From the NCBI GenBank assembly GCA_002189035.1, contig NEEC01000002.1, positions 6,409,001 through 6,473,000 of the forward strand: a DNA stretch of 64,000 nt. Direction: 5' to 3'. Source of the stretch: Utricularia gibba (Eukaryota > Streptophyta > Magnoliopsida > Lamiales > Lentibulariaceae). The position numbers and the translations under genes are program-made. The notes beneath the pieces are model-generated. The model was not told the DNA's origin. It made no database searches and was given only the letters and a program-made list of their open reading frames with translations. Below, piece by piece: positions 1-64,000 of the stretch; positions within the stretch are counted from its first letter, which is position 1, and every line of letters begins with the position of its first letter.

Positions 1-667
1 AACAGCCAGAGCAATCCTTGCTCACTTTTTTACCATTCAGACAGGCAAGACTCTTGCATCCTAAACCACTCCAACTATAAATCTTTTCACTAACAACACT
101 CCAAAGTGAATCAGGAAAGTGCTGCAAACCCACCTTAGAAACTGTTCTTGCAAAGCATCTCCTACGAGGCAAAGGCTCGCATCCTTTGAGTATCAGCTTC
201 TGGGCAAGAATCCAGTCATCAGGGCACAATCCATTAACTTTGTAAATCATGAATTGGGATAACATTTCCAAAGATTTCACACAAGAATGTCCAATGGACG
301 CAACCATTTCAGTGATCCCAGTTTTCGAATCCTTACCCAGAGGAAGTCGACGCGTAGTCAGAAACTCTTTGAGCTCGTTCGCCACATTGGGTTTCGAAAA
401 ATTGATGCCTTCATAACCCAAGACGTCTTTCTCAATCTGGGTAAGCTTCTTTTGGGAAGACTCGATCTCTTTGAGAATAAGGCTGATTTTCTCTGAAATG
501 ACCGAAATGTTTCTGGGACTCCTGGAATGGTACGTGAATGCGTACAAAGCGAAAACGTTGGTGGTGACTACCGAGAATATCATGAGAAGATTCACGGAGG
601 ATGCACACAGCGACGGCTTCTTGAATCTCGCGGTTCCATCTCCGATTTTGAGATTTACAGAACCCAT
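1..667 (-). CDS. SAM-dependent methyltransferase-like membrane protein (3' end outside window)
   Basis: The frame opens with ATG at 667-665 and stays open to base 1, giving about 222 residues before the window edge. The start MGSVNLKIGDGTARF and a hydrophobic stretch at about residues 24-45 suggest a single membrane anchor. A soluble part follows with a short coiled region (EKISLILKEIESSQKK) and a Cys-rich segment with the motif GCEPLPRRRCFA. This N-terminus and the GCEPLPRRRC motif match my memory of the plant family around Arabidopsis At1g29790, annotated as SAM-dependent methyltransferase superfamily and probably in the endomembrane system. The catalytic fold would lie beyond base 1, so the activity is inferred from the family only. 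No intron is visible in this part. The substrate is unknown. Confidence 0.8.
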   Translation of the reverse strand, partial: MGSVNLKIGDGTARFKKPSLCASSVNLLMIFSVVTTNVFALYAFTYHSRSPRNISVISEKISLILKEIESSQKKLTQIEKDVLGYEGINFSKPNVANELKEFLTTRRLPLGKDSKTGITEMVASIGHSCVKSLEMLSQFMIYKVNGLCPDDWILAQKLILKGCEPLPRRRCFARTVSKVGLQHFPDSLWSVVSEKIYSWSGLGCKSLACLNGKKVSKDCSGC

Positions 668-1055
668 TTCTCTGGTGATGGTTTGCTTCTAAGTGAGAAT
701 CAGGGCCAATCGGGAACAAGCAGCAGAGTACATGAGAGAAGAAGAACGCCTCACCCCCAGGCTCAGCCCCACCAACACGAGTACGGTCAGTGCTGGAATG
801 TCACTCCCAACCACACCAATCACACATCCTGAACATGTCGTTGTCACCATTTATGAGCTTTGACTCATGTCTTTTACCTAACAAAAAATAAATAAATATA
901 TACATGTGACAAAACAACGACAAACAAGCATAAGGTGGAGAATTCCTTGAACATGGAGAAGCAAATGGGAAATGATTCCCCATGCCAAGATAAAGGGCAA
1001 AAGAAGCAGAGAAAATGAATCATGAAATCATCAGCCACGATCCTCAACAAAACAG
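668..1055. other. Spacer between methyltransferase 5' end and CCCH gene 3' end
   Basis: Non-coding by my reading. It should hold the leader and promoter of the minus-strand methyltransferase gene and the 3' UTR of the CCCH gene. An A/T-rich patch at about 883-905 could serve as a TATA region on the minus strand. Short ORFs here have no recognisable similarity. Confidence 0.5.
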
Positions 1056-3466
1056 TTATAAACTAGTAATTTCCCTGTCGAGTTTCAGCCTTTTTGTACC
1101 AGGAACTTCTGAAGCAGTGTCAACTCTTTGTTGATGAGCTAATTCATGCAGAAAAGGACAGTTAGCTCCATTCCTGCACCCCTTTGGGGTGTTGAAAAAC
1201 GTGCATGGTTTCATAATCTTGTGCTTGGTATCCCTTGGTTTCCCCATAAACATCTGCTCTTGGCCGCTTTGAGTATTGAACTGAGGTGTGGGTGTCGGCT
1301 CTCGCCTTTCTCCGCCATGTTGCTGGATGAGGCTCTTATAGTAGCTGATATCTTTTGTGACTGGAACTGCCATCGATGGAGACGTCGTGGAGTTCACTTC
1401 AGCTGGAGAATTCCATATACCTGGGATAGGCACCGGAGTAAAATAAGCTGGCCCTGCCGGAGGAATAACATCTGGTCTGATAAACTGGGCTGCAGCTGAA
1501 TTCAAAGGTGCCATGGGAATATAGTTCGAGGTTAGACCCTGCAGCCTGATTGGCTGCGCTCCAGGTGCTCTGGATGAAGTTATATGCTGTTGGTTGCTGT
1601 TGGACGTGAAGCTGGGGAAATAGGAACAGTGTGTCAAGATCTGTGTACTTGAGGCTATGCTTTTGGAGTCGGAGGAGGATCGACTGTGGCTTGCAATGCA
1701 TTGCTCTATCACTTTCCGGTCACTTAGAATCTTGATAAGCAGCTCTCGATCTATCAAATTTCCCTGATCTTTCCCTGCCATTATGGAAGTCCAGGATGCC
1801 ATAACATCTGACCCTCCACTTCCAGATTGAACATTTCCAGCAGGATTACAGCCAGGTTGTACTTCTATTGAAGTATCCTCCTCTTCGATTGGTGTGAGCG
1901 GAATCACTGGAGTTTCTTCCGTGTGATTAGAGTATTCCACCGCATCCAGTCCACAAGGGCTGCGAGAAAGGAAATCCAGTAAGATTCTTGATGGGAACAA
2001 AATGAAGAATAATTAAAGACTGCATTGCAAATTGCACTTGGGAGGAATGGCCGATGGGCGAGGATAAATAGCTTCTAACACTCCCGATTCTCGTCGATTC
2101 TGAAATTCTACTTCTGTGCTTTCTTCTCCAGCAACCAGACTCCATTCCCTATTAACTTGAAACTGCGTTGCAACAAGAGATCTCATCAAGAATGGTAAAC
2201 TCCAACATCATCATTGATATTCAGGTTCATAGACCAGATCGGCTTTGAGCATTGAGAAGCTAGAATCTCAACGTGATCAAAGTCATGTGATCCTCGCCTC
2301 CCTTCTTTTTCGGCAATTGAAGCTAGAGGAAAGAATATGAGAAAAGCTTCTACAGACAAAACACTCAGCCATCTACATAAAAATAATATATAGACACTTA
2401 CTCTAGTAGGGAGATTCCATTTAACTAGTGGTATTTGAGATAACTTCACTCCCCATGAATTCGCATGCTGGAATCCTTCAAAACCCGGAGGCTGATTCCC
2501 ATTAGAACCCAGAATTTCATGTAGTGCTGAACCTGATGCCTTTGCTTGGAGATGGTCTTGAGTTCCAAAACCTACTTCTGAAGGAGATTCCTCTAATAAA
2601 AACATCCTTACCTACAAAACTCAATGATTCAATCTCACACATGAATCCAAGTACATGACAAAAATATAAAATACCAGTAGGAGCCATAGAAGGTACGCAC
2701 CAAAAAAAAATTATACCCCACAAATATAATAAAAAAAGGCCAAAAGGTTAACCAGAGACTAAACGATTCTCCGAGGACGCATTGCTACAAGATAAGGACC
2801 ATCTTACAAAGAAACCTCTAAACATCAGGAGCCAAAGCAGCACGAGCTTAAGACATTCACCAACCTTACTCACAGTTTGCGCACAGAGGTAAGACTTATC
2901 CACATGAAACCATGGTATAAAACTAATGACATTGATGGTGTTGTACTTTTTTAATTGGCTGGTATTGCTGCATACTGTCACAGAAAATTTTATCTGTTCA
3001 ATAAGGCTTGGTGTTGGTTGATTAGATTTTTTACAACATATGATCGGATCAATCTACAATCAAATTCAATTGGGAAAAGGGATAAAAGTGTTATTGCATA
3101 CAAATGATTTAAGCTATGTCAACGCTACCTCAAAGAAACAAAAAATACAGTCAACGCATTACCAATTAACCTTTCACCTGAGGCTTCGAAAAAAGATTCG
3201 CTTTATGAATTGATTATACAAAGTTGAAAAACGTCTCTTGAACAGGCAACTCCATACGAATACTCATCGGCCGACCATATTTCGCAGCGAATCGGAACAT
3301 AGAAACATAAAAACGATTTTGGTAACCACCTTCTTTCTTATGAATCTTCATTACCAATTTTACAAATCCTCAAGAAATTCTCCAACGAAATGGCAGAAAA
3401 GATATACCTGACAGAGAGTAAAATCGGATGCCCAAGTCACCCTTTTCACTTTCTTCGATCCTCCAT
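1056..3466 (-). CDS. CCCH zinc-finger protein, AtC3H6-like (start codon out of frame by one base)
   Basis: Four exons are read on the minus strand: 3466-3408, 2611-2402, 2162-2038 and 1959-1056, all with GT-AG borders and continuous phase. The first exons carry KVKRVTWASDFTLCQ and LLEESPSEVGFGTQDHLQAK. A later block has LVKWNLPTR and SAIPPNP. The last exon ends with one CCCH finger (CTFFNTPKGCRNGANCPFLH) and a basic tail. This order matches plant C3H6-type proteins, probably nuclear RNA- or chromatin-associated regulators of unclear function. About 432 residues are expected, close to the Arabidopsis 413. The only suitable ATG (3466-3464) is one base out of frame with the first exon, and an in-frame TAA lies at 3470-3468. 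One more G in the GG at 3461-3460 would repair it. Alternatively the start lies in an unseen upstream exon. The IQD32-like gene lies upstream on the same strand. Confidence 0.82.
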
Positions 3467-4593
3467 GTTACCCATAAACTAATTCGATTCGCAACGTATA
3501 TACAACTGGATGTAAATCTTATGCATTCGATCAATCTCCGGACTCTGGGTTGTGCTGCCAGCCAAATGTCTTTGAACACGCTGTATTCTCTCGATTAAAT
3601 TTTAGCCCATTGCTTCTGAATCTGATCTACGAATTGGATATCGAGAGCACGGACGTTGCACGAAACCCTGAACAGAAACCCTAGATCCATCCACGTTTTC
3701 TCGCCATCCTCTTCAGCGTTCCGCCGCTATCTGTTGAAACTTGGGCCAGCAAACATACATACGCACAGTCGCACACGCGCGGAAAACGATTTTTTTTTTT
3801 TTTTTACTTTCCCTTTTTTAGTTGGGAAATTCAAATTTCGATATCCCCATATATGTACACCAAATATCACTATCCGCATAATCTTGGTTTTGATTTGATA
3901 CCCAATTCGTTTTATGCGATATTATCTGCTTCAAATACTTAATTCTCATGACTTTACTTTTTTTCTTATTTTAACTTGTTTTCTTAAAAGGTTATCTATT
4001 CTTATTTTATCGTAGATCATATGTAATCATTTTACTCAATATAATCATTTCTTTCATCTGTAATCAATGTAGAATTCACTTAAGACTATTCTATACTTTC
4101 ATGGGATAGGACATCACATATATAATTATTTATAAATCAGATCATCCTTATTGTGTAGATCATACATTAAAATAAAAAATTAATATCAAGAATTGTTAAT
4201 TTTTCACATATATATTAAAAATGATTGAATTTCTAAAGATTTGAAATAAATATAAGCATTTAATGGATAATTATTTTTAAAAAATGACCATCTTCATATT
4301 CTATCTCACCAAAATTTTTACATTGAGTATGATCATTTGCCACTTTTCTAAGTATCTACTTGAAAATGGTGACAAACAATGCAAAAGATAAAAAGAAGAT
4401 GAGAGAGTTCCAGTCACAAACAATGGGAGATGATCAGAAGTAAGTCAATTTACAAACACAGAGTCTTGTTCTTTTATATATGTCTGGAGACATGCAGTAG
4501 TTGTAGCTAGTTCCTGTTGTATTCAGACAAAGCAAACACAATGTGTGAATATGAAGGGGCTTCCACCTCAGTTTTCTGATGTTGGTGGCTTCA
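3467..4593. other. Leader/promoter of CCCH gene and AT-rich spacer
   Basis: The first 350 bases probably hold the CCCH gene's leader and promoter. They include a telo-box-like AAACCCTAG at 3676-3684 and a run of 16 T at 3790-3805. From about 3900 to 4560 the sequence is AT-rich with no gene I can support. The 3' UTR of the IQD gene should enter near 4590. Confidence 0.5.
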
Positions 4594-7343
4594 TCATCGC
4601 CGCCATTTCCGGTCTAGAAACAGTATTACAGAGTGAGATGTGAAAAGATTTGCTGTAGGGAAATGGCTAAGTTCAGGGTTTACCTTGAGGAGATTTAGTG
4701 CTGTTTCCTGCTGCATTCTGTTGTGTCAGTGGTAGAGTGCGCTGGATACGGGAGATTCCTGCCTCTCATTTGAACCAGGAAGAGAACGTCTCTTTTTTAT
4801 GAATGTGCCCTTTTCTTGCGCATCTGGGCTTGATCTTGGAGAGCCGTTTGCAATCAATTTCGCCTTAGCTGACTCGGTGGCCTGCATATATCCCGGTAGA
4901 GAGTTGCTGCTGCTAGTGGTGTCTCTTAGGTCCTGATCCTTATGATCATGTTTTGCTGAACCAGATGAGTTTCTAGATATTCTGGATTTGTGCTCCTGTG
5001 AATGTTCCATGCTGCTTCTAGAGGAAGAATCTTGAATGAGAGTTGAGTGTGGTGTTTGTTCATTTATCATAACCCCGACCTTGGAAGGAGACTCGGCTTT
5101 TTCCACTTCATTGGCAGCAGACACTTGGCTGGAAGGTGTTGCCTGAGATTCAGGGATGTTGGTTTGACTCATTTGGCTCCTTGGAGAATTTTCAGGTGAC
5201 GGCTTCTGGTTCTCTATCTCTGCTGAGGTGTTCTCATTCAGAAGCGAATCTGTTATAGGAGTGATAGATTCCTGTAATTCCTTGGCCTCCGGGTATGAAG
5301 GATGAAGCTCTGCTGCCTTCTCACTCGTAACATGATTGGTCTCATATGGAACTCCTGTTTCCGGTCGAATTTCAATGACTCCAAACTCAGATCCATCTGA
5401 ATCCAGTGTAGAGGAGATAGAAAGTTCAGTTCCGCACTCAGAGCCACAAATCCCAATTGCTGATGCAGAAGAAGTAACACCATCAATGAGTACTTTATCC
5501 CTCGACTTGGACTGATCATGATCAGGAGGAGAATATTGGTCACAACTGGAGAAGCTGGTTAACTTCAGAGGCGTGGCATCTGAGGTTAGATCCTCATACT
5601 TCGATTCCTTGGCAATGAAAGCAGGATTACTAGCATTTCCAGAGAACTCTTCCACTTCAGTGTTCGGTTCCTCAGCAGAGCAAATTTTTGGTTCAGCTTT
5701 TATCCCTTCACTTCCTGACTTCTCCTCGGCCGGAGATTCTGCCGCCTCAATGTCATTCAAGTCTGTTCCCTTTGTTTCCATTGGAACGGATTCTGCAATG
5801 AAGGGTCCTGAATGATGGAGCAAAGGTGCCACATGTTTCAGTGGCTTAAGATTGAAGCCGTCTGCATCATACACAATCGCATTGCTTTCATCTTCGGATC
5901 CTTCTGCTGATCCAGCAAATTCAGGTATTATCTCAATTGTCTCTGAAAGACTTCCAGGTGTAGCTACACCATCATCAATAGCATCAGAATCATCAGGTCT
6001 TTCAGCTGATTTCTCAATGGTTGCAGATCCAGATCCCTGATGCTCATCACTCACTGTTGAAGCTGACGTCCATATTTCAAGCCACTTCCAGGAGTCCGAC
6101 TTGGGTTCACATTTGATAATGATGCGTTTGGTTCTTGGCGTTGACTCCATAAGCTTAATAAAAATCCATGGACAACATCAAGGTCTATAATTAGAACTCA
6201 AAACGATGTTAAAGCCACATGTTTACCTGATTTGCAAAAGCATTGGTAAGTAGTTTGTCGATGGATACATAGGTGCATTTGCAATTTGGTTCAACTTCTT
6301 TCGTAGCCTGCAAGAAACAGGCATCCTCATGTTAGAATGCTCAGCAACAGAAGACACTTCCGAGGAAGATTCATTTTTATGATAAATGGAAAGTAGATTA
6401 AACAGCAGCCACACACTACAGTTGATCCCTTTTCTTGGCTCCTACCTTCTTTGCAGAATCATTAGAGCCATCGATAAGCAATCGAGCACGTACGCGAGCT
6501 TGGATTCTAATGATCGCTTGGACACAACAAAGTGCCCCAACAGCCTGCTTACGAACTAAGTGTCCACGCACAGCAGCTTGTAATTTGGTAACATTCTTCT
6601 CTTTCAAGAACAACCTTCGAGCCTAGCAAAAAAAAACAAAAAATTATCCTCATTTCCAGTCAAAAGAATGATTTTGGAGTTGGAAAGAACAGGAAGAAGG
6701 TTACCAGAAATCCCCTAATGAAAGCCTGGATTATGACAACACTAGCCTCATCAAAGGTACAAACTTCTTCGGAATTATCCTCAACCTCATCAAGGATGTT
6801 CGATATCTTGGATTCCTGTTCAGTAGACGTCACATTCTTTTCCTCAATCGGTTGAACGACTGGAGTCTTCTCAGTCACATCTACGCCAGCCTCAGCCTGG
6901 CAGCTCACTGACTTAACTTCATGGTTTTCGTTGTTTACGGACTGAGGCACTTCCTGGCCAAACTGATCAGTCAATACTCGATGTCGAGCTGATCTCTTCC
7001 GGAAACTCCATCCACGACGATCCGTTGAACCCTTGCTCTACGAACAGATTCCATAAAAAAATAAGACAATTCAGCTAAAAAAACATCCAAATTGAATCAT
7101 CTGCCGTAACAATTTTCAGGAATTGGATTTAAACCGTCTTAATCACAATCTAATTAGTTTCACCTCAAAACAGTGACAGATCCACTTCCAAGTAACAAAA
7201 ATATCAAATCCATAACCGCAATGCAGCTCAAAAAACGCATCAAATAAACGAGTTCATACATCAGCAGCTTGAACATCGTCATGGTCGACTGAGCGACTGC
7301 CGCATGCGAGGATCTTGAAGCACGACGGAGCAGATTTACCCAT
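4594..7343 (-). CDS. IQD32: IQ67-domain calmodulin-binding protein, IQD32-like (C-terminal frameshift)
   Basis: Six exons on the minus strand: 7343-7260, 7037-6705, 6622-6446, 6307-6227, 6153-4684 and 4613-4594. The start MGKSAPSCFKILACGS is typical of the family. The exon 2/3 junction carries the IQ67 region with three IQ motifs (IQAFIRGFLARR, LQAAVRGHLVRKQ, IQARVRARL), which bind calmodulin. Next come an LxNxFAxQLMESTP-type block and a long acidic, Ser-rich, probably disordered region. IQD proteins link Ca2+/calmodulin to microtubules and the plasma membrane. As given, exon 5 stops at 4726 (about 700 residues). Shifting the frame by one base in the GGG at 4750-4752 reads through SPRIQRTLPL and joins exon 6, which encodes DRKWRR and a stop, the expected family ending (about 721 residues). 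The CCCH gene follows downstream on the same strand, as I recall for At1g19870/At1g19860. Confidence 0.88.
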
Positions 7344-10300
7344 ACCTATTCTCATTCTCATAAATCTGGAGCAGAATTTGTACGGCTGCGCTCCCTCCGC
7401 CGGCCGCAACTTCACCACCACACTTCGCCGGTCGTTTGAAAATGGGAAGAAATGCGGGGGAATAGCAGACCTCAACCACTCAGTAGATCTCGTTCCCTTT
7501 TTCTATCTGCATCCCGGTTATTTTTCTCATCATCATTATTATTATTAATAGCCAATGGGAGCGATGATTAGCGTAGTTAAGCTAACTCCTCAGCCATTAA
7601 TTACATTTTACTAGCGTAGGTGCAGGGGACAGAATTATTTTATTTAATGGGATTATAATAAATGCACACCTAGGCGTGGGGCCCAGCGGGACAAATCTGG
7701 TTGTGATTAGGACGGCTGAGGTGATTAAGCGCCAATGATTGGTGGTAAGAACGCGTTTGATTGGTCCACGCGGCGAAATAACATTGGAGGATGGGGCACT
7801 TGAGTGGACCCCAGGGGTTTTAATGGAATACCAAATCTCACTTTTTAATCACTTTATTTGTTTTAATTACTTAGGTACTAGCTGCACCTGAACAGAAAAT
7901 TCAGGTGTTTGGGATTATAATTGTTTATTTAATTAAAAATGCATTTTTATTATGGGGTAAAAATAAAACAAATCCACAAAATTAGAAATATTTATCTCAT
8001 AATTATATGATATATTTTTTTAAAAATAACCTAATAATTAGAGCGGTTGGTAGTTAGTTGAGGACCACTGGCCAGTCATGAACATCCCCACACCCAACCA
8101 CTTTATCATCTCTTCATGTGTGTATGGGTAGTTGGACATTTTTCTGTCAAATTTTTAATTATGATAAGTGACTTTGGCACCAATGAGTACTTATCATTTA
8201 CCAAAATTGCACTACTACTCCTCACTGTTTGATGAAAATGATGATTTTAATTTCCATTGACATAATTGATCTCTATTATTTAATTGTTATCATTTTTAAT
8301 CTTTCAAATTTGACTTATTATATAAAATTACTTTTCAATATTTGTTTAATCAGATCCAAGAAGAAAAATCGATATGACTGTCATGGTTTATATGAAATCA
8401 TTAAAGAAATAAAGATCATATATTGGATGAAAAATGCGAAGACGTTGTTTTTATATGATGACGATTTCAATTGAAAAGATATATCATTGTAACGAAAAGT
8501 ATTATAAAAAAATTAAAAACATTCAAAAATCAATAATAGCATCCAATATTGATGGGATTAGTATAAAAAGTTCAATTTTTTTAAAAGAATAAATAGTATA
8601 TTTAAATAACTCATTTCATGGATTTAATGTATATTATCAATTCCAAATTTAGTTAAATAGTTTCTATTGTCATATTTAATATTCAAATTTTGACATATTG
8701 CATTTTTAATTCCCAATTTTTTGATACTACAATCATATTAAGTTTTAATTTTTTTTTATTTCAATCATTTTTTATCCCCATTATTTAAATACGAGTTAGA
8801 ATTGATTTTTAATATCTAAAAATTAGATATAATTGATCTTTATTATTTCATAATTTGATAAAATTGGTCCTCATTTTTTTGACTACCATCGATTGGAAAT
8901 AGTAAAGTAGTACAATTGAATTTAGGGAAAAAAATTAAAATTTTAAATTGGAGATCGATTTTACCATTAATTTAAATAATGAATATTATTTTTATTCTAT
9001 TTTAAAACAGTAGTAAGCTAATTATAAACGATTTTTAAAATGATGTAAATTAAAAAATTATTTTTAAGGACCAATTATACTATTTAGATAAAAAGTAAGG
9101 AATATTGTTATAAGTTTTATAATAAAAAATTAGGTTGTAGTAAAATAAAAAACAAAATGTACTATTTTAACCTAAAAATAATAATTAATCCCCTGACACG
9201 TTATCCGGCATAACCCCTTGCTGGGGCCCATGCTCGTCATTAAACCTTTTTAGAGATCCAACAAGACTGGATTAAAGTGTCGCAGCCATGTTCCATTAAG
9301 GGCTGAAAGGGGACCACAACCCCCCTTGTGCGCCCTCCACGTGTACATGCAGAAGGTTCGCCGCCGGGTCGCTGTCCGCAAATGGATTTTTTTTTGTCTT
9401 ATCATTTATTTAAATATTCAAGTCATTTTCTATGCAAGTTCTGGGCCGTAAAAATAAAAGCCCATGAACATATGAAAAGACGAGGAAAGCCCATAAAATA
9501 AATTATTGCCATAATTAAAATAATACCTTTAATATAAATGTATTTGATTTATTATAATTTATAAAATATAATTTATAAATTTATAAAATTAAAAATTAAA
9601 AATTATTTTCATCCCAAATGAATCTATTTTATTATAATAAGTTCTAAAACTATATTAATTTTCATTCTATCATAATTAAATTTTGTAAGAAAGCTTTTTG
9701 TAGCTGTTGGACATGTATATGTGACGTGGGCAGATTCCATCAGCGGGGAATTTTCAATTAGCAGTAGTTTACAGATTCGTGTTGTTGTCGCTGTGCCGCT
9801 CGGGGGATGGCCGTCTGAAAACGTTGAAGAATTGGCAGGAAGAAGGTTTGCAGCCATTACTTTATTCCACCAGATCTTAGCTTTTGTGTAATGTAGTTAA
9901 CAGTCCCTTGTTTCTGGTTGCCTTTAACTGACGCTTTAATTTTCGTATAGCAGCTCTTGATTCTGTTGAAATATTCGTGATTAGAACTGCTCTGTGCGAC
10001 CCGCCAAAATTTAGTGCTGTCTTGCGAACAAGGTGGCCTTCCCATGTTTCAATTTTAGTTTATTGAGGCGGGAAATTGGTTGTGTATTTATTTGTATCTT
10101 GTAATGGTAGATTCGAGTGGCTGGTGTGCGATTTGGAGGGAAGTTGGGGGGCTAAGCGTTGTTCTTTACCGTAGTTGGGGAGGCTGCTCAGGTTTGTTTT
10201 GCCGGGATGTTGTATTTGAGTTTCCTGCATTAGGAATATGACGAACCCTAGGTGTTGTGTTTGTATTGAATCTGATTTGGGTGTTTGAAAAGCGGTTATT

Positions 10301-10606
10301 GGCATTTTTAATTATTTGGATGGTACGTTTTGTTTGACGATGTATTTGAAGTTAGGGCTAGATGAAGTTCTTTCGTGACTGATTAGATCCAGGGTGTTGG
10401 GATTGGGGATGAAGGATTATTCGCCTGGAAATTCTTTCTGATATCTTTTGGAGGAAATGAGACTATGAAATCCGACCTTTTACCCTTTTCCCCTTTCTGT
10501 TTTTGCTGACGTTGAAGTTTTGATCCAGGTGGAGCCGGCATCTAAAGGGTGGTGGGGATTCAATTGGACTCGGGGCTAGATTTTAGGGGTTTGTTGTTCA
10601 GAGGAA
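7344..10606. other. AT-rich spacer and probable LDL3 leader/promoter
   Basis: The part 7344-9180 includes the IQD gene's leader and AT-rich DNA with no supported gene. A more GC-rich island at about 9190-9390 holds a CACGTG core near 9338. From about 9700 to 10606 base composition changes and the sequence probably includes the LDL3 5' UTR, perhaps with a leader intron that I could not delimit. Small ORFs here resemble nothing I know. Confidence 0.45.
9442..9493. promoter_or_regulatory. Site II-type (TGGGCC/AGCCCA) cluster upstream of LDL3
   Basis: TGGGCC at 9442-9447 and AGCCCA at 9460-9465 and 9488-9493 fit the TGGGCY site II element bound by TCP factors in plant housekeeping promoters. The cluster lies about 1.1 kb before the LDL3 start codon, compatible with a promoter upstream of a long leader. 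Binding is inferred from motif identity only. Confidence 0.35.
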
Positions 10607-13600
10607 TTGGAACGTTACAGCACTTTGATAATGGAGGAGGATTTTCATCAAATGCCTAAAGCTATGGAAGAAAGTGCTTCTGAGGAGGATGAGCCAATAG
10701 TCGAGCTCTTCAAGGCGCAGAACAAAAGAAAGTCTAAGAAAATTAAAGTTGTTGATGAGAGTGGTCATTGTCAGGATAAAGGTGTTAAAAATATGCTTAC
10801 CGAGGATGAAGACTTTTGTGATATGGATGACACCTTGGCAAATCTTAGGAGAAAGCTAAGAAGTTCAAAAAAGACTGGCCCATCCACTATATCTGCAAGT
10901 TTCGATGCAGAAAATAATGAAGTGATGAAATCAGAACTATCCATTGGAGGTCTGGCCAAGGTAGATATTCCTTCCAACTCATCTGACTGTAATCAGATGA
11001 CTAGGTCTGCTGGTTATGTGGATGAGTCATCTAGAGAAGCAATTTCAGGGAATTCACCCCTCATCTCCTCAGACGGCCGCATGCCCTCTTGTGCCCAGGT
11101 GCTTTCAGGTAAATTCTATCTTGTAGATATTTTTAAATTTTTTCCAAAGCCACAGGAAACCGAACAAAATTCAAAATAAAAGAAAAGAAAAAGCAAATGA
11201 GTTATTCATAAAAAAAAAAAAAAATCACTGATTGTATGCATGCCACATCTTGGTGTTATGCAAATAAATGACGTAGTGTCACCTAGAATCAAAGTAGGCC
11301 TTGGGATGTGAAAGTGGTAATCTTCTTGATGGCTCGTTCCCATTTAACTTCTCATACATGAATTACTGATTCTTTAGAATAGCAAGTTCCTGAAAAATAT
11401 CATCGTGTATTCAGAATGTGTTAACTGAACCAAAACATGTTCTGAATCTTCTTGTATTTTTCAGATGGTGTGCGTGGTACAAAATATGATCATCCATTTG
11501 AAGACGAGGACCGTGAAGAAGGCTGCCCAGATGATTCAGGGTCACCTGCTGACAATGAAACTAAAGGACGTTCACTTGGTCAGCGAGCAATGAGGGCGGT
11601 GAAAAAGCATCGTCATGGAGACATGGCTTATGATGGTGATATTGACTGGGAAGTTCTTATGCAAAGTCAAGAATTTTTTAACAGTCAAACTTCAGATAGA
11701 CAGAGAGATAAAGTACTTACATCATCTGCTGCTTCAGTTTCTGAAAATGGAAAAGCTGCGGCAGTGAAAATGGGATTAAAAGCTCGTGGAGCTGGACCCC
11801 TGGAGAAGATAAAATTTAAGGAGGTTTTGAAGCGTAAAGGTGGACTTCAAGAATATCTGGAGTGCAGGTCGGTACCTTTCTTTCTTTTGGACTACTGTCG
11901 TTTCTACCAGGGAAACGTTTAAATCTATACTTTCTAGTTTATAAACTTTCTTGTTGTAGTTCCTTTTTGGGGGTTTCAGGATCTACTTGTTATTAATGTC
12001 AAAGTTTATTTTGAAAAAAAAAAACATATTTTTTTTTTCATTGCCTGACAAAGCTTAGGTTTAGGTGTAAATCTAATGCAAATTATTACTCTAGTTTAAG
12101 CAGCTAGCATTGCAATTATCTTTTTATAGTCCGTTGCTTGCTTTTCTCTGTGTAACCCCAGCATTTAAGATTTTCAGGAACTACATTTTGAGTGTATGGA
12201 ATAAGGATGTCACTCGCATGTTGCGATTGGAAGCCTTTGGAGTGCCTCAGGCTCCTGTAATTGGTGAAGATTCTCATGCTTCTCTAATCAGAGATATCTA
12301 TACCTTTCTTGATCAGTTTGTAAGTTCATCCAATTCTATTCTTCTAGTGAACTTGTTGCACTTTTTTAGATTCCTAGTGTTGCTCCTACATAATTGAGTT
12401 CTTGAATGGGTTTTAACAGGGTTACATTAACTTTGGAATAACTACTGAAAAGACACCAACTATTGAAAACTGCATCAAGCCTGAGGATTTCCTGAGTGAG
12501 AAATCTGCAGAAGTTTCCGGCCTTTCTCCTGTCTATAAGGAGAATGGTGTTTCCTTGTGTCATACAAGAGAAAAAATATTAGAGACATACATTAGTGAAA
12601 GAAGTAGTGATGGATTGCCAGATGGAGTGTGTGAGGGCAGGCACATAGCGGATCATGTTCAAGTCAAACTTGAGTCATTGAGTTCAGTTCCCAAATGTTC
12701 ATGTGAGGGGGTACCATCTGATCAGCAGCAAGTACTTGAACCAATCCCTGCTGAAGATCTTCCTGCACTGGAGCCTGATTCACTTTCATCAACTCTGGTG
12801 TCTAATTTGGTTGAAAATCATGCCTTCAATGGTTCAGCATCTTGCCACTTACACTGTGAATCTGCTCATGAAAATGGTTTAGTACATACAAAAAACATAA
12901 TAGTAGTAGGAGCTGGTCCAGCAGGTTTAACTGCAGCACGACACCTGGAACGCCAAGGATTTTCAGTTACAGTGCTAGAGGCAAGGAGCAGAATTGGAGG
13001 TCGGGTTTATACAGATCGGACATCATTAAGTGTTCCCGTAGATCTTGGAGCTAGCATCATTACAGGCATTGAGGCAGATGTGGCTGGCGAGAGGAGGCCT
13101 GATCCATCTTCACTGTTATGTGCTCAACTTGGATTGGAGTTGACTGTCTTGAAGAGTGAATGCCCTCTATATGATACTGTTACTGGTCAAAAGGTCCCTG
13201 CAGAACTGGATGATGATTTGGAGGCAGAATATAATAGCCTACTTGATGACATGGTCATGCTAGCTGCGGAGAAAGGGGAGCATGCAGAAAAAATGTCTCT
13301 TGAAGATGGTTTGGAGTATGGTCTTAGAACACGTTGTGTATCCCAGCCCCATTATGGCAAGCCTCATGCAGAAAAGGTACAAGATGTTTCAGTCTCTTCT
13401 GAGGGGTGTTCGACTGATCAGGAAATCACGAATACACTTGGTTGTTTGCCTGTGACTATGAGCCCTCTTGAGAGGAGAGTAATGGATTGGCACTTTGCCC
13501 ACCTCGAGTACGGTTGTGCTGCTTTACTTAAAGACGTTTCTCTTCCAAATTGGAATCAAGATGATGTTTATGGGGGTTTGGTGGAGCACATTGTATGATT

Positions 13601-16600
13601 AAGGGAGGGTATAGTAAAGTTGTTGAAGCTCTTGGAGAGGGAATTCGTGTACACCTAAACCATGCTGTTGCAGAAATTTGTTATCAACCAATGGAATCTG
13701 ATAAGGACAATGGGGGACATAAAACTGTCAGAGTTTCTACATCGAATGGCAAGGAATTCTTTGGAGATGCTGTCCTGGTGACCGTTCCACTTGGATGCTT
13801 GAAGGCAGATGCCATCAAATTCTCTCCATCATTGCCTCTGTGGAAATGTCAGTCTATCAAAAGGCTTGGTTTTGGAGTCCTAAACAAAGTAGTCATAGAA
13901 TTCCCTGAAGTGTTTTGGGATGACACAATTGACTATTTTGGTGCTACTGCTGATGATACTGAGCAGCGAGGCTGGTGTTTTATGTTTTGGAATCTCAAAA
14001 AAACAGTTGGGGCTCCTGTTCTTATTGCATTAGTTGTTGGAAAAGCTGCAATAAATGGACAAGATGTCAGCTCCTCTGACCACGTAAATCATGCATTGCT
14101 GGTACTCAGGAAATTGTTTGGGGAAGACAAGGTTCCTGATCCTGTTGCATCTGTTGTGACTGACTGGGGAAGGGATCCTAATAGCTTTGGTGCTTACTCC
14201 TATGTTGCTGTGGGATCATCTGGTGAAGACTACGATATATTGGCAAGACCAGTAGAAAATTGTGTATTTTTTGCTGGCGAAGCCACATGCAAAGAGCATC
14301 CTGACACTGTTGGTGGTGCAATTATGAGCGGGCTTCGGGAAGCTGTGCGTATTATCAGTATACTAAGTAGTGGTACTGATTGCATTGCAGAAGCAGAGGC
14401 TATGGAAACTGCACGAAGAAAGTTAGATATCCAAAGGAGTGAAGTCAGGGATATTATCAACCAGCTAGATGCTGCTGAGTTCTCTAGTGACTTGTACAAC
14501 CAGTCTTTAGATGGATCGAAGGTCTCCACATGGGAATCAATGTTGAAGGATATGTTTTTTAATGCACAAACATTGGCTGGGAGGTTGTGTCTCGCGAAAG
14601 AGCTGGTTAACCTTCCTGTGGAGTTTTTGAGGACTTTCATGAGCACTAAAGATGGGCTCAGCGTTCTTAACTCCTGGATTTTGGTAACTTCGCATACTTT
14701 CCTCTTCAATTTGTAGTTCGTCTGTAGGGTATGCTGACAAGGATAACAAGGCAATTTTCATGAGCTTTGTGTCTGCTGACAGGATTCCATGGGAAAGGAT
14801 GGAACCCAGCTATTGCGCCGTTGCGTCCGTCTGCTTTTGCTTGTTTCAAATGATCTTCTTGCAGTTCGTCTATCAGGTATCATTACTCGCGTTTCTGTAC
14901 TACTTTCTAATTGGTTTCTCTTATGCTTTTGCAATTGATTATGATGATCAAAATTTCTGCACTAATTTTCTGTAATACCTTTAATGAATTTGAGTATCGC
15001 CTTTTTTGTGTTAGCATTTGGCCAAGATGTTTTATCTGCATTTTAGGAGCTAAATATGTTGTGTGGAATAAATGTTTTTTTTTTTTTTCCATTGCAATAT
15101 AGGTGTAGGAAAAACCATCAAGGAGAAAGTGTGTATGCATACTAGCCGTGACATACGCTCTATTGCGAGCCAGCTAGTTAGTGTGTGGGTGGACCTTTTC
15201 CGCAAGGAAAAGGCTAAAAGGTTGACTTCAAAGGTTGGGTCCCTTGCTGCTGCTAGGAAACCACCTACCGGCACACCCCATGCAGAGGCCAGAGGGAACA
15301 CCAGCGTTTCAGAATCTGGAAAGCCAAATTCCATTGTGGAAGAAAGTCTTCCTATGTCTGAAGAAGAAAAGGCTGCACTGGAAGCTGCAGAAGCAGCCCA
15401 TGCTGCAGCCATTGCTGCTGCCAAGGTTTGCTCTTTGATTCTTCTTCTAACATCTTCAGCATCATCACCCTCCACCTTCATGTTATGTTTTTTTTTTTTT
15501 TATTTCATAAATATCATGGATTGGCTTTGTTTGATAGATCAGAGAGTAATATTCTCACACATTTGCTCGTTCCATGGATGCCTTTGCGCATTTTCTTTTA
15601 ATTTGTCATTGAAAGTTTTAATGGCATAACACTTTGGCTCAGAAATTACTTGGAATGCTGATGTACTTGACTGTACTTCATATCTTGGTGGTGAAGTGGT
15701 TTTAAATTCTCTGTAAATTTTTGGTCTTGAACATGATCAATGTATTGGACTCAATCATGGAGTTAGTAAAGTTTCTTTTTCTCCAGTAATTATGCACTTG
15801 TGCTTTTTATTACTCTTGGAAAGTGGCCTTTTAATGTCTTCTCAACACCCTGTTGTGCTCCAAAACTGCAGGCATATGGTTTGATGCAGAAAAGATCAGT
15901 AAAGGCTCCAAAGATTCTCTCGTTCCAAAAATTTGCGATGCAGGAACAGTACCCTCATGTGGATGTACCCGGTAGTCGAAAGAACTGGCATGGTGCTCAA
16001 GAAAAGCAAGATTATGTATCTGAAATTGACTCATGGAACCGCAGAGTGAGAGATTGGGCAATTGATTTCTCAGCGACTCCTGTTGACCCAGAGAGCTCAA
16101 AAACATTGGACAGCGATCATTCTCAACGAAATGGTGTGAATGATGTTGCGGTTCAGTTGCAAATCAGAGAATACTCTGCCGAAAGTATGGCATTGGATAG
16201 CAGCATATTGACGAAGGCTTGGGTTGATAGTTCTGGCGGGATGAAAGATTACAATGCTATCGAAAGATGGCAGTGTCAGGCAGCAGCTGCTAGTTCTGGA
16301 TTCTCGCACGAGACACTGCATGGGAAACATGAGGATGATTCAAGCATGAGTTCAAAATCACATAAACAGAAAGAAGACCCTTCAACAATTGAAAGCTCTG
16401 GTTCACATGCTACAAGGAAAAAATCAAAAGGCAATCATAGCAGCGGCGCTGAAAATATAAAGCACGCAGTTGTGGATTATGTGGCTTCATTGCTCATGCC
16501 ACTTTATAAAGCAAGGAAGATCGATAGGGAAGGTTACAAATCAATAATGAAGAAAGCTGCTACCAAGGTTTTTGCCTTATATCGTCTTCTAGTTTCTTTA

Positions 16601-16947
16601 TGCTTCCTGTCTTCATAATTTTTTATTTGCTTCTGGTTCATGCTTATTTTCAGGTGGCCGAACAGGCTACCGATTCTGAAAAGGCAATGGCTGTTTCTGA
16701 TTTTCTTGATTCCAGGCGTAAAAATAAGGTTAGCATAAACTTTAAATACCTCATGCAATCATGTATATTTCAGCTAATACCTGCAGCAACTCATGCAATC
16801 CTTGGTCACTTTGATTACCTGTGTTTCTTTACTAACAATTGGAAGTTTTTTTACTGCTTTTGTCACCAGATCCGAGCATTTGTAGACATACTGATAGAAA
16901 GACATATGGCTTCAGTGTGGGGTTCCAAACCTTCAGATAAAACTTAA
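10607..16947 (+). CDS. LDL3: LSD1-type histone demethylase homologue LDL3 (one-base frameshift)
   Basis: Nine exons: 10607-11108, 11465-11867, 12178-12319, 12420-14683, 14783-14876, 15103-15425, 15872-16567, 16654-16728 and 16870-16947. All have GT-AG borders and continuous phase except one internal shift. The protein (about 1525 residues; Arabidopsis 1628) has an acidic N-terminus, a SWIRM-like segment around residues 260-350, and a flavin amine-oxidase domain. That domain starts with the dinucleotide fold [20 protein letters not shown] at about residue 509 and ends with [19 protein letters not shown] long Ala/Glu-rich helical tail follows. LDL3 homologues are nuclear FAD enzymes that remove H3K4 methylation. 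As given, exon 4 hits TGA at 13596-13598 because GGT-TT-GGTGG lacks one T at 13577-13579. With four T the [16 protein letters not shown] motif is continuous. The start could be 10607 or 10631. Confidence 0.93.
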
Positions 16948-18362
16948 TGATCCACCGTAACTCCAATACTCTGGAACCATAGCAGCTGCTAGTTGTTCAT
17001 GCCTCGCACAAAGCGTGAAAGCGGCCATATTGTTTGGTCATACCATCAGGATCACTCTGCCATGGGGTTCTCGAATTTCCAATCGGATTATTGAAAAATT
17101 TTGTTCTCCGGTTCCCAGGAATGGTGTTGCTTGTGAGAATTTGTTCTTCCTATTGGGTCTGTTAGGTAGAGTTAAGTTCAAGATCCCCAAAGCTTTCCAG
17201 ATGAGTGCTCATAGAACAGCAAGAATGACTCGATTTCCAACTTGGACCATTGTACAGATTGGATTTTCCTGTTTTTGAAACCAGCTATACATAATCATTC
17301 TTGAGCAGCAATTCTTTGAGAGTGATTCTCTTTTCCCCTGTTCCAGATAAGGAACTAAGATGTTCCTCCATGTTACATGTCCCTGAGTTCAGAGGCATTT
17401 CATTTCATCTTATTTGTTCCATTGGCTTCCAATTACAGTGAACTCCATGATTGAGGTTTGTCCAAGGAGGGCTTCAAGTTCTTTACCCAAGGTAACATGA
17501 TTCCTCTGCTTCTCCCTAAACAGGAGACATGGCAGTTACCATTTTCTCCTGATATCAGAATCAGAATCAGGCACTTAAAGAAGATGATCGATGCCCTCTG
17601 TTCACACCATCCGCCCCAGCTCTCTCATGGTATGTTTCCGGTGCTGGTATTCTCATTAGAAATGTGCGGTGGTTGCCAGACTCAAGCTTCTGTGTTATTT
17701 CTGGCAGGCTAGCACACCAACTTGCTTGGCTCTCCCGTCTTCACTACAGTACCAGGAAACCACTTGGAATCCATATGGTTCCAGTTTCTCCGGCCGCCTC
17801 CCTCGCCGGAACGCCACGCCGATCTACCAGACTAAGAACCCTAGTCATCCTTTTGATCTGACCTCCTCTTGTTGAAAAAATGGAACTTGCAACCTTCCTT
17901 TGTTTATCAGCAAAGGAATGCAGGTAGCTCAACACATTTGCACGGACTGTTTCATTTTCTTTGATTTTAGATTTTAGCATGATATTTTAATTTGTTTGAT
18001 ATTGAATATGTATGATATTAATTTATATAAAAATAAATTATTTGAAAAAAAAATAGATGAATATATCTTATAAATATTTAAATGTATTGCAGGATAGTTC
18101 GTAGGTTTATAAATATCTCTTTCCATTTCCTTAAATTATATAATTATTTTTTTATTTTAGCATTCGGTTTAGTATCAATACTACACATTTTTTGAAAAAT
18201 TCTATTCGGTCAAAATTCGGTATTTCTTCATTTTTCGATAATGGATAGTTGGATTATAAAATGGCTTTATCGTTGAGAATGAAGGCCCACCGGAGGAAGA
18301 ATTGGCGTTCAAGGAAGGAAAGTTGATGCACGGTGCTGTCTGATCTCAAATTCTATGTATAA
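16948..18362. other. LDL3 3' region and spacer
   Basis: The start should be the LDL3 3' UTR. A GC-richer patch at 17450-17875 has short open frames, but I could not join them into a phase-consistent gene nor recognise the protein. From 17930 to 18250 the DNA is AT-rich. The promoter of the glycine-rich protein gene must lie just before 18363. Confidence 0.4.
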
Positions 18363-18857
18363 ATGGAGGAGATGACCGGAAAACGTCATGCAATGGCGAC
18401 CCTGCAGACCAGACAAGCACTGAGGGTCCTCATTTTCGCGTTGCTGATCGTCCTTTCGATCTCCCGAGGAGAAAAGGCTGCAACTTTCCAACCGCAGGGC
18501 GCCCATAACGGAGCTACTGATCGTGAAGCTGTCGATGAACGAACAGTGACTGGTGGTGGGATCGGAGGATTTTCATGGGGATGGGGTGGGGGCGGCGGTG
18601 GCGGGGGTGGAGGAAGGAATGGAGGTTGGGGATGGGGGTGGGGAGGCGGCGGCGGCGGCGGGTACTCGAGGTGGGGCTGCGGCGGAAAATGGCGCCGTTT
18701 CGCCGGAAAAAGAGATCACAGACTAGGTGAATATGGTCAGTGCATGGTGCCTGGAAGATGCATGGGGATGAGACTGGACTGCCCTCTTCACTGCGGCGGC
18801 CCCTGCCTTTACGACTGCAGACACATGTGCAGAGCTCTCTGTAAAAACCATGAATAA
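18363..18857 (+). CDS. Secreted glycine-rich protein with Cys-rich C-terminus
   Basis: A single exon of 164 codons. The start may be 18363 or the in-frame ATG at 18393, which gives a cleaner signal peptide (hydrophobic core VLIFALLIVLSI ending near SRG). After a short polar spacer comes a Gly/Trp-rich block (GWGGGGGGGGGG type, about residues 66-105). The last 45 residues hold eight Cys, with motifs GRCMGMRLDCP, HCGGPC and YDCRHMC. This resembles plant glycine-rich cell-wall proteins that carry a conserved Cys-rich tail. The likely location is the apoplast or wall; the molecular role is unknown. The poly-Gly block is coded by varied GGN codons, so it is not a simple DNA repeat. Confidence 0.78.
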   Translation: MEEMTGKRHAMATLQTRQALRVLIFALLIVLSISRGEKAATFQPQGAHNGATDREAVDERTVTGGGIGGFSWGWGGGGGGGGGGRNGGWGWGWGGGGGGGYSRWGCGGKWRRFAGKRDHRLGEYGQCMVPGRCMGMRLDCPLHCGGPCLYDCRHMCRALCKNHE

Positions 18858-19548
18858 TTTTCTTCCACGAAGTTCAAATAATTTACAGTAAAATGTTTGT
18901 CTCGTCTCAGTACAGCATTAGGATCATGAAATAATTGAAGAACAATCACTTATTTTTGTTCCTTTTCTTACATTTATGTCTGTTTGGTGTGATCTAAGAC
19001 ACAGCAGCTGCTACGCCCTTGTGGTCTTGTCTCCTTTCAAATTATTTACATGGCCGGTGGTAGTTGCAGCCAGATAGGACCCAGGCTCCACACGCCACCA
19101 ACTAGGCCATGATTTTACTTTTTTACAGCAGCACTGAGAAGCAGTAACTGAAGATTATTAAGCTGATGAGAAGGAATCCTTTTTTTTTTCAAAAGAAATA
19201 GCTGTGGATGAAAGATTCCATTCGTGCAAATCTTCCAAGGAGAAGATGGAAAATGGATGAAAATGACAGAGTAACGCTTACCCAGAAGTGCATCACCTTC
19301 CAAATTTCCTGCGTGTACAAAAGCAAAAGCGAAAGCGAAAGCACTGTGCTGATGCACATTCAGCAACAACAGTTAAATGATTGATGGTGGTGAGATCTGC
19401 CGTTCTTTACGCAAGGAAAATACAGGAAGTACAAGCAAAGCTTCACCAGCCAACAGCACAACACATTCATCTCCAAGTTGAGAACCAGCCAGATACTGAA
19501 ATGCTACGCTCCCAGTTATTGAGCTTGAAGTTGAAAGTGGAGGTGGGA
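18858..19548. other. 3' regions of the glycine-rich and B-box genes
   Basis: Converging 3' UTRs of the glycine-rich protein gene (+) and the B-box gene (-). I see no further gene. A short purine-rich repeat of the AAAGCG type lies at about 19320-19343. Confidence 0.45.
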
Positions 19549-20591
19549 CTAGAACTTCGAAAACCTGGGCCTTTTGGATGCTGACCTTTCACCATTTGGG
19601 ACTGTGAACATGTTGGCAGGTACTTGGAAGCATTCAGGGAAATCTGGCACAAGTGAGCAGGAATCATCGATGAGTCTTTTGTTGAGTTTCCTTGAGAAAT
19701 GCTCCTTGGTTTCAGTTGTTGATTCCAATTGTAGCTGTATGGAGTGATTGGGCTGATTCTGTGTATGATACAGAGTAGATTGAGGGACCCAAAATCCCAG
19801 CTCATCTGAGGGGAATGAGCACAATTTTGTTTGCAATTCAGCACCCATCATCGGAGGCACCTGCTCATCGTTCACTTCCTGAGGATCAGCGGGCCATCAA
19901 AGAAAAGATCTTAATGAAAAAGGGGGATTTTTTTTTTTCATGATGATCAAAAGACAAACCTCAGAGAGATTGTAAGAAGCGGAGAAAGAAGAATAGAGGA
20001 GATAGTCCTCAACTTGCCAGTCAGGAAGCGTTTGTATCAGATGACCTGATATACCACTTCCATTCATCAGATTGGCTGTGGATTTAACATCTACAGAAAC
20101 TTTTGAGCTAACAGAGTTGACACTCGTGGGAGCAGAGTCAGTTTCCAGCGAAGAAATGTGACAAGAGGGAGCCGCAGACACTTTGAGACCAATCAGCAAG
20201 AACCTTGTGTGCATCTGAGTGTGCTTATTCGTTCTATGGATCGAAACATCACAATCTCTGCATAGAATCGCCCTGTCTTGTTGACAGAACAAGAAAGCCC
20301 GTCTCTCCTACACATCAAAACAAACAATCAGAGATCACTGCATAAAAGTAACCGATTCACAAAGAGCTCAAGACAGAATGTTGGAAAAAGGGAAAGTTCT
20401 CAGGCCTTGCAGATATCGCAGAGAATGGATTCTTTCGAAGATGGGTGCTCAACAGAGAACCGCTGGTGCTTCCCCGCAAGCTTATTAGCATGGTGGACGC
20501 GGCGATCGCAGTCAACGCAAAGAACAGCTTCATCCGCCGCGCAGAAAACTGAAGCTTCACTTTTTTCACACACGTCGCACAGAATCCTCAT
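19549..20591 (-). CDS. Double B-box zinc-finger transcription regulator, BBX20/BBX21-like
   Basis: Three minus-strand exons: 20591-20406, 20307-19960 and 19878-19549, giving 287 residues. The first B-box starts at residue 2 (CDVCEKSEASVFCAADEAVL, then CVDCDRRVHHANKLAGKHQR). The second spans the first intron (CDICK then ERRAFLFCQQDRAILCRDCD). The middle has LPDWQVEDYLL, as in BBX20-BBX22, and the end has FWVPQ and FTVP motifs followed by a basic SKRPR tail. Known relatives (BBX21/STH2) work with HY5 as positive regulators of seedling light responses and are COP1 targets. That role is inferred from the family. The first intron appears to use a GC donor (AAG/gcctga), because the adjacent codons fit the family exactly with phase 0. 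The leader carries a GAA-type repeat. Confidence 0.9.
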
Positions 20592-20720
20592 TATGTACTC
20601 TTACCCGCCTCAGTCTCCAGTTCTTGCACAAGATTTTGATGGTGAAGTTAAAGAATCTGCGAGCAAGGAAGCGACAGGTACAGGGAAAGGTGTAGTTGCT
20701 GAATGTAAGAGTGATGGGCG

Positions 20721-20741
20721 GAAGAAGAAGAAGAAGAAGAA
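20721..20741. repeat. (GAA)n microsatellite in BBX leader
   Basis: Seven GAA units on the plus strand, so TTC on the BBX sense strand, about 130 bases before its start codon. Pyrimidine-rich trinucleotide repeats are common in plant 5' leaders. Confidence 0.8.
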
Positions 20742-22718
20742 ACCTGAAAGAAAGGGAGGGGATGAATTAATTATCATTAAATGCATTTTCAAAATTAATT
20801 AATGTTTATCTGAAATTAAAACGTCTTTTTCATTACTAATCATTTAAAATAAAAATACGATAATGAAAATGAAATTAATAATTTAATTTATTTATTAGAT
20901 AAAAAGACAGCTTTTATATAATTCGGATTAATAAGATATTTAAAAAAGGAATATAAATAAACTGTTTTCATAATTAAAAAAACAATCCCGGTATCAATTT
21001 TATAATAATTTATTACGCGTCTTCGAATAATATGAGTACATTAATAATAATAATAAAATGAATAATTTAAAATTGCAATGATTTTCTGGACTTCCAGAAA
21101 ACTCTAGAGGCATGGAGAGAGAAACACATGGGCCCACAACATGCATTTCGTGTTGTCGGGCATATCTCACTAAAATTTAGGAGTGGCACTTTTTTCCAGA
21201 TAATGCATATATTCATGTATGATTATTGGACCAAAACAATATCATATCATATAATTACAATGATATAATCATCAATATAGTAAATTGTGATTTATTAGTA
21301 ATTTATTGAATATAACCTTTTCGAATATAATTTTTATTCTTTATGTATTTTAATTTTATACGTGTACTCATTTGATTTATTAGATATTAATATGATATTT
21401 ATATTGTGGTAGGAATTGGATAATAAGATGGTTTTTATTTTGATCTGAGTTTTGACTTAAGATCATTGAGTTTATATAACAAAAAATAGATTTTTTTATG
21501 ATTCGAGTAATTCTTACAATTATAAAAAAAAGTTTTAATCAAACAAAAAAATGTCAATTCAATTTGAGGGCTGATATTCATGCAAAACAATACAATATTA
21601 GAAAATTAAAATAGAATGATCAGGTGTATAGAGATTATAATAATTGATAATTAAGTAAATCTATTTTTTTAAAATATAATTTACATTTATTATGTAATTA
21701 AATTTCAATTCGCTCCACAACCCATCAGATCTCATTTAAATAATGATAGAGTTGCTAGAATACAACCAGTCCACACTGAGGATCTTCATGCCTAGCAGCC
21801 TCATTGTTCACCAAAACCCCAAAGAGGAGTTCCTTCTTCTAAGGATATGGTGACTTGTGATCTTGTGATTACCAATGACTGACTTTGTACTGCACTCAGA
21901 AAGATGATTCTGATGTAGCATTCTTTTGGTGAAATTATTATTTACATGGGTTTTTTTAAAAAATATCCAATGTCAAAATACTATGTGAAAAAAAAAAGTC
22001 TTGGTGTGTAAGAGAGAAATGTACAATAGGTATTTTTTAAAAACACCCTTATTTCCACCATCTATATATGTATAATTTTGAAAAATAACCACTATTAAAT
22101 GACTATGTTAAAAATTACGGATCTTGTATGTAATTTTTTGAGTTTAGTATGTGATGGATAAATACAGATTGTGTACTTTTATAAACTACCCATGGGGCAA
22201 ACCTCCATGCTTCATACCCTAAAAGTAGCAAACCCTTTCTGTCTCGACTTATGGGGAGGAATTTCTTGAAGTTCTCACAACCCTTTGCTCATACCCCAAT
22301 TCGTTCAGCTTTCTCCCATTCCTTGCTTGGAGCTAAGTCCAACCTTATTGTCTGAAGCTGAGAGGTTATTTACTGAATGAAAACCCTTCTAAGGTTTCTA
22401 CTGACATCTTTGAGCTTTTTCAAATGCTCTTGCATTTTCTGCAAAGACAGTTAAAAGAAAGTGAAGCATGACCCTCTTCTTGAAACCCTAAACCAGATCA
22501 GAAAAAACCATGGTTTACCATATTTATGAGTAGTATATATAGGGTAGATATTGTATATAGTAATTAGTGTATGATTTTTTATACTTAAAGTCAAGAACAT
22601 CATGTATATAAATATTAAATTATGACCAATAAGAAATACTGTTTTTTATCAATTTCTTTTATTGAATTCTTGAGATATCCACTATCCATAAGTGAATCTC
22701 TACTCATAGTTTTGTGTC

Positions 22719-22729
22719 ATCCCACATCG
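22719..22729 (+). promoter_or_regulatory. Plant snRNA upstream sequence element (USE) match
   Basis: ATCCCACATCG matches the plant snRNA promoter element RTCCCACATCG exactly. A TTATAC motif follows about 37 bases downstream, near the spacing seen in Pol II-type snRNA promoters. The expected transcript region (from about 22795) does not resemble U1, U2, U4, U5 or U6, so this may be a promoter relic or part of a repeat. Confidence 0.4.
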
Positions 22730-23694
22730 GAAGTTGAAATGAGTGAATTGACCATTCCATTGTCTTCTTATACAAAAGAAGACCACTTTAGGAATCCAGG
22801 GATCTTTCCTATATTTAGAGAGATTTATTGTACAAATAGGTCAGGCCCAATAGTTGGTAATTCATTATCTTTTACATGGGCTAAATTGGGCTGCTACACA
22901 TAATGGGCTCTTCAACCTTACCCATGCATGAAATTTTTATAGTAAAAATAATTGCAGAATTAGATTATAAAATTATTATTTTCATCACAAACTTAATATC
23001 ATTGTCAATTAATAGTAAATCTACCAAAACAATTGAACATTTATCATCAAAATTCTTAAAAAAAAAATATAATTCATAAATTATCAATAAATATAGACAC
23101 AATAAGTTGAAATTTTGTAGTTACATTAAAAAAAAATTATGACGAGTCATTTATAAAACTAATCATCCTTGTATTCTCTCTCACATATTTAAATAGAAAT
23201 TTTTTAAATAAGGGTGTTCAATTTTTTCAAACACTCAGGATTTCAACAGCACGCTGCTGCTGAACCAGAGTTTTTCAGCCATCAAGTGTTGGATTTCTGA
23301 AAGGCCCATTTTAGGGTTAGTGTTTCACGTTTCCTATTCGAACCCATTATGGAGACTACGGTCTTCATCGAATGCGCTACGGTGATAGCTTCTTGCACTG
23401 GTTTGCATCCTGTTGGTTATGCTTCAATGTTTTCGATGAATAGATGGTTACTTGAAGCGATAGGTCATCAATTCTCAATGTTCATGTCTAGGGGTAGCCG
23501 TCACTCTGAAGCCATGGATCAAGGTCAACTTAACATCTAGGATTAGATTAACATTTTAGTAAGCTAGGTGTAGTGTAGAGTTTATGATGGGTTTCTTTTG
23601 AATGGGGCGAAGGGCCTCCTCTGTTTTGCATTGACCACAGCATCAGATTGATCGAAAGCTCTGTTTTTTTGTAGCAGAAGGTGGAAGGGAATGG

Positions 23695-23721
23695 AGATGG
23701 GGATGGGGATGGGGATGGGGG
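23695..23721 (+). repeat. GATGGG hexamer repeat, G-rich
   Basis: About four GATGGG units end in a run of G. The strand has four or more G-runs with short loops, so a G-quadruplex is possible. It lies about 1 kb before the BELL start codon. Confidence 0.7.
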
Positions 23722-24707
23722 TTCAGCTTCAGTATCTGTCACCAAACTGTCGAAAGCAGGCAGATGAAGCTTAAATGAAATCAAAGACCACCAAAAAACC
23801 AACTGTATGGCTATGGCTACAGCTAGCAGGCAACGCCCATCTGGTTATTTCACTTGGCCGGAAGCGTAAAACTGGCCAATCCTTTAGGTCCACCAACTGG
23901 TGGTTATGCCATCAAGATCTCAACTCAACAGCTATTGAACCCAACGCCCTTTTTCCTTTGACCAACTTTTTTTGGTTACATATTTATCCTGCCTTGTGTT
24001 CCCAAGTGAAACTATCTACAGATCTCCTCGTAATCATGGTGCCCTCTCTGTGATGAAGTACAAAGAGGGGAAAAAAACATATGGGTATGGGCTATTAGTT
24101 CATTTCCTCCTCTTCAGAAGAATATTTTTTTCCAGTTGCTGTCACCCAATCATAGCTTGTGGGCATTGCTGTTTGATTGGGTTGTTTCCTTTGGGGTTTT
24201 CTTTTATTTAATTTCCTTCTGAGATCAATTCCCAGCTCCTCCTGTTGACGATCATCTTTTGTGCCCCGATCGTGGGGGCAGTTATTGCAAGGGGATGTTC
24301 CTGTCTTCATTCACCAGGTCACTTTTGTTCTTCTTTTTTGGTAGTTTAGAAGTCCCAACTTTTTCTCTGTGAAAAATTTCTTTCGTCTTACCAGAGGTTT
24401 CGATAAAGTTTTAGTTGTTGAAACCGGTTGGTGAATCCAATTCCTTAAAACTGACTTAAAAGCTGAAGAGGAAGGGGACCAAAGTTTCCTCCTTTTTTCT
24501 TTTTTGTTCATGTAAGTTGGGAAGATGAAGGCTTTTTCTTAGTTTCCTTAATGGGTGTCTTCGTTTTTGGTTTTTATTGTATTAGGCTGCTTGTGCTGAA
24601 CTTCTGTAAGGGTTTAGGTTGCTCGATCGCTGCAAATTTGATTGCGAACTTGTGATGATTTGTGGTTTGACTTGGTATCCTGCGCTGAGGTCTCAGGTGA
24701 AGAAGAG

Positions 24708-26595
24708 ATGCTTCCTTCAACATACTTGGTGGATCAGAAACTTGCTGCACTCGCCAACACCGAGGGATATTCGAACCAGGCATCAGATTCCCTGTTGTAT
24801 CAGAACTTGTTGGCTACTGATTCCGTTTCAGCTCAAGAATTCATTGCATCTGAAGGCGGAACCAGAGATGTGATGCTGTTTATTCCTCCTAATAATGTTC
24901 CCTCAGGGATGTTTTCTTCCAAGGAAGTGCAAGTCCATTGTTCTGAACCCATTTCGCAGCACCATGGATTGTCTCTCAGCTTGGGAACTCAAGAACCGTC
25001 TCTTCTCCACCTGCATCCAGATTCGAACCAGTTCTCGAACCCCGGCTTGTGTTCTTTTATCCATCAAGACATGCAGTTGGGGCTGCAGCACCTTCCCCGG
25101 AATGATGATATGAAGAATGTTCATTACCTGCCTTTTGGTTCCCAGAGGGGATGTCTAGACACCATGGTTGGCTCAAATACGAGCTTCGTGCCGGCTCTGA
25201 ACCAGGGACTGGCGTATACAGATGTTCTTTGCAACTCCAAGTATATCAAAGCGGCTCAAGATCTGCTCCATGAGCTGGTGAATGCTCACCAGGAGACGAT
25301 GCCACCGTCTGGGAAGCCAGAATACGGCGAAGTTGCTAAACATGGGTCACCGGAATCCAGTAACGACCTTCGTGATCTGCAGGATAAGCTGGCAAAGCTT
25401 TCCTCCATGCTGGTTGAGGTGACACTGCAGCTAACTCCTCATGCTTTCTCTTTCATGGTTGTTCAGTTAAGCAACTGAAATGTCAAGTTCCCTGATTCTC
25501 CTTTAGGTGGATAGGTGCTACAAGCTTTACTGCAACCAGCTGGGAATGTTGGCATCATCATTCGACAGCGTGGCTGGTCGTGGCGCTGTGTTTCCTTACA
25601 CTTCAGTCACACGCAAGAGGATATCACGCCAGTTCCGGAGTCTGCACGATGCAATCAAGAAGCAAATCGAAGCAGGTGAAAGGAACTTGGGGCAGAGAGA
25701 TGATGCTGCTACTCAGAGCTCAAGAACAGGAACACTGTGCCGCCTTCGCCGGGTAGATGAGCAGCTCCGCAGCCAAAAAGCCATTCAACATTTCGGTGTA
25801 ATGAGACGGCCATGGCGGCCACAAAGAGGCCTTCCTGAGACTGCAATCTCAATCCTCAGAGCCTGGCTTTTCGAGCATTTCCTTCACCCGTATGTATGCT
25901 CTTTCCAGTACTTCTCATTGGTGGATGCTCGCTTTCATATAGAACGCAATGATCACTCTGATCCATTCACAGATACCCGTCTGATTCCGAAAAACTCGTC
26001 CTTGCAACAAGAGCAGGTTTATCTCGAAGCCAGGTGAGCATCTCCTTCTCCCCTGTAACAGGTCTGAACTAATATTGCTGCGCTCATGTACATATTTTCC
26101 GGCGATCGCCCCATTTCCATAGCTTTCTCTAACATTTTTAACCATTGACGAGCTTGTTCAAGTGTATGCAGATTCCTGCTCTGCATCAAGGTGATCATGC
26201 TTTGCTTTTCGTTGCATCAGGTAGCGAACTGGTTTATAAACGCCCGTGTTCGACTTTGGAAGCCGATGATCGAGGACATATACAGGGAGGAATTCGGCGA
26301 TGAGGGTGGTCCACCGGAATCCCCACCCAAAAACGCAGAACGAAATCAAGAAACGCCATGCCTGGACAACAGGGAGGAGGGTGTGATCCCCGGAGCTGTG
26401 GCACTAATGGACTCCAAAACCGTACTAAAAAGAAGCTCTGTTTCTCTTGATCTAGGCCTGCAGAACAATCAGAAAGACTCATCCATGACCGGAGCTACTC
26501 CAGAAGCAAACCATACTCCTGCTTGGATTCGATTCTCCGAGCACGACGACATGGGTTGCGGTGAGACGGAGCTTGGTAGACCCTTGGATCAGTGA
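24708..26595 (+). CDS. BEL1-like TALE homeodomain transcription factor (BLH3/BLH10 type)
   Basis: Four exons: 24708-25418, 25507-25889, 25973-26033 and 26221-26595, giving about 509 residues. The N-terminus has MLFIPP and the zipper-like motif [13 protein letters not shown] box ([16 protein letters not shown], about residue 176) and a BELL helix region ([20 protein letters not shown] onward) follow. The three-residue-loop homeodomain is split over exons 2-4, with [21 protein letters not shown] and [19 protein letters not shown] proteins heterodimerise with KNOX proteins in the nucleus and control meristem and organ patterning. [14 protein letters not shown] and EEFGDE point to the BLH1/3/10 branch. 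The recognition helix reads QVANWF where most family members have QVSNWF. An in-frame upstream ATG at 24642 would add 22 residues. Confidence 0.9.
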
Positions 26596-27665
26596 TCTCC
26601 GTGTAGAAGATGTACAATAGGGAATCAACATTGGGTTCTTGTGGATAGTTCAGTAGCATTCTGTATACAAAATGGAACCTCAGCACCTTACTGCACATTT
26701 GTCTGAACTGCTGGAGTGGGGGTGACGCGTTTCTTCAGAATTGACCAATGAAATTGAGCCACGTAGATTCCGGGTAGCCAATACTGGGCCGACACAGCGC
26801 GCGGAACCTAAAAAGCCCACGAAAGTGGGCCGGCAGCAGAGTTTTTTATGAATTAATATAACAAAATTAAATTGTTTTGTTTTTTTTGCTTATTTTGATT
26901 ATAATAGCCATTTTTATAAATTTTCAGATTTTGATATGATTATTTTTTAATTATGGTAAAATTTAAACTAATAAATTTATGATTAATATTCCTATTTTAC
27001 GAAATAATTACGTCTATTTAGTAAACGTGATTTTTAATATGTGTATAATTTATAAAAGACTTATATAAATTCTTCAATTATATTTTTCAAAATTATTATC
27101 TCACATAGCTTTTCTTAATAAAATGAGTTTTAATTATTATTTATTTCATTTATTCTAAATACATCTATTAAACACATATTTGTAAAATATATCAACCAAA
27201 TGCACTTTTAACCAGTGTTTTAAAATCGGGTTTAACTCATTCTCCTATTTACTAATAGTTTGGAATTGAACCTTATATACGATAAATTAAATTTATAAAA
27301 ATCTTACGGAAAATAAAAATAATTATTTAAATTTAATATTTTGTGTAGAAATTATTGATTCGATCTAAAAAATCATGGAATTTAAAATACTAATTCCAAA
27401 CTTAATTAGATAATACGTATTTATCTAAATATAAATAATACCAGGTAAAAATTGGAACTAAAAGCACACCATTGCATAAATGACAAAGCTACGGTAAAAA
27501 CAAAGCTCTCCGACGGGAAAGAAAACGACAACGTTTATTATTTTAATATTTATGATGATATTATTTCATCATTTATTAAGGAATAAGTCGGCTGGAAAAG
27601 ACGAGATTCCGTGGTGGTATGCAGCAGGGAATCATCTCTCGAATCCTAATTCCTGCGTCTTGTTC
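26596..27665. other. Spacer between convergent BELL and bZIP genes
   Basis: 3' UTRs at both ends with AT-rich DNA between. A small cluster of TGGGCC/AGCCCA-type motifs lies at about 26785-26835. No gene is supported. Confidence 0.4.
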
Positions 27666-28150
27666 TCAATAATTGAACATCATTTCCGCGGTCGCCATGA
27701 TCGGAAAGTGTTGGCCGCCGCCGGGTGCGTTTGGGTTCCACATCCCTCCGCTGGGGAAGAACCCTTCGGAGAGACCCATGTGAAACTCCTCTGATTCGGA
27801 AGTGCACGCGCCGCCGTAGTGGTGCGGATTGTTGCTGACGGAGTTCAGGACTCCGTTGAGGTAGTTTAGACTCTGTGTCAGCTCCGTCATCTGCGCGCGT
27901 AGAACCGAATTCGCGGATTCCATCCGGGCATAGCTTTCCATCATCAAACCCACGCTCCTCAGCATCTGCGCGTTCTCCTTCCGCAGTTCGGCCCCTCCGC
28001 TGTCAGATCATCGAGATGCTTCTGCTTCCGCAGCCTGGATCGCCGTGCCGATTCCCGATTCGACTCCATCCGCTTCCTCTTCCGCTGATCCACCAAATCC
28101 CCATCCGACCCAGCACCAGAAACCGACGAAATCCCAGCAGAGGACGCCAT
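27666..28150 (-). CDS. S1-group bZIP transcription factor, bZIP11/bZIP44-like (one-base frameshift)
   Basis: Intronless, as is usual for S1 bZIPs. The start ATG is at 28150-28148, followed by the basic region QRKRKRMESNRESARRSRLR and a leucine zipper that includes MESANSVLRAQMTELTQ. The protein ends in MATAEMMFNY. Expected length is 161 residues (bZIP11 159). As given, the frame breaks after DDLTAE: the run of four C at 27992-27995 (GGGG on the sense strand) needs a fifth base to continue as GAELRKENAQ, which keeps exact zipper spacing with bZIP11. Without it the protein ends 15 residues later, before most of the zipper. S1 bZIPs dimerise with group C bZIPs and control sugar and amino-acid starvation genes. 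The SC-uORF in the leader predicts translational repression by sucrose. Confidence 0.9.
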
Positions 28151-28254
28151 TTCGCCGGGAAATCCAGATACCCAGTTACCAAAATCGCAGCTTTCCTCAG
28201 TAAAAAATTCTCTAAACTGGAGAAATGGGTGCGCTTTCTTTCCGGGAATGCTGC

Positions 28255-28374
28255 TTACGAGATAACGTAGAACCAGTAAAGAAAAACCACAGAGAAAGAG
28301 TGAACGAGATGGGTTCCACGACGGAGCGAAGAGTCGGTGACCATACAAGCAAGTTCTATCAAGCTCTGAGGCAT
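28255..28374 (-). CDS. Sucrose-control upstream ORF (SC-uORF) of the bZIP gene
   Basis: A 39-codon ORF lies in the bZIP leader and ends 104 bases before the main start. Its C-terminal half, including DSSLRRGTHLVHSFSVVFLY and the WFY triplet near the end, closely matches the conserved sucrose-control peptide of Arabidopsis bZIP11-type genes. In those genes the nascent peptide stalls ribosomes when sucrose is high and represses main-ORF translation. The stop follows WFYVIS. An internal ATG at codon 11 gives a shorter version. Regulation is inferred from peptide identity. Confidence 0.9.
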   Translation of the reverse strand: MPQSLIELACMVTDSSLRRGTHLVHSFSVVFLYWFYVIS

Positions 28375-29912
28375 GGATCTGCAGAAACTGAAAAAACCAT
28401 CTGTTTCTGGAACAGACCCACACGAGTGATGCTGAAGATGATTGGTCACTCGCGCCCCAGAAACCAAACAAACAACATACGAATCAGAGAGAGCATAAAG
28501 TTGCAAGAGAAAGAAAAAAAAGGGAGGAAGAGGACTCGGGATCCGAAGGGAGGTAGATTTATCGATGTTGGTTGGGAGAATGGAATCTGTGGGCAAGCCC
28601 AGCCGAGAAGGCCAAGGTGGAGAATGACGTCAGCAAACCGGGGGACCCTTCCACACGAAAAGCATCTCAGATCGACCGGTAAATTCATAATTTCATCTCT
28701 TGGGCAGAATCCGCATTTGAATTCCAGGGCTCACTCCATTCAATATACCTCCAAAACATGTTACCTCATAGCCCTACATCTCCCGTGGAGCGTTTCCATC
28801 CACCAATTCTCTGCATCTGAGAGTGTGTCTCGATTCAATTCGTGTTCAAAAGTCGAATAATGCTCTGGGTTGGATCGGGTTGAGTTCAAAAGAAAACCCA
28901 TTAAAAACAAGATGGAATTAGCTATAAAGACATGATCTTTGCTGATGTCGGGAACCCAGTCCCGTCGGAGCCCGCGACCACGCGGCGGTCTTGATGACAA
29001 TGGTGCGGTGGCCGCCTCCTCCAATCATTCAGCCTCCCCGTGCCCATGCATGAGACAAATATCCTTCTTTATTAGGCAAAATGCTTCTCATCCCCACCTT
29101 CAAATTTAATCATCAAGATTCTCCATTACAAAAGGAATCCTTGTCTTTCTTCACTCTAGAACAAGCATCTAATTCATTCCATATCACGTATCATGTGTTT
29201 CCACTACCCTAACACTCCATGTAAATCAGGCAAGTTCAAACCATACAAATTAAATACACCATCTATCTATTTGATTCATATTAGTTTTTTTACGGGTACG
29301 AGTCACGGATCTATTTCGTTATGGATCAACGTTTTGGATATCCAAATTGACCCGTATTCGTGCTCACTTCTATCTTATAGAATTGTTGTCAACCATGTAA
29401 TCCTACTATTAAATGAAATGAATAAATATGTAAATTTTATATAAGTCATAAGGAAAAAACATGAAAGATTAAATATTCAAAATGAATAATAAGATCACAT
29501 AAATAAAATGAAATCGTCATAATTGATATTAGAGTTAATATCAAACTAATAATCTTAGTTTATTTCATGGTTTTATTTTCCTATTTTTTTTTGTTTTAAA
29601 GCAATGAATTTGGGGAAAATCTTATGAAATATTCATTTATTATTAAATGTTTACTTAAAAATAATACATGACTATTTTTTTCTATTACCTTTATATTGTT
29701 GGAATATGGGTTTTATTTAATATATTTATTTTTTTAAGAAAAAAAAGACATGGTGCGACCATCAGACAGACAAAAGCGTTGAGCATTAAATGTTGTTATC
29801 CTGAACCGGGCCCGGGTCGGCGGGCACTCCGTGACTTGATTGGACAACTGGATAAATTTGTCGGTATTCGATTTTTTCTTTATTATTTATCAGGAAATTA
29901 TATTATCAAGTT

Positions 29913-29975
29913 GGCCCATTTTCAGAAGATGGGCCCCAAGCGGCCCATTTCTGACTTCTGAGGCACAGCGGCCCA
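29913..29975. promoter_or_regulatory. Cluster of four site II (GGCCCA/TGGGCC) motifs without nearby gene
   Basis: GGCCCA at 29913, 29942 and 29970 and TGGGCC at 29930, all within 63 bases. Such density marks promoters of plant housekeeping genes, yet the nearest starts are about 1.5 kb (bZIP) and 2.1 kb (bHLH110-like) away. Confidence 0.4.
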
Positions 29976-30238
29976 TGCTAATTATTGATTTTGTCCACCG
30001 CCCACAGTGAAATTAAATTAAAAAAAGGATATATAATGAATTTGAAAATTCTTATTTTTTCATTATTTATGTATGATATATTACGCCACATGTTGATAAT
30101 GATATTTTTTCACATGTGATGTTTGAAGTATGTCTTGCTTTTAAAAAGGGGAAGGTGTTCTCATGTCAATGGATGGTGATGACACACATGAAAAGAGTTC
30201 CTTGTGTGTTTCGCAATTGAATTCAAGATGAAACTCCT

Positions 30239-30487
30239 TTTGCAAATCCAGTTAGAGCACGTTTATATCGACATTTCGAATCGGACTGCTTAGAACATCA
30301 TTAGGATGATAATTTAGTTTTGGTTTTGGAGGATCGAATCCTATGTTGCATGATTTCCTTTTATTTCCCATTTGCAAATCCAGTTAGAGCATGTTTATAT
30401 CGACATTTCGAATCGGACTACTTAGAACATCGTTAGGATGATAATTTAGTTTTGGTTTTGGAGGATCTAATCTTATGTTGCATGATT
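30239..30487. repeat. 132-bp tandem duplication
   Basis: Two copies of about 117 bp (30239-30355 and 30371-30487) lie at a period of 132, starting TTTGCAAATCCAGTTAGAGC and ending TGTTGCATGATT. By eye they differ at about five positions, mostly transitions. No coding frame is obvious. Confidence 0.9.
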
Positions 30488-32039
30488 CACTGTGATTTAT
30501 GGGAAATCATGCACTAGACGCGTGATTTGTCGAGTGTATGCAAGGTATATATATATATATTATATTTTAAAAAATTAATCAATAGATATCTAAAATAATC
30601 AGCATTCTCTTTGGTATCTTTTTCATTCCTCAACTTGAGTTTTGAGATTGAATGATTTCTTATCTCAATATTTCTCTCATTTGAGTACGTTTCTTGGTTT
30701 TTGAAATAACGTACCCTTAACGTACCCTAAAAATTGGATTTATGAAATCAACGAATCTCGCAACTCACCTATTTTGGTGCAACCTAGATCGAATCATGGG
30801 TGCATGTTTGCAAACAAGAGTGGATTTCCATGCATTCCATTAGTTATCAACTTTGTTGCATGTTGGGAGGTTCCACTATGCAAACAAAGATGGGCCTGTT
30901 TAGATAGACATGAATGATCGTTTGAGCCTTGAAGGGAATATGGGCTTTTATTGCAAGGCCCATTGAGCTCAGTCCAATTCCCATATTCAAGCCCAAGTAG
31001 ATTTGTCAGTTACGAGCCATGCATCAATGACCTTGAAGTGCATTAGGGTTTGAAGCTTTCTTAGAGCTCATACCTTAATTGGAAAAGTTCCTATCCCATC
31101 TCAGGATCGAAGAAAAAAACGATCTTGTGTCGATGATGAGATTCGCATGGTGGTTTACTTAGCATGAAACTCCTCTGATCTTCCCTTGCGTGGAGAATGT
31201 GTGGGCTACTTTGTTGCTTTTGATTAGATGACTTAATCCCCTTTTGTGCAGAGAATTGAATCCAAAGAAGCGTTTCTTTTGTCTTCCCCCTGTGGGATAG
31301 GTACATGGCTTTACACTCGTTACATCTGGATCATCCCTTTGTCCATGGAGCTTTTGCAAAAGCATCCTAATAGCAACTTTGCTTGATGGAGGAGGGGCAA
31401 AAAGAAAAGGCACAGTTGCTTTAGATTAGCCCCCCCGCCTACAATATCTTATCTTCATCTCCTGCTGTCCTGTTAATCAACGCAAATATTCACCTAATGG
31501 AATCAGCAAATGAGTCAGTGAACCATCGCAGCCGGAAGTGAGTAAAAAGGGAATACTGCATTTTAGCCTACTGTGATGAGCATGCCATCCGAACCCTCCT
31601 GTAACCTTCACAATGCACATCCTCCCCACGAATGATAACCTGGAGATGTGAGGAGTTGAAGAATCAAAAGCAAAGTAAAGTATTAGAGGGCAGAATCAAA
31701 AGCATCAGGAGCCAAGTAGCTATGAGGCCACACGTTTCTCCAGGCTCCCAGCACGTCTTTCTACTGTTCCCCCACTGGATCTTATGATGAAAATCACAAA
31801 GTCTCTGCAAAAGCATGTGGAAATTATAAAGAGCCCTCATGGTTTCTATCATCTCTTTCCACAGCCTCTTCCTTTCTGCCTTGTGTTTTCTTCTCGTTTG
31901 GGCATTCTCTTCAGATTCATCACCCCCTTCATTCTTCTCAATGATGCTTCTTTCCCTTCAGTTTCAGTGACAACGTTTTTTATATAAGAGTTGTTAAAAA
32001 AGAGAGTGGGATCTGTCTTTATTTTTTCAGGTCTTGGTC

Positions 32040-33849
32040 ATGGATTCTGCTGCGCATGGCCACCACCTTTCTTCTTCTTCTTCAGCTACATCTTCTTCTC
32101 CTTGCTATGGATTGGATACAAGCTCCCATGCTTGGACTGCGACCAATTACTCCATCTTGTAAGTTGGAAAAACAACAAGCTCTCATGCACCACAAGTTTA
32201 ATCAGAGAATTAGGGTTTTTTTGTCGATGTTTGCAGGGACACAAATGGCTTCCATTGCATTCAACCCTCCATGGCTCAGGACCTTAGCTTTCAATGGCTC
32301 GACACCCACAAGTTCCATGAACACCCCATGAACAGAATTCAGCTTCCTCCACCCAATCAGACACTTCTTCCAGATACCTACTACTTCAACCATGGAATAA
32401 CAGCTGAAGCGCCTTGCTCTTTCGACAGCATGAGTTCAGAAGCCCTGGATCTTCTACCTTGTCCGAGATTCAGCAGAATCTTTGACCCTGATTCTTCCCA
32501 GATTCAAATTGGAATCACTGGAGATGGATTCAATTACATTCCCCATCCTTATCCACCTCCTACAAGGTTAGATTCTACAATGTCTGTAAGATTCATTCTT
32601 ACACGATTGCTGATGTTATATAAAAAATTCATTTTCTTTCTTTTGTAAGAATGTATAAGAAAAAAAAAGGAACTTTAAGCCATAAAAGCATTAGTTGGTA
32701 CGTACCAGTAGCTCCTGTGTCTTGATCATGTATCAGAAACCGATGATAGAAAATTATGTTTTTTTTTTTTTGCTTTTTAATTATTTGTTGCCTTTATGAG
32801 AAAGATGCTCGTCTCTTTTCTCCTTTCAAACCCTATTTCAGCCTTTTGCGTTATACATCCACTTTTACATTTTTTTTTCAGAAATAAATCCTTTTTTCTT
32901 TAATATTTCCATGGTATTAGTTCACACGTCTGCTGCAACTGCTTAGCTTTACCCTCTAAAGGTATTTGCATCAAGCAATGGAGGAGATGGAGATATGAAG
33001 AAATCCAACACTTTCAAGAAGCCCCGGTTAGAAAACCGATCCCACTGCACCCCGTTGAAGGTACCCTCCGCCATGCCGGATTCGAATCTCCAATCCATTG
33101 TGCAGCATCCTTATTCTTAATGATCATGTGAATCAGGTTAGAAAAGAGAAGTTGGGAGATAGAATTGCTGCACTTCAGCAGCTGGTAGCTCCCTTTGGCA
33201 AGGTTCATTCATCTCTTTTAAATTATGCATTGGAGTCTGAAGTTAGGGTCTTTCGGTAGCTGCTTATGGTGAATATTTTTCACTAGAGTTTCACCTTTTA
33301 CCGCAGTGAAAAGTACATGAAATTCATGTTTACTATTTTGATAATTCAGACAGACACTGCATCCGTACTGATGGAGGCCATTGGTTACATCAAATTCCTC
33401 CAGAACCAAGTCGAGGTAGCCCTCACATTTCCCAAATAACATTCTTCTCGGTATTTGTTCCCATATTGCTCTTCCACCCCCTACATCTTCCCAATTTTCG
33501 AAAAAACCCCTCAAGTTATCAAATATTACAAACTCATCCATTTCTTTCAAATTTGAAACATTGATTCTATGCTCATGTTCTTGTCTTAGACACTAAGTGT
33601 CCCCTACGTGAGAGCATCTCGGGTCAAAACAACCCGCCCCATCAAGCATGTGAGTTCTTTCTTGTAATAAAACTTTCTTTTTTTATTGCTTAGTAAAATA
33701 GTTGCAACTCATAGGATGGTGAGAGCGAGGAGACGAAGCGTGATCTGAAGAGCCGGGGGCTGTGCTTGGTTCCCTTGTCATGCTTGTCGTATATCGACGA
33801 TTGCGGTGCGGCGGCGGTGTGGCCTCCGGCGTACTACGGCGGTGCTTAG
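32040..33849 (+). CDS. bHLH transcription factor, bHLH110-like
   Basis: Seven exons: 32040-32158, 32237-32585, 32962-33060, 33137-33202, 33350-33415, 33590-33649 and 33715-33849, with phases consistent throughout, giving 297 residues. The start MDSAAHGHHL and the early PCYG motif resemble Arabidopsis bHLH110. Exon 3 encodes KKPRLE. Exon 4 holds VRKEKLGDRIAALQQLVAPF, the atypical basic/helix 1 region of this subfamily, which lacks the usual H-E-R DNA-contact triad. Exon 5 gives helix 2 (TDTASVLMEAIGYIKFLQNQ). The tail has LKSRGLCLVPLS, a subfamily signature. These proteins are presumably nuclear regulators; G-box binding is uncertain because of the atypical basic region. The short exons match the usual gene structure of this clade. 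Confidence 0.9.
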
Positions 33850-35368
33850 ACGGCCAAGCTTGATGGCGGTGAAGGGAGGAGCAAACTTGGTGTTCCCATT
33901 TGTAAGCCAAGGGGATGGGGGCACGAACTTGCTCCATTGTGTGAAATTAGTGAGTGTCATGTTGCTTGCAGCTTCAACTTATGTGTATACAAATCTTCTT
34001 CTTTGGTTGTTTTTCAACAGGGTTTGTTACGTTTTTTAAATTGGTGCTTCAAATTATGTAAAATAGAATTAATTTTAAAATTTTATGAAAATTATTTTAT
34101 GAAATAATATAAAGTTATATTATAGATTAAATTACTATGAAAATATAAAGTATTTTTGAAATATATAGATTCAATAATTTCTGAAATTAATCATATTATC
34201 TGAATTTTTAATTTTTTTATAAAACGATAGAAATTAGATATTGATTCCATCAAATAAAAAATTCGAAAAAAAACCTCAAGTTCTGATTGAAATTGTTTGG
34301 AAAGGGCAAAATTTTGATAAAATTGGGCTTCGAATGGGCTAATTAATTACTAATGGGCCAGGATCTTAGAGGCCCAAAGAGTAGGACTCCGGGGCCGCTT
34401 CCGCCGCCTCCCAGCGCGGATGATGATGAGAAATATCTTCTGTAGGGGTATGTTTGTCATTTAGACGGGATTTTCTTAAATAATATCCAGTGGACTGTGT
34501 GGAAGATCAAGGTTGAAAAGAAGGTGTCGCCACCTCGCAACAGTCTTGTCTCTCAGCAATTTGATCTTTATCTTTACGATTGATTATAGATTGCCTTTGA
34601 TGCGAGACCTGATCCTGTTGGTGTTTCACTGACTCTTGCCACCGTTGATTTGCGCATCTTAAAAAATTCGTTTAAAGATTTGATTCTGTTTGTTTGGGGT
34701 CTTCCTGACTCTGAATTCCCCGATCCTGTTAGGCTTCTGCTCGAGGGTTTGGAGTTTTATTGGAAGCGCAAAGGTTAATATTTGCGCTTTCTTACTTTTG
34801 TACGTGGGGTTGTTTTGGGTTGTCCGTAATTTGCGGGGGGAAGAAATAAATGGATGAGGACCGGTTGACTTGGGAAACGAGTAAAATTAGGGAGGTGTTT
34901 CGTCTGTGGGAGTGACATCTTTCCGTTTATGTGATTACGGTTATTGCTCTCTGATTTTATGAATCACGAGGCCGAACTCTTGTCTTCATAATTGGGTATC
35001 TTTTGTTCTTGATTCGCAATGATCTGGGTGCAAACTGGTAGAAATGATGAGATTTTGAATTTGCGCATGAGCATCGAATCGTGGGGTGTTGTGTTCCTTG
35101 TTCTAGTTATATTAAAAAATGGTAGTCATCGAAAAGTGTTAAAATTGCATGATTCACGACAAAAACATTGAGGATTATCCTAATGGGGAGAAAATGGAAA
35201 AGAAGAAAGCCTCAACTTGTGGATATGAATGGTTTGATTTGGATTTCAGTAGCATGCTTGTTTATTATCAATGAGAAGATGAATAATTGGTTTATGTTTT
35301 TTGTTGGTCTCCGGTTCTTATGTGTGCGTTTTTTTTGTGTTGGTTTGTTATGCTGTTAGGGAACTGAG
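33850..35368. other. Spacer, BBD promoter and leader
   Basis: The 3' UTR of the bHLH gene is followed by AT-rich DNA (34030-34260) and a site II cluster. A probable BBD leader begins around 34500, and a donor-like site at about 34772 (AAAG/gttaat) hints at a leader intron ending just before 35369. Confidence 0.45.
34324..34376. promoter_or_regulatory. Site II cluster in the BBD promoter
   Basis: TGGGCT at 34324 and 34335, TGGGCC at 34354 and GGCCCA at 34371. The cluster lies just upstream of the presumed transcription start of the BBD nuclease gene and fits TCP-driven housekeeping expression. Confidence 0.5.
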
Positions 35369-37288
35369 ATGACTTCTTTGCGAGGTCCAGTCATTTGCCC
35401 TGTGATCCAGGCAAAGCAAACAGGATCATGTTTGGTGCCAATTGAATCAGTATTCCTGAAACCTAAACTTAAGACTAGTAGATTCTGGGGTCTAAATCAT
35501 CTAAGCTGCAGAAGTTCTGGGTTGATTCATAGGCAGGGATTTACAAAATCTGCAACTATCAAATGTAGTTTCAGTTCGTCATCGAATGGTAATGGCAGCA
35601 TGGCTGGAAATTCTAACGAGAACAACTCTGAGTATGTGAACTCCAGTGTGATTGAAGCTGGTAACTTTTGTATTTTAACTGAACTTCTCCCCACCCCTCT
35701 GCCCCTTTATTTAGACCGGGGCCTCCTGTTCCTTTTAACCCCTAGAAGCAGATATAGGAATTGTTAATTTCCACTGCTAGATTAGATTTTTCGAACAGTC
35801 TTTCCCATTGTTGGAGTTGATTCAGCATTTTGGACATAGACATTTCCGTCTGTAAGTTGTTTAATTGTTGTAAATAGTTGAGGTAAGGAGTGGTCCCGAT
35901 GGTTTCATGATCAAGATGAGAGATGGTAGGTTCTTGAGATGTGTTCACAATAACCCTTCTGGTGGACATCTACCTGAGTATGCTCCACATCCGGCCATTG
36001 TACTTCGGATGGAAGATGGGACCGGAATTCTTCTCCCAATAATTGTTTGTATGTCAATTACACATCATCATCATACATTATAACGGAAAAAGTTATTCTG
36101 ATCTACGACAATTTCTTATGTTCTGCCCTTTATTCCAGTGGAGATGCCAAGTGTGCTCCTGATGGCTGCTCTGCGTAATGTGCCAATTGTATGTTCACAT
36201 TTTTTTTCTTTAACTGAACAAATTGGTATTATGGTAGCTCTCTTTTTTTTCATATGCTGTTCATATAACCTATCAGGCCAGGCCAACTGTATATCAAGTA
36301 GTGACGGACATGATTGAGAAGATGGGATATACAGTGAGTTTTAACCTTTACACTATGCCAGATCTGAAGTGCGCGTATATTATCTGTCTGAATTCCTTCT
36401 GATGCTCAATCGCAGGTGAAACTTGTTCGCGTCACCAAGAGGGTGCATGAGGCATATTTTGCAGAGCTACACCTTGCAAAGGTATGTAGAACTATCAATA
36501 GTTAAATGGTGGTTATGTTTTTAATTAATGTTCTGATAATATATCTATTTCGGCAATGTGAAGTTGGATAACGAAGCTGAGTGCTTAAGTTTTGATCTTC
36601 GGCCCTCCGATGCCATTAACATTGGTGTTCGATGCAAGGTGATTAATCATTTCTACAATCATGTTCTTAATCCTTGTGTCAAGTGGGAGGCATGAATTAT
36701 ATTTTCAGCGTGGCATGACCTCTGCTGAAAACGCATATGAACACTTAAGCTGTATTCATCTGAATATAACGTACTTATCTGCGGACAGGTTCCTATACAA
36801 GTCAACAAGTTTCTGGTTTACAGCGACGGTATGAAGGTCATCGAGACCCCAAGAGTCTCAGTGGATGGCTCCTCATCTAATGGACTGCTGTTCTCCGAAA
36901 TGGACAGGTTTAGCTCCTCAATTTTAGATGGTTTTCATAACATTTGTTTCTCTTGTCTTGGAAGTCTTATAGATAGTGCCTTCATGGATCCTTCCATATT
37001 ATGCTTATGCAGACCCACTGGGCAGCCGTGCATTGAGACCATTGAATTCGATCTGACTAGAAACATGCTGATTGCAGCCGTTGAAGAACGCTACAAGGAT
37101 GCAGGTATACCTGGTCAAACTCTTGAAACCTTCTTCACCAACCATGCCATACACCAGAATCCTCCAAACCACCCTTCTCTTGTCTCATCCAAACTTCTTG
37201 AACTGGTGACTCATGTTTGTTTGCTTCATTTTCAGCTCTATGGAGGGACAGACTCACCCAACTCCGTTCCAAGTCGAACTGGGCCTGA
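35369..37288 (+). CDS. Bifunctional nuclease in basal defence response (BBD1/BBD2)
   Basis: Nine exons: 35369-35660, 35878-36048, 36139-36188, 36277-36333, 36416-36481, 36564-36638, 36789-36907, 37013-37104 and 37236-37288, all in phase, giving 324 residues (Arabidopsis BBD1 about 325). The N-terminus (MTSLRGPVICPVIQAKQTG) is followed by a Ser/Asn-rich linker. The conserved nuclease core has LPEYAPHPAIVLRMEDGTG, LRNVPIARPTVYQVV, SFDLRPSDAINIGVRCKVP and VNKFLVYSDGM. The C-terminal UVR-like segment ends in RLTQLRSKSNWA. BBD proteins are plant nucleases with RNase and DNase activity, studied in defence and abscisic-acid signalling. Exon 6 uses a purine-rich acceptor (gtgaag/TTGG) that lacks a clear pyrimidine tract. 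Site II motifs lie upstream. Confidence 0.94.
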
Positions 37289-37765
37289 GACGCCTGGATG
37301 ATACCCACAAAACACCCATACATTGATCCTCTCTTTTCCCTGAGAAGAAATGGATTCCCTTTCAGGGCACACACAGCATCCATTCCTCTTCTCCCTCAGA
37401 TCCCCACACTCATTGTGTACAATAAACATGTATATGTCTGTCATGTATGTATATAGCCTATGCAAGTGTTGTTGTTCATGACTAATGTTGATGAACCCTA
37501 CAAAGTCTCTGCTGTCAATGTAGTCTTTGATGTGTTCTCTGATCACTAAAAAGGAATCACTCAACATGGGTTGGCACAAGAAGCGTTTTTGATCTCAAGC
37601 TGGATCTGTTCTTCATGAAATCCTGGGGATATGAAACAGGGTTGATTGTTCTTTTCAGCTTATGTTCAAGTATCCACAAAAGGCTAAACTTTACAAAAGC
37701 CCTTTACACAAGGAGGGTGTATTAATCAAGGTAATTAACCCCAAAAACGTTTAATTATGCATTAA
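37289..37765. other. Convergent 3' regions of BBD and DUF4408-like genes
   Basis: Only 477 bases separate the two stop codons, so this is almost all 3' UTR. AATAAA-like motifs occur on the plus strand (for example AATAAACATG near 37421). No gene is seen. Confidence 0.5.
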
Positions 37766-38503
37766 TTACTGCGCTGCCATCAACTGATACATCCCAGCAT
37801 CTGCCTTCTCGTCGGTCGCCACCGCGCGCCGCCGTCGATGCTCCTCCAGGAACTCCTCGATCAGTTGCCGGAACTCCTGGCTGCTCAGCCTCTCCATCTC
37901 CACCGCGTCCAACCCTTTGCGTGGTCTCTGCCGTACTACATCCGTCCTCGATCGCAGGAGCTCTTTTTCAGGGCTCGACCGTATTTCTCTCTTCAAATTC
38001 GTGGATTCCGTACGCCGGAACTTGTCCACCCTCTTCACCGCTTGCCGTATCACCTCATCAACCTCCTCTAACTGCGGAGTTTCCTTTTCCACGTCCGGTG
38101 ATTTGTAAACAACAATCTGCTTCTCCTTTTCGGTTTCCTCTTTTTTTTCAAACTCAATCTGTGCTCTGTGTCTCGAGTACTCGTCGTAGTAAAAATCTCC
38201 TCCTTCGGTGGCATCTCTGGCGGCGTGGCGTCGGCCGAGACACAGCAACGCAACGATGATCGCGTTTTCGATAAGAAAAAAAACCAAATGATCAAAAACA
38301 TAATCGACAGTAAAAAACGCGGTGGCAGCGGATCTCAGAGCAGCCAGGATTCTGGCCGATGACCATGAAACAAAACCCAGAACAACAAAAACCTCCACAG
38401 CCTTCCGAACCTGCCCCAAGAAACGAAATCCACTGAATCTCTCGACGCCGCGCTGCTTCTCCAACTCCATCGAATCCAAAACAGGGGAACCCATCCGAAA
38501 CAA
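37766..38503 (-). CDS. DUF4408-type membrane protein
   Basis: An intronless ORF of 245 codons. The longest start is 38503; in-frame ATGs at 38494 and 38470 are equally plausible. Two hydrophobic segments lie near residues 36-62 and 67-92 (AVEVFVVLGFVSW and LVFFLIENAIIVALLCL). A charged, Lys/Glu-rich region follows, and near the C-terminus the motif QEFRQLIEEFLEEHRRR. Two N-terminal membrane helices and a basic C-terminal helix of this kind fit the plant DUF4408 family, some members of which also carry a DUF761-like tail. The function is unknown. Codon use looks normal and no repeat or mobile sequence is attached. Confidence 0.72.
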   Translation of the reverse strand: MFRMGSPVLDSMELEKQRGVERFSGFRFLGQVRKAVEVFVVLGFVSWSSARILAALRSAATAFFTVDYVFDHLVFFLIENAIIVALLCLGRRHAARDATEGGDFYYDEYSRHRAQIEFEKKEETEKEKQIVVYKSPDVEKETPQLEEVDEVIRQAVKRVDKFRRTESTNLKREIRSSPEKELLRSRTDVVRQRPRKGLDAVEMERLSSQEFRQLIEEFLEEHRRRRAVATDEKADAGMYQLMAAQ

Positions 38504-40117
<1,614 letters not shown>

Positions 40118-43100
40118 TCACCTCTCCTCGGAGTTGAACTTGTTCCATGCAGCCTGAAAAGAGTTGTGAAGTTAACTTCTCTTCATTCCCTTCTGAGATC
40201 ATTTGATGGGGGTAAGGGGGGAGGAAGTGAGTACCTTGAGGAGATCAAAAACCTTTTCACATATGTACTTCTGCTGGACTGAAGCCCCTCTTTGCTGCAC
40301 TTTGTCAGGATGCACGCAAAGTGTTGCCTTTCTGTAGGCTTTCTTCACATCAGCAGTGGTGATGATCTCTGTTAACGAGACAGTCTTCCAGCCGCTCTCG
40401 GCACCAAGGATCTGTGGGAAGGAAAGGGGCAGGCATGTGAACAAGCTTTGATGTTCACTGAATTCTGGGGGCAGTTCGCAGATGGAATATCCAATGACCG
40501 AGATTTTATATCAGAAGCATATGAGGAGTTAGGGAGTGTACATAGTGCAAAGTGGACAGCAGCGCACGCAAGTTGCCTTCTTTTCCAGCTGACCATCTCT
40601 TAATGTCAGCATCCAGATATTCAGCCATTCTCTGCAAAGGGAAACAAGTATATTGGCGAATGCATGTTTGATGAAGGAAGTGAAGGATTCTTACATTTCT
40701 CTCAGCCTGCTCTTTCTGGACGAGCAAATCGCGCTTATTCTTCTCCTCAAGGGCCTTTGCCTGAGATTATGAAAAAGTATTAGCTTCCACAGGTTAGCTG
40801 CCTTGAGAAAAAAGCAATGATGGGCTCACCGCTCGCTCCATGACTCTTTGATGCCTCTCTAATCTCGCTTTATGCCTCTGGGCTGACTCTGTATATGTTG
40901 CTGTGACTTCCAGATCCTGTGATAACGTTTGACGGATCATCTAGTGCAAGATTGACAGGGAAGCATTCTCACAAAACAAGCAATGAGTAATTTACTCACA
41001 GAAGAAGAAAAACTGTGCTTCAATCCATCATTCCTTGAAGAGATCGACACCTTCTCAGCAGCGAATGATCTATTTGTCGTTAAAGTTTTGAGTGACTTTG
41101 CTTTCTCGAAAGCGCGCTCACGAGCCTCTGCAGTCGCCCTCTCTACAGCAGCACGTTCTGCCCTAAGCTTTGCCTCTGTGGCAGCTTTTTCAGCCTGTTG
41201 CTTCTCTGCTGCAGCCCTCTCCAGCTTCTCCTTGGCCCTCTCACGAGCTTCACGTATCGCTCTTTCAACAGCTAGTCTATCCTTCTCACGCTCCCTCCCT
41301 TTCCTGATTGCCTCAATTCTTTGCTGTTGATCATCTTCAACGAAGTTAGGAACACCCTCTTTGGCATCTTTCTCTCCAACCATTTTCTTATCATTCTCCA
41401 TGACTACCGTAGCTTCTGCAGGACTTCCACACTGCTTCACATCAGACCCACTGTTTAACTGTGAGGAAGGTGCATCTCCACTTTGTCCCTCGCCAGAGCT
41501 TGCTTCATCAACCATTCCAAATTCATCTTTCAATTCTTCTTGTGTACAGCTTGCGCCTTGTTTTACACCTTTGGACTCAAAACCCGACAAAGCATCTGCA
41601 CAATCTTGGGCAGAGGTAGATGGAGATGAATTATAGCTCTCTGAGCTTTGTTCTTGCGAGTTTCTGACATTTTCTGGATCAGTTTCTCTGGTTCTAGAGT
41701 CAATTGGAGGGGCCTTAAGTTCATCAGCAGTTGAATCTCGAAAGGCGTCAGAGATCACAGTAATATTCTCATTTTCTTTATGGTCAGCATTGTCAACCAA
41801 AGTATCTGCATTTTTGGAATCAGAAATCCCCTCAAAACAGCTATGAAGTTTGCTTTCAGAATGATCCTCATCAGAGACAGCTTGGTGTAAACTCTCGGCA
41901 CCAAAAACTTGATCACCTTTCGGGTGTGATGGTTCATGCTCCATCTCCTTGCAAAATGTCGAATTCGCTCCATCCACTTCAGATGCAGTTGTGTGGTTCC
42001 CAGTGTTACTTCGAACTGCTTCCTCGTAGTCTTCTGCTTTGTGGTCATGGTCAGAATCAGTTCTTTTTACATGAATAGATTCATGAATAAACTCTTCATA
42101 TTCAGTTTCCTGAGGCACAGAATTATTATGATCCTCATCTCTCCCTGCTCCGCCAGTAGCACAGCTCGTTGTAGCAATATTCTGGGCAGTAAAACTGTTC
42201 CTAACATCAGAACAATCATCGGCATTGACGACAATGGCTTCAACCCCTTTAGGCTCACCGGGATCTAACTTTATTTGCTCATCTTCACTCTGATCATATG
42301 TTGGAGATAACTCTGGATGATTTTCATAACCACCATCTGCCGGCTTCCTACCATCCGTCTTGGTCTGTAAGAAATCATCAACTCTTAAAACTTCTGCTTC
42401 TTGAGGGACACTGAGATCATCGTTTATTTTCTTCCCGAAGTTCCCATCTTGCTGATAATTTAAAGACTCTTTCAGTTGCATCTCCAGTTCTTCTTGCGAA
42501 AACGCTGGTTTATGAACTAACTCCTCAATCACTTCTTGCTCTGGCACTTCGACAGGATTACAAATTTTCTCCTTTTCTATCCCCACGCCATCTGGATTGT
42601 CTCCCTGGTCAACCACTTGGCCTTCAAGGCTGGTTCTTTGCCTCACATTCCCTTTCTCATAAACCTTCTCAGGCTCCTGATCTGATAGAGAAATATGAAT
42701 GCTTCCAGCCTCACTAGCATTTCCAGAATCGTGCACCAGCTTAGAACTTTGATCGGCTTCCTCAACCATCTTTTCCAGTTCCTTTTTGAACCCCTCAGTT
42801 TCTTTCATGTGATGAAGAGAAACCAAATTTTCATTTCCATTTTCAGGTTTCTCAAGGCAAGATGCAAGTACGGTTCCAGATGGCATGAAGCAGCGTTGAT
42901 TATCTATGTTTCCGGGCAATGAATTTAGAGTACTGCATTCTTCTCTAGCTTTAGGCCCAGTGAACCGTGAAGTGTTTTTACGAACTTCTATTGTTTTTAC
43001 ATTTTTCCCATGCTTCTCCAATTCAAGGTTCTGGGATGCTTTCCCTTCTCCAGCCTTAATCACCAAATCAATGTAATTGGCCGATGGAGTGAATACAGGA

Positions 43101-44814
43101 TCAGAATCTTCATTCTTATTCACAGGCTTGCCTTCATCTAAATCATTAGCCACCTGACCATTGTGATCCATCTGCCGATGCTTAGAACCATCTCGCTTAC
43201 CTTTCTTTCTCTTTTCCATCATAAACTTAGCTTGCCTTATCCTTTCTCTAGCATCATCAACAGCCTTCTTCAAGGCAGCAGCAGACACTGCAGCAGGTGA
43301 GTTTTCATCATACCCCTCCATAAAAAGGAATGTTGAGGATTCATCAACAGAAATTCCTAAATCATCCCCTTCAGAAGCCAGGGATGATGCTTTTGTTTGA
43401 TCCAGAACCTTACCATTGCTTTCAAAAATATTCTGAGAACTAATTTGTCGCACCTTTGATGTCTCTGGACCGTGGTTGACCTCATTCAAATCATGCGGCT
43501 TACTGCTCTTCAACTGACCTTTTCTGCTCACAGATTCGACTTGAGCACTAAAGCTCCAAGTACGGCTAACCTCATGCTTAGGTGAAAATTCAGGTCTGCC
43601 ATCAGATGTGTATTCTGCTTCTTTTTTCTCATCAGAAGCATTAACATTTTGTTGATAGGTTCCACTAAATGACATGTAAAACTCTTTCTCTTGATCAGCA
43701 GAGGGATCAGGCTGCTCACCGGATAACCTTTTTCCATTCATCATAGGATGCCGTGGACCTGAATCTCGAGAGGACATGGACCTATCCACTGGAACACTGA
43801 AAAAACAACAGGAACGCTAAAATCCATTTCCTGCTTCCACATACACCAACAAAAGGGCCAAGGACAGCATATCCATTCAGTATCACTTATAGTTCTAGCA
43901 AAAAAAAAAAAAAAAGCTTCTGATTTCCAGGCAAGTGATGACAGTTTTTGGGTTCAGCACAAGGATGCTGACGAATGCACACTTTGGGAAGTGCAATTGT
44001 ACTCTTGCATCTCAAAAAAGGAGATGAGTTGTAAGAAAAAAGTTTATTCACAGATAGATTCCACGGATGCCGCTGTGAGAGATCTTGTAGGGAAAACTTA
44101 AAACAATGACTTTCAAAAATGCTGGACTAACAAAACCAAGCAGCAAGCTTCAGAAATGAAGTGAAATTCTTCAAAACCATACAGAACTACAACTAAGCAG
44201 ATTTCAAGCAAATTTGGTTACACAGAACAATGTTTAGGCAATATTAGCATCAAATAGGTGTAAAACCTTGAAGCTGGTAACCCCAAAAGAGATCGTTAGA
44301 CACTGAAACCACACATTTCAGAGCCCCATTCACCTTGTAAGATACCATGTTGGCAGCAAAAGAGAAACATGCATTTTCAAGTTTAAATGCCAGACATTAT
44401 AATCTGTAAAATGGAAAGCAAAACTGGGTGTGCTTTTCTTTCTAAAGGGAAAAACAAAGAAGGAAAAAGTTACCATGGATTACTTTCCTTCACCGAAGCA
44501 TTAACATGATTAAGTAAATCCTCGTACGCAACAGCAACATCGTAGTTCCTCAACCCACCAAAAACGTCTCCGTAATCGAGATTGGAGGTTCGATACTCAC
44601 CCGACCCGACCCGCTGCTCCAAGCTCGAAATATCGAACACTGGGATCGACGAGGACCCAGCAAAAATCTCGGCATAATCTCGAGCTTCAAACACTTTCCC
44701 TTTTCCCCTGTCCCAATTAGAGAAACCCAAATCTTCATACGGCGTTTTGGAGGAGACCCCGCCATTAGCCGCTGGGTCCTTCCTCCTGAGGGGACGTCTG
44801 GATAGAGACTCCAT
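40118..44814 (-). CDS. Auxilin-like J-domain protein (AUL1 type)
   Basis: Seven exons on the minus strand: 44814-44474, 43796-41000, 40916-40830, 40760-40695, 40631-40542, 40411-40235 and 40153-40118, all in phase, giving 1197 residues. The N-terminus [12 protein letters not shown] is followed by a [10 protein letters not shown]-type motif that may bind clathrin or adaptors. A 930-residue acidic, low-complexity region comes next. After it lies a charged coiled coil ([20 protein letters not shown] and onward) and a C-terminal J domain with the HPD motif (CVHPDKVQQ) and the ending [11 protein letters not shown]. Auxilins recruit Hsc70 to clathrin-coated vesicles and drive uncoating in the cytosol. 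The domain order and ending match Arabidopsis AUXILIN-LIKE1 (about 1450 residues). Loss of length in the disordered middle accounts for the difference. Confidence 0.93.
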
Positions 44815-45006
44815 CGGCGTGGAAGCTCAAATGAGACTCCTTTGCCAACAATAAACACATGAACCGGTGTCAAATCGGCTCAACATAAAAACTTGTTGTG
44901 TGGGTTTCAAGTCAACCTGCTGAGAGCAACACTCCGACAACTCCCAGTTGCAAAAAAAAAAAGTGAGAGTCGTGGGTAAAAACAGAAAATTATCTCGAAC
45001 CAACGG

Positions 45007-45033
45007 TTCTTCTTCTTCTTCTTCTTCTTCTTC
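45007..45033. repeat. (TTC)9 microsatellite in auxilin-like leader
   Basis: Nine TTC units on the plus strand, read as GAA in the minus-strand leader, about 190 bases before the auxilin-like start codon. It resembles the trinucleotide repeat in the BBX leader but on the opposite strand relative to the gene. Confidence 0.85.
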
Positions 45034-46123
45034 CTCTCTGTTTTTCCCCTTCTCGTCGTGGCGGAGCGAGGGTTTTTTTTTATACGCTGACGAAAATTCT
45101 GCAAGTGCAGAGTCAGACAGCACGAGGAAGGAGAAGAAAGAGAAACAATTGATGTGAAAGAATAATTTCGCTTTTATTTTAATTTTATTTTTTTAAAAAG
45201 CGCAGGACATTTATAATTAATTACGAATTAAATCAAATAAAGCCCACCTGGGAAGTTGGAGTGTTGAACGGTCAAACATTTCCCCACATTTTATTTCTGA
45301 ATAAAATAATTGACCCCAACCTGTAATTCAAATAAAATAATGAATATATTATTTTTAAATTGTAATTATATACTCATATAAATCAAAATGTCTTTGATTC
45401 AATAACCAATTTTAATATAAAGAAATTATTACATAAATAGATTTATGGTAGAGAAAATTAGAATAAAAATTGGTTTGTTATCAAATACAAAATATTTATA
45501 TTTCAAAAATCTTACGACCATCGATCCAAATCGAGTTGACTAGATATCGCCACGTGGCATCATGACTCAGGGCCTTCCCGGGGGTGTAGATCGCATGCGG
45601 TTTGTGTAGGTAGACCACCAGCAGGGTTGGGAGAAGTGGGCCCGGCGGAAATGGGGAATCCGCGTGGGGGTAATTTTGGAATTCAACCCACCGCCCAGCG
45701 GCCAGCACAAGGGGGTCCCGTCCTATAAATGCTCCTCGTGCAAAAATCCAAACGCCAAATTTCGAACAAATCGTTGTAAATTCGATGCGCCTTTTTTTAT
45801 TAATTTGTATTTATATAATTATGCTCCAACAATGTGGTCCCCATCCTTTCATACAAATCCCAGCAATTATTTAAAAAAATTGATAAAATATTACTTCAAC
45901 ATAATTTCACATTTAATTATACTAACTACCATATTTCTTTAATTTTATTATTCTTTAAAACGTACGGAATGCACACACCAAATATATGACAATTGGATTT
46001 GAACTGACAAGCTGCAAAATTGCACAGCACAGCTGTACACCAACGCAAACGCAAAAGGCATTAATTTCTCCTGGGAAACCATTTATTTTATTCGATTTAT
46101 TTAATATACAAAGGCTGTGTTGT

Positions 46124-46260
46124 TGGGCCACGCATATACAGACAGGCCCATTATTAACAAAGCCCAGAAACGGCGTCGTTTAGCGTCAGCAATTATCGTC
46201 TCAATCTCGAAGCCCAGAGATCCCAGTCGTAAATATGCATGTGTGTATATATATATAAAT
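46124..46260 (+). promoter_or_regulatory. Probable TLP promoter: site II motifs, AAACGGCGTCGTTT and TATA tract
   Basis: TGGGCC at 46124, GGCCCA at 46145 and AGCCCA at 46161 and 46211 flank the AAACGGCGTCGTTT motif near 46168, which has AAACG/CGTTT dyad ends. A long TATATATATATAAAT tract at 46246-46260 could place a transcription start near 46290. That implies a 0.9-kb leader, perhaps with an intron, before the TLP start at 47201. Confidence 0.4.
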
Positions 46261-47200
46261 GTGTCTCGTCGTTTTGCCGCAAGGCAGTGGCTTCCGTGAG
46301 GTATCAACCAATGAGATCACGACAACTGCCCTTCCTTATTTGGACAATGGGAATGAGACAATGGAGAAAAAACTCCATTCATATGAGTTTCCATATATAA
46401 CAATGTCTTATCTCATCATCGGATTCTTCTATTTCCCATTCTTTAATCCCGAGAAGTTGCTATATTAGTTTTTTAATTTTCAAGAGAGAAAATAATAATT
46501 ATATTTTTTAATCTAATTATTCTATTATATGTACAAGCCTTATTTCAACAGTATAAATTAGTGAGAATGAACCATTATTTTATTAAATGCTATTAAAAAT
46601 TATATTTTTTAATAATATAAGTATCGTTTTACTATATCTAGTTATTTTATATTTAAAAATAAAAAAATCTACTGAAAGGGTTTGACCAGAAAAGGAAAGG
46701 ATTCATGAATGGCGGGGGAAGTAGGAGAAGCGGGGTCCACCTCTTTTAACCGTATTAACGGCTAGCAAGCGCCACCGGAGATGAAATGAAACGAAGCACC
46801 TCGCTTTTTACCTTTTACCTACCTGCACATCTCTTCCGGCGGGAGGGACTGGAAGAATTACGACTGCGCCTCGGCCATCCTCCTCCCGGTGGTGGCTGAG
46901 GAGCGGCGTCGGGTTGTGGGATCTCCGGCAGTCAGGTGGGTGATTGCTTGCTTGCACGTGTTTGGTGGAGATGCAATGATATTAACAATTATACGCCTTG
47001 TTGTTTTCTTTCTGATTCTTCTGCATCGGGGAGACATTCCAACGTGTGACGAAGGACCTTCCATCCCGCCAGCAACGCCATTATTACTTAAGCTTGACAT
47101 CCCGCGCCTGTGTTCTCAGGCTCATGAGATCTCTGTTCACTTAGTGATCCTGGTGAAGCTGCTGAGATAACGGAAAACTGGTTCTGCTACCCAGAAAACA

Positions 47201-48589
47201 ATGAAGCTGAAATCCATTTTCCGGCATCTCCTATCAAAAACGACCGGATGCGACTCGAAGACGCAACCGGTCGAAGAGAACCGTGTTCTGGGATGCAGAG
47301 ACATTCAGTTTTCTCCAAAGGAATCGCCTGCACAGGAAAGCATGTGGGCAACCTTGCCACCGGAGCTGCTCCATGACATTGTTAGTCGAATCGAAGCTGA
47401 TGATACGGCGTGGCCGTGGCGGAGGTCTGTGGTTAGTTGTGCTGGTGTTTGCAAGGACTGGAGGAGCGTAACCATGGAGATCACCAGGAGTCCTCAACAA
47501 TGTGGCTTGTTCACCTTTCCCATTTCTCTCAAGCAGGTAGTTCTAGCCTCTTGCTGCATTTTGGTATCCATATCTCCTGATCATGTCAAGATTTTCAATC
47601 GCCAGCCGGGGCCCAAAGACATGCCTGTTCAATGCTTCATCCGGAGGGATCGTACAACATCGACATATAGATTGTACCTTGGACTTAGCCCTGGTAAGCA
47701 GCAAGAAGCCCCTGTGTGATTCTTGTCTGTGCTGCCTATTGTGACCTGTTAGTGCCGGAATGAATGCAGCTCTGGCAGGGGATTCCAGCAAATTTCTCTT
47801 GGCAGCAAAGAAGATCCGAAAAGCGACAAGAACGGATTTCATAGTATCATCAGCTCCAAATGACTTTTCTCCGACAAGTGAAACTTACGCTGGTAGACTG
47901 AGGTACCTCTTATTTCAGAACATTGGTTTTACTGTTTCGTGAAAATTTCCTCATCATTGGGAATGATCAGGTCAAACTTTCTGGGGTCCAAGTTCTTCAT
48001 TCATGACTGCCAGATTGCAACCAGTCCCACCTTCCAATCCTGTGGATGGGCATGGAAGAAAATGACCACAAACAGGGTATCACCAAGACCACCAGTATGC
48101 AGCTACAAGGTCGCCAGCATCTCCTATGAACTCAATGTGCTTCGCACCAGAGGGCCGAGACGAATGCGGTGCGTGATGAACGCAGTCCCAGATTCATCAG
48201 CTCGAACAGGGGCAAGTGTTCCGCTTATCACTGCAATGCCAGGCTTTGACCCCGATGGAATGTTTTCACCATTCACCACTCCCAGCATTCCAGAGAACTC
48301 AAAAGACTTACTGGTATTGGAAAACAAAGTTCCAGTATGGCATGATCAGCTACAGTGCTGGTGTCTCAACTTCAAAGGCCGTGTGACCATAGCATCGGTG
48401 AAAAATTTCCAGCTTGTCGCTGCGACGGATGCGCAAAGTTTGTCGGCTTCAGATGATGAGAAAGTTACTCTTCAATTCGGGAAAATCGGAAAGGATACTT
48501 TCACTATGGATTATCAGTATCCTCTTTCTGCTTTCCAGGCATTCGCCATTTGTTTGAGCAGCTTCGACACAAAACCTGCCTGTGAATAG
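47201..48589 (+). CDS. Tubby-like F-box protein
   Basis: Four exons: 47201-47536, 47606-47693, 47770-47902 and 47971-48589, in phase, giving 391 residues. The F-box lies at about residues 50-95 (WATLPPELLHDIVSRI and CAGVCKDWRSV). The tubby domain follows, from PGPKDMPVQCFIRRD through KFLLAAKKIRKATRTDF, SNFLGSKFFIHD and WCLNFKGRV to the family ending AFAICLSSFDTKPACE. Plant TLPs combine an SCF-type F-box with a phosphoinositide-binding tubby domain and are usually tethered at the plasma membrane. Some move to the nucleus or plastids under stress. Exon 3 begins at the AG after gaatgc, which restores the SPALAGDSSKFLL block; the earlier AG at 47755 would lead straight into a stop. The exact orthologue was not resolved. 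Confidence 0.93.
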
Positions 48590-50521
48590 CTACGGCCTAT
48601 GACTGCTATGCAATAATCCACCTCCAGACATTGCTTGCTTGTCTATTCCTGCCACTTTTCCTGAAAGAGCAATTCACTTTGTTTCAAGCATGATACATTT
48701 GTTTTTGCTATTCACAGCAAAAAGAGCTGATGTGCTACATGGTTCGAGGGGAATAACCTGAATACGATGCAGCTAGACAGAGATTGACAGCCCTCCAATG
48801 GCTAATGCCTCCATGTGTTCTGTATAGATGGAAAGTTCTTTATCCCATTCACCTTCTCCATTAACAAGCAATTCAGCTTCCTGTCAAATGCCATCACCTC
48901 CGATTCTTGGAGATTTGTGAACGCTTCCGATGTTTGGTGAGGTTGGAACAGTCAATATGTCCACCAACAACAGAAAATACACCATACAGCGAAATTACAT
49001 CTCATGACTCCTGGGATCAACAACCTGATGAACTTTTCTATTATCCTCGTGCCAGGGCATCGACATTTTCGAGCAGGGATAGTTTTGGAAGCAAAGCAAA
49101 CTGGGGAATACCCTCAACGCCAAATTCATCAAGCTCTTGCTTACACTTGGTGTTATCATCATTTAGCATAACAAAGGTTGAACTTGTCTCCAGTAGCAAA
49201 CTTTTCATCATGATGTCCAGGAACCCGGGCCAGCCAGGTGAAGATGTTTCCGTTTCGGCAGGGACGACGCTGTTTCATAGGATTCCAACAACCCCTCGTC
49301 CTGAAAAAAAAAATCACATTCAAGCAAGCCATTAAAAGCACAAATCCCCAAACATTTGAGCGACCACGCCCAAACGAATGACCTCCGCATTTCGCGGAAC
49401 ATAGCTCTGAAGTCTGAACACGGCAATGGAGGCCACCCGCCATCGAAATTTTGGGCGTGGAACAAAGTGAGTCAGTGACGATGCCCCCGACTCGCAGAGC
49501 CGATTCCATCGATAACCACGCCATGAGTTACCCAAAAACTGATGCAATCAGCATAAAAAACCCTTCTCGGGAATCTCCCTTCTGCACCAATGGGCAACAA
49601 TACGATCTGAATTCTGAGAAGAGGAGCGGTTGTACTTGATTCTGAATAAATCCTCAATATATTAATAATTATAAAGATATACGCACATATATTTTAGGTA
49701 AAAAAAATTAAAAGATAATAAAATAGTATTTGTATATACATATTTGTTATATTTGTCACGTAAATATACATAATTTATAAAATAATTGCATGAGCTTCCA
49801 ATAATATTTTAAAACTAATTAAAGAGAGATTGGTTTTTTATGTTTATTTTAAATGCATGTACTAAATATAATATTATTTAAACATATATTTATAAATTTA
49901 GATATCAAATATATTTTCAACTTAATACTTTTTTTCTCAATCAATTTATATTTAAAATTGGTATTTCATAAATGAGCTGAGTATGAAAAAAGTGAAGTGG
50001 GGGAAAGTCATAAATATGTGTAGGTGGATTATAAAATAGAAGACATAAAGTATGGTATGCACTCCTATCAACATGGCAAATGGTAAGCATTCAAATTTCT
50101 ATCATATACACACATTAACATAAAAAAATTAATATCGAAAACAATTAGTTTTCTTATGTATATATGAAAATGCTTGCTTGCTACTTTTATAAATCATACA
50201 TATGCAACATTATTCAATTTGATATTGTTCGTTTTAGATATTAAGAATTTTTTATAACAATTTAGAATTGTTTTTATAGACTTTGTGTTTAGAATAAAGG
50301 TCATGTTTAGTTGTTATGTTTTTTAAATAAAAATAAACAATCTTATTTATTAATTCGATTATTGATATATCCCACTCATGTCGGGATTATTTGGGAATAA
50401 GTTGTTAAAATGGGGATTTGGGGAAGAATGATGGGGTTGACAAGATTGGAATTCCCCTTGTTAGAACTGAAGCAGACAAACCTTAACCAATCAAATGTGG
50501 TAAAAATAGGATGTTGGATCG
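48590..50521. other. TLP 3' region, HCF164-like relic and AT-rich spacer
   Basis: The TLP 3' UTR leads into a decayed HCF164-like fragment at 48998-49188. From 49200 to 49640 overlapping small ORFs are probably more of the relic or random. From 49650 to 50370 the DNA is very AT-rich and featureless. The ZF-HD 3' UTR is next to 50521. Confidence 0.45.
48998..49188 (-). pseudogene. Decayed fragment of HCF164-like thioredoxin gene
   Basis: On the minus strand, FVMLNDDNTKCKQELDEFGV and EGIPQFALL (49175-49089) closely match the thioredoxin-fold region of the thylakoid protein HCF164. LSLLENVDALARG and, in another frame, RKVHQVVDPRSHE match its C-terminal end. The copy is broken. A one-base shift at 49176 separates it from an upstream DKFN. 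The DREGNEEGNVVGR-type loop is deleted, as is the stretch before RKVHQVVD. The conserved Trp after DNTK is Cys, and stops follow ALARG. An FYADC match near 49535-49550 may be a remnant of the active-site exon (FYADWCEVC). HCF164 normally passes reducing power across the thylakoid membrane for cytochrome b6f assembly. This copy cannot do so. Confidence 0.72.
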
Positions 50522-51157
50522 CTAGAACTCTTCTGGGGGAGTTTTCTTTGAGGTGCTGGTGTTCTTGTTGTTGTGCATCCACACCTTGAACACCTGACGT
50601 TTGACTCCCACCTCGGCGCAGAATCGCTGAATCTCTGAATCGTCGTCTCTGGGAATCCGCCACCCCAGCTTCTCTGCGAACTCCTGCATTTTCTCCTTCT
50701 GCGCGGCGGTGAACTTGGTGCGGAACCTCTTCTTCGACGCGAAATCTGGGGGCGGGGGAGCTCCGGGATTGAAGTTGAGTTCCTCGCTTGAGGAGTCGGT
50801 ACCGCCGCCGTACACTACTTTCACTGGCTGCACCATTTGGGTCCAATGGGGGCGGAGGTGGAGAGGGTGGACGACAGGCATCGCCTCGCCGTGGTGCTGT
50901 TTCCGGTGGAAGTTCCGGTGACAGTTACAGGCGGCGCATTTTAGCGCCTCGAGGGTGCCCTCTTCGCCGGTGGGCATGAACTCGCCGCAGCCATCGGTGA
51001 CGTTGCCGCCGATGTTGGCCGCGTGGTTCTTGCGGCACTCCCTATAGGTGATCCCCCTCCCATCGCCGAAGTTCAACATCCTGGGCTTCTCCGACTGGTT
51101 CTCGACGGCGGCGTAGTTGTACCCGCTTTGCATTCTCACCTCGCTTTCCGACATCAC
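50522..51157 (-). CDS. Zinc-finger homeodomain (ZF-HD) transcription factor
   Basis: An intronless 211-residue protein, as is usual for the family. The N-terminal ZF-HD dimerisation finger has YRECRKNHAANIGGNVTDGC and CAACNCHRNFHRK. A Pro/Gly/Ser linker follows. The homeodomain starts at KKRFRTKFTAAQKEKMQEFA and ends with VGVKRQVFKVWMHNNK, where the family typically has a Met in helix 3. ZF-HD proteins are plant-specific nuclear factors that bind ATTA-type sites as homo- or heterodimers and act in floral and leaf development and stress responses. MINI-ZINC FINGER proteins can inhibit them; this one keeps its homeodomain and so should be active. The C-terminal tail (NTSTSKKTPPEEF) is short. 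It may be the counterpart of ZHD5 (At1g75240 by memory), though it is shorter. Confidence 0.92.
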   Translation of the reverse strand: MMSESEVRMQSGYNYAAVENQSEKPRMLNFGDGRGITYRECRKNHAANIGGNVTDGCGEFMPTGEEGTLEALKCAACNCHRNFHRKQHHGEAMPVVHPLHLRPHWTQMVQPVKVVYGGGTDSSSEELNFNPGAPPPPDFASKKRFRTKFTAAQKEKMQEFAEKLGWRIPRDDDSEIQRFCAEVGVKRQVFKVWMHNNKNTSTSKKTPPEEF

Positions 51158-52080
51158 ACAGCTTTACAAAATCAAAACTTTAAGAGTCCCCACAAACCCC
51201 CTCATAAAACGAAATTCAACATCCAACAGATCTCCTAAAATTAAAAAAAAAAAAGTGGGAACAAAAGGTAGGTGTTCTTATAACCGTAGTAAAGGATCGG
51301 AGTGCTGGTAAAGTCGAACCGACAGGTCGTTACTCAACGAAGCTATGAAATAAAACAGAGAGAAGGGGAGGAAAAGAAAACCCGAGTGGGGAAAACCCGA
51401 CAGCGTCATGTTCGTTCTGTTCCAAGGTCTGCCAACGAGGCCCCATTTCTTGCTTCCTTTCATTATTGCAATCGCAAACCCCATTTCATATCTTGATTCT
51501 TTTTTTCTTTGCCTTTATACACATCGATCCCTTGATTTCAATATTGTGATACGTTCACAAAAAGCCAACTTGGATCCTCACTACAGTCCACCCGATCCAG
51601 CGCTGATAGTTTCAGGAGTTGGCTGATGCGGGTAGTATTGAATCGAGGGGAAACTAAAGAATGGTGGGAGAAAAAGGGGATCAATTGATGGATGAAGCTG
51701 GCTGCGACTGTGGCAATAATTTTAGGAGAGGAGAGGGAGGAGGAGGAGAGCGGCTCATCCTGATCCTCTGGGGGCACGAATCCAACTGGACAAAAAAAGG
51801 GTTGACAGAGAGGCACGTGCTGTGTTTGATTTATCGACGTCAGGGTTTTGTTTTGTTTTGTCTGCCGGTGGGCAGTCCACCCCGCCCATTGTTCCCGGCC
51901 CGGCGCCGAGCCACTCCGTCAGTCTACGCTACGCTTCAATGGCCTGGCCGCCCATTTTGTTCCACTTTTCCCTATTTTTTTGGGACGTAATTGCCTGATG
52001 AGCTCTTCGCAGGCCACGTGGCGTCTCCTGGAAGTGGTGGGACCGGTATTTTAATATAAACTTTAAAAGTTAACCAATAA
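51158..52080. other. ZF-HD leader/promoter and spacer before tRNA
   Basis: Probably the leader and promoter of the ZF-HD gene. No further gene is supported; the overlapping short ORFs on both strands do not resemble known proteins. Confidence 0.45.
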
Positions 52081-52152
52081 TCCGTTGTCGTCCAGCGGTT
52101 AGGATATCTGGCTTTCACCCAGGAGACCCGGGTTCGATTCCCGGCAACGGAA
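52081..52152 (+). tRNA. tRNA-Glu (UUC)
   Basis: A 72-base cloverleaf. The acceptor stem TCCGTTG (52081-52087) pairs with CAACGGA (52145-52151). The D-arm has GTCCAGCGGTTAGGAT. The anticodon loop CTTTCAC between TCTGG and CCAGG gives anticodon TTC (Glu). The T-arm has CCGGGTTCGATTCCCGG. The internal A box (TCCAGCGGTTAGGA) and B box (GGTTCGATTCC) are intact. A run of seven T at about 52163-52169 would end Pol III transcription. A CCAATAA stretch just upstream fits plant tRNA genes, where CAA motifs mark the start. No intron. Confidence 0.97.
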
Positions 52153-52846
52153 AGCTTGTTCGTTTTTTTAATAGCTCGAAGCAACGATCGAATTCCCAGG
52201 GGGTTGAGGATGTTCATTCTCTCCTCATTCACATTTTCTGTTTGTTACCTACTGTTTCAATGGTGCTTTTTCCTGGTCGTCTTCAATTCCATTTGCCTCC
52301 ACCAAGGCCGCGCTTCCCCAGTAGCAATGGGTTCCCGTTGGAGGTACCGCCATGAAGAGCATCGGATAACATCTACGGATGTCATTTCCTGAGAATCTCA
52401 AACAACGTTCGTTCAATGACCTGAATGCAGATGGTATACTTGAAAAATGCATGTGAAGGGGCAAAGCTTGGGCTTCATTGAATTGTGGGGTGCTCTGCTA
52501 ATCATGCACTTCATTGCCATAAGCTCATGAATTCCCTCACTGTATAATAAATGTGCCAACATGCATGATTTACAACAGCAGGCATCTTCTCTGTATGAAA
52601 ATCTAGTCAGCAAAGTTGAGACTGATTCTTTGTTGAGCTCCGAGTGCCCCAGCATTCGTCCAACTTGTGGTGTAGGGCTAGTTGCAACTGCCCTCCATAA
52701 TCCATGTCTTTGTAGAGGGTGCTTCTTTCCACCTTTGTTGAAATGGTTGATTCTAACGGCAGATGAATGTTGCGCCTTTGGGAGATGAGAAGAATGAAGT
52801 CCCTTGGTGTGCGGTAACTTACTGGCTTTCTTTGGTGGAGGAAGGA
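52153..52846. other. Spacer between tRNA and DUF632 gene
   Basis: Starts with the tRNA terminator. The remainder may include the 3' UTR of the DUF632 gene. Short ORFs on both strands are not recognisable. Confidence 0.4.
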
Positions 52847-55542
52847 TTATGTACCATTGTCATGCAGCTTCTGCTCCTCTCCATTCTCCAGATCTGGGAG
52901 CAAGTCAGCATGCCCTTGAGCTGAACTGATCGCAAACTCTGTGAGAGCACTCACAGCAAATGACATTCCAGCACAAAGCACTCTGACTGCTACATCCGCC
53001 ATTTTCTCAGCTGTCACTACTCCATCTTCCAGCTGAGAACCATTCACCAGGTCTAAGTTCCCGAGCCTCTTCGAACCAGCACTACATAATCCTCTGGAAT
53101 CTTCCCGTAGCTGCTGTGCATACATTGATCCCATCCCTGCAGCAAGGAAGTCCATTCCATCAAGAACTGGGGCTTCTCTGATGGCATCCAAAAATCTAGA
53201 CCATTGAATGCATGTGCTGAATATTTTCGGGGCCCCTGTTGTTTGGCAAGGAGGGAGCGGGGATTCAGATTTTCCCGAGTCTGATCGGGCACAGCGCATG
53301 AGCCACCCCGTAAGTGCATGCACGTAAGATCTTTGAGAAGTAATCCATGAGTTAAAGCAAGCTCTCCAATTCCTGAGCTCAGTCTCAAGGTTTGCCGCTG
53401 AAAAGGCAAGCTTATGTGGCTCTGAAGGTGGAAAAATCGTGTATGTCTTCGTCCTATAACACTTTGATGGTGTTCCTGCTAGCAAAATCTTGGCTTCATC
53501 TAGAGTTCGTTTCTGGCGTTGGTGGCATTCTGCCATCACATTCCACATACTTGCCAACCTGCGCATCAACAATTGAGCTGATTTCAGTTAGCTGATAATT
53601 GACATCGTAACTTAGCAAGCTGTTTGATCAAGGTTGTCACCGAATTCCTTCAAAATTACTACTAAAACAAAGGATCCACAAATCTCAAATACTGTAGAAA
53701 GCAGAAACCGGAAAATGTAAGAATGTTCTCTTACCCCATGGCGTAAATATTAAAAGAGAATAGTCATGGTATAAAAATTGCTCCTTTGCAGTAGAATATC
53801 ATATAGAAAATGAGAACCAAGAGGGGTGAAATTTGAAGTTTACCCCTGCACAATTTCCAGTAGCTGCGGCTCCAGCTCTTCATCCCTTAGAGCTTCAATC
53901 CTCATTGAGATATCCTCCACAGCATGTACTGAAACGTTTATTTGAGTTTGGAGGTCTCTTAGGGACATCATTGTTTTATGAAGAATTGAAGGTTCTCCCC
54001 CTTCCATATTCTTTAGTTTAGCGCATTTCTTCTCATATGCTAACCGGATGCGCTCACTAGCCTGTAAACATAAACAAAGTGTTGAGGTTGCGTCAAGCAA
54101 GTTTAGAACAGTTTCTGGCAAATGCTAGTCTTCCTAGTTGGTGGTTTCTTTTAGGTTTTGAGAAGCATACCCTAACTTGGTGGTAGAGTTTCTTTTCCCA
54201 AACATACAGTCTGTCCAGTGAAGATTGGTGATTCCCTGAAATTAAGTTTTCCTCAGAGTAGTCGCTACTGCTCTCATAGCCTACATCTTTTAAGTTTAAT
54301 GCACTAAGCAAAAACCGTGGATTCAAGTTGCTTCCTGCAGACAAGAGAATTTTGTGGCTTGAGAAAATCAGGATTGTCAAGTTTGCAACACAAAGGCATA
54401 TTGGAAATCCAGTGTTGACATGGTCCTTATGAGAGCATGATCAGACCTGAAACATCACCAGGCAATGATGTGTATCTGTATACAGCCCTTCTGGCCTTCA
54501 AAATGGATGACATTTTTCCAGCAGCTTCACAAGCAACCGTGAACTGATCTTCAAGGGCCTTGATAACTTCATCCATACTTGTCAGTCTTCGATTTACATA
54601 AACCGTGAATCCTGGGGGCTCATCTTTTGAATGGCAATCTGCATGAGAGGTTTCATTCTTATTCATATGTCCAGCACTTTGAGCTTTCATCACTTTTGTA
54701 CTTCCTCTTTCAGGTGAAGTTACATCTTGGATACCAATCTTTCCACAGATTTCGCTGATGCAATAACTGGATTCACTATCATCAGAATCTTCCATCACAC
54801 ATTCTCTATAAAAACTCATATCATGTTCATTGCCCTGCCCCATCTTGCTCATGCCATTGCCCACATCCTCAAACACACCTTCCTCTTCCAACTCCGGTAT
54901 CCCTTCCTCAGCTCTAACTTGCTCAAAACCGTCATTCTCACAATGCAACATTGCTTGATCTATACTGCCCCTGTTATGGTAGCCATTATAATCCAGTGAA
55001 GAAAACGGCTTCCAAAAAGAATCCCACGGAGAAGTCTGAGGTGAAAAAGGAGGATAATTCATCCCATTGCCCATAGAGTAATGAAACAATGACGAGCCCA
55101 CAGGAGATGCACAGATACTCTCCATGCCAAGATGATGAAGGGGAGAATAGCTTTCAACCCTGTAGTTTTCTGAGGATGGAGGAGGTCTCTCTTCAACAGA
55201 CACCGAGGGAGTTCCACTAGGCTTGCAGAAGTTCAAATTGTAAGATGATGAAATGGCTCCTGATCTGATTGGGGGCATGGAGAATGAGTTCTGTCCTACA
55301 GTTATGAAGCCTCCACTCGTCTTCGTCGGAGGAGTAAGCAAATGTACTGGGAATTCACGAGGCTCGTCTCCATCGATGTACTCTCTAAGCGCAGCCGAGA
55401 CTCTCTTCATTGCTTGCATATAAGCAACATGCGCTGCAGCAAATTTCAACCTTTGATCCACAGCCTGTTTGATGAACTTCTTTCTATCTCTGCACAGTTG
55501 CACAGCCTCCGCATCATCCAACTTCGACAAAGAACATCCCAT
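52847..55542 (-). CDS. DUF630/DUF632 protein with N-myristoylation motif
   Basis: Four exons on the minus strand: 55542-54447, 54334-54171, 54061-53844 and 53558-52847, in phase, giving 729 residues. I chose the ATG at 55542 because it yields MGCSLSKLDDAEAV, the family start, with Gly2 for N-myristoylation and Cys3 for palmitoylation. An ATG nine bases upstream would destroy this signal. DUF630 covers about residues 1-59. A Ser/Pro-rich acidic linker follows, then DUF632 from about residue 310 (SMDEVIKALEDQFTVACEAA) through LYVWEKKLYHQV, ASERIRLAYEKKC and ALTGWLMRCA. Relatives such as NRG2 act in nitrate signalling and others in membrane-associated processes. The function here is not known. 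It is likely attached to the plasma membrane. Confidence 0.92.
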
Positions 55543-57755
55543 TCCCTTCAACCTCTACAAGCCCCAGATTATGTAACTCTCAAGAGTCTCAAGGTAATAG
55601 AAATCAAGAAGCAGCAGTCCCCACTCTGCCCCCGCCAGATTCATATGGACATTGGGACTATCTGAAACAGAACTATTGCAACAAAGCATCAAATGCTAAT
55701 GCCACCCAGTTCTAGAGTTCTTCAACCGGAAAAAAATACTCAGCAACCAAAAACATGAATAAGGTTCATAAAACTCCCAGAAAAACTCTAAATACAGCTT
55801 CCTTAACGATTCACAGTTTGGGCTCCAGAAAAAAAACAAAAACCATTGCCGATACTTTCTACAAAAGCACACAAACCAAAAACTTCTCCTCCTTTTTCTA
55901 GCAAAAGAACAAAAGGGATAAAAAGCGGAGAAAATCAAACCCACTTTGCAGAACACAAAATTGACGTTTTTCCATAAAAAAGAACAAGAATCTAAACCTC
56001 GTGGGAAAATGCAGAAGCACTGCATCTCCTTCCCAGGTTCAACAAGATACAAACATTTCAAACTCGAAGCACATTTAAGCAACACCTTCACTCCAGAAAC
56101 AAAAAGAACGATAAAAGTAGCTCCGAAACGCAAACCTCGCTCCATACCTCCAAACGCAGAAGCTGTGTCCCTGCCTGCCACCCTGATCACGAAAAAGCAA
56201 CGGTCAAAAAACTCGTTTGACGCCAACGAATATATAAATAATTTTCCAAAAAAAAGCAATAACTAATAAATGGAAAAAGCATTCAACCATGACGTCACCC
56301 TCCCTTTCCATTATCCCTCACGAAATCGTCATTTCCGTTTTATTTAAAGTTATTCTCGTGTAATTAATAATTCATCATATTTTTAATTATGGCGATAATT
56401 GTATTAGGCAAGTCATTATCATGACACTTTCCATAAATGGCGCATAACGAATTTACTGCTTTCCATTTATGTCATAAGGTAGGTAACCAATGATTGTTTT
56501 ATGCGAAATATTGATTATTTTTATGTTTTAAAATATTGGGATTAAAAACTCAGAAAATTGCAACATTTTTACACGTTTCCTAAATATTTAGACATAGCTT
56601 TTGAACCTATATTTTAAAATCGTAAATTAATCATAATTGAATCCTGAAACTAAAGCGATTAGATTAAATTCAAATTATTTTAAAAAGAAATAAATAAATC
56701 ATAATTCAATGAGCGTAAACTCAACTATGATTTAATCGTGATTTGATACTTTTTTTTATAAAAATTATTTTTTAAAAAAGAATGATTCAAATATGATTTT
56801 AATATGATTGAATTTATCAAACAGTCAACCATTCATGTAAATGGTTCATAGTTTTTGACTATTTAAATAATATCTTGAACCATCAAGTAATCTCATTAAA
56901 GATTTGATAATTTTGTAATTACACTTTTCAAGGATCTTGATAATATTATTTAATGATAAATTCTCTAACAAAAATAGCTACTACATATATTAAAGTCTCC
57001 GTTTAGGATGCCACTTTGAAATTATATTCTCATGATTGTGATTTTTGAAAATATGGAATGCGCATAAAAATTTTATCACATTCTTTTTAAAAAAAATTAC
57101 AATGAAAATGTGTTTTTATTAATTTAATATATTAATTATATTCTTTTAGTTAAGCAATTTCCCATATTCTTCATCATCTACATCAAATACACACCCACAG
57201 CTTTACTCTCCTTCCTTTGGTTTTAAATTTTAGCATTAAAACTTAACATAATAAAGACAAATATTATTACTATCCAACCATATGCATCAAGATTGTGTTT
57301 GATTACAAAATTTAAATATCTTTAAAAATAGTTGAATAGAGATATATAGATAGAATAATAATATGTAAGTGGAATGAGATATATTTAATCGATGAATTTT
57401 TGGTAGAATGAAAAATATTTTATTTATATAAATATGTAATTATAGTTTTTAATATAAATAAAAAATAGTAAATAAAAAGGATACCAAATCTCAAGTCTAA
57501 TATTTTAAGAATTTTATACTAATTAATAAAGGTATTATAAATATACTTTATACAAAATGTATAAGATACATTTAATTGGTTTTAATTTTATCAGAATGAT
57601 TTATAATTCGTGTAGATAAGCTAAAGTCATCGTATTATCGATGTTTGTTTGTGATATAAGGTGAAAAGGGAAAAAAATTAATTTTTTCTTTGTATATGTA
57701 TTAATATTTTTCATATAATAATATTTATCAAATATATTTTAAAAGATTATACTGC
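55543..57755. other. DUF632 leader/promoter and AT-rich spacer
   Basis: About 55543-56260 is probably leader and promoter of the DUF632 gene and could contain a leader intron. From 56330 to 57750 the DNA is strongly AT-rich with no supported gene. Open frames in the first part have Lys- and Phe-rich low-complexity translations and no family resemblance. Confidence 0.45.
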
Positions 57756-59885
57756 TTACCAGTAGTCATTGCAAGAGCATGAGTTGTCCCTGAAATAATG
57801 AAACCGATTGTTGTCTCTCACAACGATCTCTCTGTTCTCAAGCTTGGAGATCATCTTCACAGCATGATGACAATCCCAGCAAATCCTCAAGTTCTTCATC
57901 ACTCTTATCGCACTCCCCCCATCACTAACAACCAGACAGAAAGCAATCGCCAGTTTCTCACTGTGTGTGCCCACCATCTCTTCCTTCTCTTCATCCTCAA
58001 CATCTCTCAGTGCATTGCTTTTATCAGGAATGTAACCTGCTGCCCTCATTTTCTTCCTGATTTCTTTCAGCTTGTCATAGATTTCGGCGGTACGTTCATG
58101 CGACCGATCGCCGGCCATGAACTTGTGAATCTTCCCTTCATGCTCTACCCAGCTGAAGGCTCTTGCCTTTGTTAGTCCTCTTGCTTTCATCAGTTCCCTG
58201 ATTTTATTGACCCCTTTCCATTTCCCTGCAGATGCGTACATGTTGGAGAGCAAGATGTAGTTACCTGTGTTGTCAGGTTCGAGCTCGAAAAGCTTGGTGG
58301 CTGCAAGCTCCCCAAGATCTAGTCTTTTGTGTATTCTGCTGGCACTGAGGAGGGATCCGTAGACTCCTGCGTGAGGATCCATTGGCAATTCCTGTACCAT
58401 TCTCTTTGCTTCATCTAGTTCACCTACCCGGCCAAGTAAGTCGATCATGCAAGCATAGTGATCCACATCTGGAGCTTTTATGGATTCGAATATCTTTCGA
58501 CCTTGTTCTATGAATCCTGAATGGCTGCACGCTGTAAGGGCAGCTATATATGTTATGCGATCAGGCTCAATGCCCTCATCCTTCATTCTCTGGAGCAGCT
58601 CCAGTGCTTGAGCTGTAGCACCATGGCTGGCGAAAGCATTCATCAAAACATTGTAGGCAACCACATCTCTTGCCTTCATTTCAGAAAATGTCATCTTGGC
58701 TTTGTCAATGTTTCCACACCTGGAGTACATGAAAATCAAAGAATTGTAACCTGACTGAGTCAACCGGATCTTGCTTTTAGCAATCAGCTCAACAATGGAG
58801 TTCCCGTGCTCTAGAGCCCCCAAATGGCCACAAGCTGATAAAGCGTTTATCATTGTCACTTCATCTGGAGTTACCTGTTTTTCTATCATTTCATGGAAGA
58901 GCTCAATAGCATGAACTGATTGTCCATGTTGGGAGTAACCACCAATCATGGTGTTCCATGACACCACATCCTTGTTGGGCATTTCATTGAAAAGCTCCTT
59001 AGCAGAATTCAGTTTCCCGGCGCGCAAGTATGCCAAAATCATCGAATTCCATGTCACGGGATTCCTTGATAATCTCATCTCATCAAATATGCGTTGGGCC
59101 ATTCCAAGGCGACCGGATTTAGCATAGAAGTCAAGAAGAGCAGTCTTTACAAACATATTCAAGTGAATCCTGCCTTCATCTATAAGCTCCAAAGCTGAAT
59201 CTACTAGTTTTACATCATCATCTGATGAACATGAAGAGATGACAGCAACCAATGTGGTCTCATCTGGGCGAAGGCCCAACTTCATCATCTCATGGAATAG
59301 TCTGATAGCTTCCTCTGAAAATCCATTTTGTGCATACCCGGAAATCATGGCATTCCAAGAAACAACACTTTTCTCAGGCATTTTGTCAAAGTAACTCCTT
59401 GCACTTCCCAGATCCTTCAGGTTGGAGCATCCTGTTACCATCGTTGTCCACGAGATGACATTCTTAGATGGCATCAGCTCAAAGAGCTTCTTTGCCTCCT
59501 CCTCACGCCCATAATTCCAATGCCCCTGGATCAGTGCATTCCAATCAGCAGTGCTTCTGTCAGTCATTTCATCGAACATCTGGCGTGCTGACTCAATAGG
59601 TCCATACTTCCCATACGCATGAATCAATACATTGCGTATGTACTTTCCACCATCAATTCCTAGCTTAATCAACTGGGAGTGGAACAAAATGCCATTCCTG
59701 CCAAAAGCTTTGATCAACGATGGATACACACAAGGATCAGGAAATAATCCGCGCTTCTGCATTTCCTGAAACACCGCTATCATCTCATCAACAGCAACCC
59801 TTTTCCGGTAATACCTGATTAGACGGCGGCGCGTGAAAGGCCGTGCAGAGACGCACAAGGCGCGCCACCCACAAATTGCGGCCAT
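57756..59885 (-). CDS. PLS-class pentatricopeptide repeat protein with DYW domain
   Basis: Intronless, as most plant PPR genes are. I chose the ATG at 59885 (MAAICGW, 709 residues) because it starts a basic, Ser/Arg-rich leader suited to import into mitochondria or plastids. An upstream in-frame ATG at 59996 would add 37 hydrophobic residues. About ten PPR units of P, L and S type follow, with repeated phrases such as VVSWNAMISGYAQNG and VVSWNTMIGGYSQHG. E and E+ motifs come next, then a full DYW domain. The domain has the deaminase-like zinc residues THSEKLAIAF (HxE) and CWDCHHAVK (CxxCH) and ends HYFRDNSCSCNDYW. DYW proteins carry out C-to-U editing of organelle RNA; the repeats choose the site. 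Sequence resemblance to Arabidopsis At1g14470 is a guess from memory. Confidence 0.93.
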   Translation of the reverse strand: MAAICGWRALCVSARPFTRRRLIRYYRKRVAVDEMIAVFQEMQKRGLFPDPCVYPSLIKAFGRNGILFHSQLIKLGIDGGKYIRNVLIHAYGKYGPIESARQMFDEMTDRSTADWNALIQGHWNYGREEEAKKLFELMPSKNVISWTTMVTGCSNLKDLGSARSYFDKMPEKSVVSWNAMISGYAQNGFSEEAIRLFHEMMKLGLRPDETTLVAVISSCSSDDDVKLVDSALELIDEGRIHLNMFVKTALLDFYAKSGRLGMAQRIFDEMRLSRNPVTWNSMILAYLRAGKLNSAKELFNEMPNKDVVSWNTMIGGYSQHGQSVHAIELFHEMIEKQVTPDEVTMINALSACGHLGALEHGNSIVELIAKSKIRLTQSGYNSLIFMYSRCGNIDKAKMTFSEMKARDVVAYNVLMNAFASHGATAQALELLQRMKDEGIEPDRITYIAALTACSHSGFIEQGRKIFESIKAPDVDHYACMIDLLGRVGELDEAKRMVQELPMDPHAGVYGSLLSASRIHKRLDLGELAATKLFELEPDNTGNYILLSNMYASAGKWKGVNKIRELMKARGLTKARAFSWVEHEGKIHKFMAGDRSHERTAEIYDKLKEIRKKMRAAGYIPDKSNALRDVEDEEKEEMVGTHSEKLAIAFCLVVSDGGSAIRVMKNLRICWDCHHAVKMISKLENREIVVRDNNRFHYFRDNSCSCNDYW

Positions 59886-60384
59886 GGCGGAGGAGCTGCT
59901 TAAGCTGTTTCCCTCTGGTAACGTTCCTAGATGAGCTATACAGGAAAGATCGAGGCATCGCAATCCAACACACACGATCAGACTGTAAAACAACAATTTA
60001 TGGATTCAAATGAAACGAACCGCCGTTGCTTCTTCGGAAATCGCGTGTTCTCACGAAACTGCCTGGATCTTGACTTCAAGCTTACGGCTAGAGCTGCAAG
60101 TTCGAAGAGTTCTTGTTCAGAAGCATCTGTGTGCAACCCAACCAGAAAAGAGAGATCCGGCGGCGAATCAGATGCTTCATTGTGGCGGGAGAATGGCGTC
60201 GACTTTCATCGATTGCACGAATTCTACTGCAAAAGTTTACTGTTTGATTGAAATGTACAACTTTTTTTACAAGACAACCAGGAAGTCTTCCATTCCTGCA
60301 TACTTTATAGATCAAAGCAGCTCTATGAATTCTCCCTCCATCTGAAGTATTCAAATGTGCCCTATGTACCTGGCCTTCGTTTCG
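59886..60384. other. Spacer between PPR and PHD genes
   Basis: Holds the short PPR leader and promoter and the 3' UTR of the PHD gene. No separate gene is supported. Confidence 0.45.
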
Positions 60385-63300
60385 TCACAGAGGGGGTGCT
60401 TGCTTTGCAGCAGCACGCTTTGAAGGGTCGAGCTTACGCCGTTTTTCCATAAATCGAGGCCGCAACTGCATAGACTACCCAGTTTGAGTTCCGATGCTTG
60501 ATCGGTTACAGGAGATGGCAGGGGAGCGCAGGGTGCTTACCAAATCCATATACTTGAGTTGTTTCAAGACTTCCTCGGTTTCCACCTCCTAAACAAGAAA
60601 GGATGGCACTCAAGAACAGCAAATGGGGAGCTTCAAGTAGCCAGACAATGAAGAATAATGGGAAAACCTGCGGTGCGGCACAGTCCGCACGAGCTGGATC
60701 CCAGGAGACACAACAGAAGCATTCCCAAGCATCAGTCTGAACTTCAAAAACAGGAGCTCTGCAGCACAAAAATCTTGCAAATGTCAGGAAACAAAAATAG
60801 GCATCAACCATAGTTTCTACAATCAGTTGAGCAGATAATGAAAAAGCAGGAACCTTTGCACCGATCGCAGTTGGGAAAATCCACGAATGCACAAGAATAA
60901 AAGTTGTTCATTTGTGTTTACCTGCGCCATTTTCCACAGACCACACCATCGGAATCTTCTCCAATGCCATCAAGAACTCCTCGGCACTGAATCCAATTGC
61001 CAATTGACCCCAGCTTTACCGGTTGTAAGGAACTTGGTTCCTAGAAAAAAAGATCAGTGTGTGCTCCCACCAGATTATCAAAAGGATGTCTGGGATTAGA
61101 CAAGTGAACATCCTAGTGAGCTATACCTGGTTGATACTGGAGCCGCAAGGATCTAGTTCCAGTGGATGACCATGAAGATCAGATTCTCTGTACACATACA
61201 GACAACGTTGGAGCCAGTAAATGCCATTGTGTTTCAATTGATAGAGAGTTGAAAGCATGCAGCAAAGGCACTCATATAACATGGAAAGCCAGTGCAACCA
61301 ACTTTGACTGTTGTAAAGGTCAGATAGCTACTACTCTACTAATCTGTGATGAGAAAGAACAAATGAAAAATGGGAAGGAAGGAAGGAAGGTACATACTCA
61401 TCATTGGGTCCATGCCAATGAGGAACATCAGCTTGATATTTGTCACCTATCCGAACATTGGACATGTATGGCTCAGTGTCCCGAAGTGTATATCCTAAGG
61501 ATCCTAACTCAGCATCGCATTCTGACTGACTATGTCTGCCATTTCCACTGCTCTTATCTACAGAACTGCTTTTGAGTCTGCCAGTCAGTATTTTCTTCCT
61601 TTTCATGCAAGACGAACACAGCCATTCCCCAACTGGTATGCCTTTGATACAAGGAATGCAACAGGACTTATGAAATGCATCTCCACAATCATCACATATT
61701 AACATATTTTTCGTACTATCCTTGCAGTTACACATCCGGCATGACTTCATACAGTAACTGCCACTGCTATTTCCAGTAGAAGTATGCTGGTTCATGTTAT
61801 CAAGTAGTCCTCGGCTTCTAAGGATTGATATGCATATATCCTTTTCAGACATTCCTTGTGCCTCCCCAACTACCAATGCACCGGAGGAGCAGTCATCAAC
61901 ATCATCCACACCATCATTCAATGGAAAACTGTGTTCCATATTTGATCTAGATGATGAACAATTTGCTACTCCATCTGCTTCGGATTTTGAGCTATCCTCT
62001 GAAATAGCTTCATCTCTGGAAACCAGACCATTAATGCAAAATTTATCAACCCCAATGCATTCGGATGTAATTAAAGGCATGGATCTTTTAGCTCCAATTG
62101 GCCTTTCAGCAGCACAAGCTGCACACTGATGGCCAGCCAACAACGGGTTGCATTCAGAACTGATGGCAAAACTATCCACACCAGTTGGTGTATCAGTAGT
62201 AGGTTGGTTGACAGGGGAAATAAGAATTTTCCTTCTACGCCTCCTTCGTTTGTATACAAAATCAAATGTAATGTTCTGAGGCAGTGCACAGGAGGCTGAC
62301 AGGTGGGAAGCGTTCCTGCTATGATTTAATAAGCACAAATCATCATCATATATCCTCCCTTCTGGTTTTGTGCTGGAAGCCAAATCTTGTTGTTGAAAAA
62401 CTGTTTTACTTGAACCTGGAATTAAAATAAACAGAAATTACTTTAGCATGAAGCCAAGATTTTCATTCACTAACCCAAAGTAATTTTTAAAGATCACGTT
62501 TATCCATCAATATAAGTGAGAAGTCAGTCCTGGATTGCATCAATCCACACTTCACCTGTTCTATCGCATTCCATTGAGTTCACAGACCGATCTCTTGCAG
62601 CATCACTCGGATAGTCTGAACCATAATCTGCAGAACATGGGCCAGAAAGAGAGAGGCCCTCAGCACGAATGGCAGAGTTACTCCGCAAAGTGGCTTCATC
62701 AGTCTGTAGAATGACAGGAGGAACAGAATTGATTCGTTGCCTCTTGCGCTGGTACACAAAATTGAGTTCAATTTTTGGGGACATTGAGCCAGAGAGGCAC
62801 ATTTCATCATCAATTGTTGTCCCTTCTGAAACTGGTTCTCTGATGGAATTCAAATGGGGTTGACAAACTGAACAATTCATCCAGTCAATGGAGCCTGACA
62901 TTAAACCCAACAGAAAAAAAGATAAAAACCAAACGACAGCATGAAAAGTCCCGTAGCGTTCATGCAAAAATGGCACATAGCTTGAATACAATCAGATCTT
63001 GTCGACCTAAATCTTTTATCCTTAAATTTAGAGCACCCTCACGAATCAGTTTCACAAAACCCAGTAGAACAGAAAACAATATGTAACATAAGCAGATGTC
63101 TTTCAAAGGAGATTCACCAAGCATACAACTTTGGCCTTCAACCCATCAAAATTTCCTCAGATATCAGGTTGATTTATCCAGTTTAAAAAAGAATTTCAAA
63201 AGTTTCGATGGCTGATCTGGATAAGAAAACAAGCCCATAAAATGCCTCCATCAATTCATTCTAATCCCTACATACAGAAATTCCAATGTTTGGTATTTCT

Positions 63301-63805
63301 TTTCCTTCTCATAGATGTGTAAGTACCCAATCAGAAACCCAAGGAAACTCTTCCAACTCCTAAAAAATTACCCGTCATCCCACAGGAATTATATCAACAC
63401 AGGATGAAGACCCTCTTTTAAAAAAGAAACAGCAGCAATCTAATCTTGATTCAAGTTTTTCTATCGAAACAGCATCAACCTCATACTGATTCCAGTGTTT
63501 AATTAAATACAAGAATATTCTTCTTCTTCTTTCTTTCTTTCCTGGTAATTTTGATTAAACAAGCGTTTCTTTCAAGGATTCCAGACTTCAAATCCGACTT
63601 GCAATTCTGCAACGACCCAGCAATCAACTAAAATATCCCATACATCCTCTACACCGGATTTCCAACAACTATTCAACCACAAATTACGCAAAACGAACAA
63701 GTCACAAATATTTCCAACATGCGCTGAAATAAAGCACGAAAAGCAAACAAAAAATAGAGATTACGATTTGGTGATACCCTTAATCTCACATTGCTGCAGT
63801 TGCAT
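60385..63805 (-). CDS. PHD-finger protein (plant RING/FYVE/PHD-type family)
   Basis: Eight exons on the minus strand: 63805-63778, 62894-62556, 62400-61398, 61187-61127, 61040-60922, 60758-60668, 60588-60541 and 60474-60385, all in phase, giving 592 residues. The tiny first exon encodes MQLQQCEIKG and joins SIDWMNCSVCQ through an 883-base intron. Two similar basic blocks (LNFVYQRKRQR and FDFVYKRRRRRR) look like nuclear-localisation motifs and suggest an internal duplication. The PHD finger starts at CRMCNCKDSTKNMLICDDCG and ends WLCSSC. The C-terminal half has IGNWIQCRGVL, VCGKWRRAPVFEVQTDAWEC and DPARADCAAPQ, a conserved plant module that may read methylated histone or DNA. The ending is RFMEKRRKLDPSKR. 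It is probably a nuclear chromatin protein; the target mark is unknown. Confidence 0.88.
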
Positions 63806-64000
63806 CGGCAAACGTTATACGGCGATGTTCTGCCTGCAGGGCCCGAGGCTCCTAGACGGGGAAGTTTGGAGATAGAGGAACAGAGAGTAGACCAAAGTGG
63901 AGTACAATGCGGTTTTTATATAAAGCCCAGGCCAAAATATAAGATGTTGAACAGGGGCATTTTTATTTCACCCAACAACACATTCCTTTTCATAAACAAG
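63806..64000 (-). promoter_or_regulatory. PHD gene leader and TATA box
   Basis: On the minus strand TATATAAA lies at 63921-63914, about 110 bases before the start codon, placing a transcription start roughly 80 bases before the ATG. An AGCCCA motif sits just upstream on the same side. The last bases of the window show no other gene. Confidence 0.45.

Follow-up and report, generated by a model that had tools for sequence, protein, structure and literature searches.

One-base losses breaking four genes in a Utricularia gibba genome window: very probably consensus errors of a long-read assembly

The genome of Utricularia gibba was assembled solely from PacBio reads by HGAP with Quiver, at 88x coverage, which gave 581 contigs with an N50 of 3.4 Mb (PMC5793159). 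In assemblies built only from long reads, errors in homopolymer length are the commonest residue, according to PMC8812927, and in a study of nanopore data false deletions exceeded insertions and were most frequent following runs of four to five (PMC12007338). The papers searched, which were those other than the assembly paper (Lan et al. 2017), gave no report of frameshift errors in the U. gibba assembly.

The window analysed here, a stretch of 64 000 nucleotides (C451:6409001–6473000), lies away from the end of a 6.82 Mb contig and was compared with the genome as a whole (100.09 Mb in 516 contigs; one contig, C1, is listed at exactly 8,500,000 bases, a length that suggests truncation and not a natural end). 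Positions 1–51 kb of the window have an inverted, collinear partner at C304:1631–1696 kb, with 65–90 % identity, and three of the four genes considered here, encoding a CCCH zinc-finger protein, an IQD32-like protein and a bZIP, could therefore be compared with a homeolog on C304. The fourth, LDL3-like, gene was judged against LSD1 structures. When the window sequence was read against these relatives, each of the four genes was found to contain a single frame change of exactly one base. The breaks were located where the first-pass annotation had placed them, with homeologs or LSD1 matches keeping both halves of each gene in frame, and no second lesion (stops or larger indels) was detected in the window copies that were compared with homeologs.

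The CCCH zinc-finger gene has lost one base in its first exon, just 3′ of the ATG (3460–3466, minus strand; break at 3460–3463). The window copy reads ATG GAG GAT CGA AGA AAG TGA, and its frame stops after MGNMEDRRK unless it is slipped by one, whereas the homeolog is in frame as ATG GAA GGA TCG AAG AAG GTG and has MEGSKKVKRVTWASD in its ATG frame. Because the homeolog has GAA GGA at this point, the missing base would as likely be an A as a G. The loss in the IQD32-like gene is near the C-terminus, in the region matching DUF4005 (4748–4754, minus strand). At about 4750 the window frame passes from RQESP into VSSALYH and a stop, and the reading resumes in the next frame as SRIQRTLPLTQQNAAGNSTKSPQG; the homeolog, in frame here, reads RHGSPRIQRSLSQAQETAKGSNTKSPQG, with SPRIQRSL running across the position of the break. 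The homeolog has CCT where the window copy has CC-, so that T would be as likely as C to be the missing base. The C304 copy of this gene carries a separate one-base loss of its own, at the place equivalent to window position 5159. The dN/dS of the IQD tail was 0.84, over only 21 codons, which is too short to judge selection.

In the exon of the LDL3-like amine oxidase gene the loss is within GGGGGTTT (13572–13579, plus strand), between frames that match LSD1 and the Pfam Amino_oxidase domain one base apart. The upstream frame matches human LSD1 as far as DDVYG, and the downstream frame, offset by one base, begins with GFGGAH and matches LSD1 from there onward. To judge by the sequence, the G5 run at 13572–13576 (GGGGG) would fit as the site of the loss as well as the TTT at 13577–13579. 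A DNA search of the genome revealed no second copy of the gene. The block containing it (window 11000–19500) has no counterpart in the homeologous stretch of C304, and this part was therefore lost from the partner after duplication.

The S1-type bZIP gene is broken in its leucine zipper (27990–27997, minus strand). At about 27992 the window copy reads KHLDDLTAE and then GPNC, with AELRKENAQM in the next frame, placing the slip after LTAE. The codon concerned is kept in the homeolog (L017) and in two paralogs (L018 and L020). The homeolog has GAG GCG GCA and carries AEAAELRKENAQM, after a different one-base loss of its own 25 bp upstream; in the paralogs this codon is GTG. As relatives carry GCG or GTG here, the CCCC/GGGG run need not be where the base was lost: what is missing was probably a C or a T outside the G run, and the run itself may be a product of the loss and not its source. 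Beyond the losses of both copies, dN/dS was 0.27 over 107 codons, and these codons are under selection. An intact upstream ORF of 39 codons (MPQSLIELACMVTDSSLRRGTHLVHSFSVVFLYWFYVIS; 28255–28374, minus strand) encodes the same peptide that is found in the leaders of the homeolog (L017) and of one paralog (L018); it resembles the sucrose-control peptide found in leaders of S1 bZIP genes, and its preservation is a sign that the gene is kept. There is a slight chance that a minority of the one-base losses are real, for example in this bZIP, whose two homeologs each carry a break at a different point and share the preserved upstream ORF. If so, a sucrose-control leader peptide would have been left without its main protein.

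The first-pass annotation had ascribed the losses mostly to particular short runs, and the breaks do lie at those runs, but the assignment to a run or to a base was insecure in the bZIP, IQD, CCCH and LDL3 genes alike. The longest run near the break was 2, 3, 5 and 4 at the four sites, which on their own show no clear bias to long runs.

The whole genome was scanned for gene families without introns or with long exons, and wherever neighbouring matches lay in different frames the sequence was inspected by eye; searches with Cpn60/TCP1 and cellulose synthase were too intron-rich and were left out of the counts. Among HSP70 genes, five one-base losses were found in conserved coding sequence, on C451, C496, C255 (two) and C1. 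The broken GRAS genes that were read contained 13 one-base losses (on C244, C375, C142, C2, C1, C480, C255, C328, C213 and C412) and one insertion (on C414), with about 25 further domains whole, so that insertions, of which none had been seen in the first-pass annotation, are rare and not absent. The C304 copies of the IQD and bZIP genes added two one-base losses, at positions differing from those in the window. All the lesions in HSP70 genes, PRP8 and the window were losses. One-base losses thus occurred on at least 10 other contigs and elsewhere on C451, at a density similar to that over the first 32 kb of the window; the rate was roughly one per 3–5 kb of sampled coding sequence, a figure based on estimated coding lengths. 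The density was uneven, three tRNA synthetase genes of 1109–1281 codons being intact.

Several candidate lesions had other explanations. A seemingly conserved frameshift at model position 135–140 or so in six GRAS paralogs resolved into separate losses in five and, in the sixth, what looks like an intron, the split region consisting of C/G-rich codons around GGPP, and an apparent +1 offset in the GRAS gene on C244 was really two losses about 25 nt apart. In the window, the seeming shift in the homeolog of an auxilin-like gene at 40.5 kb was an intron, and a TLP gene at 47–48.6 kb was intact, with introns. An HSP70 copy lying beside an intact relative had the same frame break at two loci, L034 (C241:10001–20000) and L035 (C304:2234001–2242500), on contigs that differ by 16 mismatches. 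It is probably a real pseudogene, and this shared lesion, possibly being real, was left out of the error counts.

PRP8 was found at one locus in the genome, where its frame break lies near C412:508,320. The frame ahead of TTTGCCCCAGACCATTC matches residues 270–408 of human PRP8, and a frame one base off matches residues 409–1146 (E = 0); the frame slips at the boundary of the codons for human residues 408 and 409, where an intron would not fit. PRP8 is a core spliceosome protein, and a plant without it is not viable. A like lesion in a single-locus gene that the plant needs therefore favours error over mutation. This bears directly on the possibility that the window breaks are real, recent frameshifts in redundant regulators that are being lost after whole-genome duplication. 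In its favour, a homeolog exists for three of the four genes, which would make one copy dispensable; both copies of the bZIP and IQD genes are broken, and the HSP70 lesion that C304 and C241 share may be genuine, being the clearest candidate among the few broken genes in the sample that may be true pseudogenes. Apart from PRP8, however, no second copy of the LDL3-like gene turned up when the DNA was searched, the lesions were nearly all single-base losses without adjacent stops or larger indels, and selection continues past the bZIP break (dN/dS 0.27). The mixture of lesions expected of pseudogenes was absent from the compared window copies, and the bZIP showed no relaxation of selection. Real mutation is thus very unlikely to account for the four breaks.

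A defect restricted to a poorly polished piece of this contig, as the first-pass annotation had proposed, is less likely again. All four breaks fall before 32 kb, and the stretch from 32 to 64 kb showed no coding one-base gap relative to the homeolog or, beyond about 51 kb, where open frames were the only guide, by inspection of those frames. The loss-free half therefore stands as an observation, but the local reading drawn from it does not: the 4-to-0 split has a P of about 0.10 (on rough estimates of about 13 and 10 kb of coding sequence in the two halves) and is compatible with chance, and a local polishing defect was rejected because similar losses, at similar density, were present on many other contigs and elsewhere on C451.

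Redundant small contigs in the assembly allowed two assembled copies of one locus to be compared. One such contig, C316 (38 kb), aligned over 14.2 kb with C412:846–860 kb, with 12 mismatches and 25 gaps, 20 of which were of one base. Seventeen of these 20 were homopolymers shorter by one and the other three were a lone A dropped between T runs, the latter resembling the bZIP and IQD cases; the losses were carried by C316 in 17 of the 20. Between two alleles, substitutions are expected to outnumber one-base gaps. Here, one-base gaps outnumbered mismatches, and the comparison therefore decides for error, although C316 may be poorly covered and the error rate there thus exaggerated. The same gaps tell against the notion that the breaks are bridged in the living plant, whether by RNA editing, by unusual splicing or by programmed frameshifting, which fits the conserved frames on either side of each break but is extremely improbable, as the genes are unrelated and without a common signal, the homeologs are uninterrupted at the same points and there is no room for an intron.

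Across 24 pooled coding losses, the mean length of the longest run within 14 nt was 3.96 (2.61 expected), and 33 % of the losses had a run of five or more nearby (2.5 % expected), a bias that likewise decides for error; the loss junctions were placed by hand to within a few bases, and the size of the enrichment is approximate. The lesions as a whole are single-base and mostly losses, are concentrated at homopolymers and affect a gene that must be intact (PRP8). Some of the losses, including those in the bZIP and CCCH genes, are not in long runs, which is evidence against the error reading, as is the uneven density of losses. The earlier suggestion of systematic homopolymer undercalling, and not decay, can accordingly be kept as one-base undercalling by the assembly, but not as undercalling at homopolymers only.

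Taken together, the analysis indicates that the four breaks are, with little doubt, consensus errors of the assembly and not mutations of the plant, a status assigned to these sites by analogy with the genome-wide pattern. The consensus would drop single bases across the genome, mainly by shortening short runs of like bases by one and less often by omitting a lone base between like runs, and the four genes would be ordinary targets of this process. Its cause may lie in the polishing history, the assembly most likely having been both built and polished (HGAP, Quiver) from PacBio long reads alone. The feature is an assembly artefact from which nothing can be learned of the four regulators' biology, and these genes should not be reported as lost. 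At about one false loss per 3–5 kb of sampled coding DNA, a large proportion of long genes would appear in annotations as broken or split, and claims of gene loss or pseudogenes made from the assembly of U. gibba, a plant frequently held up as a case of genome reduction, should be checked with accurate reads.

Of the two kinds of known system with which these breaks can be compared, the pseudogenisation of duplicates after whole-genome duplication is similar in that a duplicated block has broken frames in one copy or in both. It differs in that real decay brings mixed lesions and relaxed selection, neither of which was seen here, and in that here a single-locus essential gene is also affected. 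The homopolymer errors of long-read-only assemblies described in PMC8812927 and PMC12007338 concern bacterial genomes and, in the latter, mostly nanopore data, whereas here the assembly is that of a plant and is ascribed to PacBio reads with HGAP/Quiver; in a further difference, a minority of the losses here merge two runs across a lone base. The U. gibba losses are like them in consisting of one-base false deletions that far outnumber insertions, in being concentrated at short homopolymers and in breaking reading frames.
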